Below, one piece after another: positions 1 to 64,000 of a stretch of 64,000 nucleotides of DNA (position 1 is the first letter of the stretch; the number at the start of each line of letters is the position of its first letter). The stretch spans positions 496,001 to 560,000 of the forward strand of contig JAIQGG010000001.1 of the NCBI GenBank assembly GCA_020072785.1, read 5' to 3'. The translations under genes and the position numbers were made by a program. This stretch comes from Terriglobia bacterium (GTDB lineage Bacteria; Acidobacteriota; Terriglobia; Acidiferrales; UBA7541). The notes beneath the pieces were generated by a model. That model saw only the letters and a list, made by a program, of their open reading frames with translations, was not told where the DNA came from and ran no database searches.

Positions 1-530
1 CGCAGGGCGTGGTGCCGGACATCGTGGTGCTGGGAAAGCCGATCGGGAACGCGTTCCCGCTGGCGGCGGTGGTGACGACGGCGGAGATTGCGGCGTCGTT
101 TGCGAACGGGATGGAGTTTTTCAGCACCTTCGGAGGGAATCCGGTGGCGTGCGCGGCGGGGCTGGCGGTGCTGGATGTGCTGGAGGAGGGACACCTGCAG
201 GAACAGGCGCTGCGCGTGGGCCAGCATTTCATCGCCGGGCTGAAAGCGCTGGCGGGGCGGCACGCGCTGATCGGCGACGTGCGCGGCTCGGGGCTGTTTC
301 TCGGGGTGGACCTGGTGCGCGACCGCACAACGCGCGCGGCGGCGACGGAAGAAGCCGGCTACGTGGTGAACCGCCTGCGCGACTGCGGCATCCTGGCGGG
401 GACGGACGGGCCGCAGCACAACGTGCTGAAGCTGCGGCCGCCGCTGGTGTTTACCGAGGGCGACGCGGATTTCTTTGTGGACACGCTGGACGCGATTCTT
501 GCCGAGGACGCAGTGCAGCCGCGCCACTGA
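1..530 (+). CDS. Class III (PLP-dependent) aminotransferase, C-terminal part
   Basis: Partial gene: the frame is open from the first bases of the window and stops at TGA 528-530. The visible 175 or so residues carry the fold-type I motif [10 protein letters not shown], whose Lys is the expected Schiff-base residue, followed by [20 protein letters not shown], which is typical of class III aminotransferases. The closest familiar groups are alanine-glyoxylate aminotransferase 2, 4-aminobutyrate aminotransferase and ethanolamine-phosphate lyase. The substrate cannot be assigned because the N-terminal part lies outside the window. It is followed by a repeat-rich gap and then dprA, so it probably ends its own transcription unit. 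Confidence 0.85.
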
Positions 531-537
531 GCGTTCC

Positions 538-612
538 AGCCGAAACTCGAAATGCGAAATTCGAAACTCGGCCCTTTTCGGCAAGCTGAGCTGCGCTGGC
601 GAATTTCGATTT
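538..612. repeat. TTCGAAATTCG-type intergenic repeat
   Basis: The gap after the aminotransferase holds several near-copies of an A/T-rich 8-11 bp unit (CGAAACTCGAAATGCGAAAT, then TTCGAAACTCG, and GAATTTCGATTTGC further on). The same unit recurs near 19.25, 21.6, 23.2 and 23.27 kb. It stands out against the GC-rich surroundings. It is probably a dispersed intergenic repeat of this genome; its role is unknown. Confidence 0.6.
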
Positions 613-640
613 GCAAACCGCGGATTTCCTTTTTTCAGCA

Positions 641-698
641 TTGACAGGCGCCTTTCACTTCGCACTACTTGACAAGGCGGTTACCCTGCACGTAGGCT
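641..698 (+). promoter_or_regulatory. Possible sigma-70 promoter(s) for dprA
   Basis: Two perfect -35 hexamers TTGACA lie upstream of dprA, at 641-646 and 669-674. Only weak -10 partners follow (ACTACT at 664-669 with 17 bp spacing, TAGGCT at 693-698 with 18 bp spacing). At least one is a reasonable promoter for the dprA-topA genes, but the -10 matches are poor. Confidence 0.35.
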
Positions 699-707
699 CG
701 GCACGCG

Positions 708-1835
708 ATGGAGCCTGCTGCTTCCCTCTCCTGGCTCGCGCTGACGCTCACCCATGGGCTGGCGGCGCGTCTTGCGGCGCGCCTGCTGCGCCAGTTCGAA
801 TCCCCCGAAGGCGTCTTCCGCGCTTCGCTCACCGAGCTGGAAGGGTGCAACCTGCCCGCGCCGGTGGCCCAGGCGATCTTCAAGAAAGAAGCGTTGGCGC
901 GCGCGGAAAAGGAGCTGGCGGGAGTACAGAAGCTGGGCTGCCGGCTGCTGAACTGGACGGAGCCGGAATATCCGCGGACGCTGCTGGAAATCTACGATCC
1001 GCCGGTGCTGCTCTACGTGCGCGGGGATGCGCAGATCCTGAACTGCGCGGCGATCGGGATCGTGGGCACGCGGCGGCCGACGCTATACGGCACGCAGATG
1101 GCCGAGCGCATCGGGCGGGACCTGGCGGTGCGCGGACTGGTGATCGTCAGCGGGATGGCGCGGGGGATTGACGCGCTGGCGCACCGCGGGGCGCTGGCTG
1201 CGCCGGGCGGGCGGGCGATCGGGGTTCTGGGCACGGGCATCGATGTCTGCTACCCCAAGGAGAACAAGAAGCTGTACGAGAAGGTGCTGGAGCACGGGGC
1301 GCTGATCAGCGAATTTGCGCTGGGGACGCATCCGGCGCCGGAGAATTTTCCGATGCGCAACCGCATCGTGGCCGGGATGCCGCTGGGGATCGTGGTGGTG
1401 GAAGGGGCGCAGTATTCGGGTTCGTTGATTACCTCGCGGCTGGCCATGGAGTACGGCCGGGAGGTGTTCGGAGTGCCGGGGAACGTGACCCAGCCGGTGA
1501 GTTTCGCGCCGAACCAGCTGATCAAGCAGGGGGCCAAGCTGGTGACCGGCGCGGAGGACGTGATCGAGGAGCTGCCCACGCCGGTGCGCGCGGCGCTGGT
1601 GCAGGCGATGCAACCGGAAGCGGGGCAGGGGAATCTATTGGTTGCGGAGGGGCTGAGCGCGTCCGAGCGCAAGCTCTACGAGCTGCTGAGTTCCGATGAG
1701 CCGCTGCCGATTGACGACCTCGTGGAGCGCTCCGGCTTGAACTCTTCGGAAGTTCTCGCTACGCTTTTTGATCTGGAGATGAAAGGCATCGTCCGGCAGC
1801 TCCCCGGCAAGCAGTTCAGCAAGGTCCTTCTCTGA
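708..1835 (+). CDS. dprA: DNA processing protein DprA/Smf
   Basis: 375 residues. DprA loads RecA on incoming single-stranded DNA during natural transformation. Residues 1-70 form the helix-rich N-terminal part. The Rossmann-like core starts with GIVGTRRPT at about 117-125 and contains SGMARGIDALAH, the GTGIDVCYP segment and the family signature SEFALGTHPAPENFPMRNR. The last 70 residues fit the DprA winged-helix domain (SDEPLPIDDLVERSGLNSSEV). The length is normal. The dprA-topA-xerC order matches the Firmicutes smf-topA-codV cluster, which supports all three assignments. Its presence hints at transformation ability, but no other competence genes are in the window. Confidence 0.95.
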   Translation: MEPAASLSWLALTLTHGLAARLAARLLRQFESPEGVFRASLTELEGCNLPAPVAQAIFKKEALARAEKELAGVQKLGCRLLNWTEPEYPRTLLEIYDPPVLLYVRGDAQILNCAAIGIVGTRRPTLYGTQMAERIGRDLAVRGLVIVSGMARGIDALAHRGALAAPGGRAIGVLGTGIDVCYPKENKKLYEKVLEHGALISEFALGTHPAPENFPMRNRIVAGMPLGIVVVEGAQYSGSLITSRLAMEYGREVFGVPGNVTQPVSFAPNQLIKQGAKLVTGAEDVIEELPTPVRAALVQAMQPEAGQGNLLVAEGLSASERKLYELLSSDEPLPIDDLVERSGLNSSEVLATLFDLEMKGIVRQLPGKQFSKVLL

Positions 1836-1969
1836 CGGTTATCGGGTCTTGTGCCGGGCGCCGGACCAGGCCGCCGTCATACACCGACAGGCAGCGCAAG
1901 GTAGCGGAAAAGACACAGCGTTCGCCGCCGAACCTTCCTGAATCACGTTCCGGGGTTACAAACATAAAC

Positions 1970-4558
1970 ATGGCACGTTCGCTCGTAATCGTCGAATCGC
2001 CCGCAAAGGCGAAGACCATCAACAAATATCTGGGACGGGAGTACACCGTCAAAGCGTCGTATGGGCACGTCATGGACCTGCCGAAGAAGACGCTGGGCAT
2101 TTTGCTGCCCGGGCAAGAGGCCAAGAAGAAGAAAAAGAAGGCCAAGGCCGGAGCCAAGACGAAGGCCGGCAAGGGGAAAGAAGAGAAGCCGGCGCCGCCG
2201 CCGGTGGTGGTGACGGACGAAAACATATTCGAGCCGACGCTGGAAGTGATTCCCGGGAAGATCAAGGTGATCGCGGAGCTGAAGAAAGCCGCCGAGGACG
2301 CTCCGAACATCTATCTAGCGACGGACCCTGACCGCGAAGGGGAGGCGATCTCCGCGCATCTGCTGGAGACGCTGGCAGCGCGCAAGTCCGACCGCAAGAA
2401 GTTCCGGCGGGTGATGTTCAACGAAATTACGCCGAAGGCGATCAAGGCGGCGTTCGAGAAGGCCGGGGAGATCAACACCAGTCTGGTGGATGCGCAGCAG
2501 GCGCGGCGGGTGCTGGACCGGCTGGTGGGCTACAAGATTTCGCCGCTGCTGTGGGACAAAGTACGCCGGGGGTTGTCCGCGGGGCGGGTGCAGACTGTGG
2601 CGCTGCGGCTGATCGTGGAACGCGAGCAGGAGATTCGCGCGTTCGTGCCCCAGGAATACTGGACGATCCACGCGCTGCTGGATGGCGGGCAGCCGCCGCT
2701 ATTCGAGGCGCGGCTCACCAAACAGAACGGCAAGGATATCGAGGTTACCAACCAGGCCGAGGCGGAGAAGATCGTCGCGGCGGTGGAAAAGGCGAAGTGG
2801 CAGGTCGCCGCGGTCACGCAAAAGGAAAAGAAGCGCAACCCGGTGCCGCCGTTCACGACGTCGAAGCTGCAGCAGGCGGCGTACAACCGGCTGCGCTACA
2901 CGGCCAAGCGCACCATGGGCATCGCGCAGCGCCTGTACGAAGGCGTGGAGCTGGGGCAGGAAGGCGCCGTGGCGCTGATCACTTACATGCGCACGGATTC
3001 GGTGCGGGTTTCGAACGACGCCCTGGAGCAGGTGCGCGAGCTGATTCCGCAGCGCTTCGGGGCGAACTATCTGCCGGAAAAGCCGAATTTCTACAAGTCC
3101 AAGAAGGACGCCCAGGAAGCGCACGAAGCGGTGCGCCCGACGGACGTGACGCGCACGCCGGAGGATGTGCGGCCGTTCCTGGAGGACGACACCTTCAAGC
3201 TGTACCAGCTGATCTGGCAGCGCTTTGTGGCCTCGCAGATGCTGCCGGCAGTCTTCGACCAGACCACCATTGACATTTCCGCGGGGGAGTACACCTTCCG
3301 GGCCAGCGGTTCGGTGCAGAAGTTCGACGGCTTCCTGCGGGTCTACCAGATGCCGGAATCGGCCACGGACCGCGAGGAAGACGAGAAAGACGAAGAGGGA
3401 GCGGGCAAGGCGCTGCCGCGGGTGGAAGAGGGGCAGACCCTGCGCCTGGACAAGATCCGCCCGGACCAGCATTTCACGGAGCCGCCGCCGCGCTACACGG
3501 AAGCGACGCTGGTGAAGGATCTGGAAGAGAAGGGCATCGGGCGGCCGTCCACGTATGCGTCGATCATCTCGACAATCGTGGAGCGCGAGTACGTGCTGAA
3601 GGATCAGGGGCGGTTCACGCCGACGATGCTGGGGGAGCGCGTGAGCGGGCTGCTGGTGAAGAGCTTCGAGGATATTTTCGACGTGTCGTTCACGGCGCGG
3701 CTGGAAGAGGAGCTCGACGAGATCGAAGAGGGCACGCTGCCGTGGCGCAAGTCCGTGCAGGATTTCTGGGATAGATTCGAGCTGGACCTGGACAAGGCCG
3801 GCGGGGAGATGCAGTCGTACAAGGCAGGCATTCCCACGGGGCAAAAGTGCCCGAAGTGCGACCAGGGCGAGCTGCTGGAGCGCATCAGCCGGCTGGGCTT
3901 CTTCCTGGGCTGTTCGCGCTATCCCGAGTGTGACTTCATCCAGGACCTTTCTCCCGAAATCGGGGGCGAGGAAGTGGAAAGCGAGAACACCGTCGAATAT
4001 TGCGAGACCTGCGGCAAGGAGATGGCCATCAAGCGCGGGCAGTGGGGGCCGTTCCTGGCCTGCACGGGGTATCCGGATTGCCGGACGACGCGGCGGCTGG
4101 TGGCGGGGACGCGCAAGGCGCGCCAGCCGGACGAGCCGCTGGATGAGAAGTGCTCGTTGTGCGGCACTGGCCTGGTGAAGAAGCACGGGCGGTTCGGGGA
4201 ATTCATCGGCTGTTCGGCGTATCCGAAGTGCAAGTACACGCGGCCGATCACGCTGGGGATCAAGTGCCCGAAGTGCGCGGAAGGGGAATTCGTGCGGCGG
4301 GGCAGCGCGGGGAAAGGCGGGCGAGGACGGCCGCGGGTCTTCTACGGCTGCTCGCGGTATCCGGAGTGCGACTTCACGACGCCGCACATGCCGGTGGCCG
4401 AGCCCTGCCCGAAGTGCGGCGCGGCGTTCATCGTGGAAAAACGCACCAAGGCCGGCAACTTCCGCTCCTGCATCAAGGAAGGCTGCGACTGGGAGATCGT
4501 GCTCGGGGAAGGCCAGCCGCAGCCGGAAACGCCCGAGCCCGTGGCCGCCAAACCTTAA
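1970..4558 (+). CDS. topA: DNA topoisomerase I (type IA)
   Basis: 862 residues. Relaxes negative supercoils through a 5'-phosphotyrosine intermediate. The Toprim domain opens with SLVIVESPAKAKTI and has the acidic DPDREGEA motif. The catalytic Tyr lies in ITYMRTDSVRVS (about Y339). Five cysteine zinc-ribbon units follow in the C-terminal third (for example CPKCDQGELLERISRLGFFL and CSLCGTGLVKKHGRFGEFIG), then a short Pro-rich tail. A lysine-rich low-complexity insert (about residues 49-75) interrupts the Toprim domain; such an insert is not found in E. coli TopA. The start ATG 1970 puts the first motif at residue 4, as expected. Confidence 0.97.
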   Translation: MARSLVIVESPAKAKTINKYLGREYTVKASYGHVMDLPKKTLGILLPGQEAKKKKKKAKAGAKTKAGKGKEEKPAPPPVVVTDENIFEPTLEVIPGKIKVIAELKKAAEDAPNIYLATDPDREGEAISAHLLETLAARKSDRKKFRRVMFNEITPKAIKAAFEKAGEINTSLVDAQQARRVLDRLVGYKISPLLWDKVRRGLSAGRVQTVALRLIVEREQEIRAFVPQEYWTIHALLDGGQPPLFEARLTKQNGKDIEVTNQAEAEKIVAAVEKAKWQVAAVTQKEKKRNPVPPFTTSKLQQAAYNRLRYTAKRTMGIAQRLYEGVELGQEGAVALITYMRTDSVRVSNDALEQVRELIPQRFGANYLPEKPNFYKSKKDAQEAHEAVRPTDVTRTPEDVRPFLEDDTFKLYQLIWQRFVASQMLPAVFDQTTIDISAGEYTFRASGSVQKFDGFLRVYQMPESATDREEDEKDEEGAGKALPRVEEGQTLRLDKIRPDQHFTEPPPRYTEATLVKDLEEKGIGRPSTYASIISTIVEREYVLKDQGRFTPTMLGERVSGLLVKSFEDIFDVSFTARLEEELDEIEEGTLPWRKSVQDFWDRFELDLDKAGGEMQSYKAGIPTGQKCPKCDQGELLERISRLGFFLGCSRYPECDFIQDLSPEIGGEEVESENTVEYCETCGKEMAIKRGQWGPFLACTGYPDCRTTRRLVAGTRKARQPDEPLDEKCSLCGTGLVKKHGRFGEFIGCSAYPKCKYTRPITLGIKCPKCAEGEFVRRGSAGKGGRGRPRVFYGCSRYPECDFTTPHMPVAEPCPKCGAAFIVEKRTKAGNFRSCIKEGCDWEIVLGEGQPQPETPEPVAAKP

Positions 4559-4770
4559 GTAGCGAACGGCTCTGCCGTTATCCGATGGGGCCAGGAGGCC
4601 TGGTAGCGCCGGCGGGGCACGGGCGGGGCCTAGGCCCGTGCGAAATGGACCGCCCGCTCTTCCTGCGCCAGGGGCCCTGCGCCATGTGGAACCTCCCCTG
4701 CCAATCCGCATACCAGCTGATGCAACTGTGCCTATAATGCAGGGATAAGAGTGAAAGGGCCCTGCCGGGA
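4559..4770. other. Intergenic gap with GC-rich palindromes
   Basis: No gene is visible. The first part contains GC-rich hairpins (CACGGGC...GCCCGTG around 4617-4639) introduced by GTAGCG, resembling another gap at 19190-19220 (GTAGCGCCGGGC...). A TATAAT hexamer at 4733-4738 lies 32 bp upstream of the xerC start and may be its -10 box; the -35 is weak. Confidence 0.4.
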
Positions 4771-5775
4771 ATGAAACAAGCTGCCAAGAAATATCTGGAG
4801 TATCTGCAGTCGGTGCGGAACTCGTCGCCGCACACGATCCTGAATTACGGCAAAGACCTGGCACAGTTCTTGGCCTATCTTTCGCCGCCGGGCGCGCAGC
4901 TGCCCGCGCTCCCGGCCATCACCCACCATGTCGTCCGTGAATATGTCGCGCACCTGCACGAGCAGGAGCTGCAGAAGAGCTCGATCGCACGGAAGCTGGC
5001 GGCGCTGCGGTCGTTCTTCAAATACTGCGTGCGCGAAGCGCTGCTGAAGGAAAATCCCGCGCGGCTGGTGGCCACGCCGAAGCTGCCTAAGCGCATCCCT
5101 TCCGTCCTTTCCGCCGAGGAGATGAACCTGTTTCTGAATCAGCTCGCCGGGATGGGCCCCACGGCCGCTGCTGCAGCGGGTGCGGGAAGGCGCCTGGTGC
5201 GTACGGGGCCGGCCACGCCGCGCGCGGAACGCCGCGCCCGGGAAGACGCCACGCTGCTGCTGCGGCGGGACCGCGCGCTGCTGGAGCTGCTCTACGCCGC
5301 GGGGCTGCGCGTCAGCGAGCTCACGGGGCTGAACCTGGCGGACATCGAGCGCAAGGAACGCATGCTGCGGGTGTGCGGCAAGGGCGATAAGGAGCGCATC
5401 GTGCCTTACGGCACAAAGGCCCAGGAAGCTCTGGAGGCTTACTGGCCGGTGCGCGAGCAGCTCCTGCAGCAGGCGCAGGGGACGCGGCTGCCGCACGCCG
5501 AAGCGGTGTTTCTGAATTACGCAGGGCAGCGGCTGACGCAGCGGTCGGTGGGGCGCATCGTGAAGAAATACGTGCGGCTGGCGAACGTGAACTGGGATTT
5601 GCACCCGCACTCGATGCGGCACGCGTTTGCGACGCACCTGCTGGCCGACGGGGCGGACTTGCGCGTCATTCAAGAGCTGCTGGGGCACCAGTCGCTCTCC
5701 ACCACGCAGAAATACACGCACGCCTCGATCCGCCAGTTGATGGATATCTACGACAAAGCGCACCCGCACGCGTGA
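4771..5775 (+). CDS. xerC: Tyrosine recombinase XerC
   Basis: 334 residues. Chromosome-dimer resolution recombinase. The N-terminal SAM-like core-binding domain spans about 1-110. The catalytic domain has Arg in GLRVSEL (R180), HSMRH (H280, R283), LLGHQS (H306) and the nucleophile Tyr in TTQKYTH (Y315). A Gly/Ala/Arg-rich insert of about 35 residues (roughly 128-165) sits between the two domains, where XerC and XerD proteins normally have a short linker, making this protein longer than the usual 300 or so residues. The neighbours dprA and topA point to the host Xer system rather than a phage integrase. XerD cannot be fully excluded. Confidence 0.88.
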   Translation: MKQAAKKYLEYLQSVRNSSPHTILNYGKDLAQFLAYLSPPGAQLPALPAITHHVVREYVAHLHEQELQKSSIARKLAALRSFFKYCVREALLKENPARLVATPKLPKRIPSVLSAEEMNLFLNQLAGMGPTAAAAAGAGRRLVRTGPATPRAERRAREDATLLLRRDRALLELLYAAGLRVSELTGLNLADIERKERMLRVCGKGDKERIVPYGTKAQEALEAYWPVREQLLQQAQGTRLPHAEAVFLNYAGQRLTQRSVGRIVKKYVRLANVNWDLHPHSMRHAFATHLLADGADLRVIQELLGHQSLSTTQKYTHASIRQLMDIYDKAHPHA

Positions 5776-5849
5776 GGTGCCGGGCGTGGCGTGGTTCCCG
5801 TGCGCTCCGCTTCCAGCTTCTTGGCACTTGCAGTACCATTTATTTCTGT

Positions 5850-5864
5850 GACCGCGAAGCGGTC
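5850..5864. repeat. REP-like palindrome GACCGC-GAA-GCGGTC
   Basis: A perfect 6-bp arm palindrome with a 3-nt loop, flanked by TGT and AAC, in the xerC to outer-membrane-protein gap. It is a single copy of the family described at 10.5, 18.3, 18.8, 26.6 and 51.6 kb. Confidence 0.85.
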
Positions 5865-5900
5865 AACAGGCCCCTACCCACGCATAGATAGGATCGAACT

Positions 5901-6692
5901 TTGCTTACTCTCTTTTCCCGGATGTCGCTCTGCGCGGTCTGTGTTCTCGGTGGTTTTCTCCTCGTGCCGCGCGGGGCGGCGCAGGACAACTACGAGATCC
6001 AGGTGTACGGTTACGACCAGGTGCCGCCGCACCACACCATGGTGGAGCTGCACAGCAACTTCACGATCAACGGATCGAAGAGCAGCGACAACGGACTGCT
6101 GCCCACGCACCACGCGCTGCACGAAACGCTGGAGATCACCCACGGCTTCAGCGAGTGGTTCGAGACCGGCTTCTACATCTTCACCTCCTCGCGGAGCGGC
6201 AACGGCATCGATTTTGTGGGCACGCACATCCGGCCGCGGGTGCGCGCGCCGGAAATATGGCACTGGCCCGTGGGCGTGAGCCTGTCGAACGAGATCGGCT
6301 ACCAGCGGCGGACGTTCTCGACCGACACCTGGACGTGGGAGATGCGCCCGGTGGTGGATAAGCAGCTGGGAAAGTGGTATCTGGCATTCAATCCGGCGCT
6401 GGAGCGCGCCATCCACGGGGAAAACACCGGGCGCGGCTTCGCTTTTTCTCCGAATTTCAAGGTGGGCTACGACTTCACGAAAAAAATCTCCGGCGGGATC
6501 GAATATTACGGGGCCCTGGGGCCGATCACCGGCTTCGATCCGCTGCGCGAGCAGCAGCACCAGATCTTTCCAGTGGTGGACCTGAACGTTTCGCCCAAGT
6601 GGGAGATCAATTTCGGGCTGGGCGCCGGACTCACTTCCTCCACCGACCACTTCCTGGCCAAAATGATCCTCGGCTACCGCTTCGATTTCTGA
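5901..6692 (+). CDS. Putative outer-membrane protein (unknown function)
   Basis: 263 residues from TTG 5901; ATG 5922 is an alternative start. Either start gives an N-terminal signal peptide (hydrophobic CAVCVLGGFLLV, then a cleavable RGAAQ). The mature part alternates aromatic and polar residues in short strands ending in a strand with terminal aromatic (FLAKMILGYRFDF), the pattern of an outer-membrane beta-barrel. No specific family is recognised. A REP-like palindrome lies just upstream. The role could be a porin-like or structural barrel; function is not assigned. Confidence 0.65.
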   Translation: MLTLFSRMSLCAVCVLGGFLLVPRGAAQDNYEIQVYGYDQVPPHHTMVELHSNFTINGSKSSDNGLLPTHHALHETLEITHGFSEWFETGFYIFTSSRSGNGIDFVGTHIRPRVRAPEIWHWPVGVSLSNEIGYQRRTFSTDTWTWEMRPVVDKQLGKWYLAFNPALERAIHGENTGRGFAFSPNFKVGYDFTKKISGGIEYYGALGPITGFDPLREQQHQIFPVVDLNVSPKWEINFGLGAGLTSSTDHFLAKMILGYRFDF

Positions 6693-6791
6693 TCCCCCCG
6701 CGCTCCGGCGGCCAATATGGCCGCGCCGCACGTCCTGCGCAGCGCGAAAACGCGTTGTCTCTTTGCCGCAGATTGCGCAACCTTGTGGCAA

Positions 6792-7265
6792 ATGATTTTC
6801 CGCCTCGCCCTGGCGCACGCCCCGGAGCACGTCGAGTCGGCCCGCGGACTCTTCCGCGAATACGCCGCGTCACTGGGACTGGACCTCTCCTTTCAGTATT
6901 TCGAGAGCGAGCTGCGCGACCTGCCGGGGGAGTACGCGCCGCCGCGTGGCCGGCTGTTCCTCGCTTTTGAAGCAGAGCGGGAAGCCGGGTGTGGCGCGCT
7001 GCGCCCGCTGGACGAAGAGATCTGCGAAATGAAGCGCCTGTATGTGCGGCGCGAATTCCGGGGGCGGGGGCTGGGGCGGCAACTGGCCGAGACGCTCATT
7101 CAAGAGGCGCGGGAGATTGGTTACCGCGCCATGCGCCTGGATACCTTGCCGGTGATGCCCCAGGCGCAGGAACTCTACCGCATGCTGGGCTTCGTGGAGA
7201 TCGCGGCGTACCGCTACAACCCGGTGCCGGACTCGCGATTCCTGGAACTTGACCTGACCGTCTAG
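6792..7265 (+). CDS. GNAT-family N-acetyltransferase
   Basis: 157 residues from ATG 6792. An upstream in-frame ATG at 6717 would add 25 residues without family similarity, so it is not preferred. The acetyl-CoA binding motif A is RREFRGRGLGRQLAETLI (about 97-114), preceded by a beta-4 strand (EICEMKRLYV) and followed by AQELYRMLGFVEIAAY, the motif B region. Transfers acetyl from acetyl-CoA to an amine; the substrate is unknown. It stands between a barrel protein and a convergent hydrolase gene and shows no functional link to either. Confidence 0.85.
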   Translation: MIFRLALAHAPEHVESARGLFREYAASLGLDLSFQYFESELRDLPGEYAPPRGRLFLAFEAEREAGCGALRPLDEEICEMKRLYVRREFRGRGLGRQLAETLIQEAREIGYRAMRLDTLPVMPQAQELYRMLGFVEIAAYRYNPVPDSRFLELDLTV

Positions 7266-7302
7266 CAGCCATCTCCTAAATACGTCAGGAGGATGAAGGT
7301 TT

Positions 7303-8109
7303 CTAGAGACAGCCCTGGAGGAAATCGGCCAGGACGGCGTTGAACTCGCGGAAGGCGGCGTCTTCGCTGTGCGGGCAGTGGCGGCCGTTTTCGATGAAGT
7401 GCAGCGCGCTTTGCGGAAGGACTTGCTGCACGCGCTCCATTTCGCCCGGCTCGGTGCGCGGATCGAGGCGCCCGTGGAGGAACAGCGCGGGCACCTGCAA
7501 ATCGCCCAGCTGCCCGTCATAAAAATCCTCCTCCGGCCCGCTTGCTCCCTCTCCGATGCGTTTCCACACCCGGCTATGGCGCCGGACCACTTCCTGCCAG
7601 CGGGGATCTCCGTGTTCTCCCGCCAGAATGCGGTGGGTTTCCTCCCCCAGATCCCCGGGCTGCTCCGCAAAGCGCGCAAAAAATGGCCGCGAGGAGGGTT
7701 TGGCCCGCCAATAGTGGAACGCCTCGAGAATCAAACACCGGCAGCGCTCCGGCGCCGCCAGCCCGATCATGGCCGCAATCACTGCTCCGTCGCTGTGGCC
7801 CCAGATGATGCATTTGGCGATGCCCAGGGCATCGAGGAACGCCAGGGTTTCCGCGGCGGCGCGGTGGTGGAAATCGAGCGGCATCTCCCCGGTTACATGC
7901 GTGGATTGGCCGTAGCTGGAACGGTCCGGCATCAGGAAGCGGTAGCGGCCGCCGAACTCTTGGATCTGGCGGTCGAGGGGATAGTAGCCATAGCCCCAGC
8001 CGCCGTGGAGATAGAGGAGGGGAATGCCCTGTCCGGCTTCGCGATAGTGGATGTGCACGGGGCTCAGGCCCGGGGCGTGCGGCGACGCGTGCAGTTTCAA
8101 AAAGGGCAT
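7303..8109 (-). CDS. Alpha/beta hydrolase
   Basis: 268 residues using the ATG at 8109, where MPFLKLHASPH begins the homologous part; the frame stays open further upstream but that stretch reads as noncoding. Motifs: oxyanion-hole strand LLYLHGGWGYG, nucleophile elbow WGHSDGA (Ser), acid in LHGRLDPRTEP, and catalytic His near GRHCPH. This is a soluble serine hydrolase of the proline iminopeptidase / haloalkane dehalogenase-like superfamily; the substrate is unknown. It is transcribed against the flanking genes, convergent with the GNAT gene and divergent from rplU, with about 290 bp upstream including the rplU promoter. Confidence 0.85.
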   Translation of the reverse strand: MPFLKLHASPHAPGLSPVHIHYREAGQGIPLLYLHGGWGYGYYPLDRQIQEFGGRYRFLMPDRSSYGQSTHVTGEMPLDFHHRAAAETLAFLDALGIAKCIIWGHSDGAVIAAMIGLAAPERCRCLILEAFHYWRAKPSSRPFFARFAEQPGDLGEETHRILAGEHGDPRWQEVVRRHSRVWKRIGEGASGPEEDFYDGQLGDLQVPALFLHGRLDPRTEPGEMERVQQVLPQSALHFIENGRHCPHSEDAAFREFNAVLADFLQGCL

Positions 8110-8338
8110 AAAGTGGGTCGCGGAAGGGCCGCGCCGCGCAGATGGCCGCACGCTGGCCCGAAGCTCGTTGCCGCTGCCAGGTACGATACGACAGGCGGAG
8201 GGCTCTCTCCAAGCGCGGCGCGACGGGGAGGTGCTGCGTTTTGTGCGGGTTCGGGGGATTTGCGCGCGCCGCTGCGGCCAGCGTCCCGGGAGACCGCTGC
8301 GCGGGGCGCCCAGCCCGAACTTCCCGCGTTTGTTCACG

Positions 8339-8367
8339 TTGACGATACCCGCATTGGTCCGTATAAT
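8339..8367 (+). promoter_or_regulatory. Strong sigma-70 promoter of rplU-rpmA
   Basis: TTGACG (8339-8344), 17-bp spacer, TATAAT (8362-8367), followed 30 bp later by the rplU ATG with a TTGGAGGG ribosome-binding site (8387-8394). It is the best consensus promoter in the window and fits a ribosomal protein operon. Confidence 0.85.
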
Positions 8368-8397
8368 TAACGTTTGTCTCTAGAACTTGGAGGGCAG

Positions 8398-8709
8398 ATG
8401 TACGCCGTTATTCAGAGTGGGGGAAAGCAGTATCGCGTGACGCCGGGCGAGACCGTGCGCATCGAGAAGCTCACCGGCAAAGTGGGTTCGAAAATCACGT
8501 TTGATAAGGTGCTGGCCGTGCACACCGACGACAAGAAGGTCGTCGCCGGCGCGGAGACCGCCAAGGCCTCGGTGAGCGGAAAGATCGTGGGCCTGGTGAA
8601 AGGTCCCAAGCTGACCGTACTCAAGTTCAAGAAGACCAACCAGTACAAGATTCAGCGCGGTCACCGGCAGCATTACACGGCCGTCGAGGTTGGCGAAATC
8701 AAGCTGTAG
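8398..8709 (+). CDS. rplU: 50S ribosomal protein L21
   Basis: 103 residues, starting [17 protein letters not shown], the universal L21 N-terminus; the [12 protein letters not shown]-terminal signature is present. ATG 8398 is chosen over an in-frame ATG 24 bp upstream because of the GGAGG site at 8389-8393. L21 binds 23S rRNA in the large subunit. It forms an operon with rpmA (64 bp gap) and probably stops at the terminator at 9113-9140, before obgE. Confidence 0.98.
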
Positions 8710-8773
8710 GGCCGGCAGGCCCGGAGCGACGCGCAGGGGCTGCGCGCAGGTTTTCCAAGAAAAGGAACAGGTC

Positions 8774-9058
8774 ATGGCACACAAAAAAGGCGGCGGTTCG
8801 TCCGTAAACGGCCGCGATTCACATGGACAAAGGCTGGGCGTGAAGCGCTTCGGCGGGCAGTTGGTCAATGCGGGGACGATTCTGATTCGCCAGCGCGGCA
8901 CCAAGCACAAGCCCGGCTTGAACGTGGGCAAGGGCAAGGACGACACGCTCTTCGCGCTGGTCACCGGCATCGTGCGCTTCGAAGATAAGGGCCGCGGCGG
9001 GCGGTTTATCAGCGTGCTCCCGGCCGCACCGGCGCCGTCCGCTCCCGTCGCGAGCTAA
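8774..9058 (+). CDS. rpmA: 50S ribosomal protein L27
   Basis: 94 residues starting [20 protein letters not shown], as in other L27 proteins, with no N-terminal cleavage extension of the Firmicutes type. An AAGGA site precedes the ATG. L27 reaches the peptidyl-transferase centre. The C-terminus ends in a short Ala/Pro tail ([12 protein letters not shown]) that most homologues lack. Confidence 0.98.
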
Positions 9059-10477
<1,419 letters not shown>

Positions 10478-10496
10478 TGACACCCTGCACATGTGT

Positions 10497-10538
10497 GACC
10501 GCAGAGCGGTCAACTTCACGTATGACCGCAAAGCGGTC
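10497..10538. repeat. Two REP-like palindromes, 27 bp apart, in the obgE-nadD gap
   Basis: Copies GACCGC-AGA-GCGGTC (10497-10511) and GACCGC-AAA-GCGGTC (10524-10538). Start-to-start distance is exactly 27 bp. They lie between the obgE stop (10477) and the preferred nadD TTG start. If the upstream ATG 10491 were used they would be translated as a CDRRAVN...DRKAVS extension. Confidence 0.85.
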
Positions 10539-10553
10539 AGCCCGGGAGGCGCG

Positions 10554-11288
10554 TTGACCACTCCGCAGGCGCAGCGCACTGCCGCTCGACAGCATCCCCG
10601 GCGCATCGCCATTTTCGGCGGCTCCTTCGATCCGGTGCACAACGGCCATCTGGCCATCGCGCGAGCGGCCGACCGGCGCTTCACCTTCGACGAACTGCAT
10701 TTCGTTCCCGCCAGCCGGCCGCCGCACAAGATGAAGGAACACCTGGCGCCGTTTCCCCACCGTTTCGCGATGATCGCGCTGGCCTGCGCCGAGCACCCGC
10801 ACTTCGTGCCCTCGCTGGCCGAAGCCGGCGACGATTTCAGCGCGCACCAGTTGTACTATTCCGTGGACACCGTGCGCCATTTCAAGCAGCTCTATCACAC
10901 CCCGGGCGACCGGCTCTTTTTCATTCTGGGCGCCGACGCTTTTCTGGATATCCCCACCTGGCACGAATACGAAACGCTGCTGGGCCTTTGCGATTTCATC
11001 GTCGCCAACCGCCCGGGCATCCGCATGGACGCGCTGCGCCTGGTCATTCCCCCGGAGTTGCACGGCCGGCCGGCGGCGCGCTCCGCGGACCCGCCTGCGC
11101 CGGAGCAGGAGCAGGAAGCGCCGGTCGTGGCGCGATTGCGCCGCACCAGCGTCTATCTCCTGGACAATGTGTCCAGCGAAGTCTCCGCGACGGACGTGCG
11201 CCGGCGCTGCCACCGGCGGCAGTCCATTCATGGACTTGTTTCCGCGCGCGTCGAGGAATACATTCTCAAGCAGGGCCTGTACCGGTGA
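10554..11288 (+). CDS. nadD: Nicotinate-nucleotide adenylyltransferase
   Basis: 244 residues from TTG 10554, chosen because GGGAGG (10544-10549) lies just upstream and the next 17 residues lead directly into RRIAIFGGSFDPVHNGHL, the nucleotidyltransferase motif. ATG 10491 is in frame but would translate two REP-like palindromes. Other motifs: FVPASRPPHK and the SSEVSATDVR C-terminal signature (ISSTxIR in most relatives). It adenylates nicotinate mononucleotide in NAD synthesis. An insert rich in Pro/Glu (about 185-200) is unusual. The stop overlaps the rsfS start by 4 bp, so the two are translationally coupled. Confidence 0.93.
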   Translation: MTTPQAQRTAARQHPRRIAIFGGSFDPVHNGHLAIARAADRRFTFDELHFVPASRPPHKMKEHLAPFPHRFAMIALACAEHPHFVPSLAEAGDDFSAHQLYYSVDTVRHFKQLYHTPGDRLFFILGADAFLDIPTWHEYETLLGLCDFIVANRPGIRMDALRLVIPPELHGRPAARSADPPAPEQEQEAPVVARLRRTSVYLLDNVSSEVSATDVRRRCHRRQSIHGLVSARVEEYILKQGLYR

Positions 11289-11689
11289 AACTCGAATCTT
11301 TGCCCCAGAGCGTGCGCCTCGCGGTGGAGGCGGCGCAGAACAAGAAAGCCGCGGGCATTGTCGTGCTCGATCTGCGAGGTCTGGGCGCATTCACGGAATT
11401 CTTCGTCATCTGCACGGCCTTCAGCACGCCGCAGGTGCAGGCGGTCTGCCAAGAGGTCGAGGAGCAGCTCCACAAAATAGGCCGCTCGCCCGCACACCGA
11501 GAAGGGCGCACCTCCTCGGAGTGGGCCCTGCTCGACTTTGGGCGCTTCGTGGTGCACGTTTTTGGCGAGCAGGCCCGCCGCTTTTATGACCTGGAGCGGC
11601 TGTGGCGCTCCGCTCCGCGCCTGGAAATTCCCGGTGAGCCGCCGCCGCATCCCGCGCCCGGCTCCGCCTCCGAGGAGCTCCACCCATGA
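11285..11689 (+). CDS. rsfS: Ribosomal silencing factor RsfS
   Basis: 134 residues from GTG 11285, which overlaps the nadD TGA (GTGA, 11285-11288). Domain DUF143/Oligomerisation: KKAAGIVVLDLRGL, FFVICTAFSTPQVQAV and EWALLDFGRFVVHVF are all typical. RsfS binds L14 and blocks subunit joining in starvation. The C-terminus has a Pro-rich tail. Its place directly after nadD matches many bacteria. Confidence 0.95.
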   Translation: MKLESLPQSVRLAVEAAQNKKAAGIVVLDLRGLGAFTEFFVICTAFSTPQVQAVCQEVEEQLHKIGRSPAHREGRTSSEWALLDFGRFVVHVFGEQARRFYDLERLWRSAPRLEIPGEPPPHPAPGSASEELHP

Positions 11690-11722
11690 CGCTCCTCCGC
11701 GCGTTCCGCGGGGGCCTGTAGC

Positions 11723-12664
11723 ATGGCCCTCAGCGAGCGCCTGACCTGGATCGCCGAAGACCCTGCCTCGCAGCGCCTGCTGGAGGTGGCCAAGAAGGTC
11801 GCCGAGGCCTCGGCCACGCTGCTGATCAGCGGGGAAAGCGGCACGGGCAAGGATCACTTCGCGCGCTACGTGCACGAACTCGGCCCGCGGCGCGATGCGC
11901 CGTTTCTGAAAATCGACTGCGCCAGCCTGCCGCCGCACCTGGTGGAGAGCGAGCTCTTCGGGCACGAGCGCGGGGCCTTCACCGGGGCCGTCGAGCGCAA
12001 GCTGGGGCGCCTGGAGATGGCCGGCGCCGGCACCATCGTCCTCGACGAAGTGGCCGCGCTGGATGCCTCGGCCCAGGCCAAGCTCCTGCGGGTCCTGCAG
12101 GAACGCAGCTTTGAGCGCCTGGGCGGCACGGAGACGCTGCACATCGCGGCGCGCCTCATCGCCCTGACCAACACCGATCTGCCCGCGGCCGTGGCCGCCG
12201 GGCGCTTCCGGGAGGACCTCTATTTCCGGCTCAACGTGCTGAGCATTGTTGTGCCGCCGCTGCGCCAGCGCCCCGCGGACATTCTCCCGCTGGCCGAGCA
12301 TCTCCTGGCCACGCTGCGCGTGGTCCACGGGCGCCCCGGCGCCACGCTCAGCGAAGCCGCGCGCCGCCTGCTCACCGCCTATGCCTGGCCCGGCAACATC
12401 CGCGAACTGCGCAACGTTCTGGAGCGCGCCCTGGTTTTTTCCGACGGCGGCCCCCTGGAACCCGGGAATTTTCCGGAAGCCCTGCGCGCCGCCGCCGGCT
12501 CGGCGGCCACTTTGAGCGGGCTGCGCTCGTTGGAGCAGATCGAGCAGGAAGCCATTGCGGCCACGCTGGAGGCCACGCACTACGGCATCTCGCGCGCCGC
12601 GGAGATTCTGGGGATCAGCCGGAAGACGCTGCTGGAGAAGCGAAAGAAGTATGGGTTGAAGTAG
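11723..12664 (+). CDS. Sigma-54 interacting transcriptional activator without receiver domain
   Basis: 313 residues. AAA+ central domain with Walker A GESGTGKD (37-44), the sigma-54 contact loop GAFTGA (84-89), Walker B GTIVLDEVAA (about 103-112) and arginine-finger region RFREDLYFRLNV. A Fis-type helix-turn-helix closes the protein (YGISRAAEILGISRKTLLEK). There is no N-terminal receiver, PAS or GAF domain, only about 20 residues, so the input signal is not evident; PspF has a similar minimal layout. It sits between rsfS and rlmH with no shared promoter visible. Confidence 0.93.
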   Translation: MALSERLTWIAEDPASQRLLEVAKKVAEASATLLISGESGTGKDHFARYVHELGPRRDAPFLKIDCASLPPHLVESELFGHERGAFTGAVERKLGRLEMAGAGTIVLDEVAALDASAQAKLLRVLQERSFERLGGTETLHIAARLIALTNTDLPAAVAAGRFREDLYFRLNVLSIVVPPLRQRPADILPLAEHLLATLRVVHGRPGATLSEAARRLLTAYAWPGNIRELRNVLERALVFSDGGPLEPGNFPEALRAAAGSAATLSGLRSLEQIEQEAIAATLEATHYGISRAAEILGISRKTLLEKRKKYGLK

Positions 12665-12700
12665 TTTTTCGCGGTTGTGATTCGAGGAAAGCCACAGCCG

Positions 12701-12732
12701 ACAGTTCACAGTTGAAAGTTAAAAGTTGAAAG
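12701..12732. repeat. AGTTCACAGTT / AAAAGTTGAAAG repeat, copy 1
   Basis: An A/T-rich low-complexity stretch (CACAGTTGAAAGTTAAAAGT and flanks) in the gap before rlmH. A related stretch in inverse orientation occurs at 14057-14088 before accD. Confidence 0.5.
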
Positions 12733-12834
12733 CGAAGACAGGACTCCTGGAACGGCCAGGTTACTTTCCACTGTCGACTGTGACCTCCATTCTCCAGCGG
12801 TCACGAGTCCCCTGACTGCGCTAAAGTACATCTC

Positions 12835-13263
12835 ATGCGCATCCGCCTGCTTATGCTTGGCAAGACCCGCCGGCCGGAGCTGCGCGCGCTGCTCGAGGAC
12901 TACACCAAGCGCATCAGCCGGCACGCGTCCATCGAGGCCGTGGAGCTGCGCGACTCCGCCGCGGCGCTGAAGAAGCTCGACGCGGACCGCGCCGCCACCA
13001 TCGTCTTACTGGACGCCGAGGGAAAGCAGCCCGCCTCGGAAGCCTTTGCCAAATGGATCGGGGAGCTGCGCGACCGCGGCACCCGCGAGCTGGTCTTCCT
13101 CTGCGGCGGAGCTGAAGGTTTTCCCGAAGAGCTGCGCCGCCGCGCCCAGCACAAGCTCTCACTCAGCGCCATGACCTTCTCCCACGAGCTGGCCCGGGTC
13201 ATGCTGGCCGAGCAGCTTTATCGGGCCTTTGCCATCCTCTCCGGGGGTCCGTACCCCAAGTAG
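12835..13263 (+). CDS. rlmH: 23S rRNA (pseudouridine1915-N3)-methyltransferase RlmH
   Basis: 142 residues. SPOUT methyltransferase acting on helix 69 of 23S rRNA in the assembled ribosome. The trefoil-knot motifs FLCGGAEGF, LSLSAMTFSHELARVMLAEQLYRA and the terminal ILSGGPYPK (HKGxPYHK-like end) are clear. Normal length. ATG 12835 follows 170 bp of repeat-containing intergenic DNA. Confidence 0.95.
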   Translation: MRIRLLMLGKTRRPELRALLEDYTKRISRHASIEAVELRDSAAALKKLDADRAATIVLLDAEGKQPASEAFAKWIGELRDRGTRELVFLCGGAEGFPEELRRRAQHKLSLSAMTFSHELARVMLAEQLYRAFAILSGGPYPK

Positions 13264-13326
13264 GGGCATCCGCAGCGCATCTCCAGGCAGGGGCACGATG
13301 CGGCGGGTGCCTACGGTCGAAGCCGG

Positions 13327-13384
13327 TAGCACAGGCTTCAGCCTGTGCGCCCGGATCGGTGGGCACAGACTGAAGTCTGTGCTA
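13327..13384. repeat. Nested double palindrome (TAGCACAGGC / GCACAGACTG)
   Basis: CACAGGCTTCAGCCTGTG (13330-13347) and CACAGACTGAAGTCTGTG (13364-13381) are each near-perfect palindromes. The extended arms TAGCACAGGC... (13327-13348) and ...GTCTGTGCTA (13363-13384) also form a larger inverted repeat around a 14-nt centre. This is a REP/BIME-like intergenic element after rlmH. Confidence 0.75.
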
Positions 13385-13461
13385 CTGCGCTTGACGTTTC
13401 GCGCGGGTGCCGCCAAACTCTTATCTTTTCAGCGCCTCCAGGGTTCGCGGAGAGGGAACGC

Positions 13462-13998
13462 ATGCCGGAACAGAAGGGACTGCTGATCGTTTACACCGGG
13501 CCGGGGAAGGGCAAGACGACCTGCGCGCTGGGCGCGGCCTTCCGCGCCGTGGGGCAGGGGCTGCGAGTGCTCATGGTGCAGTTCATCAAGGGGTCCTGGC
13601 ACTACGGGGAGCTGGACGCGGCCAAGATGCTGGGCGACGACAAATTCGAGATCCGGCCCATGGGCCGGGGGTTCATCAAGGTGGGCGGGGCGGAGACCGA
13701 TCCGGAGGACATCCGGCTGGCGCGGGAGTGCTGGCAGACCGGGCGGGAGGCCATCTACAGCGGGAAATACGACCTGGTGATCCTGGACGAAATCAACTAC
13801 GTGATCGGCTATAAGATGCTGGAAGCAGAGGAGATCGTGGCGGAGTTGCAAGGGCGGCCGGAGCGCATCCACGTGATCTGCACGGGGCGGAACGCCCATC
13901 CCAGGCTGGTGGAGGCGGCCGACCTGGTGACCGAAATGCGCGAGGTGAAACACCCCTACACCAAGGGTATACTGGCGCAGCGGGGAATCGACTATTAG
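13462..13998 (+). CDS. cobO: Cob(I)yrinic acid a,c-diamide adenosyltransferase (CobO/BtuR type)
   Basis: 178 residues from ATG 13462, which starts the family-typical MPEQKGLLIVYTGPGKGKTT. P-loop GPGKGKTT binds ATP; VQFIKGSWHYGEL and the Walker-B-like DLVILDEINYVIGY are family motifs; the end (EMREVKHPYTKGILAQRGIDY) matches CobO. It transfers the adenosyl group of ATP to cobalt in corrinoids, making coenzyme B12 forms. No other cobalamin genes are near, so it may serve salvage. Confidence 0.93.
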   Translation: MPEQKGLLIVYTGPGKGKTTCALGAAFRAVGQGLRVLMVQFIKGSWHYGELDAAKMLGDDKFEIRPMGRGFIKVGGAETDPEDIRLARECWQTGREAIYSGKYDLVILDEINYVIGYKMLEAEEIVAELQGRPERIHVICTGRNAHPRLVEAADLVTEMREVKHPYTKGILAQRGIDY

Positions 13999-14056
13999 CC
14001 GGGGTGCGAGACGGCTGTCGAGGCGGACTTTAGGCCAGCCATCGTCTTCCGGCGGC

Positions 14057-14088
14057 TTTTAACTGTGAACTATTAACTGTCAACTTTT
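14057..14088. repeat. AACTGTGAACT / GTCAACTTTT repeat, copy 2 (inverse)
   Basis: TTAACTGTGAACTATTAACT and flanks, just upstream of accD. Its reverse complement resembles the stretch at 12701-12732. Being A/T-rich it may also act as a promoter or leader element for accD. Confidence 0.45.
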
Positions 14089-14091
14089 CTT

Positions 14092-14940
14092 ATGCCCTGG
14101 TTCAAACGCGAAAAAAAGTCGATCGATCAGGCCACGCCGCCCGAGGAGCGCCGGGTGCGCACCGAGGGCTTGTGGGTGAAGTGCGAGTCCTGCCGCGGCA
14201 TCGTCTTCCGCAAGGACCTCGAGGAAAACCTGCACGTCTGCCCGAAGTGCCAGTTCCACTTCAAGATGGGGGCCACGAAGCGCCTGGAGATGCTCCTCGA
14301 CAGCCGCTGGATCGAACACGACGCCGGAATGACCTCCACCGACCCGCTCAAGTTCGTGGACACCAAGCCGTACGCCGCGCGGCTCAAGGACGCCCGCAAG
14401 AAGCTGGGAATGAACGACGCCATTATCACCGCGGAGGGCAAGCTCAACGGGCGGCCGGTGGTGTGCTGCGCCATGGAATTCGCGTTTATCGGGGGTTCGA
14501 TGGGCGCGGTGGTGGGCGAGAAGGCCACGCGGGCCATTGAACTGGCCATCGAGACGCGCCAGCCGCTCATCATCGTTTCCTGCTCCGGCGGGGCGCGCAT
14601 GATGGAAGGCACGATCAGCCTGATGCAGCTGGCCAAGGTTTCCGCGGCGCTGGCGCGGCTGGACGAGGCTCGCCTGCCGTATATTTCGATTCTCACCGAC
14701 CCCACCACCGGAGGCGTCACCGCGAGCTTCGCCATGCTCGGGGACCTGAACATCGGTGAACCCGGCGCGCTCATCGGGTTTGCCGGGCCACGGGTGATCG
14801 AGCAGACCATCCGCCAGAAGCTTCCCGAGGGCTTCCAGCGCTCGGAGTTCCTCCTCGAACATGGCTTCCTTGATGCCGTGGTGCACCGCAAAGAGCTGAA
14901 GAGCTACGTCAGCACCGCCCTCGAACTGTTGATGGATTAG
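14092..14940 (+). CDS. accD: Acetyl-CoA carboxylase carboxyltransferase subunit beta
   Basis: 282 residues. N-terminal zinc ribbon [20 protein letters not shown]...C (about 28-50) followed by the crotonase-fold carboxyltransferase ([41 protein letters not shown]). It forms the transferase with AccA, moving the carboxyl from carboxybiotin to acetyl-CoA for fatty-acid synthesis. It is followed 12 bp later by folC, the accD-folC pairing found in many bacteria. Confidence 0.97.
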
Positions 14941-14952
14941 CCGGAACTCCGT

Positions 14953-16296
14953 ATGAACTACGCCGACGCCGTCCGCTATCTCCTTTCTTTGGGACGGGAG
15001 CTGGCCGCGCCGACGCAGGCCGCGGCGGCGAAATTCGACCTGGAGAACATCACCCGCCTCGCCGAGCGCCTGGGGCGCCCCGATCGCGCCTATCCCAGCG
15101 CGCACATCGCGGGGACCAACGGCAAGGGTTCGACCGCCGCGTTCCTCGAAGCGATCCTGCGCCGCGCCGGCCTGCGCACCGGACTGTACACCTCGCCGCA
15201 CCTGGAAAAGATCAACGAGCGCATTCGCCTCTCCGGGGAAGAGCTCTGCGACGAGGCCTTTGCCGCGGCCTTCACGCGCCTCTATCCGCTCATCGAGGAG
15301 CTGCTGGCCTCCGGGAGGCTGCGCGCCCACCCCACCTATTTCGAATGCCTCACGGCCATGGCCTTGGAAGTCTTCGCCAGGGAGCACGTGGAGTTCGCAG
15401 TCTTCGAAACCGGCCTGGGCGGCCGGCTGGATGCCACCAACATCCTCACGCCGGCGGTGGCGCTCGTCACGCGCATCGATTTCGACCACGAAAACTATCT
15501 GGGGCACTCGCTCGCGGAGATCGCCGCGGAAAAAGCGGGCATCCTGAAGGCCGGCGTGCCCGTGGTGGTGGCGCCGCAGCCACCCGAGGCCCGCGCCGTG
15601 ATCCTGCGCCGCGCCGGGGAGCTGGGCTGTCCGGTAGTGGAGACCGCAGAGGCGTTTCACGTGGAACGGGAATGGCTGGAAAACGGGCGCGCGCGGGCGC
15701 TGGTGACGGAGACGGCCTCCGGGGGGAAATTCGAAATGGCGCCGCGCCTGCCCGGACGTTTCCAGTTGCAGAACGCGCTGAGCGCCGTGGCCGCCGCGCG
15801 GCTGCTGCAGGCGCGCGGGTTGCGCATTCCGGACGAGGCTCTTGCCGGGGGCATCGCCGCCGCGCAATGGCCCGGGAGGCTGGAGCAACTGCAGTCGCGC
15901 CCCGATGTTTACCTGGATGGCGCGCACAATCCGGGCGCGGCGCGCGAGCTGGCCGCCTTCTGGGAGGAGAATTTCGCGGGGCGGCGCATCTGGCTGGTCT
16001 ACGGGGCGCTGCGCGATAAGGCCGTGGACGAGATTGCCGGGTTGCTCTTTCCCCGCGCCGCGCATGTCCTGCTCACCGAACCGCGCACGGCGCGGGCCCT
16101 CTCCGCGCGGCGCCTGGCGGAACTCACCGCGCACCACGCGGCGGAGGTGCAGGTTGTGCCGGATGCCGAGGCGGCGTTGGAGCGCGCGCTGGCCGGCGCC
16201 GCGCCGGAGGATGCCGTTTTCCTCACCGGGTCGCTGTATCTCGTCGGGCAGATCCGGCAGTTCTGGAAGAATCGAGCGGATGTCGCGGTGCGCTGA
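14953..16296 (+). CDS. folC: Bifunctional folylpolyglutamate / dihydrofolate synthase
   Basis: 447 residues. Mur-ligase fold. P-loop GTNGKGST (about 55-62), LYTSPHLEKINERI, the TGLGGRLDATN motif, a DFDHENYLG metal-binding region and the C-terminal DGAHNPGAARELA motif. It adds glutamate to folates (and to dihydropteroate if bifunctional). It is coupled to accD by a 12-bp gap. Length is normal. Confidence 0.95.
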   Translation: MNYADAVRYLLSLGRELAAPTQAAAAKFDLENITRLAERLGRPDRAYPSAHIAGTNGKGSTAAFLEAILRRAGLRTGLYTSPHLEKINERIRLSGEELCDEAFAAAFTRLYPLIEELLASGRLRAHPTYFECLTAMALEVFAREHVEFAVFETGLGGRLDATNILTPAVALVTRIDFDHENYLGHSLAEIAAEKAGILKAGVPVVVAPQPPEARAVILRRAGELGCPVVETAEAFHVEREWLENGRARALVTETASGGKFEMAPRLPGRFQLQNALSAVAAARLLQARGLRIPDEALAGGIAAAQWPGRLEQLQSRPDVYLDGAHNPGAARELAAFWEENFAGRRIWLVYGALRDKAVDEIAGLLFPRAAHVLLTEPRTARALSARRLAELTAHHAAEVQVVPDAEAALERALAGAAPEDAVFLTGSLYLVGQIRQFWKNRADVAVR

Positions 16297-16428
16297 GGGA
16301 GTGCGTGCGTTGCGCGGTTGTCTCCGGCAGGGGAGCGATACTTGTCCTGAGCGCAGTCGCAGGATAGCGTGCCCCGGGAGGAAGAGCGCGGGTGCGGAAG
16401 CAATCAGAAGGAAAGCGTGAGGAAACCA

Positions 16429-17013
16429 ATGGCTGAAAGCAACAAGCCCCTCGTCGGCATTATCATGGGCTCGCAGTCGGACTGGGAGACGCTCGAGCAC
16501 ACCGTCAAAACTCTTGCCGAATTCGGCGTACCGCACGAGGTCCGTGTCATTTCCGCGCACCGCGCGCCCGACCTGCTCTTCGAATACGCCTCCTCGGCGG
16601 AATCGCGGGGCCTCGAACTGATCATCGCGGGGGCCGGCGGTGCCGCGCATCTGCCTGGCATGACTGCGTCCAAGACGGTTCTACCCGTGCTCGGCGTGCC
16701 CGTGGAATCCAAGACCCTCAAGGGGCTCGATTCGCTACTGTCCATCGCCCAGATGCCCGCAGGCATCCCTGTCGGCACGCTGTCTATCGGCAAGGCCGGA
16801 GCTATCAACGCCGCACTGCTCGCCGCCGCCATTCTCGGCGCAAAGTATCCGGAGATCCGCGAGGCGCTGCGCGCGTTCCGGGCGGCGCAGACGCAGCGCA
16901 TCCTGGACCATCCCCATCCGGCCGCCGCCGGGCCAGCGCCCAAGACGCCGGGCAGGACACGGCCAGCGGCGAAGGCCGTGGCGCGGCCGCATGCGAAGAG
17001 GAAGCCCGCGTGA
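16429..17013 (+). CDS. purE: N5-carboxyaminoimidazole ribonucleotide mutase
   Basis: 194 residues from ATG 16429. Class I PurE motifs [20 protein letters not shown] and [12 protein letters not shown] are intact. It converts N5-CAIR to CAIR in purine synthesis. A C-terminal tail of about 35 residues rich in Ala, Pro, Arg and Lys extends past the usual end of PurE (about 160 residues). The stop overlaps the purK GTG start (GTGA), so the pair is coupled. Confidence 0.96.
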
Positions 17014-18161
17014 CGATTGGCATCCTCGGCGGCGGACAGCTTGGCTACATGCTCGCTCTCGCGGGTTACCCCCTGGGCCTGCATTTCCGTTTTCTCGATC
17101 CCTCGCCGGAAGCCCCGGTGGGGCGCATCGCGCCGCGCGTCACCGCAGACTATACGGACCACCGGGCGCTGGAAAAATTCGCCCACGGCCTGACGCTGGT
17201 CACCTACGAATTTGAAAACGTGCCGGTGGAATCGGTGCGCTTCCTTGCCGAACGCGTCCCGGTCTATCCCCCGTCCGCGGCGCTGGAGACCGCGCAGGAC
17301 CGGCGCAGCGAAAAACAGCTCTTTCAGAAGCTGGAGATTCCCACGGTGGAGTTCGCCGAAGTGAATTCACCCGCGGGGCTCGACGCGGCCGTGGAGCAGA
17401 TCGGCCTGCCCGCGGTGCTGAAGACCTGCCGCATGGGCTACGACGGGAAAGGGCAGTGGATCTTGCGCGGGCTCGAGGATGTGGCCGGGGCCAAGGCGGA
17501 AATTCCCGGCGAGCCGCTGCTGCTGGAAAAGTTCACGCCCTTCACCCGCGAGGTTTCGCTTCTCGCCGTGCGCTCCACGAAGGGCGAGACGGCCTTCTAC
17601 CCGCTGGTAGAGAATCACCATCGCGGGGGCATCCTGCGGCTTTCGCTGGCGCCCGCGCCGCGCCTGACGGCCGCTCTGCAGCGCGCCGCCGAGGACTATG
17701 CGCGGCGCATCCTGGAAGCTCTCGGCTATGCCGGAGTGCTGGCCATCGAGTTTTTCGAATGCGAGGGCCGCCTGCTGGCCAACGAAATGGCTCCGCGCGT
17801 GCACAATTCCGGGCACTGGACGATCGAAGGCGCGGCGGCAAGCCAGTTCGAAAATCATGTGCGCGCAATCCTGGGGCTGCCGCTGGGCTCGACCGCCGCG
17901 CCGGGCGTTTCGGCCATGCTCAATCTGATCGGCGAGGTGCCGGAGCCCGCCGAGGTCCTCGCCGTGCCCGACGCGCACCTGCATCTCTACGGCAAGACGC
18001 CGCGGCCCGGGCGCAAATTGGGGCACGTCACGCTGCGCGCGGCCTCCGCGCCGGAGCTGGCGGCGCGGCTCGCCGCTTTGCCGGCGTTTTTCCACCGGCC
18101 GGAGTTCTGCTTGGAGGCCATGCCCCGGCACTCGGCTCCGCGCAGTGCCAGAAGTAATTGA
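17010..18161 (+). CDS. purK: N5-carboxyaminoimidazole ribonucleotide synthase
   Basis: 383 residues from GTG 17010 overlapping the purE stop by 4 bp. ATP-grasp enzyme: [21 protein letters not shown] start, [19 protein letters not shown]-binding loop, [23 protein letters not shown] catalytic segment. It makes N5-CAIR from AIR, ATP and bicarbonate, the step before PurE. Confidence 0.96.
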
Positions 18162-18302
18162 TAACAGGTGTTTTAGTATGCGCCTGAAGCATTGGCGCAG
18201 GAGGGCAGGGGGCCGGCCTCCGACCGGGTCGGAACGGGTTGCGCTGGTGTCACTAGGCCGCGGTTGCCGCTCTTCCGGCTGGGTGTTAGGATTTGACCTT
18301 CC

Positions 18303-19208
18303 ATGTCCCCTGCCGTGACGCAAGAGAACAATAACTTGTGCGACCGCGAAGCGGTCAACCATTTCCGTGACCGCGAAGCGGTCAACACCAACCGGCCGGG
18401 CCCTGATTCCTCCCGGCCGCGTGTCGGCGTCCCCTGGCGCACCAGCCAGGAGGAAGCCGCCGGCAATCATCCTAAGATCGCGAATTATCTTCGTGCGGTG
18501 CAAGAAGCGGGCGGCGTCCCCGTGCTGCTTTCGCTGCAGGATCCGCAGAAGCTGCAGCGGGAGTTGCCGGGGCTCGATGCGTTCGTGCTTCCCGGCAGTC
18601 CCAGCGACGTGGAACCGGCGCGGTACGGGGCGGCGAACCGGGGCCACTCCGCGGAGCCCGACGCCCAGCGCGAAGCCACCGACACGGCCATCCTGCAGCA
18701 CGCGTTTGCGGCGAAGAAGCCGGTGCTGGCCATCTGTTATGGCTGCCAGCTTCTGAACGTTTATCTCGGAGGCACGCTGATTCAGGACATTTCCAGCGAG
18801 CTGGCCACGAGCACGGCGCACCGCAAGACGGACGTTGTTTTGAGCGACCGCAAAGCGGATGTTGTTTTGGGCGACCGCAAAGCGGTCGACGTGCCGCCGC
18901 CGGAGGACGACCCGCGCCACGCGGCGGCGTTCGAAGCGGGCAGCCGCCTGGCGGCGCTAGCCGGCGGGGAGCGCGCAGAGATCAACAGTTCGCACCACCA
19001 GGCGATCGCCGCGCCGGGGAAGAATCTGCGGGTCACCGCGCGCGCTCCCGACGGGATCATCGAAGGCGTGGAGTGGACGGGCGACAGCAACTGGGTGGTC
19101 GGCGTGCAATGGCACCCCGAGCGCATGGCCGGCGATCCGCTGGCCGAGCGGCTGTTTCGTGATTTCGTCGCGGCCGCCGTGAAACGGCCGTGTAGCGCCG
19201 GGCATTAG
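18303..19208 (+). CDS. Class I glutamine amidotransferase-like hydrolase (peptidase C26, PuuD-like)
   Basis: 301 residues. The triad nucleophile is Cys in AICYGCQLLN, with the His in VQWHPERM. PRVGVPWRTS near residue 39 is the usual first strand. Family members cleave gamma-glutamyl-GABA or similar gamma-glutamyl amides; the exact substrate is unknown. Two segments are derived from REP-like palindromes: residues 14-27 (CDREAVNHFRDREAVN) and a mid-protein run near residues 173-196 (HRKTD..SDRKAD..GDRKAVD), the latter a 27-bp triplicate between the nucleophile and the His. The true start might lie after the first pair, but no good alternative start codon with a ribosome-binding site is visible. 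Confidence 0.82.
   Translation: MSPAVTQENNNLCDREAVNHFRDREAVNTNRPGPDSSRPRVGVPWRTSQEEAAGNHPKIANYLRAVQEAGGVPVLLSLQDPQKLQRELPGLDAFVLPGSPSDVEPARYGAANRGHSAEPDAQREATDTAILQHAFAAKKPVLAICYGCQLLNVYLGGTLIQDISSELATSTAHRKTDVVLSDRKADVVLGDRKAVDVPPPEDDPRHAAAFEAGSRLAALAGGERAEINSSHHQAIAAPGKNLRVTARAPDGIIEGVEWTGDSNWVVGVQWHPERMAGDPLAERLFRDFVAAAVKRPCSAGH
18342..18383. repeat. Two REP-like palindromes, 27 bp apart, at the amidotransferase N-terminus
   Basis: GACCGC-GAA-GCGGTC at 18342-18356 and 18369-18383, both followed by AAC. The start-to-start distance is exactly 27 bp. In the annotated frame each encodes DREAVN. Confidence 0.88.
18819..18889. repeat. 27-bp tandem repeat inside the amidotransferase gene
   Basis: Three consecutive 27-bp units begin at 18819 (degenerate CACCGCAAGACGG), 18846 (GACCGCAAAGCGGAT) and 18873 (GACCGCAAAGCGGTC, perfect). 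Units one and two share the 12-bp tail GTTGTTTTGRGC. In frame they encode HRKTDVVLS, DRKADVVLG, DRKAVDVPP. Confidence 0.88.
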
Positions 19209-19249
19209 GCCGGCATCTTTGGCGGCAGGCCCGCAGGACGCGGCGCGAG

Positions 19250-19286
19250 TTTCGTTTTTCGAATTTCGTATTTCGCTCATTCATTT
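19250..19286. repeat. TTCGAATTTCG-type intergenic repeat
   Basis: GTTTTTCGAATTTCGTATTT and flanks, directly upstream of the SDR gene. Same family as at 538, 21595 and 23183. Confidence 0.6.
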
Positions 19287-19297
19287 TCGGGGGACGC

Positions 19298-20062
19298 ATG
19301 ATTTCACTGGCAGGCAAGGCAGCTCTTATCACCGGCGGGTCACGCGGCATCGGCGCCGCCGCCGTCAAGCTCTTCGCGCAGGCGGGCGCGGACGTTCTCT
19401 TCAACTATCACCGCAACAAGGAGGCGGCGCTCCAGGTGGAGACCGAGGCGCGCAAGCACGGCACGCGCGTGGAAGCGTTCAAGGCCGACTGCGGCAAGAT
19501 GCTGGACAATAAAAAGCTGGTGGAGCAGTGCCTGGCGCGGCTGGGGCGCCTGGACATCGTGGTGGCTAACGCCGGCGTCTGGAATCTCGAGGACCTGCCC
19601 ATCGAGAAGATGACCGAGGCGCAGTGGGACGAGATGATGCGTGTCAACCTCAAGAGCGTGTATTCCATCATCCACTACGCCGTGCCGCACATGATCAAGC
19701 AGAAAGGCGGGCGCATCATCCCCATCAGCTCGACGGCCGGGCAGCGCGGGGAGGCGTTCCACACGCATTATGGGGCCTCCAAGGGCGGCATCATCAGCTT
19801 CACCAAGGGCCTGTCCACCGAGCTGGCCCGCCACAACATCCTGGTCAATTGCGTGGCCCCGGGCTGGGTGGCCACGGACATGTCCAATCCCGTCCTGGAG
19901 ACCAAGGCCGGCGCCAAGATGGCGGCCAGCGTTATCCCCCTGGGCCGCCCCGCCACCGCCGAGGAGATTGCCGGACCGATTCTCTTTCTGGCCTCCGACC
20001 TGGCCAACTTCATGACCGGAGAGATCATCAATGTAAATGGAGGATCTGTCTTGTGCGGCTGA
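19298..20062 (+). CDS. SDR-family oxidoreductase, FabG-like
   Basis: 254 residues. NAD(P)-binding TGGSRGIGAAA (about 12-22), NAG motif VVANAGVWN, catalytic Ser in IPISSTAGQRG and Tyr-x-x-x-Lys in HYGASKGG, with the C-terminal [14 protein letters not shown] end typical of 3-oxoacyl-ACP reductases. A gene in fatty-acid synthesis or a paralogue acting on another keto compound; without acp or fabF neighbours, the substrate stays open. The downstream gene starts 10 bp before this stop. Confidence 0.88.
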   Translation: MISLAGKAALITGGSRGIGAAAVKLFAQAGADVLFNYHRNKEAALQVETEARKHGTRVEAFKADCGKMLDNKKLVEQCLARLGRLDIVVANAGVWNLEDLPIEKMTEAQWDEMMRVNLKSVYSIIHYAVPHMIKQKGGRIIPISSTAGQRGEAFHTHYGASKGGIISFTKGLSTELARHNILVNCVAPGWVATDMSNPVLETKAGAKMAASVIPLGRPATAEEIAGPILFLASDLANFMTGEIINVNGGSVLCG

Positions 20063-20901
20063 GAACTCTGGCTCTGGCGGTGTTGATCCCGGCCCTGTGC
20101 GGCGCGGCGGCGCCGCGCGCCGCGGCGCAAAATCCGGATATGCTCATGCCGGAGGTGTCCACGGCGAAAGCCAAGCAGCTGCTGCAGCAGATGATCCAGG
20201 CGCTGGGCGGGCCGGCCTATCTGCGGGTGCGCGAAAGCGTCTGCGACGGGCGCCTGGCGCAGTTTGGCCACAACGGCGACCTCACCGGCTACCAAAACTT
20301 CCGGGACTTCTGGCGCTACCCGGACAAGAACCGCACCGAATACACCAAGAAAGGAAATTTCGTAGAGCTCTTTGCCGGCGATGCCGGGTGGACACTGGAC
20401 AAGGGCGGCGTCTCCGAAGAGCCCGCCGGGGCCGTCACCGACTTCCAGGAGCAGACCAAGAAGGATATGGACAATCTGCTACGCCTGCGCCTGAACGAAG
20501 AAGGCATGAGTTTTCGTTACGGCGGCAGTGATGTGGTGGACCTGAAGCAGGTGGACTGGGTGGAGATCGTGGACCGGGAGCGGCGCACCTTCCGCATCGC
20601 CGTGGACCGCGAGTCGCACCTGCCTGTCCGCTGCGTGGTGGTCACGCGCAACGACATGACCCGCGAGCGCACCGAGGAGATAACTTACTATTCCAACTTC
20701 CAGACCCTGGACGGCGTGGAAACGCCCATGCAGATAGCGCGCGAGCGCGACGGCCGCCGCTCCTTCCAGGTCTTCTACCTGGAGTGCCACTACAATACCG
20801 GCATCCCCGACGAGCTCTTCACCCGCGCCTCGCTGGAAAAGCGCTACTCCGAAACCGCCAGCAAAAAAGACAAAAAGAAGCACGAAACCGAAAAACAGTA
20901 A
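20053..20901 (+). CDS. Exported protein of unknown function (lipoprotein-sorting-like fold possible)
   Basis: 282 residues from GTG 20053, overlapping the SDR stop by 10 bp, so translation is probably coupled. A signal peptide ([24 protein letters not shown]) is followed by a helix ([16 protein letters not shown]) and repeating beta strands ([39 protein letters not shown]). This looks like the LolA/outer-membrane lipoprotein-sorting beta-sheet families common in Acidobacteriota, but no signature residue proves it. The C-terminus is charged ([12 protein letters not shown]). Confidence 0.65.
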
Positions 20902-21023
20902 CGCGGCCTCCCGCTCCGGCCCGGCCCGGCGCGCGCGCCAGGCATTTTCGCCGCCAGGGCCTGCCGCAATGCCTCCGCCCGCCGAGGGCCTTACGGATTT
21001 TGGTTTGCGCGCTCCGGCGGCTG

Positions 21024-21029
21024 TATAAT
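21024..21029 (+). promoter_or_regulatory. TATAAT -10 box just upstream of hslV
   Basis: A perfect TATAAT at 21024-21029 with a weak -35 (TTGGTT at 21000-21005). A start site 7 bp downstream would fall on or beside ATG 21036, so either the mRNA is leaderless or ATG 21063 is the real start. Confidence 0.5.
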
Positions 21030-21035
21030 GGCGGA

Positions 21036-21587
21036 ATGGCAAGAGACGCGAAGAGTGCACCGATGCACGGCACCACAGTGCTGTGTGTGCGCAAGGATGG
21101 CAAGGTCGTGCTGGTGGCCGACGGTCAGGTGACCATGGGCGACCACGTGATGAAGCACACGGCGCGCAAGACGCGGCGGCTGTTCAACGACAAAGTGGTA
21201 GCCGGCTTCGCCGGATCGACGGCCGACGCCATCTCGCTCTTCGAGCGCTTCGAAGGCAAGCTGCAGGAATATTCCGGGAATCTGCCGAAGGCCGCCGTGG
21301 AGCTGGCCAAGGAATGGCGCAAGGACCGCGCGCTGCGCCACCTGGAGGCGCTGCTCATCGTCGCGGACGCCAAGGGCACGTTCCTGCTGTCCGGCAACGG
21401 CGACGTGATCGAGCCCGACGACGGGATCTGCGCCATCGGCTCCGGCGGCAGCTACGCGCTGGCCGCGGCGCGGGCCCTTTTCCAGCACACCAAACTGGGG
21501 GCGAAGGAGATCGCGCAGGAGGCCATGCGCATCGCCAGCGAGATTTGCATTTTCACCAACGAGAAGTTCACCATCGAAGAGCTGTAA
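21036..21587 (+). CDS. hslV: ATP-dependent protease peptidase subunit HslV
   Basis: 183 residues from ATG 21036; ATG 21063 ([15 protein letters not shown]) is an equally good start. HslV is a threonine protease that exposes an N-terminal Thr after removal of the leader; the Thr is in [38 protein letters not shown] and [14 protein letters not shown] are family motifs. It pairs with HslU, encoded 138 bp downstream. The DNA between the two is filled with TTCGAATTTCG-type repeats. Confidence 0.95.
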
Positions 21588-21594
21588 GGGCGGC

Positions 21595-21705
21595 CGAATT
21601 CCGAAGATCGAAGTTCGGAATTCGAAATTCGTGACGAGACCGCATCGAGGACGGACGAATTTCGAGTTTCGTATTTCGAGTTTCCGATCGCGAACTGCGA
21701 ATTTA
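21595..21705. repeat. TTCGAATTTCG-type repeat cluster between hslV and hslU
   Basis: The longest cluster of this family in the window: alternating GAATTCCGAAGATCG, GGAATTCGAAATTCG, GAATTTCGAGTTTCGTATTT, CGAGTTTCCGATCG. It separates two genes that are adjacent and usually tightly spaced. Confidence 0.65.
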
Positions 21706-21725
21706 GAGAGAAGCGTGTCCAACAG

Positions 21726-23180
<1,455 letters not shown>

Positions 23181-23182
23181 AG

Positions 23183-23298
23183 GCCGAAATTCGAAACGCG
23201 AAATTCGAAACACGGAGAGCGCTACCCGGTGAGCATCCGCGAGACGCAGCCCAACGCCGCCGCCCGTCCGAATTTCGATTTACGAATTTCGCTTTTCC
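23183..23298. repeat. TTCGAAATTCG-type repeat running into the lipoprotein gene
   Basis: Two stretches: CCGAAATTCGAAACGCGAAA and flank (23183-23215), and GAATTTCGATTTACGAATTT and flank (23270-23298). The second lies inside the coding region and encodes NFDLRISLF of the lipoprotein signal peptide. Confidence 0.6.
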
Positions 23299-24377
23299 TT
23301 CTTTTCCTGCTGGCCGGCTGCGGGGCGCCGGGCGAACCGCAGCCGCCCGCGCCGCCCATTCCCGCGGCGATCAGCGATCTCGCCGCGCAGCAATCCGGCG
23401 ACGGCGTGACCCTCACCTTTACTCCTCCGCGCGAGGCCGTTGACGGGGAACGGCTGGCCGAGCCTCCGGCGCTGGAGATCTTTCGCGGCACCGCCGATGC
23501 CAAGCCCTTCCGCCTGGTCTACACCATTCCCGGCGCGCTCGTGGAAACCTATGTGGTGCAGGAGCGCGTGCAGTTTTTCGATCCCCTCACGCCCGAGGAT
23601 CTGCGCGCACAGCCCGGCGCGGCGTTCGCCTATCGCGTGCGCGCGCGAGCGTCGAAAAAGAAGGCCTCCGCCGATTCCAACACGGTCACCGTGCGCCTCT
23701 TTCCCGTTCCCGAGCGCATCGCGCGCCTCGACGCCCGCGTGACGGAAGCGGCCATCGAGCTTTCCTGGCCTGCGCCCGAACGCACCTCCGGCGGCCAGCC
23801 GTTGCCTTCGGTTTCCGGCTACCGGGTCTACCGCGGGGAGTTGGATCCGTCTGCGGGCGAGGCCGCGGCGCAGGACCTCGCACAAGCCAAATGGAAATCG
23901 CCGCTGGCGCTGCTGGCGCCCGCGCCGGGCAATACTTTCCGGGATGCGCAGTTCGTCTTCGGCGCGACGTATGTGTATGTGGTGCGCAGCGTGGTGCTCG
24001 CGGACGGGAACAGCCTGGAATCCCCGGACTCCGTCCCCGCGGTCGTCACACCCAAGGACACTTTTCCACCGGCGGCGCCGCAGGGTCTGGTGGCCATTTT
24101 CATCCCCGGAGGCGCGGCACTGGGGCCGCAAGTGGACCTTTCCTGGTCGCTGAATCTTGAAACCGACCTGGCGGGCTACCGCGTCTATCGAAGTGACACT
24201 GCGGAAGGCCGAGGCCGGCTTATGACCCCCAGTCTGTTGCCTGCCCCGGCTTTCCGTGATATGTCCGTAGAGGCGGGTCATCGTTACTGGTACACGGTGA
24301 CTGCGGTGGACCGCGCCGGGAACGAAAGCCTTTCCGACTCTCCGGTTTCCGTTGACGTGCCGCAATCTTCACCGTAG
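23229..24377 (+). CDS. Lipoprotein with fibronectin type III-like domains
   Basis: 382 residues from GTG 23229. The signal peptide RISLFLLFLLAGC ends in a lipobox (LAGC), so the protein should be lipid-anchored. Three beta-sandwich repeats follow, recognisable by SGYRVYRGE, AGYRVYRSD, RYWYTVTAVDRAGNES and related strands. Such domains usually bind partners or carbohydrates at the surface. Its signal-peptide-coding DNA consists of the TTCGAATTTCG repeat seen between genes, which suggests the repeat was co-opted into the coding region. Confidence 0.8.
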   Translation: MSIRETQPNAAARPNFDLRISLFLLFLLAGCGAPGEPQPPAPPIPAAISDLAAQQSGDGVTLTFTPPREAVDGERLAEPPALEIFRGTADAKPFRLVYTIPGALVETYVVQERVQFFDPLTPEDLRAQPGAAFAYRVRARASKKKASADSNTVTVRLFPVPERIARLDARVTEAAIELSWPAPERTSGGQPLPSVSGYRVYRGELDPSAGEAAAQDLAQAKWKSPLALLAPAPGNTFRDAQFVFGATYVYVVRSVVLADGNSLESPDSVPAVVTPKDTFPPAAPQGLVAIFIPGGAALGPQVDLSWSLNLETDLAGYRVYRSDTAEGRGRLMTPSLLPAPAFRDMSVEAGHRYWYTVTAVDRAGNESLSDSPVSVDVPQSSP

Positions 24378-24430
24378 CTCCGGCTATCTGCGGGGCTCGA
24401 ATTTCAAACCGGGGGTCAGGCGTACGCTGC

Positions 24431-24889
24431 ATGTCTTCACGTGAAGATCCTTCGGGCCTCCCCGCGCTCCACAAGGAGTGGAAGGTTGCGCTGCTCGTTG
24501 GGGTGCGCGCCGGCATAGGGCTTTCTGTGGTGCTGGCCGTCTGGCTTGTGCTGGCCAACCGCATTCCGTTTCTCGAGCGCTTTGCCTGGGAGCGCAATCT
24601 CGCCGCGGCCGCGGCCCTGGCGCTGCTCGCGCTGCTTCCCCTGCTGCGCTTTTTCCCTGTGCCCAGGCGCATGCTGATCTGCAGCCTGATGGCCTGGGCG
24701 ATCTTCAGCCTCGCCTATCGCGGCTTTTGCCTTATCTATCCGGCGCTCACCGCGCGCATCGGGGCCTTCCACCTGTTCATGCTGGGCGGCGTGGTGTATA
24801 CGATCGTCTCCACGCTCACCTGGATCGGCACGTTCATCTGGAGCGTCCGCGATCATCACGCTTCGCAAACCCGGCACCACCTGAGCTGA
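24431..24889 (+). CDS. Membrane protein of unknown function
   Basis: 152 residues with four predicted membrane segments: LLVGVRAGIGLSVVLAVWLV, LAAAAALALLALLPLLRF, MLICSLMAWAIFSLAYRGFC and FMLGGVVYTIVSTLTWIGTF. No conserved catalytic motif is seen. It ends 6 bp before a fumarylacetoacetase-family gene and is probably cotranscribed with it. Confidence 0.7.
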   Translation: MSSREDPSGLPALHKEWKVALLVGVRAGIGLSVVLAVWLVLANRIPFLERFAWERNLAAAAALALLALLPLLRFFPVPRRMLICSLMAWAIFSLAYRGFCLIYPALTARIGAFHLFMLGGVVYTIVSTLTWIGTFIWSVRDHHASQTRHHLS

Positions 24890-24895
24890 CACCCG

Positions 24896-25684
24896 ATGAA
24901 ATTCTGCCGCTTCCTGCCATTGCAAGATGCCAAGCCACAGCCTTCCGCCGGCCTCTATGGCCTGATCGAGGGCGAGGAGATCCGCGAGATCAGCGGGGCG
25001 CCATGGGGGCCGTGGTCGCGCGGCGCGCGCAGCTGGCGGCTCGGCGCGGTGCGCCTGCTGGTGCCCGTGGAACCAAGCAAGCTGGTTTGCGTCGGACGCA
25101 ACTATGCCGCGCACATCGCCGAACTGGGCCACGAAACGCCCAAGGAGCCGCTCATTTTTTTTAAGCCGCCCTCGGCCGTCGTCGGCCCCGACGATGCCGT
25201 CGTGCTCACGCGCTTTTCGAAGCAGGTGGAGCACGAAGGAGAGCTGGCCGTAGTCATGGCCCGGCGCTGCGCGCAGCTGCAGGACGACGAAGACGTGCGC
25301 CCCTGCATCCTCGGCTACACCTGCCTGAACGACGTCACCGCGCGCGACATCCAGAAGGCCGAGACGCTCTTCGACCGCGCCAAGGGCTTTGACACCTTTT
25401 GCCCCATCGGCCCGCACATCGAGACCGAGCTCGATCCCGAGGACGTTCTCGTGGAAACCCGGGTCAACGGGACGCTGCGCCAGTCCGGCCGCACCTCGCT
25501 CATGCTCTATCCCGTGTTTTATCTGGTGCGCTGGATCTCGCGCATGATGACGCTCTATCCCGGCGACGTCATCGCCACCGGCACGCCGGCCGGAGTCGGC
25601 CCGCTGCGCCCCGGCGATGTCGTGGAGGTCTCCATCGAGGGCGTTGGCACCTTGCGCAACCCGGTGCAAGCTCCGCGCGCGTGA
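24896..25684 (+). CDS. Fumarylacetoacetate hydrolase family protein
   Basis: 262 residues. The C-terminal FAH domain has KLVCVGRNYAAHIAELG, the metal ligands in EHEGELAVVMARR and TCLNDVTARDIQ (Glu, Glu, Asp), and DVIATGTPAGVGPL. Family members hydrolyse fumarylpyruvate or acylpyruvates, decarboxylate oxaloacetate, or cleave 2-keto-3-deoxy acids after aromatic ring opening. Substrate not assigned. Confidence 0.88.
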   Translation: MKFCRFLPLQDAKPQPSAGLYGLIEGEEIREISGAPWGPWSRGARSWRLGAVRLLVPVEPSKLVCVGRNYAAHIAELGHETPKEPLIFFKPPSAVVGPDDAVVLTRFSKQVEHEGELAVVMARRCAQLQDDEDVRPCILGYTCLNDVTARDIQKAETLFDRAKGFDTFCPIGPHIETELDPEDVLVETRVNGTLRQSGRTSLMLYPVFYLVRWISRMMTLYPGDVIATGTPAGVGPLRPGDVVEVSIEGVGTLRNPVQAPRA

Positions 25685-25778
25685 GTTCCCGCTGCCCCTG
25701 CGCTTCCGGTAGAATAACGCCCAGGGGTGGCCTCTGCGCTCCGGTGCACCCGCCCCCTGAAGAATCGTCGAGGAACCT

Positions 25779-26231
25779 TTGCAAGACGTGCTCGACAACT
25801 GGAAGATGTTGCTGGCTGCCGCCGGCCTGTGCGTCACCGGGATCGCCGCGGTATCCTACGCTTTCTTGCGGCCCCAGACCAATCCCGGCGAAACCGAGCG
25901 CAAGCGCCGCCTGCTCCTCAATCAGATCGGGCGCATCGCCGAAGGACACGTGGTGGAGCTGGTCGAGCAGGATGGCGAGCCCGCGACCCCCGGCGGAGGA
26001 ATGTTCCGAGGCAAGGACCGCACGCCAGCCGCGCCGGCAGGCCGCAAGCTGATCTGGTATAGCTACGCCATCTCCGGCGTCACGTATCAGACGGCCCAGG
26101 ACGTCACCGGGCTCGACAGCCAGGTGAGTTTCGAGCGTCTCGTGGCCGGGCAGCCTGCCAGCATCAAATACGATCCCGCCAACCCCACGGATTCCATCAT
26201 TGCCGCCGATGACTGGTCGGGTTTGCGCTGA
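25779..26231 (+). CDS. Membrane-anchored protein, DUF3592-like
   Basis: 150 residues from TTG 25779; GTG 25788 is an alternative, since AGGAA at 25771-25775 is close to the first and 12 nt from the second. One N-terminal membrane segment (MLLAAAGLCVTGIAAVSYAFL). The rest contains YSYAISGVTYQTAQDV and KYDPANPTDSII, the pattern of small DUF3592-type proteins with an exposed beta domain. Function unknown. Confidence 0.65.
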   Translation: MQDVLDNWKMLLAAAGLCVTGIAAVSYAFLRPQTNPGETERKRRLLLNQIGRIAEGHVVELVEQDGEPATPGGGMFRGKDRTPAAPAGRKLIWYSYAISGVTYQTAQDVTGLDSQVSFERLVAGQPASIKYDPANPTDSIIAADDWSGLR

Positions 26232-26328
26232 GCCTGGAGACGCCTACGCGGAGCATTTGCCTTTCTGATTCTTGCCCGGCTGCGCTATGCTTTTTGCCGG
26301 GCGCACCTTGCCGGCCGGCCCAGTCGGT

Positions 26329-26718
26329 ATGAAGACGCTTCTTGCAGCCGTGCTGACCACGATCCTCATCTGTGCGATGACGCTCGGAGCCATGTTCGTG
26401 CTGATTCGCGCGACCCTGTACCTCACCTCGCTCGAATCCCCGCTATGGCGCAGCCTGGCCTTCGCCGCGGAGCTGCTGCTTGGCGTGGTGCTGCTGCTCG
26501 GCACCGTGTGGCTGGCCACGCATCTCGCGGTGCGCATTTTCGCCCCCCCATTTGACCACTTGGCGGCCACACATACCGTTGACGGCGTCGAGGTCGCGCC
26601 TAAAGTTGACCGCTTCGCGGTCACACATACCGTTGACGGCGTCGAGGTCGCGCCTAAAGTTGACCGCTTCGCGGTCACACATGCAAAAGATACGCCGGAC
26701 GCGGGGCCGACGCGCTGA
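26329..26718 (+). CDS. Small membrane protein with repeat-derived C-terminal tail
   Basis: 129 residues from ATG 26329 ([15 protein letters not shown]). Two membrane segments (about 3-25 and 45-65), then a tail after IFAPP made by tandem translation of the 27/54-bp repeat: units of 18 residues ([18 protein letters not shown]) repeated. The tail has no independent function suggested. It sits 32 bp before the carboxyltransferase gene and might be part of that operon. Confidence 0.6.
26554..26676. repeat. 54-bp (2 x 27) tandem array with REP-like palindromes
   Basis: Units starting at 26554 (degenerate GACCAC-TTG-GCGGCC), 26608 and 26662 (both GACCGC-TTC-GCGGTC) are 54 bp apart. A degenerate unit (GACGGC-GTC-GAGGTC) lies exactly halfway at 26581 and again at 26635, giving five 27-bp units. 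The two 54-bp spans are nearly identical between palindromes. Confidence 0.9.
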
Positions 26719-26750
26719 CCGCCCGGAGTTCGCGGGAAAGGACCCACAGA

Positions 26751-28319
26751 ATGACCGTTAAAGGAAAGCAGCACGACCGCCTCGAAGAGCTGCGGCGGCG
26801 CTCCGCTGAGGCGGAAGCCGGCGGGGGGCCCGAGCGGCGGGAGCGCGAGCACAAGGCCGGCAAGCTCACGGCGCGGGAGCGCATCCACCTGCTGCTGGAC
26901 GAAGGCACGTTCGAAGAGCTGGACAAGTTCATGCGTCACCGCTGCACCGATTTCGGCATGGACGAGCAGCGCCCCGCCGGTGACGGTTTTGTCACCGGTT
27001 TCGGGCGCATCGGCGGGCGCCTGGCCTACGTTTTTGCCCAGGATTTCACGGTTTTCGGCGGGTCGCTCTCGGAAAGCAACGCCCTGAAGATCTGCAAGGT
27101 CATGGACCTGGCCATGCGCAACGGCGCACCGGTCATCGGACTGAACGATTCCGGCGGCGCGCGCATCCAGGAAGGGGTGATGTCGCTGGCCGGCTATGCC
27201 GATATTTTTCTGCGCAACACGCTGGCCAGCGGGGTCATCCCACAGATCAGCGCGATCATGGGGCCCTGCGCCGGCGGCGCGGTCTATTCCCCGGCGATCA
27301 CCGATTTCATCTTCATGACCCGCGAAACTTCCTACATGTTCGTCACCGGACCAGACGTCATCAAAACCGTCACCCACGAGGATGTGAGCAAGCAGGAACT
27401 TGGCGGGGCCATGACACACAACGCCACCAGCGGCGTCGCCCATTTTGTCACCGGCGATGACGCCGACTGTTGCGCCATGATCCGCGAGCTCTTCAGCTTC
27501 CTGCCGCTCAACAACATGGAGGATCCGCCGCGCCAGGCCCCGAGCGACGCCCCGGACCGCCGCGAGGAAGCGCTCAACTCCATCATTCCCGACGATCCGC
27601 AGAAACCATACGACATCAAGGACGTGATCCACGCCATCGTGGACGACGGCTACTTCTTCGAGGTGCACGAGCACTTCGCCAAGAACATCGTCGTGGGTTT
27701 GGCCCGGCTCGACGGCCGGCCCGTGGGCCTGGTCGCCAACCAGCCGGCGTTTCTCGCGGGGGTCCTGGACATCAACGCCTCGGTGAAGGGTGCGCGCTTC
27801 GTGCGCTTCTGCGACGCCTTCAATATTCCGCTGATTACGTTCGAGGACGTGCCCGGCTTCCTCCCCGGCACGCAGCAGGAATTCGGCGGGATCATCCGCC
27901 ACGGCGCCAAACTGCTCTTCGCCTATGCCGAGGCCACCGTCCCGAAGATCACGGTGATCACCCGCAAGGCCTACGGCGGCGCCTACTGCGTCATGGCCAG
28001 CAAGCACATCCGCACCGACGCCAATTTCGCCTGGCCCACTGCGGAGATCGCGGTGATGGGCCCGGAGGGCGCGGTGAACATCGTCTACCGGCGCGAGTTG
28101 GACAAGACCCCAGGAGCGGAGCGCGAAACCCTGCGCCAGGAAAAGATCGAAGAGTTCCGCGAGCGCTTTGCCAACCCGTTCGTGGCCGCCGAGCGCGGCT
28201 ACATCGACGCCGTGATCGAGCCCGCGGAAACGCGAGCGCGGCTGATCACCTCGCTGCGCGCCCTGGAAAACAAGAAGGACACCAATCCCAGGAAGAAGCA
28301 CGGCAACATCCCGCTGTAG
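26751..28319 (+). CDS. pccB: Acyl-CoA (propionyl-CoA) carboxylase carboxyltransferase subunit
   Basis: 522 residues, normal for PccB/MmdA-type beta subunits. N-half: [68 protein letters not shown]-half: [54 protein letters not shown] and [16 protein letters not shown]. It transfers carboxyl from carboxybiotin to propionyl-CoA (methylmalonyl-CoA formation) or a related acyl-CoA. It is the first carboxylase gene, with accC and biotin carrier downstream. The ending NIPL is typical. Confidence 0.93.
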
Positions 28320-28461
28320 CGCGAGTGCGTCCAGCGCAGTGTGGCTTGCGGCGCCTGAGTTTCCGCCGGCTGGCGCGGAGTACTCTTCGGCGCTATCCCC
28401 CGTTATTTCTCCGGCTCAAGGGATGCCCGCGGCGTGTTAAAATCAGTAGTCTTGCCGGGCC

Positions 28462-29982
28462 ATGTTTCGAAAAATTCTCATCGCCAACCGGGGGGAGATC
28501 GCGGTGCGCATCCTGCGCGCCTGCCGCGAGCTGGGCATACGATCCGTGGCGGTATTCAGCGACGCGGACCGCGCGTCGCTGCACGTGCGGCTTGCCGATG
28601 AGGCCTATCCCATCGGCCCCGCGCCTTCCCGGGAGAGCTATCTGTGCATCGACAAGCTGATGGACGTGGCGCGCCGCGCCGGCTGTGACGCCCTGCATCC
28701 CGGCTACGGTTTCCTCGCGGAAAATGCCGCGCTGGCCCGCGCTTGCGCCGGTGCCGGCGTCACCTTCATCGGCCCGTCCCCCGAGACCATGGAGTCGTTG
28801 GGCTCGAAGACCGAGGGCCGCCAACTGGCCCGGCGCTGCGACGTGCCCACGGTTCCTGGCGCGGTGGACCCGATCGAGAAGCCCGAAGACGGGCAACTCC
28901 TGGCGCAGAGCATGGGCTACCCCGTGCTGCTCAAGGCCGTGGCCGGAGGCGGCGGGAAGGGCATGCGCCTGGTTTCGAACGACGCGGAGTTCGCCGCGGG
29001 CTGGCGCGACGCCAGCTCCGAAGCGCTCAATGCCTTCGGTGACGGGCGCCTATATCTCGAGAAATACCTGGTGCAGCCGCGGCACATCGAGATACAGATC
29101 CTGGCCGATGCGCATGGCCGCGTGGTCTCGCTGGGCGAGCGCGAATGCTCGGTGCAGCGCCGCCATCAGAAGGTCGTCGAGGAAGCCCCTTCGCCGATCA
29201 TGACCCCGGAGCTGCGCCGCAAGATGGGCGAAGCCGCGGTGCGTCTGGCGCGCGCCGGCGGCTACGTCAACGCCGGCACCGTGGAATTCCTCGTGGATGC
29301 CGGGCACAACTTCTACTTCCTGGAGGTCAATACCCGCCTGCAGGTCGAGCATCCCGTCACCGAGCAGGTCACCGGCCTGGATCTGGTGAAGCTGCAGATC
29401 GCCATTGCCGCCGGGCACCGCCTGCCCTTTGCCTGGGAATCGATCACTCCGCGCGGCCACGCCATGGAAGTGCGGCTCTATGCCGAGGACCCCGACAACA
29501 ATTTTTTTCCCTCGCCGGGAAAGATTCTTTCACGCCGCATGCCCACCGGCCCGGGCATCCGCCTCGACGACGGCGTCTACCCGGGCTGGACGGTGCCCAC
29601 CGACTACGACCCGCTGCTGGGCAAGCTCATCGCCTGGGGCAACAGCCGCGAGGAGACCATCGCCCGGCTGCGCCGGGCCCTGGAGGAATTCGCCGTTACC
29701 GGCATCAAGACCAACGCCGGCCTCTTCCGGCGCATCCTCAGCGAGCCCGCTTTTCTGCGCGGGGAGATGCACACCCGCTGGCTCGACGAGCTTCTGCAGA
29801 TACGAGTGGCGGCGAGCGACGACGACCCCGGCGCGGTCCAAGCAGCGCTCATCGCCGCGGCCCTCTGGCAGTTCGCCCAGGAGGGGGCCCACGCGAATTC
29901 CAACGCGGCCGCATCGCCGGACGACTCCTCCGCGCGCTGGAAGCTCGAAGGCCGCCGCCAGCTGCTGGACCGCATGCCATGA
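28462..29982 (+). CDS. accC: Biotin carboxylase subunit of acyl-CoA carboxylase
   Basis: 506 residues. ATP-grasp biotin carboxylase: FRKILIANRGEIAVRILRAC start, GGGGKGMRLV loop, YLEKYLVQPRHIEIQILAD, GTVEFLVDAGHNFYFLEVNTRLQVEHPVTE active-site segment. It carboxylates the biotin on the carrier encoded downstream. The stop overlaps a small gene by 4 bp (ATGA, 29979-29982). Confidence 0.95.
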   Translation: MFRKILIANRGEIAVRILRACRELGIRSVAVFSDADRASLHVRLADEAYPIGPAPSRESYLCIDKLMDVARRAGCDALHPGYGFLAENAALARACAGAGVTFIGPSPETMESLGSKTEGRQLARRCDVPTVPGAVDPIEKPEDGQLLAQSMGYPVLLKAVAGGGGKGMRLVSNDAEFAAGWRDASSEALNAFGDGRLYLEKYLVQPRHIEIQILADAHGRVVSLGERECSVQRRHQKVVEEAPSPIMTPELRRKMGEAAVRLARAGGYVNAGTVEFLVDAGHNFYFLEVNTRLQVEHPVTEQVTGLDLVKLQIAIAAGHRLPFAWESITPRGHAMEVRLYAEDPDNNFFPSPGKILSRRMPTGPGIRLDDGVYPGWTVPTDYDPLLGKLIAWGNSREETIARLRRALEEFAVTGIKTNAGLFRRILSEPAFLRGEMHTRWLDELLQIRVAASDDDPGAVQAALIAAALWQFAQEGAHANSNAAASPDDSSARWKLEGRRQLLDRMP

Positions 29983-30215
29983 ACTGCGCCACGCTCATCC
30001 TCTGTGGTTCGCACACCCCCCGGCGCGTTTGCGCCGAGCGGAAAGTGTGCGCCCGCCGCAAGGTCTGTGCCCGCTGGCGAGTGTGCGCCGCTTCCCCGGA
30101 CGGTGTGCTGGTCCTTCCGAGTGGAGGTCCGGCGCAGCCGTTCCGGCCGGAAGAGATCTCCCTTCTTACGCTGCCCGCCGGGGAATCCCAGCGCGTACCG
30201 GAGCCCGGCGCATGA
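29979..30215 (+). CDS. Small protein of unknown function between accC and biotin carrier
   Basis: 78 residues, ATG 29979 to TGA 30213-30215. It shares ATGA overlaps with both neighbours (accC stop and carrier start), which is strong evidence of a translated, coupled gene. Residues 16-35 form three 6-residue repeats CAERKV-CARRKV-CARWRV (18-bp DNA repeat), rich in Cys and Arg; the rest reads GVLVLPSGGPAQPFRPEEIS... No family recognised. It might be an assembly or regulatory peptide, or decayed repeat DNA that keeps the reading frame open. Confidence 0.55.
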   Translation: MNCATLILCGSHTPRRVCAERKVCARRKVCARWRVCAASPDGVLVLPSGGPAQPFRPEEISLLTLPAGESQRVPEPGA

Positions 30216-30712
30216 AATACGAAGTGCACATGGAAGGGAAGACGCGCGTGGTGGAGCTGGAACACCACGGCGCGGCCTGGCGCATCTCCCTCGACGGCCA
30301 GAGTGTCGCCGCCGACGCCATCGAGATCTCCCCCGGCGTCTACTCCATCCTGCTCGACAACCGCTCCCATGAGGTCCGCGTCATGACCGCGCCGGACGGC
30401 TCGCTCAAGGTGCAGAGCGGTTTGTACGAATTTGCCGCCAAGGTCGTGGACCCGCGCTCCTGGCGCGGCCGCCGCCACGGGGTCCTGGAGGCCGAAGGCC
30501 GCCAGCAGATCCTGGCCCCCATGCCCGGCAAGGTCGTGCGCCTTCTGGTCAAGGCAGGGGACAAGGTCGAAGCGGGGCAGGGGCTGCTGGTGGTGGAAGC
30601 CATGAAGATGCAGAATGAAATCCGCTCGCCGAAGAGCGGCGTAGTGGAGCGCCTCCAGGCCAAAGAAGGCCAGCCCGTCAACGCCGGCGAAGTTCTTGCC
30701 TGGGTCGAATAG
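30212..30712 (+). CDS. Biotin carboxyl carrier domain protein
   Basis: 166 residues from ATG 30212 (overlap ATGA with the small gene). The N-terminal half (about 1-85) is the carrier's beta-sheet extension. The biotinyl domain (about 95-166) has APMPGKVVRLLVKAGD and the biotinylation motif VEAMKMQNE (Lys). It completes a three-subunit acyl-CoA carboxylase with the carboxyltransferase and AccC. No separate biotin ligase is in the window. Confidence 0.92.
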   Translation: MKYEVHMEGKTRVVELEHHGAAWRISLDGQSVAADAIEISPGVYSILLDNRSHEVRVMTAPDGSLKVQSGLYEFAAKVVDPRSWRGRRHGVLEAEGRQQILAPMPGKVVRLLVKAGDKVEAGQGLLVVEAMKMQNEIRSPKSGVVERLQAKEGQPVNAGEVLAWVE

Positions 30713-30783
30713 CGGCGCGCGCACGCCAGTCCGCAGGCAGGAGTCCTCCAGCGCTCGGCACTCTCCGCTTCATTCTGGATTGT

Positions 30784-31896
30784 TTAGGGAATCTGCTTGA
30801 CCGGCATGTTGGACTTCGCCGCGTCCGGGAGCTTGCCCGCCGCTTCGATGACCTGCTGGGCCAGGTAATTGGACACGTGCGCTTCATCACGCGCGATGGC
30901 CAGGTAGGCGGCGCGCAACAGCTGTTCCTTGCGATTGCGCAGGGTGTCGCGGATGGTCTGCTGCACATTCGGATCGGTGAGCCCGCGCTGCCCGGGAGCC
31001 TCGCGCGCCACCAGCTTCAAGATGTAGTAGGCGTCCTTGGCCGCGATCACCGGGCTGACCTGCCCCGGCTTCATCGACACCACGGCCTTCTTCAGCGCCG
31101 GGTCGGAGCGACTCAGGGAGGATTCTGGCACGTAGCCGAGGTCGCCGCCGGTCGTCGCGGAGGCCGGATCCTCGGAATAGTCCATGGCCAGCTGCGTGAA
31201 ATCGCCGCTGGCATTCAGGCGGTCGAGAATCATCTGGATCTTGCGGCGCGCTTCGGTCTCGTTGGTGGCGTCGTCGTTCTTGCGGTTGCGCACCTGCTGC
31301 TCTTTGCGCGGGGTCACCACGATCTGCGCGATGCGGTACTGCGGCTCGGCCACATTGAACTGCATCTTGTTGGCGTTGTAGAAGTCCGTGACATCCTGGT
31401 CGGTGATGGTGATCTTGGCCACCACTTCGCGGTTCAGCAGTTTCTGGATGGAGAGCTGGCGGCGCAGATCGCGCTTCAGATCCTCCACGCCGACGCCGCG
31501 CTCCTTCAACTGCCGCTGGAATTCATCTTCCGTGTACGGGCTCTTCAACTCGGTGAACTTGTCTTCCACCTCGCCGTCGCTGGCTTCCAGGTTCAGCTTC
31601 TTGGCCCGCTCGAGCAGGATCTCGTTGTTGATCAGCTCGTCCAGCACGTTCAGCTTCAGCGACAGGGCCTCTTCCTGGGAGGGCTCCTGGCCTTCCGGGT
31701 TCACCCGCGTCCGGTAATACTTGTCCACTTCCTCGCGCTTGATCTCCTTGCCGTTTACCGAGGCCCACACGTCGGGCGCATGCTGCGCCTGTTTGCCGCA
31801 GCCGGCTACGGCCACGAGGAGCACGGCGGCCAGCGGGGCCATGGCCGCGGCTTGCGCGGCCTGTTTCCACACGGGAATTCGGCGGGGAGTAGTCAA
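30784..31896 (-). CDS. Lipoprotein peptidyl-prolyl isomerase (PpiC/SurA-like)
   Basis: 370 residues from TTG 31896 (GTG 31872 is an alternative), 8 bp after the rpmB stop. Signal peptide with lipobox LLVAVAGCGKQ, then a SurA-N-like helical chaperone part (VNGKEIKREEVDKYY... EALSLKLNVLDELINNEILLE) and one parvulin domain (QYRIAQIVV..., FTQLAMDYSEDPASATTGGDLGYVPESSL, VSPVIAAKDAYYILKLV). Helps folding of exported or outer-membrane proteins. Cotranscribed with rpmB on the minus strand. Confidence 0.88.
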   Translation of the reverse strand: MTTPRRIPVWKQAAQAAAMAPLAAVLLVAVAGCGKQAQHAPDVWASVNGKEIKREEVDKYYRTRVNPEGQEPSQEEALSLKLNVLDELINNEILLERAKKLNLEASDGEVEDKFTELKSPYTEDEFQRQLKERGVGVEDLKRDLRRQLSIQKLLNREVVAKITITDQDVTDFYNANKMQFNVAEPQYRIAQIVVTPRKEQQVRNRKNDDATNETEARRKIQMILDRLNASGDFTQLAMDYSEDPASATTGGDLGYVPESSLSRSDPALKKAVVSMKPGQVSPVIAAKDAYYILKLVAREAPGQRGLTDPNVQQTIRDTLRNRKEQLLRAAYLAIARDEAHVSNYLAQQVIEAAGKLPDAAKSNMPVKQIP

Positions 31897-31904
31897 GGCG
31901 GGGC

Positions 31905-32096
31905 TCAGGCGGCTTTCGTGACGCGGCCGGCGCGGATGCAGGCCGTGCACACCCTGAGATGCTTGCGCACCCCGCCCACCAGCACATGCATGCGCCGCAG
32001 GTTGGGATTCCAGCGCCGCCGCCGGGTGTTGTTGGCGTGGCTGATTATGTTGCCGAAGGACGGCCCTTTGTCGCACAATTCACACTTCATTGCCAT
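31905..32096 (-). CDS. rpmB: 50S ribosomal protein L28
   Basis: 63 residues: MAMKCELCDKGPSFGNIISH start and NTRRRRWNPNLRRMHV, the L28 core motif. It retains the zinc-ribbon cysteines (CELC near the N-terminus and CTAC near the C-terminus), the zinc-binding C+ form of L28. An ATG start and normal length. It opens the minus-strand unit that continues into the PpiC gene. Confidence 0.95.
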   Translation of the reverse strand: MAMKCELCDKGPSFGNIISHANNTRRRRWNPNLRRMHVLVGGVRKHLRVCTACIRAGRVTKAA

Positions 32097-32316
32097 AACT
32101 CACCAGTTCTTCCTGTTCAGGATTTCACAAGATTGACCAGGGTCCTACGCATGCCTGTCCCCGGCTGTAAAGGCCTGAGTTTACCAAACTTTTCCCCGAT
32201 TTTATAGGGGTAGACCTTGTTCCGTCCTCTCTTGCGGCCTGCCACACCCGCTCCCGGTATTGGCCGCGGAGCACCGACTGCAGCCGGCACCGTTCCGGAT
32301 GCCGTCTGGCGCGGCC

Positions 32317-33588
32317 CTATTGCTCAAGCTTCTTGGCGATGGGCTTCCGCACCCGGCGCAGCGAGGCGATGCCCGCGTCGCCCTCCGGCAGGAAGTAGCC
32401 GACCATGATGCCCATGGCGCCGTCGGGAATCTCCTGGCCCGTGGGGTTGTCGTAAGTGGCGGTGACTTCCAGCTTGTCGCCTCTGTGCAGGGCGTAGCCG
32501 CCGGTCTCGTAGAAGGTCACGATGGGCGTGGAGAGCAGGTGGCCCTGTTCGTCCACCTTGGCGTCCAGTTTGGCGATCTCCTTCCCGGTTGCGGCATCGC
32601 GCAGGAGCAGTTGCCGGCCGTAGTCATGCAGATGCCCGCCCACGCCGAGCAGCGCGCCGCTGTAGCGCACGGTGATCACGCCGGTCTTGGTGCTCTGGCC
32701 CTCGAGCAGGGTGTAGCCGGAACCGCCGCATTCCTGCACGTCGATCCACGCGGGATAGACGTTGCGCACGGGCGCGGGCTTCTCGCCCGCAGCGGGCAAG
32801 GGCAAAAACTGAATGGCCACTTCCAGCCACACGCTGGGATAGTCCTTCGCCGTGGGGTTGTAAACCATCGTTTCGATGCGGATCTGGTCGCCCTTCTGCA
32901 CGCGGTAGCCGTAGCCGGGAATGGCCGGCCAGACGTTCATCTCGCTGCCCGCGCCGTAGATGTGCTCCTCTTTGTTCTTGCAGAGAAAGTCGGAGCGGTT
33001 CACGTTCCAGAACGCGGTGTGGTGCAGCAGCGTTCCGGGCACCGCCGCGCCCGCGGCGTCCACGAGGCGCGGGGTGTAGCCCAGGAGCCAGCCGTCGAAG
33101 GGCACCGTCCAGGTCTGGTCGGGGGGCTGTGCGGCCTGGTGATGGCCGGTGTGCGCGGGAAGGTTCATCGGACCCTCGCGCAGGGTGATGACGTGCGCGG
33201 TCTGGTCGATCTTCTCCTCGAGCTTCACGTTCTTCTGCAGCTCGTGCGACATCCCCTGATGCATGAAGCCCTCGTGCGCGTCCCCTTCTGGAGAATGTTC
33301 CGCCGCATGTTCGTGGTGCATCTTGGCGCAGTGTTCCTGGCACTCCTGCATGTCCTTCATGCCCGCCATGTCGCACTGCATCCCGCCCATCATGTGCGTG
33401 CCCTGCTCCGCGCCGTGCGCGTGACGCATCTTGGCGCAGTGTTCCTTGCAGTCCCCCTCGTGCTTCACGCCGCACGGCATCGTGCCCATATCATGCTCCG
33501 CCGGTTTCTCCTGCGCCAGAAGAGGGCCGCGCGTCCCGGCGAAGAGTACGGCAAGCAACAGCAGCATTTTGCGCATGGCCAACCCCAT
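32317..33588 (-). CDS. Secreted His/Met/Cys-rich protein with PHM-like copper-ligand pattern
   Basis: 423 residues from ATG 33588 (ATG 33576 is also possible). Signal peptide MRKMLLLLAVLFAGTRGPLLAQ. Residues about 30-115 are very rich in His, Met and Cys, with a duplicated EHCAKM(R/H)H(A/E)H block, suggesting metal binding. The C-terminal region shows HH (189-190), GGHLHDYG (His 319 and 321) and GAMGIM (Met 392 or 395), whose spacing (about 130, then 72 residues) is close to the CuA His107/108 and CuB His242/244/Met314 ligands of peptidylglycine alpha-hydroxylating monooxygenase (PHM). A counterpart of His172 is not evident. A copper monooxygenase-type fold is inferred, not proven. Confidence 0.6.
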   Translation of the reverse strand: MGLAMRKMLLLLAVLFAGTRGPLLAQEKPAEHDMGTMPCGVKHEGDCKEHCAKMRHAHGAEQGTHMMGGMQCDMAGMKDMQECQEHCAKMHHEHAAEHSPEGDAHEGFMHQGMSHELQKNVKLEEKIDQTAHVITLREGPMNLPAHTGHHQAAQPPDQTWTVPFDGWLLGYTPRLVDAAGAAVPGTLLHHTAFWNVNRSDFLCKNKEEHIYGAGSEMNVWPAIPGYGYRVQKGDQIRIETMVYNPTAKDYPSVWLEVAIQFLPLPAAGEKPAPVRNVYPAWIDVQECGGSGYTLLEGQSTKTGVITVRYSGALLGVGGHLHDYGRQLLLRDAATGKEIAKLDAKVDEQGHLLSTPIVTFYETGGYALHRGDKLEVTATYDNPTGQEIPDGAMGIMVGYFLPEGDAGIASLRRVRKPIAKKLEQ

Positions 33589-33772
33589 TCCGTGGCTCTT
33601 CCCGAGCCACCTGCCCATCATAGCGCCCTCTATTTAGACGTGGCAGGGACAAGGTGCGGTTGTTTTGGCAGGCCACTCGGATCGGATATTTTCGGCCGCC
33701 CAGGCCTGGAACGGGATGGCTTGACCCTGCTCCACTTTCGACTGACAATTAAATAGTCCGCAGTCCACTCGT

Positions 33773-33848
33773 GGGCGTGTAGCTCAGCTGGGAGAGCACC
33801 TGCTTTGCAAGCAGGGGGTCAGGGGTTCGAGCCCCCTCACGTCCACCA
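33773..33848 (+). tRNA. tRNA-Ala (anticodon TGC)
   Basis: Full cloverleaf: acceptor GGGCGTG (33773-33779) pairs with CACGTCC (33838-33844), discriminator A, encoded CCA (33846-33848). D arm GCTCAGCTGGGAGAGC; anticodon stem-loop CCTGC-TTTGCAA-GCAGG with anticodon TGC; T arm AGGGGTTCGAGCCCCC. Its 3' end (33828-33849) is repeated at 58481-58502, the layout of a tRNA-gene integration site. Confidence 0.97.
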
Positions 33849-33849
33849 A
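33828..33849. repeat. Putative att site, left copy (3' end of tRNA-Ala)
   Basis: The 22 bp from the T loop to just past the encoded CCA. The same orientation copy at 58481-58502 differs by a single C to T. T-loop-to-CCA segments are the classical attachment core of tyrosine integrases. Confidence 0.8.
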
Positions 33850-33972
33850 CTTGCTGCCCACAATTCAATCTTCTGAAGTTTCTCCACTCCTTCGACCGTT
33901 CGGAGTGGACGTCCTATCCGCGCCACGCCTCGTGCGCGAGGTTGCACACCGGAATCAGACTGGCCGAAGTGC

Positions 33973-36312
33973 TCAGGCTGGCTCGAGCTTCCCGAGTGCC
34001 GCCAGTATTTTTTCAGGGGTGATGGGCAATTCGCGCACCCGCACGCCGATGGCGTTATAGACGGCATTGGCGATGGCCGGGGCGGGCACAATCAGACACG
34101 GCTCCGCAAGAGACTTGGCGCCGAAAGGCCCCGTAGGCTCATCCGACTCGACCCACAGGCACTTGATCTCCGGGGGCATTTCCAGGGCGGTGGGCATCTT
34201 ATAGTTGAGGAAATCGGAGGCCAGGCACGCACCGCTGGAGCGGTCGAAGACCAGATTCTCCATTAGCGCGTAGCCTATGCCCTGCTGCAATCCTCCCTCC
34301 ACCTGCCCTTCCGCTCCCGAGGGGTTGATGACCTTTCCGATGTCGTGGGCGTAGGCAACGCGAAGAACTTTGACCTCTCCTGTCTCGGTATCCACTTCGA
34401 CTTCGACGAACTCCACGGCGGAGGGGGAGGGATTGGAGGTGGGAGCCAGACAGGCGATGCCCATAATGGTTCCCTTCTCTTCGAGCGGGGTGCGTTGCAT
34501 GCCGTCGGGCACCATGTTGACGCAGGGAGATTCGGCGCGCTTCACGACGTCGGCAAGCGACATTCCGTTTGCCGGCGCACCTTTCACCTGCACCCGCCCG
34601 TCGACGATCTCCAGATTTTCGGGGGTGGTGTTCAGCAAACCGCTGGCCACCTGGAAAACCCGCACCTTGGCCGACGCGGCTGCGGCCTTCACCGCATTAC
34701 CCGCCGAATAGGTGACCCGGCTGGCGTGGCTGGGGGCATCGAAGGGGACGGTATCGGTATCCGCATAGGTGACCCGGATGTCCTTGACCGCTACACCGAG
34801 CTCTTCGGCGGCGATCTGGCTGAGGACCGTGTTCTGCCCGCAACCCATATCCACCGTAGCGATGGACACGTTCACCGTGCCGTCCGTGTTCAGCTTGAGG
34901 ACGGCGCCGGAATGCTCATAGATGTCCGGGAAGCCTACGCAGCCGCTGACCCACAGCGGTTGGCAAGCGAATCCGATGCCGCGTTTTTTCGTGCCGTTGC
35001 CGGCGCCGGCCGGGAGCCGTTTGGACCAGCCGATCTGCTCCGCACCCTTCTTCAGGCAGTCGGCAAGGCGATAGGTGGAAAGGGTGAAGTTGGGGTCGAA
35101 GGGGTGCTGCTCGCCTTCGCTGTGGGCATTCTTCAGCCGAAACTCGATGGGATCGAGCTTCAGCTTGTCGCAGATCTCATCGATCTGCGATTCGACGGCA
35201 AACGCGGCCTGCGGCGCGCCGTAGCCGCGGAACCCCCCGCCGATGATGTTGTTGGTGTAAACGGTCATGCCTTCCCATTTCTGATTCGGACAGCGGTAGG
35301 GGAGGAGAAAACCGAAGAAGCCATGGACCATGAGAACGACGGCGCCATGCGTGGCATGCGCACCGGTGTCCAGAATGCTCTTGGCGGAGCGGGCGATGAA
35401 GGTGCCGTCCTTCTTGACCCCGGTCTTCATGTGCACTTCGAAGGGATTCCGGGCAGTGGTGATGAAGTCCTCATAACGCGAATGCTCGATGCGCACCGGC
35501 CGGCCGGTCTTCAGGCTCAGCAGCGCGGCCACCGGTTCCAGGAAACCCATGTCCAGCTTGCCGCCGAAACCACCGCCGATATATTCCGGCTTCACCGCGC
35601 GCACCTTGCTGATGGGAATGCCCAGGGCGAAAGCCAGCTTTTCCCGCAGGCCGAAGATGTGCTGGGTGGAAGACCAGATGGTGAGATTGCCGCTGGTGTC
35701 GCTGTCCACGACGCAGACCCGGGGCTCCATATAGCAGGTGTGCACCCGCTGCGTGCGGTAGGTGTTCTCGAAAACGTAGTCGGCCTCGTCGAAACCTTTC
35801 TGCAGATCGCCGAAGCTGAACGACGGATTCATGACGACGTTGCTCGGCGCGTGCTCATAGATCTGCGGGGCGCCCGGTTTCATGGCCTCGGCCGGATCGA
35901 AGACGGCGGGGAGGGGCTCATAATCCACGCGGATCAGCTCGAGCGCTTCCTCGGCAATCTCGGGCCGTGTGGCGGCCACCGCGGCCACCGGCTCACCGGC
36001 AAAGCGGACGGTGCTGGCCAGGATCAGCATGTCCCGGACCATGCTCGCGGCATTGCTCGGCGAAAAATAGACGGGGTGATACTTGATCTGCGGCACGTCC
36101 GCAGCCGTGAGGACAGCCTTCACGCCCGGAAGCTTCTCCGCGCGCGAAGTGTCGATATGGAGGACGCGGGCGTGCGGATGCGGACTGCGCAGGAGCTTGG
36201 CGTGGAGCATGCCCGGCAGCCGGAGATTGACGGTATAGCCCTTGCCCCCGGTGACCTTATCGTAGGCATCCGTCCTGAGAACGCTGTGGCCGACAATCTT
36301 CAATCTGGACAT
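33973..36312 (-). CDS. Molybdenum hydroxylase large subunit (xanthine dehydrogenase family)
   Basis: 779 residues. Binds the molybdopterin (MCD or MPT) cofactor and hydroxylates a substrate carbon with water-derived oxygen. IVGHSVLRTDAYDKVTGGKGY start, GGGFGGK cofactor loop, NNIIGGGFRGYGAPQ, a DMGCGQNT stretch and the catalytic Glu in FGAKSLAEPCL are all present. Family includes CO dehydrogenase, 4-hydroxybenzoyl-CoA reductase, nicotinate and quinoline dehydrogenases; the substrate is not readable. The three-gene order (FAD, 2Fe-2S, Mo subunit, all minus strand) makes a complete enzyme; gap to the 2Fe-2S gene is 24 bp. Confidence 0.92.
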   Translation of the reverse strand: MSRLKIVGHSVLRTDAYDKVTGGKGYTVNLRLPGMLHAKLLRSPHPHARVLHIDTSRAEKLPGVKAVLTAADVPQIKYHPVYFSPSNAASMVRDMLILASTVRFAGEPVAAVAATRPEIAEEALELIRVDYEPLPAVFDPAEAMKPGAPQIYEHAPSNVVMNPSFSFGDLQKGFDEADYVFENTYRTQRVHTCYMEPRVCVVDSDTSGNLTIWSSTQHIFGLREKLAFALGIPISKVRAVKPEYIGGGFGGKLDMGFLEPVAALLSLKTGRPVRIEHSRYEDFITTARNPFEVHMKTGVKKDGTFIARSAKSILDTGAHATHGAVVLMVHGFFGFLLPYRCPNQKWEGMTVYTNNIIGGGFRGYGAPQAAFAVESQIDEICDKLKLDPIEFRLKNAHSEGEQHPFDPNFTLSTYRLADCLKKGAEQIGWSKRLPAGAGNGTKKRGIGFACQPLWVSGCVGFPDIYEHSGAVLKLNTDGTVNVSIATVDMGCGQNTVLSQIAAEELGVAVKDIRVTYADTDTVPFDAPSHASRVTYSAGNAVKAAAASAKVRVFQVASGLLNTTPENLEIVDGRVQVKGAPANGMSLADVVKRAESPCVNMVPDGMQRTPLEEKGTIMGIACLAPTSNPSPSAVEFVEVEVDTETGEVKVLRVAYAHDIGKVINPSGAEGQVEGGLQQGIGYALMENLVFDRSSGACLASDFLNYKMPTALEMPPEIKCLWVESDEPTGPFGAKSLAEPCLIVPAPAIANAVYNAIGVRVRELPITPEKILAALGKLEPA

Positions 36313-36336
36313 GATCCGTCCCCCTAAAAGAATCCC

Positions 36337-36801
36337 TCAACGGCCGGATGCGGCCATGCGAATCGCATCCACCGTCTTGTGATAGCCGGTGCAACGGCAC
36401 AGGTTGCCGGAGATGGCCTGGCGGATCTCCGGATCGCTCGGTGCACGCGCACTCGAGAGAAACTCTTTGGCGGCCATAATCATGCCGCTGGTGCAATAGC
36501 CGCACTGGACGGCCCCCGCCTGAATAAAGGCTTCCTGGAGCGGATCAAGCTTGCCGGCCTTTGCCAGTCCTTCGATGGTGATGATCTTCTTGTCCTGCGC
36601 GGCCATGGCGAACACCATGCAGGAATAGACAGCGCGGCCGTCCAGCAGGACCGTGCAGCAGCCGCAGCCTCCGGAATCGCACCCCTTCTTGGGGCTGAAC
36701 AGACCGAGCTCTTCCCGCAAAACGTCGAGCAGCGTGGAAGAGGCCTCCACTGCGAGTTCGTGACGTTCCCCGTTCACTTCAAGAATCATCGGATGTTTCA
36801 T
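36337..36801 (-). CDS. Molybdenum hydroxylase 2Fe-2S subunit
   Basis: 154 residues. Two [2Fe-2S] clusters: plant-type ferredoxin cysteines at 41, 46, 49 and 61 (KGCDSGGCGCC...SC), and the helical-domain cysteines at 100, 103, 135 and 137 (QCGYC...CRC). It passes electrons from molybdenum to FAD. Complete and normal in length. Confidence 0.95.
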   Translation of the reverse strand: MKHPMILEVNGERHELAVEASSTLLDVLREELGLFSPKKGCDSGGCGCCTVLLDGRAVYSCMVFAMAAQDKKIITIEGLAKAGKLDPLQEAFIQAGAVQCGYCTSGMIMAAKEFLSSARAPSDPEIRQAISGNLCRCTGYHKTVDAIRMAASGR

Positions 36802-36896
36802 GGTTCGCTCCCCGTCTGCACGCCTTGTTCTTTCCGCGCCGGAAAATCATTGCCGCACCACCGGCAAATTTATTGCCCGTCCGCCGCGCACCGGCC

Positions 36897-37784
36897 TCAG
36901 GCGATCGTCAGGCCCAAGCGTTCCGCAGCCCGCAAAAGTGTCCTGCGCAGATAAACCTTGGCCACCGCCCGCCGGTATTGTCCCGAGGCCCGGTGGTCGG
37001 AAACCGGATGAATGTCCGAGGAAACCTTCTGCGCCGCGCTCTCGAACAGGGCCCGCGAGGGGCGCTGCCCGTTCAGCACGGCTTCGCAGGACACCGCGCG
37101 CACCGGCACCTTGCCCACGCCGCCGCCCATCACGACGCGGGCATCCCGGCACAGGCCGGACTGGTCCAGCGTGAGGCGCACTCCGGCATTGAGCAGAGCG
37201 AGATCGTTCGAATTGGTCTCCAGCTTGAGGAAGGCGCTGGCCGAACGCGCAGCAGGCTTGGGCAAGAGCACGTCGGTGAGGATCTCGCCCTTCTCCAGGG
37301 AGTGCTCGAAGTAGTCCACAAAAAACTTTTCCAGGCCGATCTCCCGGGGACCGCGCGGCCCCAGGGACTTCACGGAACCATCGAGAGCCATCAGGGCCAC
37401 CGGCAGGTCGAACAAGGAGTAGGCGCTGGCCACGCACCCGCCGACCGTGGCCAGATTGCGGATTTGCGCCGGCGGATACTGCAGAGCATCCCGGAGCGCG
37501 CCGAACTCCGGCATCTTCTTGACCTGGTCGGTCTCCGCCAATTCCCGGAAAGTGGTCATCGCCCCGAGAGCGATGCCGCCGTTCTCCGCTCGCACATACG
37601 AAAGTCCGGCTTTTTGCAGATCCACAAGAAACTCGACCCCGGAGCCCAGCCCGCGGGCGAAGAGGCCATGCAGGAAGGTTCCGCCCGCCAGGAGCACCGC
37701 ACGGTCGCCATGTCTGGCGAGAAGCTCCACGACATCGCGCGCGCTTTGTGGCCTGCAGAATTCCTTGACTCCCGAGATGCCCAT
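36897..37784 (-). CDS. Molybdenum hydroxylase FAD-binding subunit
   Basis: 295 residues. FAD-binding motifs AGGTFLHG (about 33-40) and IRNLATVGGCVA (about 108-119), with a C-terminal CO-dehydrogenase-type domain. It has no extra 4Fe-4S insert, so it is not of the 4-hydroxybenzoyl-CoA reductase beta type. 95 bp separate it from the 2Fe-2S gene. Confidence 0.92.
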   Translation of the reverse strand: MGISGVKEFCRPQSARDVVELLARHGDRAVLLAGGTFLHGLFARGLGSGVEFLVDLQKAGLSYVRAENGGIALGAMTTFRELAETDQVKKMPEFGALRDALQYPPAQIRNLATVGGCVASAYSLFDLPVALMALDGSVKSLGPRGPREIGLEKFFVDYFEHSLEKGEILTDVLLPKPAARSASAFLKLETNSNDLALLNAGVRLTLDQSGLCRDARVVMGGGVGKVPVRAVSCEAVLNGQRPSRALFESAAQKVSSDIHPVSDHRASGQYRRAVAKVYLRRTLLRAAERLGLTIA

Positions 37785-37897
37785 CCTGCCCTCCTCGCGT
37801 AGAACACGGCCCAGCCATGCAGCCGGCAGTCCTTCTATCCGGAAGCGGCAGCAGGCATCCGGCCTGCCGCCGCCCCGGCCATCCTCCGCTTTACTTC

Positions 37898-40800
37898 CTA
37901 GAAGCTGAACCGCAGGGCGAACTGGAGTTGGCGCATGTCGCCAACGCTGCGCGGCAGGCCGAAGCCTGGCTGCGCGCCCTGCACGCCATCGCCGTAGTGC
38001 TGCGGTATCGGCCCGATGAAATCCGCATTCGCGTAGATGTTGTCCACATCCAGCACATTGACGCGGTTCAGCAGGTTGAATATCTCGCAGCTGAACGTCA
38101 TCTTCACGGAGTGCTGCGAGACCTCGAAGGGGAAAGCGCGCTGCATCCGGATGTCAAAATCCCGGAACGCGTCGCCCCTGTAGGTATTCCGTCCCAGCAG
38201 TCCGACCCGGTCGGAAAAGGGGAAGCCGTCTCCGTTGGAGTCGAATCCGACCAGGACAGACTGATAGCGAGCGCTCTGCACCGTCGCCGTCAGCGCCAGG
38301 CTCCAATCTTTCACCGCGGCGTTGTGGAAGGGCGAATCGCCCAGCGCGGTAAGGATGAAGCGATGGGGAACGTGGTTGTCCGAAATCCCGTGCTCCAGGT
38401 CTCTCCGCAGGTAATTCTGCGGGCCGGTGGCGAACTGGATCGTGGTCTGGTTGTCGATGGACTTCGACCAGGTGTAATTGGCATTTATGCTGTAGTGGTT
38501 CTTGAAACGCTTATTGAACGTCAGGAATCCGGCGTGATACATGGATTTCGCATCCGGGGAATCCAGAAAGGCAAACCCGAAGTTGGGGTCGGCCAGCGTG
38601 AGCGCCTGCTTGCCATCGGGCAAGGTACCGTTTGGCGCGGCGTTGGCGTTGCCGAAATAATGGATCCGCAGCGCATGCACGTAGGAGTAGCCAATCGACA
38701 TCTGCATGTCCGCTCCGAGGCTGCGTTCCACCTGCAGGCTGGCATTTTCCGAATAGGGATTCGGGAAGTGCTTGGTCGTAAATCCGTGCGAGAACCCGAT
38801 TAACTCGTCCGGCGCAGGATAGGACCCCGTGCTGGTGAAATTCGCGAACGCCGTCGCCGCCGGTATCCCGCCGGGGCCGGGGAACGCCACGCCCACCGGG
38901 CCGAACTCGGCCAGGCCGACGAGGCTCTGCGCGGGATTCACGAAGGGCCCCACCAGCGGATTGTGCAGGTAGCCGGTGATCGGTCCGAACGCCGTGGTCG
39001 TGCCTGTCAGCTCGCTCCAGTTGAAAGGGCCAAAATAGATGCCAAAGCCCCCGCGCACCACGGTTTTGTCGTTGAAGGCATAGGAGAAACCAACGCGCGG
39101 CTGCACGTCGCGCCAATCCTGGTCATACCAGTTGCGATCGTGGAACGGCCGGGTCTCGAAGTCGTAGCGCAGCCCGTAGGTCAGCGTGAGATGCGTGATG
39201 GGTTGCCATTTGTCCTGCAGGTAAAAGCCGGCAATCTGCCGTGTAAAGTTCGCCGAGGACGCCTTATCGAACGCGTCCAGCATCGACTGCGGCAGCAGGC
39301 TGGCCTGCCAATCCGTGCCCCGCGGCAGCAGTTGCTGTCCCCACAGCGACCTCGGCATGCCGAAGTAGAACACCACCGCGGTCGGCTCGGTGAACGGTGG
39401 CAGTCCGAAGTAGCTTTCCGGGGAGAAGACCGACACCGCCGGCGTGAACATCGGCGATTTCGTGGAGTCCCAGATCTCGTGGAATTCCCCGCCGAATTTC
39501 ACCGTGTGCTTGGAATACGTCCGGGTCATGTTCTGGCCAAACTGCAGCCGCGTCTCGCGATAGAAAGTAAAGCTTCCCACCGGGCCGCCGGATTGCACCA
39601 GATTGGGGATGGCCATGAATGGTTCGCGGCCGGCGCCCACCGGATCCAGATGGAAAGTACGGCGAGCGAACTGAAACACAGTATCCCCCGTGAGATTGGG
39701 GGAGAAGGTATGAATCAGGTTTGCCGCCAGCGACTGATCCCGGATCGGATTGTCCCGAAAGGTGCTGGGCAAACCCAGCCCCGGAGGCGCGCCGGGACTG
39801 TTGGGATTGCGTTCGTCGGAGAACAGATAACGCACCGCCAGCAAAGTACTGCCGGTGAACTGATGGTCCAGCTTGCCGATCAGCTTGTCGTAGTCGTTCA
39901 CCATCAGGATGGACCCCAAATTCTCCTGCGACAATCCAAAGAACTGCTTGGTGGCGTTGATCCCCCCGATTGCCGATTGAATGAACGAAGAATAGCGCGG
40001 CGACTGCGCTCGTCGCTGCCCCTCGTAACCGGTGAAGAAGAAGGTCTTGTCCTTGACGATGGGTCCGCCCAGGGTGCCGCCGAACTGATTGAGGCGCAAA
40101 GTGTCCATGCCTGGCACCGAGAGCGGATTGCCGGCATCCAGGGCGTTATTGCGGAAATATTCGTAAACTGTACCGTGCATCACGTTGCTGCCCGAGCGCG
40201 TGACCGTGTTCACGATGCCGCCCAGTGTACGGCCCACTTCGGAATCGTAGCTGCTCGTCACCACGCGGAACTCCTGCACCCATTCCTGCGCCGGGGAACT
40301 CCGCTGCAGGCCGGAAAGACTGGTCGTGTAGTCCACTCCGTCGAGGGAGATGAACACCGAGTGGGATTCCCGCACGCCGGCAAAGCTCAGCTTGGGCGTT
40401 TGCTCGGTGAACGGCGCCTGGCTTCCGACGGAAGTGCTGTTTCCCAGGGTTACCTCGGGGGTCAGCATCACGAAGTCGATGAAGTTGCGGCCCTTGATCG
40501 GCAGGTCCACGATCTGGCGCTCGCTGATCACTTCGCTAACCTGCGACTTCGTCGGCTGGATGCCTTCCTCTTCTGTGGCCGTGACGGTCACCGCGGCGGC
40601 GGCGGCTTCGACCGCCAGTGTTATCGTCAAGGAAGCGCTCTGCCCCACTTGCATATGCAGCGTCTTCGCCGCCGGCTTGAACCCTCGAAACTCGACGTGC
40701 AATTCGTACTCACCCGGCGGAATGTTCGTAATCCGCCCGACCCCGTTCTCATCGCTCTCCGTCTGGCGTTGCAGTCCCGTGCTTGTGCTGGTCAGAATGA

Positions 40801-40969
40801 TCGAGGCTTTCGAGATCGCACCGCCACTCGCATCCTGGACGGACACCGACAGATCCGCGAGAGTTTGGGACTGAACTGCGGGTGCATACAGCGACAAGCA
40901 CAAAAGCAAAAGACAGGCACCCCAGGTCACATAGCCGGGAAATAGCCAACGATTCATATGCGTCTCCAC
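37898..40969 (-). CDS. Oar-like TonB-dependent receptor (island copy 1)
   Basis: 1,023 residues. Signal peptide, then a carboxypeptidase-regulatory-like beta-sandwich (ADLSVSVQDASGGAISKASI, about 38-120), a plug with DLPIKGRNFIDFVMLTPEV, and a long barrel ending in LPRSVGDMRQLQFALRFSF. Outer-membrane uptake or surface protein typical of Acidobacteriota. Highly similar to the receptor at 53365-56526 (same block RESHSVFISLDGVDYTTSLS, GLQRSSPAQEWVQEFRV), so they are paralogues carried by the same island. A strong promoter lies upstream. It precedes the molybdenum hydroxylase genes by 113 bp and may be read through into them. Confidence 0.9.
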   Translation of the reverse strand: METHMNRWLFPGYVTWGACLLLLCLSLYAPAVQSQTLADLSVSVQDASGGAISKASIILTSTSTGLQRQTESDENGVGRITNIPPGEYELHVEFRGFKPAAKTLHMQVGQSASLTITLAVEAAAAAVTVTATEEEGIQPTKSQVSEVISERQIVDLPIKGRNFIDFVMLTPEVTLGNSTSVGSQAPFTEQTPKLSFAGVRESHSVFISLDGVDYTTSLSGLQRSSPAQEWVQEFRVVTSSYDSEVGRTLGGIVNTVTRSGSNVMHGTVYEYFRNNALDAGNPLSVPGMDTLRLNQFGGTLGGPIVKDKTFFFTGYEGQRRAQSPRYSSFIQSAIGGINATKQFFGLSQENLGSILMVNDYDKLIGKLDHQFTGSTLLAVRYLFSDERNPNSPGAPPGLGLPSTFRDNPIRDQSLAANLIHTFSPNLTGDTVFQFARRTFHLDPVGAGREPFMAIPNLVQSGGPVGSFTFYRETRLQFGQNMTRTYSKHTVKFGGEFHEIWDSTKSPMFTPAVSVFSPESYFGLPPFTEPTAVVFYFGMPRSLWGQQLLPRGTDWQASLLPQSMLDAFDKASSANFTRQIAGFYLQDKWQPITHLTLTYGLRYDFETRPFHDRNWYDQDWRDVQPRVGFSYAFNDKTVVRGGFGIYFGPFNWSELTGTTTAFGPITGYLHNPLVGPFVNPAQSLVGLAEFGPVGVAFPGPGGIPAATAFANFTSTGSYPAPDELIGFSHGFTTKHFPNPYSENASLQVERSLGADMQMSIGYSYVHALRIHYFGNANAAPNGTLPDGKQALTLADPNFGFAFLDSPDAKSMYHAGFLTFNKRFKNHYSINANYTWSKSIDNQTTIQFATGPQNYLRRDLEHGISDNHVPHRFILTALGDSPFHNAAVKDWSLALTATVQSARYQSVLVGFDSNGDGFPFSDRVGLLGRNTYRGDAFRDFDIRMQRAFPFEVSQHSVKMTFSCEIFNLLNRVNVLDVDNIYANADFIGPIPQHYGDGVQGAQPGFGLPRSVGDMRQLQFALRFSF

Positions 40970-40975
40970 GTTTCG

Positions 40976-41004
40976 ATTTTTTTGGTGCAGTAATTCTGTG
41001 TCAA
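40976..41004 (-). promoter_or_regulatory. Promoter of the receptor gene (minus strand)
   Basis: On the minus strand: TTGACA (41004 to 40999), 17-bp spacer, AAAAAT (40981 to 40976), only 6 bp before the receptor start codon as annotated. The -35 is perfect and the -10 matches at 4 of 6. Confidence 0.55.
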
Positions 41005-41070
41005 GCCCCCCAGGTGTTTTCCTTGGCCCACTTGCATTGAGAAACGGCGAAATAGATAAAACAGGATCGG

Positions 41071-41979
41071 TCAGCCGGCCTTGCCCTGGCTATAAGCGGG
41101 CGCGGTTTGCGGAGCAAACAGCCCGGACTTCAGCATCAGCATCATCATCGAAAAGTCGCCGGCCAGTTCGCAGGCGGCGATCAGCAGGACCAGCCAGGAG
41201 GTCTGCACGCTGTCGTGCAGCAGCGAAAGAAGCAAGGTCGCCACGATTCCCACCAGCACAACGAGTCCCAAGAACAAACCCGCATAGCGTCCCCGGAGCC
41301 ACTGCCGCAGCGTTTCGCGCGCCGCCGGAAGCGACCGGTTCATCCGCAACAAATAAATGCCCAGGAGGAAGAAGTTCGCGACGAGCAGGCCATGTTCGAG
41401 CGTCGGGAGAATCTCCGGAGGAACCTCTCCCCGAATCTCGTGAATGGTCAGGGACATCGTGATGCCTCCAAGGGTGGCGTACATGAACAACAAAAGCGGC
41501 AGAAGCAGCGTCCGCCAAAACGCCACTCCGGCGGAAGATCTCATGAGGAAGCCGTCGTAGCACGCAATGAACAACGCGGAAGCAGCGGCGAGTGCGTAGG
41601 TCAAGTTGGCGGCCCATTCCGGGAAGTGAAGCAAGGGCGAGTGCGCACGGAGCAAAACGCTCAAGAAACCGGTCACCGCAAAGACGCCCGTGGCCCAGAT
41701 TCCGCGGGCAATCCAGGAGCGGTCCGGCCTAGCGGCGGCGCGCAGAAACCGCTCCGGCCGCCCCAGAAAGGCGAGATGCGCGCTGTTCTTGCCGACGACG
41801 ACGATTAGGACACCCGCCAGCATTCCCACAACGTGCCCCGTCAGCAGCGAGACCAGAAATAATCCCCCGCCCACACCGCCGAGGAAAAAGGCGGTTCCGA
41901 TCAGCCAGTTCCAGAACGTCTGGCGGTGGTATCCAAAGGCGAACCGGTGTGGCGCAATCAACAACTCTCGTGTCGTCAT
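41071..41979 (-). CDS. NrfD-family membrane subunit (quinone-linked)
   Basis: 302 residues from ATG 41979 (MTTRELLIAPHRFAFGYHRQ). Eight or so membrane segments, beginning WLIGTAFFLGGVGGGLFLVSL, a NrfD/PsrC-type signature. It would anchor the ferredoxin subunit and exchange electrons with the quinone pool. Last gene of the Rrf2-molybdoenzyme-MoaD-ferredoxin-NrfD operon (34-bp gap). Confidence 0.88.
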   Translation of the reverse strand: MTTRELLIAPHRFAFGYHRQTFWNWLIGTAFFLGGVGGGLFLVSLLTGHVVGMLAGVLIVVVGKNSAHLAFLGRPERFLRAAARPDRSWIARGIWATGVFAVTGFLSVLLRAHSPLLHFPEWAANLTYALAAASALFIACYDGFLMRSSAGVAFWRTLLLPLLLFMYATLGGITMSLTIHEIRGEVPPEILPTLEHGLLVANFFLLGIYLLRMNRSLPAARETLRQWLRGRYAGLFLGLVVLVGIVATLLLSLLHDSVQTSWLVLLIAACELAGDFSMMMLMLKSGLFAPQTAPAYSQGKAG

Positions 41980-42013
41980 ATCGTTTCTCCGCTTCAATCC
42001 CCGGATCGGCACG

Positions 42014-42628
42014 CTATTCGTCGAGGTAGTACACGTTGGGCTTTGTTTCGTACTCCGGCAGCAAGATCCAGCTTTTTCTTTCCCGGACGAGGCGCTGCAA
42101 TTTCCCGTTTTCCTCATCCCAGTCTCCGAAAATGCGGGCATCGGTGGGACAGGTCACCACGCAGGCCGGTTCCAGGCCCTCATCCACGCGGTGCGCGCAA
42201 AGCGTGCATTTGATGTTGGTGCCCTCATCGAAGTCCGCAAACTTGAGAACTTCGAACGGGCTGATGCCGTCGCTGCTGTACCCGTGTTTCAGCAGTCCGC
42301 GCTCCACAAAGTGGCGGTTCATGTACGGGCAGGCCACGTTGCAGGCGCGGCAGCCGATACACTTCTTGTGGTCCACCATGACAATGCCGTCGGGGCGGAT
42401 GTAGGTGGCGCCGGTGGGGCAGGCCTCGGCGCACGGCGCATCCGAGCAATGGTTGCAGAGCACGGGCAGGAAGGTGCGCTTCGTCCGGGGATAGACGCCG
42501 ACCTCCTGGGTGACCACGCGGGCGTAGTGAATGCCCTCAGGCGTCCCGTTTTCTTGTTTGCAAGCCAGCGTGCAGGCATTGCAGCCGATGCAACGCTTCA
42601 GATCAATCACCATGCCCAATCGGGCCAT
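42014..42628 (-). CDS. Ferredoxin-type electron transfer subunit, four 4Fe-4S clusters
   Basis: 204 residues. Sixteen cysteines in the DmsB/PhsB/NrfC pattern: CIGCNACTLAC, CNHC..CAEAC, CIGCRACNVAC, CTLC..CVVTCP. No signal peptide, so it should be cytoplasmic together with the catalytic subunit. It links the molybdoenzyme to the NrfD protein. Confidence 0.93.
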   Translation of the reverse strand: MARLGMVIDLKRCIGCNACTLACKQENGTPEGIHYARVVTQEVGVYPRTKRTFLPVLCNHCSDAPCAEACPTGATYIRPDGIVMVDHKKCIGCRACNVACPYMNRHFVERGLLKHGYSSDGISPFEVLKFADFDEGTNIKCTLCAHRVDEGLEPACVVTCPTDARIFGDWDEENGKLQRLVRERKSWILLPEYETKPNVYYLDE

Positions 42629-42654
42629 TGCAGCACCTCACAGAGTGATACCCG

Positions 42655-42942
42655 TTAACCGCCTGCCAGGCTGCGGATGATCGCCAGGGTCACGATCTCC
42701 TCGCCGCCGTGCAGTTGCTTATCCAGTTGATCGGCTTTCAGGCTCAGTCCATCCACCACGATGGCAAAGTCGGTTCGCAGTTTGCCGTCACACACCAGGC
42801 TGTCGTAAAGGCTGCCGCCGTCCCGCGTTGGCAACTGGCGCAGCAGGTCGGCGATCGTGGTGCCCTCAAACTCCAGCGTTTGCCGGCTGAATCCCAGCAT
42901 CTTGCGGGTCGTTCCCAGCGCGGCGATATTGGCAATCGGCAT
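42655..42942 (-). CDS. MoaD/ThiS-like sulfur carrier protein
   Basis: 95 residues ending in a free Gly-Gly (IIRSLAGG), the thiocarboxylation site of ubiquitin-like sulfur carriers. Beta-grasp pattern: LEFEGTTIADLLRQL, VVDGLSLKADQLDKQLHGGE EIVTLAII. It lies between the catalytic subunit (9-bp gap) and the ferredoxin gene, so it is probably a dedicated sulfur donor for molybdopterin or tungstopterin synthesis of that enzyme. No moaE or moeB partner is nearby. Confidence 0.85.
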   Translation of the reverse strand: MPIANIAALGTTRKMLGFSRQTLEFEGTTIADLLRQLPTRDGGSLYDSLVCDGKLRTDFAIVVDGLSLKADQLDKQLHGGEEIVTLAIIRSLAGG

Positions 42943-42951
42943 AATGGCCCC

Positions 42952-45477
42952 TTACGCTCCCAGGCGTTCCACGCGCACGCGCGCCGTGGATTCCAGCCCG
43001 CCGGTTGCGCTGTCGGTATAGCGCATGGATCCGGTCAGCAAGCGGTTAAAGTGGCTTCCCTTTGCCCGGACCCGTTTATTGTTGACGACCTGCCGGGTGA
43101 TGGTATTGCTGACCCCCAAGACCTGGGGATGGATGCCTTCCACGACTTGCGCTGCCCCTTCGATGCTTCCCGCCGGGGAAGTCAACCGCACCCGGTCACC
43201 CGTCTGGATGCCCAGTTTGTTGGCGGTGGCGGAATTGATCAGGATCCCGCCGTGAATGGAATCTTTGTCGCTGACTTCCGAAAGCCAGGGCATGACCATG
43301 GTGTCCGCGAAGGTATGCAGGCTTTCCTTAAAGGTGATGGCGTAGTACTCGTACCCCGCCTTTCCGTCCTCGATCACCTGCGAGTTCTTCCAGAACGGCA
43401 GCGCCTGGTAATTATCGAGCGGCCAGTCTTTCATGCCCACCTCGGAGAGCTTGACCCGCATCTGATCTCCGGTGCGCTTGATGAACTCGAAATAGAAGGG
43501 GATGCGCAAGCTGCCGAAGGGCAGGTAGGTTTCCTCCGGGGTGCGGTAGCGCACCGCGTGGCCGTGCACCTTGAACCACTCCAGCCCCTTGTCGTCCCCA
43601 TAGATGCTGCGCGCGTAGCGGTCCCAAAACTCGTCCACCGTGTGCCGTTTGTCCGGATCCAGCAGATATTTCGGCTTGGCCGCGAAACCGCAAACCATAT
43701 TCAGGAAATCATTCCAGTCGTCCCGAAAACCCATGCGCTCGGCCAGTTCGGTGAGCATTTCGTAGGCGTCTCGGGTGTCGCCGAGAGGCTCGACCACGGG
43801 CTGCCGGAGCGCGTGGCCCGTGACGGCAGGCGGCTCGAGACAATTGAGCAGCGTGGATTCCAGGAAGGTGCGGTCCGGCAGGAAGACGTCGGCCCACTGC
43901 GTGGATTCCGTCTCTTGAATATCAATCGCCACGACGAACTTCATGCGCTGGAAGATCTCTTCGATTTTGTCGGTTTCCGGCATGTTCCACCACGGATTGG
44001 AGTGGTAGAGCAGCATGACCTCCGGCCGGTAATTCAAGCCGAAGCGCTCCGGATGCAGCAGCGTTTCCGCGTTGAGCTGCCCGGCGTCGAAACCGATGGG
44101 GAACCACTCCATCAAGTGCGTGGAATCCGGCGGGTACTTGAATTCCGGCGCAGGATGCAGTTGGTGCGGTTCGGGCTTGAGCATGCCGTCTTCGCCGGGG
44201 CTCACGAAGAAGCCGCGGTGATCGAGAGGCACGCCCAGATGGCCCCCCGGCACGTCGATGTTTCCCACCAACATGTTGAAGAGCTTGTACGTCACATTGT
44301 CAAAGAGGCCGTTGGCATGGGATTGCGAGCCGCGATAGTAATTGAGCGCGGCGGGCCGATACGGATAGGTCTTGCCCTGGATTTCGACGGTGGCGCCGAT
44401 CTGCGCCGCGTCCACGAACTCCCGGGCAATCCGGCGGATGGTCGCGGCCGGGACGGTGGTGATCTCGGCCATCTTCTCGGGTGTGTTCTCGAACAGGATG
44501 TCCTTCCACATCTGGAAGCCAGTGCGCACGCTCATTCCCTCATGGGAAAAAGTTCCCTCCAGCGCCATGGATTCGCCGGGGACGCCATCCCAGGGACGCG
44601 GGGCGTTGACGCGCAGATCCCAGACCTGGGCTTTGCCCTCGCTATCGCGCAGGAAATAGCCGTCGGCCTTCACCAGGTACGGGGCATTCGTGCGGTCGCG
44701 CAAAAAGTCGCGGTCATAGCGGTGCAGCTCGTGGACCAGCACATGCGCCATGCCCAGGACGAAGGCACGATCCGTGCCAGGAAGCGCCGGAATCCATTCG
44801 TCGGCCTTCGCAGAAGCGACCGAGCAGCGGGGATCGAGCGAAATGACCCGCATCCCGCGCATGCGCGCATCGGCCATGCGCTTGGCGCTTCCGGAAAGAT
44901 GCAGGTGGGAGGAGAATCCGTCGCCGGAGCCGATCTGAATCCAGTAGTTGCAATGTTCGTAATCGTTGATGGCGGCGAAGGAACCGTCCACGCTCCCGTT
45001 CACCGGATGATAGGAGCCGCCGCAGTAGTTCCCCAGGGAGGTAAAGAAGTTGGGCGAGCCAAACACCGCAGGCCAGCCCCAGAAAAGAATTCGCTGGAAA
45101 TCGCCGATGGCACAGAGCAGCTTCCGCGGATCCTCCTTCCGGATCTTGCCGAATTCCCGTGCGACGATCTCATAGGCCTCGTCCCAGCTGATCTGCACCC
45201 AGCCCGGTTTCTCGTGCAGACCTTTCTTGGGGTTCGTGCGCTTCATCGGATAGAGCACGCGGGTGGGATCGTAGAGGCGGGCCAGGCCGGCGTTGCCCTT
45301 GGGACACAGCTTGCCGAGATTGTCGGGATTCGTCGGGTCGCCTTCGATTTTGACCGCCACGCCGTCCACCACCTGCACCTTGATGCCGCAGCCATGCAGG
45401 CACATGCCGCACGTGCTGAAGATCCAGCGGCCCGTGCTCGGGGGAATCGGAGTGCTATGCATCGTCGCCATGGTCAT
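42952..45477 (-). CDS. Molybdopterin oxidoreductase catalytic subunit (DMSO reductase family)
   Basis: 841 residues. N-terminal 4Fe-4S cysteines 23, 26, 30 and 58 (CGMCLHGC...LCPKG), then molybdopterin-guanine domains (ISWDEAYEIVAREFGKI, GSQSHANGLFDN, DVFLPDRTFLES) and the C-terminal dinucleotide-binding barrel (SATANKLGIQTGDRVRLTSPAG). No twin-arginine leader, so cytoplasmic. The composition and the NrfD/ferredoxin partners resemble phenylacetyl-CoA:acceptor oxidoreductase PadBCD or polysulfide/thiosulfate reductase, but neither can be proven. The metal ligand residue could not be assigned. Its ATG overlaps the Rrf2 stop by 4 bp. Confidence 0.88.
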   Translation of the reverse strand: MTMATMHSTPIPPSTGRWIFSTCGMCLHGCGIKVQVVDGVAVKIEGDPTNPDNLGKLCPKGNAGLARLYDPTRVLYPMKRTNPKKGLHEKPGWVQISWDEAYEIVAREFGKIRKEDPRKLLCAIGDFQRILFWGWPAVFGSPNFFTSLGNYCGGSYHPVNGSVDGSFAAINDYEHCNYWIQIGSGDGFSSHLHLSGSAKRMADARMRGMRVISLDPRCSVASAKADEWIPALPGTDRAFVLGMAHVLVHELHRYDRDFLRDRTNAPYLVKADGYFLRDSEGKAQVWDLRVNAPRPWDGVPGESMALEGTFSHEGMSVRTGFQMWKDILFENTPEKMAEITTVPAATIRRIAREFVDAAQIGATVEIQGKTYPYRPAALNYYRGSQSHANGLFDNVTYKLFNMLVGNIDVPGGHLGVPLDHRGFFVSPGEDGMLKPEPHQLHPAPEFKYPPDSTHLMEWFPIGFDAGQLNAETLLHPERFGLNYRPEVMLLYHSNPWWNMPETDKIEEIFQRMKFVVAIDIQETESTQWADVFLPDRTFLESTLLNCLEPPAVTGHALRQPVVEPLGDTRDAYEMLTELAERMGFRDDWNDFLNMVCGFAAKPKYLLDPDKRHTVDEFWDRYARSIYGDDKGLEWFKVHGHAVRYRTPEETYLPFGSLRIPFYFEFIKRTGDQMRVKLSEVGMKDWPLDNYQALPFWKNSQVIEDGKAGYEYYAITFKESLHTFADTMVMPWLSEVSDKDSIHGGILINSATANKLGIQTGDRVRLTSPAGSIEGAAQVVEGIHPQVLGVSNTITRQVVNNKRVRAKGSHFNRLLTGSMRYTDSATGGLESTARVRVERLGA

Positions 45478-45962
45478 TCTCCTCGTTCCGTTCGACGAAA
45501 CGTCTGTGCAGCGCCGGCCGAATTTCCCAAGCTGCCAGCGCTGTCCTCATGCCGGCGCATCCGCACCAGATCGGCTGCGGTCAGCTTTTCGAAGTACTCC
45601 AGCAGATGCCCGCGAACTACGGCCCAGGATTCATGAAGTTCGCAGGGATGGGTGCTGGAGCACGGCCGGTCTTCCAGCAGACATTCCTGGAAGGGTTCGC
45701 CACCCACCGCGCGGACGACGGTGAGCAAGGAAATCTGTCCCGCGGGGACGGCGAGTTCGTACCCCCCGCGGAGGCCTTTGCGCGAGCGCAGCACATGGTT
45801 ATGGCACAAAGAAAGAAGGACTTTGCTCAAAAAGGCGGAAGGGATAGACTCGCCTTGGGCGATCTCCTTCTTCCCGGTAAGTTTCCCGATGGGCTGCGCA
45901 GCCAGGTAGGTAACCGCGCGCAGAGCGTAGCTGCATGGCCGGGAGAGGAGTGAAGTAAGCAT
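45474..45962 (-). CDS. Rrf2-family transcriptional regulator with three-Cys motif
   Basis: 162 residues. Winged helix SYALRAVTYLAAQP...SKVLLSLCHNHVLRSRKGLRGGYEL. Cysteines 94, 101 and 107 (CLLEDRPCSSTHPC, spacing x6 and x5) resemble the iron-sulfur ligands of IscR and NsrR, so an Fe-S redox or NO sensor is likely. It is first in the operon, its stop overlapping the molybdoenzyme start, and is divergent from the PAS-LuxR gene 74 bp away. Confidence 0.88.
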   Translation of the reverse strand: MLTSLLSRPCSYALRAVTYLAAQPIGKLTGKKEIAQGESIPSAFLSKVLLSLCHNHVLRSRKGLRGGYELAVPAGQISLLTVVRAVGGEPFQECLLEDRPCSSTHPCELHESWAVVRGHLLEYFEKLTAADLVRMRRHEDSAGSLGNSAGAAQTFRRTERGE

Positions 45963-46036
45963 AACTAGAGGACCTTTTAATCCATTACGCGGATTCTCTA
46001 CACTTTGTCGGCCCAGTCAATCGGCAGTTTGACTCA

Positions 46037-46720
46037 GTGACCGGGACGAATGTCACGGAGCCGCTCATGTTGGAGAGTGAACTCTTCTCGCTTCTGGAAG
46101 GCACCGCCGATGCGGCGTTCACGGTGGACGAGCAGGGCATGATTCGCTCGTGGAATCGCGCGGCGGAGAAACTCTTCGGCTATCCCTCTTCCACGGTTCT
46201 CCAAAAGCCTTGCGCCAGTCTGGTCCAGGGCTATGGTTCACAAGGAAACATCGTCTGCAAGGAAGACTGCAACGTGCTGCAATGCGCGGCTGCTGGCCGG
46301 GAGACGGAGAACTACGATCTGCAAGTCATCGGCCGGGGCGGACGCCGGCTCTGGGTGAACATTTCCATCATTCTCTTTCGGGATACCCGCTCCGGGCGCC
46401 GCTTGCACATCCACTTGGCCCGCGATATCACATCGCGTAAGAGGAAAGATGAACTAGCGCTGAAAGTCCTGGACGCCGCGAAGGAATTAACCGCGCTGCC
46501 GGAAAATCCTGGTGCGCTGGCCCCGGTTTCCCCTCTGACCGTGCAGGAGAAACGCGTGCTGAGCTTGTTCTCCGAGGGAAAGAGTCCGCAACAGGTGGCT
46601 CGCACGCTGAGAATTACGGACCGCACGCTGCGCAATCACCTGCATCACGCCAACCAGAAGCTGGGGACACGGAACCGTTTGGAAGCCGTGATCCACGCGG
46701 CAAAGCGCGGGTTGATCTAA
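46037..46720 (+). CDS. PAS-LuxR transcriptional regulator with Cys-rich PAS segment
   Basis: 227 residues from GTG 46037 (ATG 46067 possible). PAS domain about 16-135 (AAFTVDEQGMIRSWNRAAEKLFGY). Cysteines 74, 78 and 83 (CKEDCNVLQC) sit in the PAS core and might bind metal or heme or sense redox. The C-terminal LuxR helix-turn-helix (LTVQEKRVLSLFSEGKSPQQ, TLRNHLHHANQKLGTRNRLE) is complete. It is divergent from the Rrf2 operon and likely regulates island genes. Confidence 0.9.
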   Translation: MTGTNVTEPLMLESELFSLLEGTADAAFTVDEQGMIRSWNRAAEKLFGYPSSTVLQKPCASLVQGYGSQGNIVCKEDCNVLQCAAAGRETENYDLQVIGRGGRRLWVNISIILFRDTRSGRRLHIHLARDITSRKRKDELALKVLDAAKELTALPENPGALAPVSPLTVQEKRVLSLFSEGKSPQQVARTLRITDRTLRNHLHHANQKLGTRNRLEAVIHAAKRGLI

Positions 46721-46829
46721 CTGCGCGTCTAACCGGGTGGAACCGGCAGACCGCTGGGCAGTGCCATGGACCATTTGCCCTGCTCGTGTGCTGGCCCGCA
46801 AGTTCTCGAGAGTACTTTGCGATTGCTTC

Positions 46830-46851
46830 AGGGGCTAAGCCCCTTTGTTTT
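46830..46851 (+). terminator. Intrinsic terminator after PAS-LuxR
   Basis: AGGGGC (46830-46835), loop TAA, GCCCCT (46839-46844), followed by a T-rich tract (TTGTTTT). It lies 110 bp after the regulator stop. Confidence 0.6.
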
Positions 46852-46921
46852 CAGCCGTTCCTGCCGGGGCTGTCGCCTTAACCCACACCCTGGAATTGCG
46901 CCGAACTTTTGGGACGCAACA

Positions 46922-47512
46922 CTAGGATCCTACGCGGGGACTCTTCTCACCGAAAGCCAGATGGCGCCAAAGATCACGGTAGTCGTAATCCGTGCGCACA
47001 GCGAGATTGAGGCGGTTGTAGGAGGCGAAATCGCTGACGAGGTGGACGAGTTGCACGATGCCCTTGTCGGTCAGGCCGATGCGGCGGAGGCCGGCGATGT
47101 CCTCTTCGGTGATGTTCGCGGGCGTGGCGTTCACTTTCAGAGCGAAAGTGACGATGCACTTCTGCCGCGGATCGGAGAGCGCGTTTTCCATCTCCATGAC
47201 GAACCTCTTGACCTGATCTTCCCCGGTATTCAGACCGTAGTTCAGGATCGTGCAGAACGCCGCGGTGCAGTAGGGACATCCGTTGGCCTTGGAAACGGCA
47301 ATCCCCACGTACTGGATTTCATCCAGCGTCAGTTCGCCCAGCTGCCAGAGTACCTTGGTGGCTCCCAACTTGGCCTTGAAGAACTCCGGGAAGTTCATCT
47401 CGACATAGAAGTGATTCGGGACCGCCCCTTCCATTTGCGTGACCCAGTCAAAAATCTCGCGGACAACGGGATCATCGACCATTTCGGGCTTTACGATCTT
47501 TACGAAAGCCAT
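46922..47512 (-). CDS. AhpD-like / carboxymuconolactone decarboxylase-family protein
   Basis: 196 residues. All-helical fold with the redox pair in NGCPYCTAAFC. Such proteins act as peroxidase-linked thiol disulfide reductases (AhpD type) or are recruited in aromatic catabolism. It follows the StyA-like gene with a 53-bp gap on the same strand; probable role in handling peroxide or a reactive intermediate from the monooxygenase. Confidence 0.85.
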   Translation of the reverse strand: MAFVKIVKPEMVDDPVVREIFDWVTQMEGAVPNHFYVEMNFPEFFKAKLGATKVLWQLGELTLDEIQYVGIAVSKANGCPYCTAAFCTILNYGLNTGEDQVKRFVMEMENALSDPRQKCIVTFALKVNATPANITEEDIAGLRRIGLTDKGIVQLVHLVSDFASYNRLNLAVRTDYDYRDLWRHLAFGEKSPRVGS

Positions 47513-47565
47513 GGTGTACCTCCCGCGGCGTCCAGGTGATCTTGAAATTGCCTCCGTGGGACGGG

Positions 47566-48795
47566 CTAATTGCCCGCCTGCAGGCGCTTGATCAGCTTTT
47601 CGGCCTCCGCCGCGTCAAACCACCAGGGGTTGTAGGCGGGCGGGTTGTTGAAGCCGTTGGAAATGAGGCTGGCCAGCTTGGGAATCTGCGAAGCCGCACC
47701 CATCAACTGCAGCACCTGGGGCGGCGGAGGGGTTAGCAGCGAGTTCGTCCACTTGGCCACCCACTGCGCATAGCTGTAGAAGGTCTCGAAGGTCTGCTGC
47801 ATCCAGCCGGCATCGAACGGTTTGCCGCCGCGTTCCAGAATGCAGTCCATATAGACTTTTGCGCACTTGCACGCCGTGTTCGCGCCCTGCCCGGTGATCG
47901 GATCGTTGAGCACCACGACGTCGCCCATGCCCAGGATGGTTTTCCCGGAGGGCAGTTTGCAGACCGGCTTGCGGATGGTGGGCGCGAATCTGCCCGCGAC
48001 AATGCCGTTATCGTCGGTAAGTTCGATCTCCTGGCAGCGCTCCGCTTCCCAAGGCAGAAACTTAGCCAGGATCTCCTTGCTGCGTTGGAGATGCTGCTGC
48101 GGCGTCTTTACATCCTGCCAGCAATCCATGGGGCCACCGGGGACTCCCTCGAAGACCATGATCTCGCACGGCCCGTTGACGGTCAGCGCCGGGAAGACGA
48201 AATATTCGCCGACGCCGGGGATGAGGCTGAAGGCCACGGCGGTGAAAGGCTTGCGGGGCACCATCTTCTTGACATAGGTCAGCGCCAGGGCACGCATGGG
48301 CTGATCGAAGGTGGAGCGTGCGGCGTCGCGTGTGAAGAGTTGGTTGATCTCCCCTTTGCCGGCGGCCACAATCACGAGCTCGTGGCTCTTGGCATACTCC
48401 TCGAGGTCCTGAGCGCTGGCTTCCTTGTAGATGACCTGACCGCCGCGCTTGGCAAACTCTTCGAGCCAGCCGGCAAACTTGACGCGTTGGTCGATGGACT
48501 GGCCGAAATGGTCCAGCTTCGCCTCCCAGAACAAGGCGCGGCCGCCGTCCGGCCCGGGAATGGAAAAGCCGATCCCCTCGGTCTTCGGGCACTCCTTTTC
48601 CCAAAAGTTGATGCCCAGATCCCGTTCGATCTGCAGAGAACTGTCAAACATGAACTGGCTGGAGCTGACGCGGCCGGCGCGGAGCTGCTGGGAAGTGCGG
48701 CTGGAGACGACGGTGATGGCATAACCCTTCTGCTGGAGACCCAGAGCCAACTGCAAGCCCGACTGTCCCGCGCCGACGATGGCGATCTTCCTCAT
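47566..48795 (-). CDS. StyA-like flavin-dependent (group E) monooxygenase
   Basis: 409 residues from ATG 48795, preceded by AAGGAG. N-terminal FAD-binding GAGQSGLQLALGLQ, a middle part with GFSIPGPDGGRALFWEA and SFDQPMRALALTYV, the FAD-binding GDVVVLNDPITGQGANTA, and the C-terminal YNPWWFD. These and the length match styrene monooxygenase StyA and indole monooxygenases, two-component enzymes using reduced FAD. The flavin reductase encoded divergently at 49771 is the natural partner. The substrate is probably an aromatic vinyl or indole-type compound, which is inferred. Confidence 0.88.
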   Translation of the reverse strand: MRKIAIVGAGQSGLQLALGLQQKGYAITVVSSRTSQQLRAGRVSSSQFMFDSSLQIERDLGINFWEKECPKTEGIGFSIPGPDGGRALFWEAKLDHFGQSIDQRVKFAGWLEEFAKRGGQVIYKEASAQDLEEYAKSHELVIVAAGKGEINQLFTRDAARSTFDQPMRALALTYVKKMVPRKPFTAVAFSLIPGVGEYFVFPALTVNGPCEIMVFEGVPGGPMDCWQDVKTPQQHLQRSKEILAKFLPWEAERCQEIELTDDNGIVAGRFAPTIRKPVCKLPSGKTILGMGDVVVLNDPITGQGANTACKCAKVYMDCILERGGKPFDAGWMQQTFETFYSYAQWVAKWTNSLLTPPPPQVLQLMGAASQIPKLASLISNGFNNPPAYNPWWFDAAEAEKLIKRLQAGN

Positions 48796-48974
48796 GGAAT
48801 GCTCCTTTTTTCTTAGCGGCCGCTTTCCGCCGATTCCGCGCGCTTCCCCTGCATTTCCTTGTTGCTGCCCAGCGGGCGCACCGCCCGTTCTTTGCAGCGG
48901 GGCCATATGATAGTATCTGCGCCGGAAAAAACAAACTCTGGAATAGGCCGGAGAATTCACAGGGGGAGGCCGTC
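48796..48974. promoter_or_regulatory. Divergent intergenic region styA-like / SDR
   Basis: 179 bp between divergent genes, the likely site of regulated promoters. It contains an imperfect palindrome TCTGG-AATAGG-CCGGA near 48936-48951 and an A-rich stretch just upstream (GGAAAAAACAAACTC). No consensus promoter was confirmed by eye. Confidence 0.35.
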
Positions 48975-49763
48975 ATGGAAGGTCTGAAAGGGAAGGTCGC
49001 CATCGTCACGGGCGGCGGAACGATGATTGGCGCCCACGTGGTCCGGGCCTTTCATCGGGAAGGAACGAAAGTGGTTGTGGCGGATATTGACGCGGCGGGC
49101 GGCCAGGCCATTGCCGGCGAACTCTCTGAAGGTGTGCGCTTCATCCGGACGGATCTGGGCGACGACAAGCAGATCGCCGCTTGTGTCGAGCAGACCGTCG
49201 CGGCGTTCGGCGGTATCGATTTCCTGGTCAACGTGGCCTGCGTCTACGTGGATGGCGGCCTGAGCGCCTCGCGGCAGGATTGGCTGGACAGCTACAACAT
49301 CAACGTCGTCGGCGGGGTGATGATGCTGAAGGCCGTGCGCCCGCACATGGTCCAGCGGGGCGGCGGCGCGGTGGTGAACTTCGGCAGCATCAGCGCGAAG
49401 GTGGCGCAGCATGGCCGCTGGCTCTACCCGGTCAGCAAAGCGGCGACGCTGCAGTTGACGCGCAACGAGGCCATGGATCTGGCCGGGGACAAGATCCGCG
49501 TCAACTCCGTCTCTCCTGGCTGGACCTGGTCGAAGGTCATTGCCGAGCTGAGCAAGAACAATCGCGCGAAGGCCGACAGCGTGGGCGCTCCCTTTCATCT
49601 GCTGGGGCGCATCGGTAACCCGGAAGAGGTAGCGCAGGCCGTTGTTTTCCTCTGTTCCAGCCATGCCTCGTTCATCACCGGGACGGATCTTGCCGTGGAC
49701 GGCGGCTACACCGCCATGGGCCCGGAACGCGCCGAAGAGGCGATTCCCAAGCTGGCGGAATAG
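48975..49763 (+). CDS. SDR-family oxidoreductase in the island
   Basis: 262 residues. TGGGTMIGAHVVRAF binds NAD(P); catalytic Ser in NFGSISAK and Tyr-x-x-x-Lys in LYPVSKAA. GLTAC-type end replaced by VDGGYTAMGPE. In the setting of a StyA-like monooxygenase and flavin reductase, it could oxidise a dihydrodiol or alcohol intermediate. It precedes the flavin reductase by 7 bp. Confidence 0.9.
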   Translation: MEGLKGKVAIVTGGGTMIGAHVVRAFHREGTKVVVADIDAAGGQAIAGELSEGVRFIRTDLGDDKQIAACVEQTVAAFGGIDFLVNVACVYVDGGLSASRQDWLDSYNINVVGGVMMLKAVRPHMVQRGGGAVVNFGSISAKVAQHGRWLYPVSKAATLQLTRNEAMDLAGDKIRVNSVSPGWTWSKVIAELSKNNRAKADSVGAPFHLLGRIGNPEEVAQAVVFLCSSHASFITGTDLAVDGGYTAMGPERAEEAIPKLAE

Positions 49764-49770
49764 AGAAGAT

Positions 49771-50283
49771 ATGAAGAGCACTTCAGCCGAGGACTTTGAC
49801 CCGAAGGATTACCGCCGCACGCTCGGGCAGTTCGCCACGGGCGTCACCGTGGTCACCACCCGGGGCCAGGACGGCCGCTTCATCGGCCTGACCGTCAATT
49901 CCTTTACTTCCGTTTCGCTCCAGCCGCCGCTGGTCCTCTGGTGTCTCGTCCGGCAATCGCCGAGCCTGGCAGCCTTTCAAGGGGCCAGCCACTTCGCGAT
50001 CAATATTCTGGCGGCCGGGCAGCACGGCTTGTCCCGGCAGTTTGCTTCGCAGGTTCCCGACCGGTTTGCAGGGGTTGAGCTGGAGGAGGGGAAGGCCGGT
50101 GTGCCGCGCTTGAAGGGCGTCGCGGCCCAGTTGGTTTGCCGGAACGCGGGGCAATTCGACGGCGGCGATCACATCATTTTTCTGGGGCAGGTGGAGGAAT
50201 ACCTCCGGTCCGAGGAAAAACCTCTGCTGTTCCACTCCGGGCGCTATCGCAGCGTGACGCCGCATCCCGATTTCCCGGAATGA
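49771..50283 (+). CDS. Flavin reductase family protein (StyB/HpaC-like)
   Basis: 170 residues. Split-barrel flavin-binding fold with YRRTLGQFATGVTVVTT, GLTVNSFTSVSLQPPLVLWC and HFAINILAAGQ. It supplies reduced flavin for the monooxygenase encoded divergently. It follows the SDR with a 7-bp gap, in one operon. Confidence 0.9.
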   Translation: MKSTSAEDFDPKDYRRTLGQFATGVTVVTTRGQDGRFIGLTVNSFTSVSLQPPLVLWCLVRQSPSLAAFQGASHFAINILAAGQHGLSRQFASQVPDRFAGVELEEGKAGVPRLKGVAAQLVCRNAGQFDGGDHIIFLGQVEEYLRSEEKPLLFHSGRYRSVTPHPDFPE

Positions 50284-50395
50284 GGCGCGCCATTCCGCTG
50301 TCCGGGAAGCGGCCAGCCGCCACGGCTGCCGCTTTCTGGCCCCCGCAAGAATTCAGCAATGCTCGAACGCGGCTACGATCTCCGGGCCCGCCCGC

Positions 50396-51496
50396 TCAGT
50401 CGGCCGGAACCTCTTCGGTTTTCGGCTGGGCTTTTGTCTTGGTTGGGCGCCGGTAGATTCCCCTCTCCACCATCTCTGCCAGCACGCGGTGCCGTATGGC
50501 GTCGTGATCCGCATGCCCGCCGGGATGCTTCTTCAGGCCGAGGTTTTTCGGGTACAAGGGTTTTTCGTAGATGCAGCGGAACTGTTCGGTGCGCAGATCG
50601 CGGAGCCAGTTCCCCCACAGCGAGCGCGTGCGGTATTGCCGCAGCGCCTCGATATCGATGATCGCTCCGGCGTAGGAAGGCCCCGCGCCGTACTCGTGCT
50701 GCGAAAGCACCCGGCCCTGATAGTCCACGATCATGGATTTGCCGCCGAAAGTATCCAGTGCGTCTTTCGAATCCTGCATGAGGTAGTAGTTGGCGGGGTT
50801 CGGCGCCACCACGTAGCAGGTATTGTCCAGGGCGCGGGCGCGGTTCTGCACCTCCCAGAGGCCGTTGGCGACATAGGGTTCGGGATACGCGGGCCGGTAA
50901 AGGACTTCGGCGCCGTTCATGGCCATGCCGCGGGCCGTTTCCGGGAAGGATCCGTCCATGCAGATCACGCAGCCGATCCGCCCGATCTCCGTATCGGCCA
51001 CGGGAAAGAAGGAATCGAGGCCGTCGCCGTAGAGTTCGACCCACTTGTCCCACACGTCGTGGGGCACGGTCGAGTGCTCGCGGGCGAAGACCTGGAGCTT
51101 GTGGTATTTATAAATCACCTCGCCGGTCGGCGCGATGATGAAAGCGCCGTTGAAGAACTTCCTGGGAAACTCGGGATGCTTGATCTTGGCCTGGGCGATG
51201 ATGAAAGCGTTGTGCTGCTTGGCTTTGCGCCCCAGCATCTCCGTCTCTGGGCCGGGGATGTCCAGGGCCATCTCCTCCACGTATTTTTCGTGATCCCAGT
51301 CGAAGACCTCGTCGGTGAAACCCTGCAGGCAGCCTTCCGGAATACAGATCAGGCGCACGGGCAGGTCAATGGAACTGAGCCAGATGGAAGCGTCGATCAG
51401 GTCCGAAATATGCCGGATGTTGACCTCGACTTCCGAGCGCTTGGTGCAGCCACGCATGGTGGGCTGGAGCGCAAGAGCCATATATTGCTCGATCAT
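50396..51496 (-). CDS. Nitrilase-superfamily amidohydrolase (active triad)
   Basis: 366 residues from ATG 51496, with a strong AAGGAGG site. Carbon-nitrogen hydrolase fold with Glu54 (CIPEGCLQG), Lys133 (YHKLQ) and Cys179 (VICMDGSFPE), the full triad. Hydrolyses a nitrile, amide or carbamoyl bond; substrate not assigned. It is a close paralogue of 56616-57683 in the same island, where the Cys is lost. The C-terminal end is extended and positively charged (RRPTKTKAQPKTEEVPAD). Confidence 0.88.
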   Translation of the reverse strand: MIEQYMALALQPTMRGCTKRSEVEVNIRHISDLIDASIWLSSIDLPVRLICIPEGCLQGFTDEVFDWDHEKYVEEMALDIPGPETEMLGRKAKQHNAFIIAQAKIKHPEFPRKFFNGAFIIAPTGEVIYKYHKLQVFAREHSTVPHDVWDKWVELYGDGLDSFFPVADTEIGRIGCVICMDGSFPETARGMAMNGAEVLYRPAYPEPYVANGLWEVQNRARALDNTCYVVAPNPANYYLMQDSKDALDTFGGKSMIVDYQGRVLSQHEYGAGPSYAGAIIDIEALRQYRTRSLWGNWLRDLRTEQFRCIYEKPLYPKNLGLKKHPGGHADHDAIRHRVLAEMVERGIYRRPTKTKAQPKTEEVPAD

Positions 51497-51626
51497 GACA
51501 ATCCTCCTTGGCGGGTCTACAGCATGTGCTGAAACCGGGACGTCGGTGAGTGCGCCTTCCGAGGCGCGCCGGGATGCGCCGGATGAAGAGTATTCAACAC
51601 CCGAACGCATGCCCCGTCAAGAAGTT

Positions 51627-51641
51627 GACCGCTTGGCGGTC
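51627..51641. repeat. REP-like palindrome GACCGC-TTG-GCGGTC
   Basis: Single palindrome in the gap between the nitrilase and aldehyde dehydrogenase genes. It shows that the repeat family also occurs inside the putative island. Confidence 0.8.
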
Positions 51642-51723
51642 ACAGTAATAATGACGGGCCGCCTGAGGCACACTGCGCGGGCCCTGGGACGCTCCGTTCC
51701 GGAGGTTGTCCACGCCAGAACCT

Positions 51724-53205
51724 TTACGAGCCGGAAGCTTCGGCCACTTCAAATGGGTAGTGCCGGTGCGTGCGCTGCACGGAGATCCACTTCAGAGTGG
51801 TGAACTCCTCCAGCGCCCAGCGGCCATTGAGCCGTCCGATGCCCGAAGCTTTTTCGCCTCCAAAGGCAATGGTGGGTTCGTCGCTGATGGTGCCGTCGTT
51901 GACGTGGATCATGCCGGAGTCGATCTCTTTGGCCAGCTCCGCGCCGTGCTCCAGGTTGCGCGTATGAATGGCCCCGCTCAACCCGTACGGGCTGTTGTTG
52001 GCCACGGCGATGGCTTCTTCTTCGGTATCGAAGGGCATGACGCACACGGCCGGGCCGAATAGCTCATTCTGCGCGACGTACATCTCGGGCTTCACATCGG
52101 CAAAGATCGTCGGGGACACCAGGTTGCCTTCCGCTTTGCCGCGCAGTACCGGCTTGGCGCCTTCGTCCACGCCCTTCTGGATCTGCCGGGCGAGGGTATC
52201 GGCCTGGGCCTTGTTCATCAGCGGGCCAATATCGGTCTGCGGATCTCGCGGATCGCCCACTTTGAGCCCGGAAACCCGCTGCACATATTTCTCCAGGAAT
52301 TGCTTGTACAGGCTGCGATGCACCAGGATGCGGTTGGCGGACATGCAGATCTGCCCCTGGTGCGTGAAGCGGCTAAAGACCGCGGCATTGAGGGCATAGT
52401 CCAGATCGGCATCCGCAAGAATGATGAAGGCGCTGTTGCCGCCCAGCTCCAGAATCGCTTTCTTCAGGCAGCGGCCGGCGGATTCTCCGATGCGCCGGCC
52501 GACGCCTTCCGAGCCGGTGAAGGAGATGACGCGGGGAATGGGGTGCTCGACGAAGTTGTTTCCGATTTCCGCGATGTCTGCGATGACCACGTTCAACAGG
52601 CCCTTGGGGATGCCCGCCGCTTCGAAGATCCGGGCAACGAGCGTGCCGCCGGTGATGGCCGTATCATCGTGCGGCTTGAGAACCACGCCATTGCCCGCGC
52701 CCAGCGCCGGGGCCACCGAACGCATGCTCAGGAAGAAGGGGAAGTTGAACGGGCTGATAACCCCCACGACCCCGACCGGGATGCGGTAGAGCCTGTTTTC
52801 CTTGCCTTCGACTGTGGAGGGCAGGATCTCGCCGGTCATGCGCAGGGGGAAGGTGGCGGATTCCTTGATGATGTTTTTCACCAGGCCGATTTCAAAAAAG
52901 GCCTTGAGGCGCGTGCCGCCGAGTTCCTCGATAATCATGTCGGTGATGTCGCCTTCGTTCTGCTCCACGAAGGTGATCGCCTTCTCGAGGATGGCGCGTT
53001 TCTCGAAGGGATTGACCGCCGCCCAGACCTTCTGTGCCGCCGCTGCCGCGCGATAGGCCGCATCGAGATCCGCCAGGCTCGCCAGCTTGAACTCGGTAAT
53101 GGGCTTCCCGTTGTAGGGATTCCTGTCCGTCAGCGTCTTCTGGCTCGCGCCGTCGCGCCATACTCCGCCGATGTACTGCTTATTGAGTGCCGCAAACTGG
53201 TTCAT
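51724..53205 (-). CDS. Aldehyde dehydrogenase (NAD(P)-dependent)
   Basis: 493 residues from ATG 53205 with GGAGG 5 bp upstream. GVISPFNFPFFLSMRSVAPA, catalytic Glu in ELGGNSAF and Cys in THQGQICMSANR, with NELFGPAVCVMPF. Resembles benzaldehyde / phenylacetaldehyde / vanillin-type dehydrogenases, though the exact substrate is open. In context it could oxidise an aldehyde formed after monooxygenase action. Confidence 0.92.
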   Translation of the reverse strand: MNQFAALNKQYIGGVWRDGASQKTLTDRNPYNGKPITEFKLASLADLDAAYRAAAAAQKVWAAVNPFEKRAILEKAITFVEQNEGDITDMIIEELGGTRLKAFFEIGLVKNIIKESATFPLRMTGEILPSTVEGKENRLYRIPVGVVGVISPFNFPFFLSMRSVAPALGAGNGVVLKPHDDTAITGGTLVARIFEAAGIPKGLLNVVIADIAEIGNNFVEHPIPRVISFTGSEGVGRRIGESAGRCLKKAILELGGNSAFIILADADLDYALNAAVFSRFTHQGQICMSANRILVHRSLYKQFLEKYVQRVSGLKVGDPRDPQTDIGPLMNKAQADTLARQIQKGVDEGAKPVLRGKAEGNLVSPTIFADVKPEMYVAQNELFGPAVCVMPFDTEEEAIAVANNSPYGLSGAIHTRNLEHGAELAKEIDSGMIHVNDGTISDEPTIAFGGEKASGIGRLNGRWALEEFTTLKWISVQRTHRHYPFEVAEASGS

Positions 53206-53314
53206 GGCCGTCCTCCGGACTTTCGAAAGGTATCGCGAAACTATACAGAATCCGCTTTGAACTTCCAGTAGTTTTCCGCCCCCCGCCGCGCAGGTCCGGG
53301 AGGAAAGACTATTG

Positions 53315-53343
53315 TTGACGCAACACGTGCCGAGTGCTAGTCT
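53315..53343 (+). promoter_or_regulatory. Possible promoter of the second Oar-like receptor
   Basis: TTGACG (53315-53320), 17-bp spacer, TAGTCT (53338-53343). The -35 is good and the -10 matches at 3 of 6. It is in the divergent gap between aldehyde dehydrogenase and receptor. Confidence 0.4.
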
Positions 53344-53364
53344 CCGTCAAATTTCAACTTCCGG

Positions 53365-56300
53365 ATGGGGGGGAACGTGCGACGCATATCCTTGGGATTG
53401 CTTGGGGTTACGATTCTCTTGCTGTTGGTTTCCGCCAATAGCGTGTCTGCGCAGCAGTTCGCGACTTTGAATGTGACGGTGAACGACCAGTCGGGCGGGG
53501 CCGTCCCCAACGCCAACTTGACACTGAAGAACACCGCCACGGGTGTCGAACGCACCGCGGTCACGGGGGAGGGCGGACTTGCCGTCATCCCCAGCGTCCC
53601 GGCAGGGAGCTATGCCCTGACGGCGACGCATGCCGGGTTTGCGGCGCACACGGTCACAGTTCAGCTTGCCGTCGGTCAGATCGCCTCGGTGACCATCTCC
53701 CTGGGAGTTTCCGCGAAGGCGGAGACCGTCGAGGTGACGGAGACCGCGCAGGCCGTGGACCCCGAGAAGGCGGAAGTCAGCCAGGTGATTGACACGCCGA
53801 AGATCAAGGACCTGCCGATTTCCGGGCGCGACTTCATCGACTTCGTTCTGCTCACGCCTTCGGTGAGTATCGGGCGCAGCACGGCCGTGGGGGCGCAATC
53901 GCCGTTTACGGAGACGGTGCTGAAGCTGAGTTTCGCGGGAGTGCGTGAGAGCCACACGTCCTTTTATTCCTTGGACGGGATCGACTACAACACCAGCATT
54001 TCCGGCGTGCAGCGCATCAGCCCCTCGCAGGACTGGGTGCAGGAATTCCGCGTCGTGGACAGCCCTTTCACCGGGGACAACGGCCGCAACCTGGGTTCCG
54101 TGGTCAATACGGTCACCAAGTCGGGCACCAATGACGTGCACGGCACGCTCTACGAGTTTTTCCGCAACAACAAGATGGATGCCAAGAACCTGCTCTCCGC
54201 CCCGGGTTTCGACACGCTGCGCTTCAACCAGTTCGGCGGCACGGTGGGCGGGCCGATTCGGAAGGACAAGCTGTTCCTCTTCGGCGGCTACGAAGGGCAG
54301 CGCCGGGCGGATTCACCCATCTATTCCTCCTTGATCCTGGGCTGCACCGACAACCCAGGATGCTTCGGCCCCGGCAGTCTGAGCATCAACCAGGTGAAAC
54401 AACTTCTCGGATTGCAGCCCGAGGTGCTGAACTCCTTTCTGAGCATCGATGACTACGACAAGATGATCTTGAAAAGCAACGCCATCGTGAGCAGCAAGAC
54501 GTTTCTCAACCTGACCTACCTGTTCAACGATTCGCGCAAGCAGAATGTGCGCGGCGCGGCGCCGGGCGAAGGCATGCCTTCTTCCTATCGGGACAACCCC
54601 GTGCGCGACCAGACCGCCTACGGCAGCCTGGTCCACCTGTTTTCTCAGGCGCTCACCTCCGAGACGCTTTTCCAGTACGGACGCCGGAAGTTCGACCTGA
54701 TCCCCAAGGGGGCCGGTCTGGAACCCGCCATTGCCGTTCCGGACATGCTGTCCTCGGGCGGCTTCGTCGGCAGCGTCCGGGCGTATACGGAACAGCGCAT
54801 TCAGGCGGCCGAGAACCTGACCTATGTGCGCGGGAACCATACCTTCAAGTTTGGCGGCGACATCGAGCCGGTCTGGATCGATACCCAGGTCACCTTGTTC
54901 AGCCCGGGGGTGGGCATCTTTTCTCCAGGTTGCTTCTTTGGTGGCCCCTCCGGGTGCGCCGGCGCTCCGCAAGGCGTATTTTCCCCGGGCACGGCGCTGG
55001 CTTTCCTCTTCCTCGAGCCTCGCGAACTCTTCGGCCAGCAGATCCCGCAGCGGACACTGCCTTTCTCCACGGGCCTGTACGCCGGCCCTTCGCAGCAGGC
55101 CTTCGATGACGCGACCTCTCTAAACTTCGAACACACCCTGTGGTCGATGTATGCCCAGGACCTTTGGAAGGCGCGGCCCAACCTCACCGTTACCCTCGGC
55201 CTGCATTACGACGTGGATACCTTTCCGTCCGCGGCGGACGTGAAAATCCAGGGCAAGTTCCATCCCACCAACTATGGCAATATCCAGCCGCGCGCGAGCC
55301 TGGCGTATTCCTTCCACAACGGTAAGGGCGTGGTGCGTGCCGGCGCGGGCCTGTTCAACTCGCCGTTTGTCTTCAGTGACGTTTTGGTGAGCTGGATCGG
55401 CGCCTCGGAATTCACCTACATGAACCAGCCGCTGTTGTCGGAGTTCAGTGATCCCACCAACCAGTTGATTGGCTTTGGGGCCTCCGGTGCAGTGGGTGCT
55501 CCCGGGCCGGTGTTTGGCGGCATCGGGTTCAGCAATTTTACCCACTTCGGCATTTATCCGGATCCGACAGAGAGTCCGGTGTTGCAGTTCCCCTTGGGGT
55601 ACGCCAAACGCGAATTCAAGAATCCCATCGCCACGCAGGCCAGCCTGGAAATTGAACACCAGGTTGGCAAGGACTTCGTCGTCTCGTTGGGATACCAGTG
55701 GATGCACGCCACGCGCCTGCCGGTCTACTACAGCATCAACGGGACGCCGGTAACCAATGGTGCGGGGGTGGAGCAGTGCAATCCGGCTATCACCAGCGGC
55801 TGCTCGCCGTACTTTACGCCCACCGATCCCAACTTCGGGTTTGCGCTGTACGTCAAACCCGGAGGATTCTCGATTTACAATGCGGGCACCGTCAGCGTGC
55901 GCAAATCCTTCTCGCACCACTATGACTTCCTGGCCAATTACACCTACTCGAAGTCCATTGATATCTCGACAACCGTCAACCTGCCCAACGTGCCGGTAAA
56001 TTTCGTCCATCCGAGCCTGGACCGGGCCGTCGGGGACAACAACATCCCGCACCGGCTCACCCTGGCGCTGCTTGGGGAGACCCCGGACACCTGGAATGTC
56101 GTGCTGCGCCATTTCAAGGCCTCGGTGCTCACCAACCTGCAGAGCGCGCGGCGCTATAGCATCGTTGCCGGCTTCGATACCAACGGCGACCTTTTCCCCT
56201 TCCCCGACCGCGTGGGGGTTATCGGCCGGAATACGTATAAAGGGGACCCCAGCCACACGGTGGATCTGCGCATCCAGCGCGTGATTCCCGTCAACGAACG

Positions 56301-56526
56301 CGTCAATGTGGAGCTCAGCGCGGAGATCTTCAACCTGCTCAACCGTGCCAACGTGCTGGAAATCGACCACGCCTATGGGCTGCCGGATTTCGTGACCGCG
56401 GTTCCCCAGCAGTACAAGGACGGCATTGCTCCCCCGCTGTCTTCGGGTGGCAATCCCTCGTTCGGGTCGCCGAAATTTGCCGGCCCGGCGCGGCAAGTCC
56501 AATTGTCGCTGCGCTTGAATTTCTAG
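53365..56526 (+). CDS. Oar-like TonB-dependent receptor (island copy 2)
   Basis: 1,053 residues from ATG 53365; GTG 53377 directly after a G-rich stretch is an alternative start. Signal peptide to SAQQ, regulatory-like beta-sandwich (ATLNVTVNDQSGGAVPNANL), plug (DLPISGRDFIDFVLLTPSVS, SFAGVRESHTSFYSLDGIDY) and barrel ending in FAGPARQVQLSLRLNF. Clear paralogue of 37898-40969. Plausibly takes up the island's substrate or a related compound. It precedes the pseudo-nitrilase and isochorismatase genes on the same strand. Confidence 0.9.
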   Translation: MGGNVRRISLGLLGVTILLLLVSANSVSAQQFATLNVTVNDQSGGAVPNANLTLKNTATGVERTAVTGEGGLAVIPSVPAGSYALTATHAGFAAHTVTVQLAVGQIASVTISLGVSAKAETVEVTETAQAVDPEKAEVSQVIDTPKIKDLPISGRDFIDFVLLTPSVSIGRSTAVGAQSPFTETVLKLSFAGVRESHTSFYSLDGIDYNTSISGVQRISPSQDWVQEFRVVDSPFTGDNGRNLGSVVNTVTKSGTNDVHGTLYEFFRNNKMDAKNLLSAPGFDTLRFNQFGGTVGGPIRKDKLFLFGGYEGQRRADSPIYSSLILGCTDNPGCFGPGSLSINQVKQLLGLQPEVLNSFLSIDDYDKMILKSNAIVSSKTFLNLTYLFNDSRKQNVRGAAPGEGMPSSYRDNPVRDQTAYGSLVHLFSQALTSETLFQYGRRKFDLIPKGAGLEPAIAVPDMLSSGGFVGSVRAYTEQRIQAAENLTYVRGNHTFKFGGDIEPVWIDTQVTLFSPGVGIFSPGCFFGGPSGCAGAPQGVFSPGTALAFLFLEPRELFGQQIPQRTLPFSTGLYAGPSQQAFDDATSLNFEHTLWSMYAQDLWKARPNLTVTLGLHYDVDTFPSAADVKIQGKFHPTNYGNIQPRASLAYSFHNGKGVVRAGAGLFNSPFVFSDVLVSWIGASEFTYMNQPLLSEFSDPTNQLIGFGASGAVGAPGPVFGGIGFSNFTHFGIYPDPTESPVLQFPLGYAKREFKNPIATQASLEIEHQVGKDFVVSLGYQWMHATRLPVYYSINGTPVTNGAGVEQCNPAITSGCSPYFTPTDPNFGFALYVKPGGFSIYNAGTVSVRKSFSHHYDFLANYTYSKSIDISTTVNLPNVPVNFVHPSLDRAVGDNNIPHRLTLALLGETPDTWNVVLRHFKASVLTNLQSARRYSIVAGFDTNGDLFPFPDRVGVIGRNTYKGDPSHTVDLRIQRVIPVNERVNVELSAEIFNLLNRANVLEIDHAYGLPDFVTAVPQQYKDGIAPPLSSGGNPSFGSPKFAGPARQVQLSLRLNF

Positions 56527-56615
56527 CGGCTTCCGGAACACTGCAGCAGAACCCGCGCAAGGCCGGCGCATCCGTTTCCGCTGCGCCGGCCGCGCGCGAA
56601 TCAGCAGGAAAATCC

Positions 56616-57683
56616 ATGATCAAGCCCTATACCGCCGTCGGTCTTGTGCCCACCATCCGCGGGATCCGCTCCCGCAAGGACATCAAGATCAATCTGGACC
56701 ATCTGAAGCATCTGGTGAAGGCCGCCAACTGGCTCTCCGCCATGGATCTGCCGGTGCGGCTGATGGCCATCCCCGAGGGCGCTTTGCAAGCCTTCAATGA
56801 CGAAGTGCTCGACATGGACCATGTGCAGTACGCGCGGAAATGCGCCATCGATATTCCGGGCGAGGAGACGGAAGAAATCGGCAAGATCGCTCGCGAATGG
56901 GACTGTTTCATCATGGCCCAGGCCAAGGCGCGCCACCCGGACTGGAAAGACCGTTTCTTCAATGTGGGCTTCATTCTCAATCCCAAGGGAGAAGTGATTC
57001 TGAAGCATTACAAGGTGTCCCCGCTGTATCCGGTGGAGCATTCCGTCTGCCCGCATGACATTTACGATTGGTGGATCGAGAAGTACGGACGCAACCTGGA
57101 CGCCTTCTGGCCGGTCGTGGACACCGAGATTGGCCGGATGGGCATCATGATGGCCAACGAAGGATCGTATCCCGAAAATGCGCGGGCCCTGGCGATGAAT
57201 GGCGCGGAAATCGTTTACCGGGCCTCCTACCCGCATCCCGGCAGCGGCAACGACTTCTTCGAGATCCAGAGCGCGGCCCGCGCGCTGGACAATAATATGT
57301 ACATTATGGCGCCCAATCTGGGGACCTATTTCCTTTTCCCCGAGGACACCACGCCCATTGATACTTTTGGCGGACGCTCTTATATCTTCAATTACAAGGG
57401 CCAGAAGGTCGGCAAGCTCGAGTACAGCGGCGGATCGAGTTACGTCGCCGGCGTGATCGATGTGGAAGCCCTGCGCGACCACCGCGCCCGCGCGCAATGG
57501 GACAACTGGATGAAGGACATCCGCTCCGAGCTCTATCAGATCGTCTATGAAAAGCCCATCTATCCCAAGAACCTCTATTTGAACCGCGTCCCGATGAAAC
57601 ACGCTGAATACCGGGAGAAAGTCATCAAACGCCAGATCGCTCTGATGCACGAACGCGGCATCTGGAAGAAGCCGGAACGCTGA
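56616..57683 (+). CDS. Nitrilase-fold protein lacking the catalytic cysteine
   Basis: 355 residues. Close paralogue of 50396-51496 over its full length (same PVRL..IPEG, YPKNL segments). Glu54 and Lys133 remain, but the position matching catalytic Cys179 is Ala180 (codon GCC at 57153-57155, in GIMMANEGSYPE). So it should not work as a normal nitrilase; it may be a regulatory or scaffolding partner of the active paralogue, or bind a ligand. There is no frameshift or stop and the frame is well kept, which suggests it is still selected. 30 bp before the isochorismatase gene. Confidence 0.85.
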   Translation: MIKPYTAVGLVPTIRGIRSRKDIKINLDHLKHLVKAANWLSAMDLPVRLMAIPEGALQAFNDEVLDMDHVQYARKCAIDIPGEETEEIGKIAREWDCFIMAQAKARHPDWKDRFFNVGFILNPKGEVILKHYKVSPLYPVEHSVCPHDIYDWWIEKYGRNLDAFWPVVDTEIGRMGIMMANEGSYPENARALAMNGAEIVYRASYPHPGSGNDFFEIQSAARALDNNMYIMAPNLGTYFLFPEDTTPIDTFGGRSYIFNYKGQKVGKLEYSGGSSYVAGVIDVEALRDHRARAQWDNWMKDIRSELYQIVYEKPIYPKNLYLNRVPMKHAEYREKVIKRQIALMHERGIWKKPER

Positions 57684-57713
57684 GCCTGTTTTCTTGCCGC
57701 CAGCCATTGGAGG

Positions 57714-58400
57714 TTGCCGATGCCCCACCAAGACCGTGCATCCCGGAAAAAATTTTTCACGGTGGACCCCCGGCGTTGCGCCCTACTCGTCATCGACATG
57801 CAGAACGCCTTTGTGGCCGAGGGCGAGCCGTTCGAAACGCCGCCGGCGCGCGCGATGGTTCCGCGCCTCGAGCGTCTGATCCGGTTTTGCCGCGAACGCG
57901 AGATGCCCATCGTCTGGACCCAGTCGGATCACCGGCCGCCCTATGGCGGCCTGATGCTGCAGAAGTTTCCCGTCATCGGCGAGCAGCGCGTCCTGTGGCA
58001 GGGCGAGCCGAGCTTTGAGATGTATCCCCACATGCTCCAGCCGCAGGAAGCGGTCTCCGAGTACCGGCTGGTCAAGCATAAGTTCGACGCTTTTTTCGAA
58101 ACCGGCCTGGACGCCATTCTGCGCTATCACCACACGGATACCGTAATCATCACCGGAACCGCCACCAACGTCTGCTGCGAATCCACGGCCCGTGCTGCGT
58201 TCATGCGTGACTACTATGTGGCATTTCCCAGCGATGCCAATGCGTCATTCGATCCGGCCATGCACGAGGCCACACTGAAGAACATCGACTTATTCTTTGG
58301 CAGAGTGATGACCACTGAGGAGCTTCTGGCGGAAATGGAAGCGGCGATTGCGGAGACCTCCACGGCGGCGCAGCGCCGCACTCGGAAGCCGCGGCCCTGA
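57714..58400 (+). CDS. Isochorismatase-family cysteine hydrolase (amidase type)
   Basis: 228 residues. Triad Asp28 (LLVIDMQNAF), Lys121 (LVKHKFDAF) and Cys154 (TATNVCCESTAR) fit amidohydrolase members such as RutB, N-carbamoylsarcosine amidohydrolase or maleamate amidase, rather than true isochorismatase. Likely cleaves an amide or carbamoyl group late in the pathway. Last gene before the right att copy, and coupled to the pseudo-nitrilase by a short gap. Confidence 0.9.
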   Translation: MPMPHQDRASRKKFFTVDPRRCALLVIDMQNAFVAEGEPFETPPARAMVPRLERLIRFCREREMPIVWTQSDHRPPYGGLMLQKFPVIGEQRVLWQGEPSFEMYPHMLQPQEAVSEYRLVKHKFDAFFETGLDAILRYHHTDTVIITGTATNVCCESTARAAFMRDYYVAFPSDANASFDPAMHEATLKNIDLFFGRVMTTEELLAEMEAAIAETSTAAQRRTRKPRP

Positions 58401-58480
58401 GCCCTGCAGGGGCCCTGGGAGCGTCCGCCCGGCCGCATGCGCGAGATGTGAAAAACTGTTGGCTGATCTCGTAGCCCGGG

Positions 58481-58502
58481 CGAGCCCCCTCACGTCTACC
58501 AA
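58481..58502. repeat. Putative att site, right copy (tRNA-Ala 3'-end fragment)
   Basis: CGAGCCCCCTCACGTCTACC plus AA; 21 of 22 identical, in the same orientation, to 33828-33849. The single difference (C to T) lies in the acceptor-stem part. No other part of a tRNA is here, so it is a duplicated end, not a tRNA gene. It lies 80 bp past the last island gene. Confidence 0.8.
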
Positions 58503-58641
58503 TTTTCCCCGCGCAACGGACCGTCCTCCGATTCCGGCCGCAGCGGGCCGGCGGCGCCCCGGCGCACCCGAAAGCGGCGGAAAATTGATAGAATGGATGT
58601 GGCTGTAGTCCCCCGCGTTAGAACCAGAAGGAGTTCCGTTC

Positions 58642-60042
58642 ATGTCTACGTCTACGACCACCAAAGCGGCGCGGCCCGTCTGGAAACCTACGACCCGGGT
58701 GGGTGTAGGCGGACAGCCGTTCAAGTATCCGCTGGAGCGCGCGTTTGTGGAGCCGGACTGGCGGCGTTTTCCGGGCTGGAAGGACGTGACGCGGGAGCAG
58801 TGGGAGACGGCCTTGTGGCAACGGCAGCACACGGTCAAGAACCTCAAAGAACTGAAGGAAGTGATGGGCGCCCTGCTCCCCGAGGACCTCGCGGCCAATG
58901 TCGAGCGGGACATGCGCGAGCGCGCCACTATGTCCATGCTCATTCCGCCGCAGATGATCAACACCATGAATGAGCGGGACCTGTGGAACGATCCGGTGCG
59001 CCACTACATGCTCCCGGCGTTCGACGACCGCCATCCGGAGTGGCCCAGCCATCCGCACGCCAGCCGCGACAGCCTGCATGAATCCGACATGTGGGCGGTG
59101 GAGGGGCTGACGCACCGCTACCCGACCAAGGTGCTGGCGGAGATGGTTTCCACCTGCCCGCAGTACTGCGGGCACTGCACGCGCATGGACCTGGTGGGCA
59201 ACGATGTGCCGCAGGTGACCAAGCTGCGCTTCCAGATTCCGCAGAAAGAGCGCTTCGAACAGATGCTCGATTATCTGCGGCGCACGCCACAGGTTCGCGA
59301 CGTGGTGGTTTCCGGCGGGGACATCGGCAACCTGCCCATCCAGCAGCTCGAGCCGTTCGTCAGCGCCTTGCTGGACATCGAAAACATCCGCGACATCCGC
59401 TTCGCCTCCAAGGGGCTGATCGGCATCCCGCAGCATTTCCTGCAGGACGAGGTGCTGCACGGCTACGAGCGTCTGGCCAGGAAGGCGCGGGAGCGCGGCG
59501 TCAGCCTGGCGTTTCACACCCACGCCAACCATGCCGCGCAGGTCACGCCCCTGGTGGCGCGGGCTTCGCGCAAGCTGCTGGAGCTGGGCTTCCGCGACGT
59601 GCGCAACCAGGGCGTGCTGCTGCGCGGCGTCAACGCTTCCTCCCGGGAACTGCTCGAGTTGTGCTTCACGCTTCTCGATCATGCCTCGATCATTCCCTAC
59701 TACTTCTACATGTGTGACATGATCCCCAACGCCGAGCACTGGCGCGTGGCGGTCTACGAAGCGCAGCAGTTGCAGCACGACATCATGGGCTATCTGCCGG
59801 GCTTCGCCACCCCGCGCATCGTCTGCGACGTGCCCTTTGTGGGCAAGCGCTGGGTGCACCAGGTGCGCCAGTACGACCGCGACAAGGGCGTTACCTACTG
59901 GACCAAGAACTACAAGACCGGCATCGAGGCCCAGGATCCCGAAGCGCTGACCCGCCAGTACGAATACTACGATCCCATCTACACACTGCCCGAGGCCGGA
60001 CAGGAATGGTGGCGCCTGCAGCACGAGCATACGGCCAGCTGA
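58642..60042 (+). CDS. KamA-family radical SAM protein (lysine 2,3-aminomutase-like)
   Basis: 466 residues. Radical SAM cluster cysteines 172, 176 and 179 (CPQYCGHC), SAM-binding VVVSGGDIGNLP, and VRNQGVLLRGVN, a KamA-type motif. A Lys in PFVGKRWV near the end is a candidate for the PLP-binding residue of lysine 2,3-aminomutase. It might be a lysine or glutamate aminomutase or a related PLP-radical enzyme. It is the first gene beyond the island. No partner (for example kamD/E) is in the window. Confidence 0.82.
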   Translation: MSTSTTTKAARPVWKPTTRVGVGGQPFKYPLERAFVEPDWRRFPGWKDVTREQWETALWQRQHTVKNLKELKEVMGALLPEDLAANVERDMRERATMSMLIPPQMINTMNERDLWNDPVRHYMLPAFDDRHPEWPSHPHASRDSLHESDMWAVEGLTHRYPTKVLAEMVSTCPQYCGHCTRMDLVGNDVPQVTKLRFQIPQKERFEQMLDYLRRTPQVRDVVVSGGDIGNLPIQQLEPFVSALLDIENIRDIRFASKGLIGIPQHFLQDEVLHGYERLARKARERGVSLAFHTHANHAAQVTPLVARASRKLLELGFRDVRNQGVLLRGVNASSRELLELCFTLLDHASIIPYYFYMCDMIPNAEHWRVAVYEAQQLQHDIMGYLPGFATPRIVCDVPFVGKRWVHQVRQYDRDKGVTYWTKNYKTGIEAQDPEALTRQYEYYDPIYTLPEAGQEWWRLQHEHTAS

Positions 60043-60177
60043 TCGCCGCCAAGGATTACGACCGCCCGGAAGGCCCCCGCGCGCGCCTTCTGCCCCGCGC
60101 GGCGCGCAGTTGCTTCAAAAGAAACACCCTGTAGACAGCTGTGTGGAATGTGCCGCAGGCGTGATAGCGTTTAGTTT

Positions 60178-60753
60178 ATGCAACCCTTTTCTACACAAGT
60201 TGCCGAGCGCAGCAATCAGCGCCGCAGCCAGCGCGTGCTGCTGAGCCTCCCCGTGGAGGTCACCGCGCAGCAGGGGGTGGAGAAGAAACCCGTCTCGGAA
60301 AAGACCCGCACGATGGTGGTGAATGCGCACGGCGCGCTGGTGCAACTAAATCTGAAAGTGGAAATTGGGCAGCAGCTTACCGTGAAAAATCTGAAGACCA
60401 GCGAAGAGGCCCATTGCCGCGTGGTCTTCGTGAATCATGCGCAGCTGAGCAATGTGGAGGTGGGCCTCGAGTTCCTCAAGCCGGCGCCTCTTTTCTGGCG
60501 CATTGCCTTTCCCCCGGCGGATTGGACGCCGCGCAGCCCCGACGCCAAGGGCTCCGCATCCAAAGGCGGGGCAGCCCCAGCGCACCAGCGCCCCGTCGCG
60601 GCTCCCAGTGCGAAACCCGCGCCAGCTGCCGCTCCGGGTGCAAAACCAGCGACAACGCCGGCGCCGGCTTCCCCTGCCAAACCAAATCCGGCGCCAGTCC
60701 CAAAGCCCGCTTCGCCCCTGATCTCAACTCCGAACCCTGGGCTGAAAAAGTAA
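60178..60753 (+). CDS. PilZ-like protein with Pro/Ala-rich tail
   Basis: 191 residues. Residues 1-100 resemble a PilZ domain: RRSQRVLLSLPVEVTA gives the RxxxR-like arm, but the second motif (normally D/NxSxxG) reads VNAHGALV, so c-di-GMP binding is uncertain. The C-terminal 80 residues are low complexity (AAP, AKP repeats) and probably disordered. Confidence 0.7.
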   Translation: MQPFSTQVAERSNQRRSQRVLLSLPVEVTAQQGVEKKPVSEKTRTMVVNAHGALVQLNLKVEIGQQLTVKNLKTSEEAHCRVVFVNHAQLSNVEVGLEFLKPAPLFWRIAFPPADWTPRSPDAKGSASKGGAAPAHQRPVAAPSAKPAPAAAPGAKPATTPAPASPAKPNPAPVPKPASPLISTPNPGLKK

Positions 60754-60951
60754 AGCCAATTACGCCGAGCACTCGCCGCGGAGTGGGGCATAATTCGCAT
60801 CCCGGACGGAAAATTGCGCCAGGTGCCCCAGGCGAAGAGATCTCCCGCTTCGTTTATGCAACTAAACTCCGTATATAGAATAGGTTAAGTTGCATCTTTC
60901 GCTCCTGCTGGTGGCAATCAGAATGCCATAACTATCGCAGAGGCGATTTCC
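60754..60951. other. Gap between the PilZ-like gene and tonB
   Basis: 198 bp without a gene. A more A/T-rich stretch near 60850-60890 (TATATAGAATAGG) may contain a promoter for tonB, with no confident -35. Confidence 0.4.
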
Positions 60952-61824
60952 ATGGCCCGGGCACCCTTGTTGGAGCCCCCAGTCTTGGGGGTGCGTGTTA
61001 GAACTGTTGCTCCGGCAGTCCTTCTTCCTGTACCGATACCGAGACCCGTGCAAGCCACGCGTCCGCGCGTCGAGGCTAATTTCTCGAAATCACTCATCGA
61101 GATGAACCGCGTGCCGGCAGGCTCGCGCGCCCTGCAACTCGCCGTTTCCATCGTGGTGCATGTGCTGGTCATCGGCGTGCCCCTGCTGCTTTCGCTGTGG
61201 TACACGGACACGCTCAATCTGCGCGCGTACACGGCGACGCTGCTGGTCGGCCCGCCACCTCCACCACCTCCGCCGCCGGCCGCCGCCGCAGTCGTCCGCA
61301 CGGCGCCGCGCCGCGTCTTCACCAGCGAAGGCAAACTCCTGGCGCCCAGGTTTATTCCCAAACAGGTAGCGGTGCTCAAGGAAGCGCCGCTCCCGGATGT
61401 TTCCGGGCTGGAGGGCATCTCGGGCGGCGTTCCCGGCGGCGTGCCGGGCGGGCAGATGGGCGGAGTGCTCGGGGGAGTACTCGGCGGCATCTTGAGCAGC
61501 AAGGCGGTTGCGCCGCCGCTCGCGGCAAAGGCCAAGGCTCCGGTGCGCATTGGAGGCCGGGTGCGGCCGCCGCGCGCGCTGCTGAAGGCCGCACCCGACT
61601 ATCCTGCTCTGGCCCAGAGCGCGCGTATCCAGGGCGACGTGGTGATCGACGCGACGATCGATTCGCAGGGGAATGTGATAGACGCGAGGGTTGTCAGCGG
61701 CCACCCGTTGCTCTACGACGCGGCGCTGAATGCCGTGCGCACGTGGAAATACGAGCCGACGTACCTGAATGACGAGCCCGTGCCCATTCAGATGAATGTA
61801 ATCGTATCGTTCCGGATGCACTGA
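60952..61824 (+). CDS. tonB: Energy transducer TonB
   Basis: 290 residues from ATG 60952; ATG 61102 (MNRVPAGSRALQL) is a possible later start just before the membrane segment VSIVVHVLVIGVPLLLSLW. A Pro-rich spacer (PPPPPPPPP), a Gly-rich repeat (GGVPGGVPGGQMGGVLGGVL) typical of Acidobacteriota TonB, and a C-terminal TonB domain (DYPALAQSARIQGDVVIDAT to IQMNVIVSF). It would energise TonB-dependent receptors such as the two island receptors. No exbB/exbD is adjacent. Confidence 0.88.
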   Translation: MARAPLLEPPVLGVRVRTVAPAVLLPVPIPRPVQATRPRVEANFSKSLIEMNRVPAGSRALQLAVSIVVHVLVIGVPLLLSLWYTDTLNLRAYTATLLVGPPPPPPPPPAAAAVVRTAPRRVFTSEGKLLAPRFIPKQVAVLKEAPLPDVSGLEGISGGVPGGVPGGQMGGVLGGVLGGILSSKAVAPPLAAKAKAPVRIGGRVRPPRALLKAAPDYPALAQSARIQGDVVIDATIDSQGNVIDARVVSGHPLLYDAALNAVRTWKYEPTYLNDEPVPIQMNVIVSFRMH

Positions 61825-61859
61825 CGCCGGCACAAAGCTCCTCACACCCCCATGTGAGG

Positions 61860-61918
61860 GAGACCCCGCCTCCGCAAAGCCCTTCGAGGGGACATTGGGC
61901 CAGCGGAGACGGGGTCTC
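61860..61918. terminator. Large inverted repeat between tonB and glnD (likely bidirectional terminator)
   Basis: GAGACCCCGCCTCCGC (61860-61875) and GCGGAGACGGGGTCTC (61903-61918) form a 16-bp stem with one mismatch and a 27-nt loop; a T-rich tail (TGTTTATT) follows on the plus strand. The two flanking genes converge here. Confidence 0.7.
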
Positions 61919-61937
61919 TGTTTATTTCCGCTGGGAA

Positions 61938-64000
61938 TCAGGCCAAAGCTTCCGTCAGCGCTTCGCACAGCGCGTCCTGCATTTCCGGGCGGAGCTTTTT
62001 TCCCTGTGCGGTGAGGTAGAAGACGTCGATGGCCTTCTGGCCCTCGGTGTCGATGAGCGCGACTTCGATGTTGCACGCGAGACGCGCCAGGGCGGAGCCG
62101 ATGGCGTAGAGCAGGCCAGGGCGGTCCTGGGTGATCAGCTCGAGCAGGGTGCTCTGTTCCGAGGAGGCGTCGTCGAAGCGGATGGTGGTGCTCACGGCCA
62201 CCTTCGGCGGGCGGGCGCGGCCCATGCCTAGGCGGCTTTTCAGCAGCGGCTCGAGTGCGGTCTTGCCGCTGAGGATGTCCGCCAAGCTGCGCCGGAATCG
62301 TTCTTTCTCGCCCGGGTTCAGCTCCAGGGTGCGGTGCAGATCCTCGAAGTGGAAGGTGTCCAGGGCGATCCCCGCGGCGTTGGCAAAGGCGTCGGCCTTC
62401 ACGATGTTCATTCCCCAGCCCGCGAGGGCGCCGGCGATGTTCGCGAACAGCCCCGGACGGTCGGGCGTCAGCACGGTAAGCGAGAAGGCGTGCGGCACGG
62501 CTTTCAGTTCCGCCTGCACGGGCTCTTCGGAGAGGCGCCGGTAGAGCTCGAAATGCGCGGCCACTTCCGCCGGAGAGTGCACGGCGAGATAGCGCCGGGG
62601 GAAGCCTTCAAGGAACCACTCGAGGTCCTCGATCTTGGCTCCGGCAATGCGCCGCGCTTCGTCGAGGAACGGCGTCTCGTGCGCGATGTGCAGACGGTCG
62701 CGGTCCACGCTGCGGCTGAGGTGATTGGCGGTGGCCGCGAAGAGCTGCCAGAGCATTTCGGCTTTCCACGGCGTGAGCGCTTCGGGATTCACCGCCTGGA
62801 TGTCGGCATAGGTGAGCAGGCAGAGCCGGGTGAGGCGCTCCGGGGTCTCCACCGTGCGGGCGAAGGCGGCCACGGTGCCGGGATCGAAAATATCGCGGCG
62901 CAGCAGCGTGGCGGACATGTCCAGGTGGTGCTCGATCAGGAAGTGGACCTCGTCCTTTTCCTGGGCGTCGAGGCCCAGGCGCGCCGCCGCGCTCTGCAGC
63001 GCTTCGAGGCTTCCAGCCACGTGGTTTTCCGTGGGCATGCCCTTGCCGATGTCGTGCAGAAGCATGGCGAAAATGAGCAGGTCGCGGCGCTCGAGCGATT
63101 TCCAGAGATCGCAGAAATGCCGGGCGCGCTCGTCCTGCGGCTCGGCCAAGTCCTGCAGGTGTTCGATGGTGCGCAGGGAGTGCTCGTCCACGGTGTAGCG
63201 GTGATAGAAGTCGCGGACCACCAGCGCGTCGATGGCCCGGAACTCGGGGAGCATGTCCGCGAGCAGGCCGATACGGTGCATGGGCCGCAGGGCTGCGGCG
63301 GGATGCGGCGTGTCGAGGATTTCGCGCCAGGGCGGCCGGAACCCGGCAGCGTCTTGCTGCGCCGCGGCGGTGCGCCGCCACAGCTCGCCGAGAATGCGCT
63401 CGGCTCCGAGCGTGGGTGGGCAGCCGCTGCGCGCCGCTGCGCTCAGAAAGGCGAAAACATCGCTGCGGCTGCGCAGGGCGCCCGGAGCGGCCAGTTCCAG
63501 GCGGCCGTCTTCGACGAAGAAAGGGCCACGCTCGCCGCGGGCCAGAAAAGGGAAGCGCCGCCCCCAGAAGGAGCGCCGCTTCGGCGCCTGCTCGATCTTC
63601 GGCAGCAACTCGCGGTTGAGCGTGCGCGCGTGCTGGAAATAGAGGCGCATCCATTCCGCGGGATCGCGCGGTACGCCGTCGGCGGCGCCCAGAGCGCGGC
63701 GCGCGGCAGTCTCCTGCAGCTCGTAGGTAAGGCCGTTGTCGTTGCGGCCGTTGGCGTAGTGGAGAAAGCAGCGCACGGCGCTGAGGAATTCCAGGGCCTG
63801 GGCGGGCGGCGGTTCGAGTGGTGCGGGCGGGCGGGGCTCCGCGCCGGCTTTTTTCGCCAGGGCATCGAGCCAGGCGGCGGCGTGGTGGTCGCGCAGGCCC
63901 CCGGGTGCGTCCTTTACGTTGGGCTCGAGATGAAAGATAGTGTCGCCGTAGCGCGCGTGGCGCTCGCGGGTCAGGCGCACGATCTCTGTCGTGAGAAAGC
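61938..64000 (-). CDS. glnD: [Protein-PII] uridylyltransferase GlnD (C-terminal part)
   Basis: 687 residues visible; the frame stays open to the window edge, so the N-terminus is outside. Starts within the nucleotidyltransferase region (EPNVKDAPGGLRD), followed by the HD domain with LLHDIGKG, and two C-terminal ACT domains (LTVLTPDRPGLFANIAGALA, LLELITQDRPGLLYAIGSAL). It uridylylates and de-uridylylates PII in response to glutamine. Complete at the 3' end. Confidence 0.95.
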   Translation of the reverse strand, partial: FLTTEIVRLTRERHARYGDTIFHLEPNVKDAPGGLRDHHAAAWLDALAKKAGAEPRPPAPLEPPPAQALEFLSAVRCFLHYANGRNDNGLTYELQETAARRALGAADGVPRDPAEWMRLYFQHARTLNRELLPKIEQAPKRRSFWGRRFPFLARGERGPFFVEDGRLELAAPGALRSRSDVFAFLSAAARSGCPPTLGAERILGELWRRTAAAQQDAAGFRPPWREILDTPHPAAALRPMHRIGLLADMLPEFRAIDALVVRDFYHRYTVDEHSLRTIEHLQDLAEPQDERARHFCDLWKSLERRDLLIFAMLLHDIGKGMPTENHVAGSLEALQSAAARLGLDAQEKDEVHFLIEHHLDMSATLLRRDIFDPGTVAAFARTVETPERLTRLCLLTYADIQAVNPEALTPWKAEMLWQLFAATANHLSRSVDRDRLHIAHETPFLDEARRIAGAKIEDLEWFLEGFPRRYLAVHSPAEVAAHFELYRRLSEEPVQAELKAVPHAFSLTVLTPDRPGLFANIAGALAGWGMNIVKADAFANAAGIALDTFHFEDLHRTLELNPGEKERFRRSLADILSGKTALEPLLKSRLGMGRARPPKVAVSTTIRFDDASSEQSTLLELITQDRPGLLYAIGSALARLACNIEVALIDTEGQKAIDVFYLTAQGKKLRPEMQDALCEALTEALA

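Follow-up and report, generated by a model that had tools for sequence, protein, structure and literature searches.

A probably layered stretch of catabolic genes between tRNA-Ala and glnD in a soil acidobacterium

Introduction

The tRNA-gene islands collected by Islander consist of a complete tRNA gene and a displaced fragment reaching its 3' end, located downstream in the same orientation; they span 2-200 kb, carry an integrase inside or overlapping the interval, may form tandem arrays, and show 5' fragments in 159 of 3919 islands (PMC4383910). In composite or accreted islands, such as CGI48 at tRNA-Trp in Shewanella, a single tRNA gene reportedly has more than one element stacked or nested at it (PMC8978831). 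Among catabolic gene sets, the closest published system is the iif cluster, which turns indole into anthranilate (PMC6221969, PMC4577076).

Here, we analyse a window of 64,000 nucleotides from a soil acidobacterium in which about 28 kb of foreign-looking degradation genes lie between tRNA-Ala and glnD. A preliminary description of this window had seen a single catabolic island of 24.65 kb, bounded by the tRNA gene and by a repeat of its 3' end. We compared the locus with relatives of the same genus, which are mostly draft, MAG-like genomes in which some contig errors are possible.

Results

The tRNA gene and its displaced 3' end

The window holds a single tRNA gene (ARAGORN, 64-kb window), and the last 22 bp of this gene are repeated downstream in the same orientation, as had been described.

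33773-33848, plus strand: complete tRNA-Ala(TGC) gene, the insertion target (ARAGORN)
58481-58502, plus strand: displaced 22-bp 3' end of tRNA-Ala, relic attachment scar (21/22 match)

The scar corresponds to tRNA positions 56-76 plus one base. The sequence CGAGCCCCCTCACGTCCACCAA is found at 33828-33849 with 0 mismatches and on the same strand at 58481-58502 with 1 mismatch, and its expected number of occurrences in shuffled sequence is zero. Across the whole 3.73-Mb genome, a 24-bp pattern of the tRNA-Ala 3' end (up to 3 mismatches) matches these two sites only, and the reversed pattern, used as a control, gives 0 matches. A longer tRNA piece was sought around 58.5 kb and nothing beyond the 22 bp was found, in agreement with the earlier account of the second site. 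The tRNA-Ala 3' halves in relatives are longer, at 45-48 bp. The copy is a genuine tRNA 3' end of the T-loop-to-CCA type that has been displaced, a relic attachment scar, presumably made by a tyrosine integrase that has since been lost.

An insertion hotspot between tRNA-Ala and glnD

In 13 of 13 genomes with both genes on one contig, a set including the window's own genome (G000) and that of its closest relative, a sister species (G007), tRNA-Ala faces glnD with the same polarity. The gap between them is smallest in G006 (about 40 bp) and G005 (about 300 bp), spans 4.6-24.5 kb in nine further genomes, and reaches 28.1 kb in the window and 52.8 kb in G007. G006 and G005 represent the empty site, with glnD 40-300 bp after tRNA-Ala; neither is joined exactly at the 22 bp, and G007 misses only block B (below) at this locus. 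At the threshold used, the inserts share no DNA except between G000 and G007 and in one 0.8-kb match between G004 and G048. Because the two genes face each other in all 13 genomes and the inserts are nearly all unrelated, tRNA-Ala followed by glnD is likely the ancestral order. The three genes of block C at 58.6-61.8 kb (kamA, PilZ-like and tonB) also belong to the inserted region.

58552-61900, plus strand: block C, older insert between scar and glnD
58642-60042, plus strand: KamA-family radical SAM protein
60178-60753, plus strand: PilZ-like protein
60952-61824, plus strand: TonB
61938-63980, minus strand: glnD, 3' part of the gene (NCBIfam TIGR01693, E 3e-126; genus-wide synteny)

The conserved core neighbour, and the true distal boundary of the inserted region, is glnD at 61938. 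Ordinary core-type genes had been thought to resume at kamA, and relatives lacking the block had been expected to join tRNA-Ala to a kamA-like gene; they join it to glnD instead. As a candidate conserved neighbour, kamA was rejected since no relative has tRNA-Ala within 1.5 kb of it, though the gene occurs in other members of the genus. Block C is common to the window and G007 and partly to G009; of the genomes with tRNA-Ala and glnD on one contig, the other 11 have no match to it in the interval between the two genes. No tRNA remnant adjoins glnD (61.8-61.94 kb).

When contigs bearing glnD were searched for partial tRNA-Ala copies, all 12 copies had the orientation that accretion would produce and 0 had the opposite one; a reversed query gave 0, and three shuffled query sets gave 1, 0 and 1. 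Taken together, the 13/13 synteny and the 12:0 orientation establish the gap as a true insertion hotspot. In several genomes of the genus, tyrosine integrase genes lie about 20-650 bp from the complete tRNA-Ala, which, along with the displaced fragments and the two empty sites, upholds the proposal that this tRNA gene is an insertion target. Genome plasticity of this kind is ordinary, although the site is unusually busy.

Fragments of the 5' half of tRNA-Ala (positions 1-38/41) were also observed (L053:2170, 6699, 9062; L054:2222, 7730; L056:1703, 4686; L088:15422). Among the matches listed, 5' and 3' halves are almost equally common in the genus (about 30 vs 27). In three genomes, the 5' half is followed by the shared element end TAAGCAGNNTAAATCACATAAGTGCCGC; a search of IMG/VR for this end of the 5'-half elements gave no match. 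At three places (L058:5430-6987, L059:2311-3919, L054:7730-9054), an integrase ORF or remnant immediately precedes tRNA-Ala or its 5' half and points toward it, so the upstream region of the tRNA may there be supplied by the element. We offer, as a speculative reading, that tRNA-Ala(TGC) of this genus takes insertions from both sides about equally, through 3'-half replacers and through 5'-half replacers, the latter with a common element end and an integrase immediately upstream. These would leave ladders of half-tRNAs, within which integrase-less catabolic modules like B would move between relic scars and other loci.

Gene content of blocks A and B

Between the tRNA gene and the scar, the inserted genes fall into two blocks, of which block A adjoins the tRNA.

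33973-46728, mixed strands: block A (profile annotation of ORFs; same place in G007 at 89%)
33973-36312, minus strand: XdhA of an XDH-type molybdenum hydroxylase
36337-36801, minus strand: Fer2 of the XDH-type hydroxylase
36897-37784, minus strand: XDH FAD subunit
37898-40969, minus strand: TonB receptor
41071-42141, minus strand: NrfD of a DMSO-reductase-family complex
42014-42628, minus strand: 4Fe4S subunit of the DMSO-reductase-family complex
42952-45477, minus strand: Mo subunit of the DMSO-reductase-family complex
45474-45962, minus strand: Rrf2
46037-46720, plus strand: PAS-LuxR

The XDH-type hydroxylase consists of three subunits, and the nearest solved structures of the DMSO-reductase-family complex are ArrA and thiosulfate reductase. 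In G053, XdhA-Fer2 lies near NrfD-FeS-Mo genes. G009 also has the right half of A, at a different position, which speaks against A being just a new acquisition at the tRNA. The junction between the tRNA end and A is common to the window and G007, which suggests that A already adjoined the tRNA before the two species split.

46922-58479, mixed strands: block B (profile annotation of ORFs; 95% copy at another G007 locus)
46922-47512, minus strand: CMD-family protein
47566-48960, minus strand: indole-type monooxygenase
48975-49763, plus strand: SDR
about 49768-50283, plus strand: flavin reductase
50396-51610, minus strand: CN-hydrolase, first
51724-53205, minus strand: aldehyde dehydrogenase
53365-56526, plus strand: TonB receptor
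56616-57683, plus strand: CN-hydrolase, second
57714-58400, plus strand: isochorismatase-fold hydrolase

The gene content is broadly as first described. The SDR (plus), the flavin reductase (plus), the CMD-family protein (minus) and the XDH FAD subunit (minus) lie on other strands than a naive reading suggests, and the label of a StyA-type monooxygenase had to be replaced. The closest solved structure of the monooxygenase is PDB 7z4x (E 6e-179), deposited as 'putative dehydrogenase/oxygenase', which we take to be the Acinetobacter indole monooxygenase; StyA itself (3ihm) is far more distant (E 4e-40). The set of monooxygenase, SDR and flavin reductase is syntenic with iif-type loci of Acinetobacter, where the proteins are 57-59%, about 58% and about 51% identical, respectively, and it matches Marinobacterium loci as well. 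Like the Iif/Ind cluster of Acinetobacter and Cupriavidus (PMC6221969, PMC4577076), B has a two-component indole-type flavin monooxygenase together with an SDR and a flavin reductase; unlike that cluster, it is accompanied by amidases, an ALDH, a CMD-family protein, an isochorismatase-fold hydrolase and a TonB receptor. No DLH domain, as expected for the dienelactone-hydrolase-like IifA that makes anthranilate, was present among the scanned ORFs of block B, and no AraC regulator of the Iif/Ind type was seen in the block. Judged by its sequence, B encodes an Iif/Ind-like indole-oxygenase module, the most likely substrate of which is indole or a similar indolic compound.

Mobility genes and composition

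The absence of an integrase from the block, noted earlier, was borne out: a PF00589 profile search of the genome matched the window only at 5266-5727, with none in 33.8-62 kb. Relaxase or conjugation genes were likewise absent from the main ORFs of the block (Pfam). Given this gene content, the block in its present form is probably immobile. Measured by the features of Islander, the locus has an intact tRNA with a same-orientation downstream fragment reaching the 3' end, and both its lengths, 24.65 kb between the copies and 28.1 kb to glnD, fall within 2-200 kb; no integrase lies inside or overlaps the interval. Composition, which had been proposed as a source of island evidence, does not single the block out. 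GC is 0.613-0.615 in A and B, compared to 0.658 upstream and 0.634 downstream, and the tetranucleotide distance of the block is within the local range.

Comparison with G007 and Acidipila

In G007, A (window 33973-46728, 89%) joins the kamA block directly (window 58552 onward), and the 22 bp are absent at this junction. B lies on another G007 contig (C109), in another chromosomal neighbourhood, at 95% identity, and its homology ends at 58479/58480, exactly where the 22-bp copy starts. Both flanks of the G007 B locus map to a single region of the window's genome (G000:C3), where there is other DNA and no B; this argues against a chimeric G007 contig. Divergence from G007 at 4-fold sites is 0.237 in A, 0.212 in C and 0.108 in B (downstream values were left out because automatic frame choice was wrong for several genes). 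The different locus and the lower divergence indicate that B has a partly separate history. The repeat therefore delimits no single intact island today but encloses two or three pieces that differ in history, and the 22 bp are not a clean right end as first proposed. Relatives joined elsewhere than at the 22 bp had been named beforehand as an outcome against the island, and this has come about in part, in the tRNA-Ala-glnD joins and in the A-kamA join of G007 that lacks the 22 bp.

The tRNA side of G007 forms a ladder. It starts with the current tRNA-Ala, which has a different T-arm, and an integrase about 1 kb further on; these are followed by a 48-bp 3' half that matches the window's own tRNA exactly and, about 20 kb after it, by a decayed 3' half directly beside block A. 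In the Acidipila MAG G055, the order NrfD-FeS-Mo subunit-Rrf2-PAS/LuxR leads directly into a B-type cluster, with the same order and orientation, so that the DMSO-reductase-family complex of A is genetically linked to a B-type cluster in another genus. Since B and the right half of A are neighbours there, the two may have arrived in one entry, in which case G007 would be derived. The G055 cluster lacks the left half of A (XdhA, Fer2, TonB receptor). Searches for att-like direct or inverted repeats at the ends of B in G000 and G007 yielded 8-mers only. A tRNA remnant between A and B (46729-46921, 193 bp) was considered and rejected, as the best alignment was no better than shuffles or random segments.

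Several further observations concern the surroundings. The upstream flank (window 28316-32340, carboxylase and SurA/PPIase genes, vs L088:1-4032) is 97-100% identical to G007, compared to about 89% in A and C, which suggests recent recombination in the core. The left neighbour of B in G007 (L154/L155, C109) resembles a restriction-modification pair with the methyltransferase motif DPFMGTGTT (translated ORFs); a HAD-type phosphatase gene also neighbours B in G007. A short intergenic repeat (GACCGCGAAGCGGTC-like, about 45 bp) occurs in G007:C109 (L154:1-827, bases 604-680), with about 40 matches scattered through G000.

Discussion

We consider it probable that the locus has a layered history, in which a hotspot accumulated 28 kb in at least three layers and kept a relic scar, and that it is not one intact 24.65-kb island. 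Tyrosine-integrase elements would recombine into tRNA-Ala, replacing one half of the gene with their own and moving the previous half outward, a displacement seen in relatives and presumed for the window. Here, C at glnD would be the oldest layer, with A at the tRNA and B plus the 22-bp scar between them, the scar having been left by an element whose integrase has gone. The scar marks no single island because B has changed its position independently of A in one or both of the sister species. Weighing against the layered history are the contiguity of A's right half and the B-type cluster in G055, by which A and B may have arrived together, the junctions of B without att-like or inverted repeats, the different place of A's right half in G009, and the draft state of the relatives. 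A specific form of the layered history, to which we give a modest chance, places the attR of A at the A/C boundary, where B landed in the G000 lineage and cut the scar to 22 bp. The A/C boundary of G007 is indeed the position of B and the scar in the window, B is younger by divergence, and the scar is shorter than the 3' halves in relatives; yet no left part of a scar precedes B, the 193-bp gap scoring no better than random, the junctions of B lack repeats, and the G055 synteny would have to be a coincidence.

An integration of A and B in one event at tRNA-Ala beside C, with the 22 bp as attR and a later loss of B and the scar here from the G007 lineage, which has B elsewhere, has a similarly modest chance. 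It accounts well for A-right and B being contiguous and in the same order in Acidipila, for the scar lying exactly at the B/C boundary, and for A adjoining the tRNA 3' end in both species. It fits poorly with the unequal divergence of B and A from G007 and with the absence of A's left half from the G055 cluster, and B homology stopping exactly at the scar would need a second precise event. Very improbable is a 22-bp copy unrelated to insertion, arisen by chance or as a stray tRNA duplication: the block has no integrase and the fragment is shorter than most in the genus, but the expected number of such copies is zero, and the orientation bias of fragments on glnD-bearing contigs, a genus-wide polarity, comes close to refuting it.

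The locus shows how sets of catabolic genes build up and are rearranged at a single tRNA gene in uncultured acidobacteria. Across the genus, the same site is found empty or with one, two or several inserts, a natural series from which the order of insertion can be read. It is also a warning that a tRNA gene and a short 3' repeat alone do not delimit a single island.

Like the Islander islands, the locus combines a complete tRNA with a displaced fragment of the T-stem/T-loop end, at a size within their range, and tandem arrays are known among them (PMC4383910). Unlike them, the block is without an integrase, for which Islander would reject it, and is layered, its two main parts having partly separate histories. 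Compared to CGI48 (PMC8978831), the stacking or nesting of several elements at one tRNA gene is similar, whereas the present locus has no recombination genes left and its module B occupies another locus in the sister species. As a whole, this is a known kind of tRNA-gene island, with its boundary and history corrected.

Follow-up and report, generated by a model that had tools for sequence, protein, structure and literature searches.

A molybdoenzyme operon of a Terriglobia bacterium with a possible role in indole catabolism

A stretch of 64,000 nucleotides from a Terriglobia genome (contig JAIQGG010000001.1; the whole stretch is hereafter called the window) carries a five-gene operon in which an Rrf2 regulator is coupled to a molybdoenzyme, a MoaD-like protein, an iron-sulfur protein and an NrfD subunit. 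The locus raises two questions: which substrate the enzyme acts on, and why PadB-like enzymes of the DMSO reductase family, which often travel with their own MoaD, should keep a private sulfur carrier. On the first question, we put at roughly 0.5 the probability that the operon's product is a quinone-linked oxidoreductase belonging to this family and serving indole catabolism via an oxindole to isatin route. Indole is widespread, both as a pollutant and as a signalling molecule; since the 1980s its anaerobic degradation has been known to pass through oxindole, isatin and anthranilate. In an excerpt of a 2018 review the mechanism of this degradation is called a "black box" (PMC6221969). Among the matches listed from CC-licensed PubMed Central papers none named a gene for the anaerobic oxidation of oxindole to isatin; subscription literature could name one. 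If our reading is true, there is a named candidate gene for each of four steps, testable in the cultured genus Aromatoleum.

The operon and its proteins

All five genes lie on the minus strand and run from 45962 to 41071 in the order Rrf2-family regulator (45474-45962), catalytic subunit (42952-45477, 841 aa), MoaD-like sulfur carrier (42655-42942, 95 aa), electron-transfer subunit (42014-42628) and NrfD-type membrane subunit (41071-41979, start ATG at 41979). The tight packing given in the preliminary description was reproduced when the coordinates were recomputed, a 4-bp overlap being followed by gaps of 9, 26 and 34 bp. Pfam cut-offs were exceeded by the Rrf2 protein (PF02082, 94.9 bits), by the Fe4S4 (PF04879), molybdopterin (PF00384) and dinucleotide-binding (PF01568) domains of the catalytic subunit, by Fer4 in the electron-transfer subunit, whose 16 Cys are expected to form four [4Fe-4S] sites, and by the NrfD protein (PF03916, 35.7 bits), which has about eight hydrophobic stretches and would form the quinone side. 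A search for the conserved gene order found the catalytic, Fe-S and NrfD genes together again in bacteria and archaea, so this order is not due to chance; the order catalytic-MoaD-FeS-NrfD also occurs in Acidobacteriota and Chloroflexota. Gene calls came from a simple ORF script that gave wrong frames in GC-rich loci, and the neighbourhood counts below therefore rest on tblastn.

By its domains and fold the catalytic subunit is a member of the DMSO reductase (Mo/W-bisPGD) family. It carries a 4Fe-4S site (C23/C26/C30/C58) and an invariant C152, presumably the Mo ligand by analogy with PsrA and ArrA. Its nearest folds are the arsenate reductase ArrA (6cz7) and the polysulfide reductase PsrA (2vpw), with which it shares fold and Fe-S site at 22% identity across the fold alignment. 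ArrA and PsrA are periplasmic Tat enzymes, whereas the window enzyme has no Tat signal, as had been claimed; nor was a Tat motif found in the 16 close-clade catalytic proteins, among which L044 has a doubtful start and L048 a truncated sequence.

The Rrf2 protein has five Cys, and three of them fall within an IscR-like cluster (C94-x6-C101-x5-C107-x2-H110, with H110 as candidate fourth ligand) like that of Fe-S Rrf2 proteins, in agreement with the three cysteines described earlier; no NCBIfam equivalog scored above cut-off. Such a protein would switch the operon according to redox state, O2 or NO. Divergent from its gene and separated by 74 bp (45963-46036) lies a PAS-LuxR regulator gene (46037-46720, plus strand) identified by family search. 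The imperfect inverted repeat upstream of the operon in the window is absent from the related locus L040, so we claim no Rrf2 operator.

The MoaD-like protein stayed below the Pfam ThiS cut-off (PF02597, 18.9 bits vs 22.5; E 0.0062) and none of the family libraries recognised it. Its predicted model (pLDDT 82) has SAMP1, CysO and MoaD as best Foldseek matches (TM about 0.6-0.7 by query length), and on this model it is a beta-grasp protein of the MoaD/SAMP/CysO fold. The protein ends in LAGG, and the C-terminal Gly-Gly is invariant across 21 aligned MoaD-like proteins, that of L047 having four further residues. Four other ThiS/MoaD-type genes in the window's genome, one of them overlapping a moaE-like gene (named by reading the sequence), rule it out as the sole carrier, so the view that the enzyme has its own MoaD holds. 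The same description had called such a partner uncommon; a MoaD-like gene lies within 4 kb at 42 of the 90 homologous loci, and the partner, being common in the enzyme group, does not single out the window operon. That description also likened the arrangement to tungsten or specialised molybdenum enzymes; none of the results points to tungsten. The protein would supply the pterin sulfur, perhaps when the housekeeping MoaD does not. It is rather unlikely that it is a general sulfur carrier placed here by chance while the enzyme uses the common Moco pool. No MoaD-like ORF lies within 4 kb at 8 of 16 close-clade loci, which means that the enzyme class can do without one, but the frequency of the partner, the kept Gly-Gly and the genome's further carriers, including the moaD beside the moaE-like gene, argue against chance placement.

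Relation to PadB and company of the enzyme in relatives

The operon had been described as PadBCD-like. The cytoplasmic, quinone-directed architecture was borne out by the tree and the NrfD subunit, but identity with PadB was not. In a tree of 44 of the 91 collected catalytic sequences and four others, the catalytic subunit falls in a separate clade of 16 (support 100) that is sister to canonical PadB (SH-aLRT 98); PadB has a long branch and groups with L119b, apart from the window clade (support 100). The window protein is 31% identical to PadB from a canonical pad locus and 47% identical to a homologue in A. toluclasticum, whose canonical PadBCD-EFGHI locus is separate from that homologue. 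PadB orthology was thus ruled out, and the second enzyme of A. toluclasticum needs another job. A PadE-I phenylglyoxylate dehydrogenase was not found in the window.

What that job may be is suggested by the neighbours. The row cat-FeS-NrfD-FdhD-isatin hydrolase-KOR occurs in five of the ten enzyme-carrying genomes (150 searched); these five are Rhodocyclaceae, and in them the homologous genes lead directly into those for isatin hydrolase and for an enzyme resembling phenylglyoxylate dehydrogenase. The link to isatin was predicted in writing before the comparison that bore it out: the PF04199 protein encoded next to the A. toluclasticum homologue proved to be an isatin hydrolase, scoring 290-314 bits against four such sequences and 124 bits against the next best. 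At L051 one partly coordinating Gln of the operon-side isatin hydrolase is replaced by Ala, and a second copy on the contig keeps the Gln. No isatin hydrolase was found in the stretch read of G340 and G294, where the enzyme is 79-80% identical to that of A. toluclasticum, nor at loci with only a 61-63% paralogue. KOR genes adjoin 6 of 15 close loci vs 1 of 75 others, hydantoinase genes 4/15 vs 3/75, and xanthine dehydrogenase (XDH)-type genes 6/15 vs 4/75, with longer flanks for the close loci (median 17.5 vs 12.3 kb). In L045 the genes for XDH, KOR and hydantoinase form a single row with cat-FeS-NrfD. Benzoyl-CoA-reductase-type genes are present in the window's genome and adjoin the operon in L024.

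These data bear on a rival reading, which we consider unlikely: a divergent PadBCD-like oxidiser of phenylacetyl-CoA or another arylacetyl-CoA, with the window's indole genes as accidental neighbours. The sister position, the shared subunit plan, the IorAB and PaaX-type regulator genes elsewhere in the window's genome (named by reading the sequence) and a weak CoA-ligase match (27%, 111 bits) at L154 of the A. toluclasticum contig speak for it. However, the sister position depends on the long PadB branch, A. toluclasticum has its separate canonical pad locus, the enzyme sits with isatin hydrolase in five genomes, and the one CoA-ligase query used matched none of 15 close-clade loci.

Indole-related genes in the window

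Downstream of the operon, and on the same minus strand, a large outer-membrane-receptor-like ORF (37898-40969; named by reading the sequence, and 93% identical to the ORF in the same place in L040) is followed by an XDH-type trimer. Family and PDB comparison identified its FAD subunit (36897-37784, 295 aa) and its molybdenum subunit (33973-36312), a putative indole C2 hydroxylase, and the 2Fe-2S subunit (36337-36801) was assigned from its Cys pattern and position. Among solved structures, 4-hydroxybenzoyl-CoA reductase (HcrA) comes nearest to the large subunit. HcrB-type beta subunits carry an extra [4Fe-4S] insertion; the 295-aa FAD subunit had no HcrB among its 13 PDB matches (E<=1e-10), which ruled out that enzyme. 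XDH and homologous operon share a gene row in L024, and the XDH proteins beside L043, L044 and L051 are only 32-38% identical to those of the window.

Upstream lies a module with genes for an AhpD-like protein (46922-47512, minus strand), which travels with the indole monooxygenase (same pair in genome G206, L178), the group E flavoprotein monooxygenase itself (47566-48795, minus strand), a short-chain dehydrogenase (48975-49763, plus strand; 59-62% identical to SDRs beside indole monooxygenases) and a flavin reductase (49771-50283, plus strand, start inferred; PF01613, 138 bits on 49702-50283), 28-52% identical to its counterparts. The monooxygenase (P0008) matched 7z4x, which we take to be VpIndA1, at 598 bits vs 138 bits for 3ihm, and assignment as a styrene monooxygenase was rejected; it is 56-62% identical to enzymes of iif-type clusters. 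An excerpt of PMC13101512 gives fingerprint residues for indole monooxygenases. The gene was found in five of the six acidobacterial genomes that have a close form of the enzyme vs 0 of 197 other sampled genomes (4/5 without the window's genome; 1/1 vs 0/197, p 0.005, in the sampled set alone). The Fisher values for this count and for the neighbour counts above treat genomes as independent, although the six acidobacterial members of the close clade belong to a single lineage. In G148 and G206 the indole-monooxygenase genes are on a different contig from the operon, and the gene was not found in G209 or in any of nine non-acidobacterial carriers.

The XDH-type trimer, the indole-monooxygenase module and the relatives' isatin hydrolase and 2-oxoacid oxidoreductase, which the preliminary description had not considered, together point to the likely substrate class. 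It is improbable that the substrate is another N-heterocycle or lactam, or an indoleacetate-derived oxindole, with hydantoinase opening the ring and the Terriglobia branch possibly having changed substrate. In its favour, hydantoinase replaces isatin hydrolase at 4/15 close loci, the window enzyme shares only 47% identity with that of A. toluclasticum, nitrilase-type genes lie near the window operon, and, according to an excerpt of PMC6117287, it was in indoleacetate degradation that isatin was first recognised as an intermediate. Against this, L079, which has hydantoinase, and L051, which has isatin hydrolase, are closely related (KOR alpha subunits 70% identical), which favours one substrate, and the indole-monooxygenase link occurs within Terriglobia itself.

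A proposed route and known systems

From the observed genes, folds, order and company we infer the reactions and substrates of an indole route, as well as the metal and regulation of the enzyme. The XDH-type trimer (33973-37784) would use water to hydroxylate C2 of indole, yielding oxindole, and the operon enzyme would then oxidise the oxindole CH2 to the keto group of isatin, handing four electrons to quinone via the 4x[4Fe-4S] subunit and NrfD. This chemistry would be the same as that of PadB on phenylacetyl-CoA, oxindole being the lactam of 2-aminophenylacetate. Isatin would be opened by the isatin hydrolase of relatives, or by the hydantoinase that takes its place in the gene row, to 2-aminophenylglyoxylate (isatinate), from which a phenylglyoxylate-dehydrogenase-like enzyme would form 2-aminobenzoyl-CoA. 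Enzymes for these last two steps were not located in the window's own genome: it has no PF04199 protein, its best hydantoinase-like match is weak (93 bits, internal stop), and its KOR genes, not close to the PadE-I type, were rejected as the isatinate enzyme on a weak match. Other acidobacterial PF04199 proteins were rejected as isatin hydrolases (31-39% identical to that of A. toluclasticum, several with an apparent signal peptide).

More tentatively, and at somewhat less than even odds, the enzyme class may be an oxindole dehydrogenase (quinone-linked, oxindole to isatin) of anaerobic indole degradation, with members in Acidobacteriota, Rhodocyclaceae, Desulfosporosinus, Chloroflexota and archaea and, in many cases, a private sulfur carrier for maturation. 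Indole could then be converted all the way to 2-aminobenzoyl-CoA without O2 by XDH, this enzyme, isatin hydrolase or hydantoinase, and an arylglyoxylate oxidoreductase. Terriglobia would add the O2-dependent indole monooxygenase and could use indole whether or not oxygen is present.

Several known systems can be compared with this locus. An excerpt of PMC6221969 describes iif/ind as an aerobic indole cluster; it contains counterparts of the window's monooxygenase, SDR and flavin reductase and is O2-dependent, and no IifA counterpart was identified in the window. The aorABCDE operon of Aromatoleum aromaticum likewise contains MoaD-like genes within the enzyme's operon, according to an excerpt of PMC6365974, but differs in enzyme family (AOR), in having two such genes and in the use of tungsten. 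PadBCD of Thauera and Aromatoleum, the sister clade, resembles the window operon in its catalytic, 4x[4Fe-4S] and NrfD-like subunits and in the proposed chemistry on a CH2 between aryl and carbonyl, and a PadE-I-like enzyme adjoins relatives of the window operon. In contrast to PadBCD, the window operon has its own MoaD and Rrf2, and its relatives adjoin isatin hydrolase or hydantoinase; the one query for a CoA ligase found none at the close loci. The anaerobic indoleacetate cluster, reportedly described by Ebenau-Jehle in 2012, is said to proceed by XDH-type hydroxylation at indole C2 and then a hydantoinase-like enzyme, as in the proposed route, but via CoA thioesters and a mutase; to our knowledge, it includes no PadB-like enzyme.

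Gene row and subunit composition

Positions and spacing of the five operon genes (41071-45962, minus strand), encoding an Rrf2 regulator, a catalytic subunit (42952-45477), a MoaD-like protein, an Fe-S subunit and an NrfD subunit, were borne out in the window sequence. These genes belong to a row of nine consecutive minus-strand genes running from 45962 down to 33973, in which a large outer-membrane-receptor-like ORF (37898-40969, minus strand) lies between the operon and a terminal xanthine-dehydrogenase-type (XDH) trimer (33973-37784, minus strand). The window's own genome (G000) comprises 3.73 Mb in 11 contigs and is 98.9% complete. The catalytic subunit contains three DMSO-reductase-family domains, all over cut-off, and no NCBIfam equivalog passed its cut-off (best PhsA, 272 of 694 bits); its model (pLDDT 80.6; 15-sequence alignment) is nearest to ArrA and PsrA, and C23, C26, C30, C58 and C152 do not vary in either alignment. 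There are 16 cysteines in the Fe-S subunit, and the NrfD subunit scores above the Pfam cut-off. As the preliminary description had stated, a search of the catalytic protein for a Tat motif found none; together with the presence of NrfD this points to cytoplasmic oxidation feeding quinone, and we infer that electrons flow in that direction. Elsewhere in G000, the match of a molybdopterin-family gene (G000:C1:37636-38907; loci L001 and L038) spans one in-frame TGA, and this gene could encode a selenocysteine formate dehydrogenase.

The MoaD-like protein received no name from the family libraries searched (PF02597, 18.9 bits, under the cut-off of 22.5), and its model (pLDDT 82.3) matches SAMP1, CysO and MoaD. 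When a profile from close relatives was iterated over 90 homologous loci, 42 of these proved to have a MoaD-like ORF no more than 4 kb from the catalytic gene, possibly a lower bound since several contigs stop near that gene; 31 of the 42 end exactly in Gly-Gly. The pair is invariant across 21 aligned proteins. A MoaD beside such an enzyme had been called uncommon; co-location is instead a habit of this enzyme group. The stated refuting condition, that the protein be the sole MoaD of G000, does not hold, since that genome has four further ThiS/MoaD-type genes: by sequence reading, one overlaps a moaE-like gene, one is ThiS-like and two are CysO-like, one of the latter adjoining JAMM-like and MoeB-like genes. 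Homologous ORFs read as JAMM-type peptidases occur near the PadB-like enzyme in other Acidobacteriota (L027 12784, L029 4544, L030 100), and the L047 MoaD (12529-12822) has a tail of four residues past Gly-Gly; processing of a sulfur carrier is possible.

Relation to PadB and company of the homologues

The enzyme (E<=1e-60) is present in 11 of 199 sampled genomes of the phylum, its close form only in G000 and G148 (76% identity). A collection scan gave at least 80 named loci, the nearest named relatives among the matches listed being Terriglobia (Acidobacteriota) MAGs. In a quick 48-row tree of the catalytic subunit, the 16 loci at >=42% identity group as a single clade (SH-aLRT 100) whose sister is a pair of PadB-type rows (98); this placement is provisional because the PadB branch is long. 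The main rival reading remains PadB-like action of the window enzyme on arylacetyl-CoA. A. toluclasticum encodes two PadI proteins that pass the NCBIfam cut-off. One belongs to a canonical padBCD-EFGHI row (L135), and the PadB of this row shares 31% identity with the window enzyme; the other adjoins a 47% homologue of that enzyme (L051). The window enzyme is predicted to act in a PadB-like manner, yet it is not PadB. On one Chloroflexota contig (L119), homologues of the window enzyme and of canonical PadB lie close together.

The pattern of XDH, PadB-like enzyme, cyclic-amide hydrolase and 2-oxoacid oxidoreductase (KOR) led to the hypothesis that the enzyme forms isatin from oxindole, recorded before the L051 PF04199 protein was compared. 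This protein scores 290-314 bits to four PDB isatin hydrolase sequences, against 124 for the next protein. The catalytic residues given for isatin hydrolase in PMC6117287 include one Gln that is Ala in the L051 protein; a further copy, carried by the same contig, retains the Gln. Ten of 150 Rhodocyclaceae genomes searched carry the enzyme, five of them (G199, G255, G220, G348, G228) in the row cat-FeS-NrfD-FdhD-isatin hydrolase-KOR. G340 and G294 each have a 62-63% paralogue arranged in tandem with a 79-80% homologue, and the 20 kb examined there showed no isatin hydrolase; a second G228 locus, G327, G317 and G325 have only a 62-64% paralogue, without isatin hydrolase. In G228 (L200, 13869) the isatin hydrolase of this conserved row shares only 55% identity with the A. 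toluclasticum protein; three other genomes give 83-93%, and the gene looks as though it had been exchanged in situ.

Within 10 kb at 90 loci (15 of the >=42% clade, 75 others), KOR occurs at 6/15 versus 1/75, hydantoinase at 4/15 versus 3/75 and the XDH large subunit at 6/15 versus 4/75. XDH, KOR, hydantoinase and the enzyme genes all stand in one row in a Desulfosporosinus MAG (L045). At L079 a hydantoinase occupies the place of isatin hydrolase in its close kin L051 (KOR alpha 70% identical); two unrelated amide hydrolases keep the same company. Participation of the Rhodocyclaceae enzymes in an isatin-forming pathway is rather probable, and for the window enzyme the chance that it makes isatin from oxindole is roughly even (about 0.5).

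Later steps and the indole monooxygenase module

The weakest point is that the enzymes that would open isatin and oxidise isatinate are not accounted for in G000: no PF04199 protein was found, a hydantoinase-like search gave a weak match only, and the KOR genes are unlike PadE-I. Two related CN-hydrolase (nitrilase/amidase) genes near the indole module (50396-51496 and 56616-57683; 48% identical), one also present in L041, are candidate lactam-ring openers in Terriglobia. G000 has a benzoyl-CoA-reductase-type pair (PF06050), accompanied in its row by BadF-like, CaiB-like and amidohydrolase-like genes; the pair is 38% identical to one that L024 has a few genes away from its homologous operon. 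NarGH-like genes, named from sequence, are also present, so that both further processing of the aminobenzoyl unit and an electron acceptor are plausible.

Of the 199 genomes, the two with the close enzyme (G000 and G148) are also the only two with the monooxygenase (E<=1e-90), which further occurs in three of four additional acidobacterial carriers (G206, G207, G208); it was not found in the fourth, G209, or in any of nine non-acidobacterial carriers. Its gene is next to the operon in the window, as it is in L041, but G148 and G206 have it on a different contig. L040, whose enzyme is 94% identical, is without a stretch matching about 46.9-60.1 kb of the window. This block (46900-60100), with its aldehyde-dehydrogenase-like and nitrilase-type genes and the indole monooxygenase, is thus a separable module, being absent at the same place in L040; its monooxygenase part is on another contig (L178) of that genome. 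The flavoprotein at 47566-48795 scores 598 bits to 7z4x versus 138 to styrene monooxygenase 3ihm. Taken together with its SDR and its flavin reductase, it has counterparts in the iif-type clusters of three plasmids, compared out of 21 matching records, at identities of 56-62% (monooxygenase), 59-62% (SDR) and 28-52% (flavin reductase); on one of them, from Azospirillum, an isatin hydrolase 60% identical to that of L051 stands in the same row as the iif-type genes.

Follow-up and report, generated by a model that had tools for sequence, protein, structure and literature searches.

The locus and its two amidase-like proteins

The window, a 64,000-nucleotide stretch of DNA from a soil bacterium, carries two related proteins, P0002 and P0003, both with intact reading frames. 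The original prediction had presented them as a paralogous nitrilase pair, similar throughout, in which one member retains the catalytic Cys while the other, in an undamaged frame, has Ala. The genes are not adjacent, being separated by 5.1 kb with an aldehyde dehydrogenase and a TonB-type receptor intervening, and P0003 is encoded on the minus strand (51496 to 50396), a detail absent from that prediction. The features are as follows.

47566..48960, minus strand: styrene/indole-monooxygenase-like flavoprotein (SMO; PF17885, 148.6 bits)
48975..49763, plus strand: short-chain dehydrogenase of the SMO locus
49642..50283, plus strand: flavin-reductase-like ORF of the SMO locus (name from sequence reading)
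50396..51496, minus strand: P0003, Cys-bearing paralogue, 366 aa (Glu54, Lys133, Cys179)
50960..50962, minus strand: P0003 Cys179 codon (placed from P0003 numbering)
51724..53205, minus strand: aldehyde dehydrogenase, between P0003 and P0002 (PF00171, 518 bits)
53365..56526, plus strand: TonB-type outer-membrane receptor, directly upstream of P0002 (name from sequence reading)
56616..57683, plus strand: P0002, Cys-less amidase/nitrilase homologue, 355 aa (PF00795, 85.6 bits, cut-off 23.2; AlphaFold2 model pLDDT 91.7)
56775..56777, plus strand: P0002 Glu54 codon (triad Glu), invariant
57012..57014, plus strand: P0002 Lys133 codon (triad Lys), invariant within the clade
57036..57038, plus strand: P0002 Glu141 codon (second active-site Glu), invariant
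57048..57050, plus strand: P0002 Cys145 codon, candidate relocated nucleophile (Cys in 16/22, Ser in 6/22 clade rows)
57153..57155, plus strand: P0002 Ala180 codon, GCC, at the catalytic-cysteine position
57714..58400, plus strand: isochorismatase-like hydrolase, just 3' of P0002

The SMO-like flavoprotein scores 216 bits against the StyA equivalog model, below the cut-off of 550, and the true start of the flavin-reductase-like ORF probably lies downstream, past 49763.

BLASTP comparison bears out the full-length similarity of P0002 and P0003, with 171 of 355 residues identical (48%, E 6e-136) and only 2 gap columns. In the sequence alignment, Cys179 of P0003 (in ICMDG) pairs with Ala180 of P0002 (in MANEG), confirming, along with the codon, the predicted replacement; P0002 retains Glu54 and Lys133 as well as Glu141, the second Glu of the active site. 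In a HMMER alignment with Helicobacter pylori formamidase (AmiF), whose catalytic Cys is Cys166 and whose second Glu is Glu141, these two residues likewise fall opposite Ala180 and Glu141 of P0002. The host genome encodes a total of eight CN_hydrolase proteins, and a third, Cys-bearing member of the family lies elsewhere in it (G000:C2:546771-547802).

The CN_hydrolase domain (Pfam, 85.6 bits against 23.2) places P0002 in the nitrilase superfamily and the model (pLDDT 91.7) predicts an amidase-type fold, matching 4gyl with a Z score of 33.4 over 300 aligned residues (rmsd 3.6); amidases and formamidases are its closest solved structures. With AmiF and AmiE it shares fold (Z 33 to 2plq, 2uxy and 2dyu), length, the Glu-Lys-Glu positions and the CN_hydrolase domain, but it differs in its absent catalytic Cys, an identity of only 19-23% and an insertion following Glu141, and its scores against the respective NCBIfam equivalog models, 49.9 and 46.2 bits, lie far below the cut-offs of 406 and 427. 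The Glu-Lys-Cys triad is incomplete, Glu54 and Lys133 being accompanied clade-wide by Ala180. The label of amidase or nitrilase that annotation pipelines probably attach to these proteins is probably wrong. The same substitution, at the same site of the same fold, is found in laboratory Cys-to-Ala amidase mutants (4izs, 5ny7, 6ypa, 8hpc, 1uf4), although these are engineered whereas the change in P0002 is natural. Most of the mutants, by their titles, retain uncleaved ligand, and those in the structure match lists include complexes with nicotinamide (5ny7), butyramide (4izs), glutaramide (6ypa) and an N-carbamyl substrate (8hpc).

An old clade with alanine at the nucleophile position

Ala occupies the nucleophile position in every readable orthologue of P0002, at 56-91% identity, from Acidobacteria, Rokubacteria, Chloroflexi, Alpha- and Gammaproteobacteria and Actinobacteria; none has Cys. 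Among rows of at least 56% identity the count is 57 of 58, the sole exception being a frameshifted frame of locus L090, whose other frame has Ala. Since Ala is fixed across the clade, its presence in P0002 is not a matter of chance. Glu54, Lys133 and Glu141 are invariant in all 22 non-redundant clade rows, as are 133 of the 355 positions overall, these including the clade-specific Trp152, Trp165, Asn188, Asn227 and His289. Values of dN/dS for the clade are 0.01-0.13.

For the tree, proteins shorter than 320 aa and rows at least 92% identical to a kept row were removed (109 reduced to 70), as was the part of the alignment surrounding the catalytic Cys; the invariance alignment additionally omitted L090, L095 and L099, whose frames are broken. 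The Ala clade forms a single group (SH-aLRT 99), and the branch to which it belongs has seen three or more losses of the catalytic Cys. Given Ala in all orthologues, invariant Glu, Lys and Glu, and low dN/dS, P0002 is a member of an old, selected, Cys-less clade of AmiE/AmiF-like proteins. Judged from sequence, the kept pseudo-enzyme of the original prediction therefore looks well founded, the catalytic residue being lost, its loss conserved and purifying selection strong. The literature searched contained no work treating nitrilase-superfamily proteins without the Cys as a group of their own, and nothing pertinent on inactive nitrilases, on nitrilases with TrpB or on SMO in Acidobacteria.

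Genomic companions of the Ala protein

Outside group-1 Acidobacteria the recurrent companion of the Ala protein, in most lineages, is a TrpB2-like PLP enzyme. Its gene is present in 40 of 42 Rokubacteria genomes (the phylum of G407) with the Ala protein against 10 of 53 without, and in 13 of 15 against 29 of 233 in the family of Rhodoplanes (that of G424), the genomes in these counts being related and so not independent events; G511, at 46% identity, was scored as lacking the Ala protein in the phylum count. The two genes are separated by 83-374 nt in 11 same-contig cases from the Rhodoplanes family and by about 20-25 nt in marine Alphaproteobacteria. TrpB-like carriers without the Ala protein number 10 of 50 in Rokubacteria and 29 of 42 in the Rhodoplanes family.

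Counts per genome were made on 47 genomes picked for holding the Ala protein, mostly drafts of unknown completeness. They comprise 45 of the 54 loci plus G000 and G148; L050, L056, L059, L065, L066, L089, L093, L095 and L096 were left out, and L050 and L048 lie on the same assembly. Twelve of the 47 have the Ala protein without a TrpB-like gene.

The linked enzyme of locus L071 far exceeds the cut-offs of TIGR01415 (628 of 518.85 bits) and NF009057 (738 of 366 bits) and is assigned by profile at the level of TrpB2, with TrpB2 of the TrpB2_o type as a candidate closest relation; its best solved match is 6hul. Linked and unlinked TrpB-like rows are intermixed in the tree, which shows no separate group of TrpB proteins dedicated to the Ala amidase. 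In the sections of a 2007 survey cited here, trpB2 has a selective function not yet identified and no second conserved neighbourhood (PMC1854888), in contrast to the recurrent Ala-amidase neighbour seen here. The link also offers a lead on the job of stand-alone TrpB2.

In group-1 Acidobacteria, including the host, the Ala protein goes instead with a TonB receptor and an SMO-like gene, the order of the TonB-type receptor upstream of the P0002-type gene being kept in 12 related loci. Genes for a benzoate-CoA-ligase and box-type proteins lie near the Ala protein in marine Alphaproteobacteria. Taken by their sequence assignments, these neighbours, together with the SMO and TrpB-like enzymes, point to aromatic or indole chemistry, no one compound being singled out. 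Two further candidate partners were rejected: the downstream isochorismatase, which occurs in just 2 of 55 related loci and so lies outside the conserved system, and a KamA-like radical SAM gene, which occurs in none of the 55.

Possible roles of a Cys-less amidase fold

A clade that is widespread, under selection and in possession of the other catalytic groups should either use the fold for binding or carry out a reaction that has no covalent intermediate. Tentatively, and as something short of a probable account, we favour the former: P0002 would be a non-hydrolysing, ligand-binding accessory or regulatory subunit. The clade has lost the nucleophile while selection maintained Glu54, Lys133 and Glu141, leaving a pocket that may be intact but in which acyl-enzyme formation would be impossible without the cysteine; by analogy with the laboratory mutants, the pocket would therefore take up a ligand such as an amide, an acid or a related compound and not hydrolyse it in the usual way. 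The Ala protein would so serve the pathway of its neighbours, its partner most often being the TrpB-like enzyme. Against this, the invariant Glu, Lys and Glu would also fit a catalyst, TrpB-like enzymes often occur without the Ala protein, the converse is seen too, and in a very close relative (L094) a 58-nt gap disrupts the frame.

A more specific proposal, which we consider doubtful, is that the nucleophile-less fold works with the stand-alone TrpB2-type enzyme, its Glu-Lys-Glu pocket carrying, sensing or, through Cys-independent chemistry, converting a nitrogenous ligand for it. Were this so, TrpB2 would gain both a second conserved neighbourhood and a partner other than TrpA.

Rather unlikely is that P0002 is still an enzyme, using Glu54, Lys133 and Glu141 as acid and base (as a lyase or hydratase, for example, or by direct attack of water) within a pathway shared with its TrpB-like or SMO-like neighbour. 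The invariance of these three residues over several phyla, beyond the need of a pure scaffold, would suit such an enzyme, as would the clade-specific invariant Trp, Asn and His residues and the catabolic or uptake setting of the genes, but no substrate suggests itself and we know of no member of the superfamily that works without the cysteine.

The original prediction had raised a role for the Ala protein in regulating, or assembling with, an active paralogue. The heteromeric nitrilases of grasses offer a comparison: NIT4A and NIT4B are described as paralogues that must assemble to be active (PMC6214922, PMC5154151). These are branch-1 nitrilases and P0002, by contrast, mostly occurs without an active paralogue. 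Asking of an active/inactive heteromer that the active paralogue be in the same genomes, we found a P0003 orthologue (at least 64% identity) in only 8 of the 47 genomes, while in 38 no Cys-bearing relative reaches 40% identity. On these whole-genome counts, partnership with an active paralogue is rejected as a general role; of the pseudo-enzyme beside an active copy, the conserved and selected Ala protein stands, the active copy as general companion does not. With Ala kept across phyla, usually without a working sister copy, the clade looks like an old non-hydrolysing branch rather than a local helper. P0003 orthologues nonetheless occur in 7 of 11 Acidobacteria genomes without a TrpB-like gene, against 1 of 35 genomes with one, and the two genes lie close together in L046 and L094 and share a contig in G402, so that a partnership within this Acidobacteria subset is possible. 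As the explanation of P0002, a heteromer with P0003 is improbable; among the other CN_hydrolases of nine Ala-protein genomes, moreover, none reached P0003 at E 1e-15.

Still less probable is that residue 145, four past Glu141 and in the loop that follows it, has taken over as nucleophile and that P0002 would thereby be a hydrolase of the usual kind. This position is Cys or Ser and nothing else in the clade; however, the six Ser rows would require another chemistry, the geometry of a nucleophile elbow is specific and the model is weaker over the 131-140 block (pLDDT 77). No candidate replacement Cys is invariant, Cys76 being present in 20 of 22 rows, Cys97 in 2 and Cys145 in 16. Finally, a decaying gene without function is scarcely credible: frames are broken in 5 of 54 loci (L088, L090, L094, L095 and L099), mostly in draft metagenome assemblies, but dN/dS is low, Ala is fixed over several phyla and the protein is present even in marine genomes of 1.1-1.7 Mb.

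An alanine in place of the catalytic cysteine

As originally predicted, the two nitrilase-like proteins of the window are paralogous over their full length, with 48% identity. Their genes lie on opposite strands, separated by 5.1 kb containing an aldehyde dehydrogenase and a TonB-type receptor gene.

50396-51496, minus strand: P0003, the Cys-bearing paralogue or active copy
56616-57683, plus strand: P0002, the Cys-less homologue (Ala protein)
57153-57155, plus strand: GCC codon of Ala180 in P0002

Their subfamily supplies three of the eight CN_hydrolase proteins of this genome (3.73 Mb, 98.9% complete). Ala180 aligns with Cys179 of P0003 and, in a HMMER alignment, with the catalytic cysteine of the solved H. 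pylori formamidase, whose second active-site glutamate corresponds to Glu141. The predicted replacement of Cys by Ala was confirmed by both alignments; Glu54, Lys133 and Glu141 are retained.

Scanning an 84,980-species collection yielded 54 loci with 56-91% identity to P0002, which by record names belong to Acidobacteria, Rokubacteria, Chloroflexi, Alphaproteobacteria (marine bins, Rhodoplanes, Xanthobacteraceae), a gammaproteobacterium, a Tectomicrobia bin, Acidimicrobiales and a Streptomyces. Ala occupies the catalytic position in 57 of 58 alignment rows, the sole exception being a frameshift-broken frame of locus L090, whose other frame has Ala. Since, in addition, Glu54, Lys133 and Glu141 are invariant in all 22 non-redundant rows of the Ala clade and codon comparisons give dN/dS values of 0.01-0.13, Ala180 is no accident: the protein looks, as had been proposed, like a kept pseudo-enzyme, with its Ala fixed and the gene under selection. 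P0002 shows stronger conservation between the window and locus L046 (91%) than does the active copy (84%). Evidence against a conserved gene comes from broken frames in five of the 54 loci, mostly draft metagenome assemblies; in the very close relative L094 the break is a 58-nt gap.

Predicted structure and proposed role

The P0002 model (pLDDT 91.7, from a 42-row alignment) places residue 180 immediately after a strand, starting a short helix, at the nucleophile elbow. Its best structural matches are AmiE/AmiF amidases, and the match lists include engineered Cys-to-Ala mutants, ligand-bound by their titles. A nitrilase pocket has likewise been modelled on Cys-to-Ala mutants with bound substrate, according to PMC6214922. 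Ala180 is thus a naturally fixed form of the change that crystallographers use as a substrate trap. We suggest that the acyl-enzyme could not form, that the pocket may still bind ligand, and that P0002 would act as an accessory of its neighbours' pathway. Cys-independent catalysis, which the invariant Glu/Lys/Glu set would allow, is rated second to this accessory role. The sole candidate for a relocated nucleophile is residue 145, which follows Glu141 and is either Cys or Ser. Cys-less nitrilase homologues were not found as a studied subject in a library of mostly open papers.

Relation to the Cys-bearing paralogues

A quick tree was built with the catalytic columns removed; it has several long branches, leaving the deep joins unsure. 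The Ala proteins form a single group (25 rows including frameshifted L090, SH-aLRT 99), which we class as a pseudo-amidase clade within a known superfamily. Tree and alignment together indicate at least two further losses of the cysteine outside this clade. A second Cys-to-Ala loss (motif LLAFDG, support 100) affects three paralogues of one Acidobacteria family, nested among Cys-bearing paralogues:

L034:1636-2712
L035:9443-10510
L036:5920-6990

This family carries several copies per genome. In a distant acidobacterial group of nine (support 100), Cys is replaced by Ser (ASEEI) and Lys by Arg (YRRLN):

L007, L010, L012, L013, L018, L019, L021, L025, L028 (wider stretches L195-L203)

Two neighbour clusters recur in this group: one, assigned by Pfam on L195 as an aldehyde dehydrogenase, in four of nine loci, and one, assigned by Pfam on L197 as hydantoinase/oxoprolinase-like, in three of nine.

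P0003 served as query in 47 genomes with the Ala protein (those of 45 of the 54 loci, the window's own G000, and G148). An orthologue (at least 64% identity) is present in eight: G000, G396, G399, G401, G402, G422, G437 and G439. Admitting any Cys-bearing relative at 40% or above adds only G398. The Ala protein is also retained in marine genomes of 1.1-1.7 Mb that lack any such relative and have other, more distant CN_hydrolases. Among 95 genomes of Rokubacteria, 42 have a P0002 orthologue (G511 has a 46% relative only) and G523 alone has a further relative beside it. The Ala protein is independent of P0003. The originally proposed partnership, in which P0002 might regulate or assemble with the active copy, could hold only for a subset of Acidobacteria and for G439; 38 of the 47 genomes have no Cys-bearing relative at 40% or above.

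Gene neighbourhoods

Of the 56 sources (the 54 loci, L040 and the window), 28 have in the stretch covered a gene of one cluster, a TrpB2-like PLP enzyme; the two members tested score far above the NF009057 and TIGR01415 cut-offs, and the nearest solved chain is 6hul. TIGR01415 was found in 35 of the 47 genomes. In Rokubacteria the TrpB-like enzyme accompanies the Ala protein in 40 of 42 genomes, compared to 10 of 53 lacking it (Fisher p 6e-15, relatedness ignored), with both on one contig, 2-15 kb apart, in 29 of 42. For the family of Rhodoplanes the figures are 13 of 15 and 29 of 233 (p 1e-9, relatedness again ignored), with both on one contig in 11 of 13 and gaps of 83-374 nt. The TrpB-like rows form no separate clade, so what links the two proteins is shared genomes and gene neighbourhoods rather than a particular TrpB subtype. 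In the library of mostly open papers, no study of a nitrilase with TrpB2 was found; according to PMC1854888, a second conserved neighbourhood for trpB2 was not found.

In marine Alphaproteobacteria (L071:11268-15969) a benzoate-CoA-ligase-family gene, a shikimate-kinase-HTH regulator and an enoyl-CoA-hydratase-type protein adjoin the Ala amidase and its TrpB-like partner gene, a set which we take to resemble the box benzoate pathway. At L048:6384-14024 the Ala amidase is followed by a PLP decarboxylase, two aminotransferase-V-like genes, a permease-like gene, an SDR and a Cys-bearing amidase relative.

The TrpB-like enzyme is absent from 11 Acidobacteria and G411 among the 47 genomes. Seven of these 11 have a P0003 orthologue, and most show in their own loci a different setting: a TonB-type receptor gene lies directly upstream of the Ala gene in 12 of 55 loci and in the window (gaps of about 40-120 nt), and a styrene/indole-monooxygenase (SMO)-like flavoprotein gene lies near it in 11 of 55. 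Two partnerships therefore exist, with the TrpB-like enzyme in most lineages and with TonB, SMO-like and often P0003 genes in these Acidobacteria. To judge from the neighbouring genes, each may point to aromatic or indole chemistry.

One further gene of the window has no match among the 55 related loci:

58642-60042, plus strand: KamA/lysine-2,3-aminomutase-like radical SAM protein, below every NCBIfam cut-off and with no Pfam hit

In L049, L052, L053 and L055 the opposite strand bears a further SMO-like gene, adjoined by a flavin-reductase-like match; at L049:483-2201 the product may be a fused monooxygenase-reductase, since a single 573-aa frame spans both matches.
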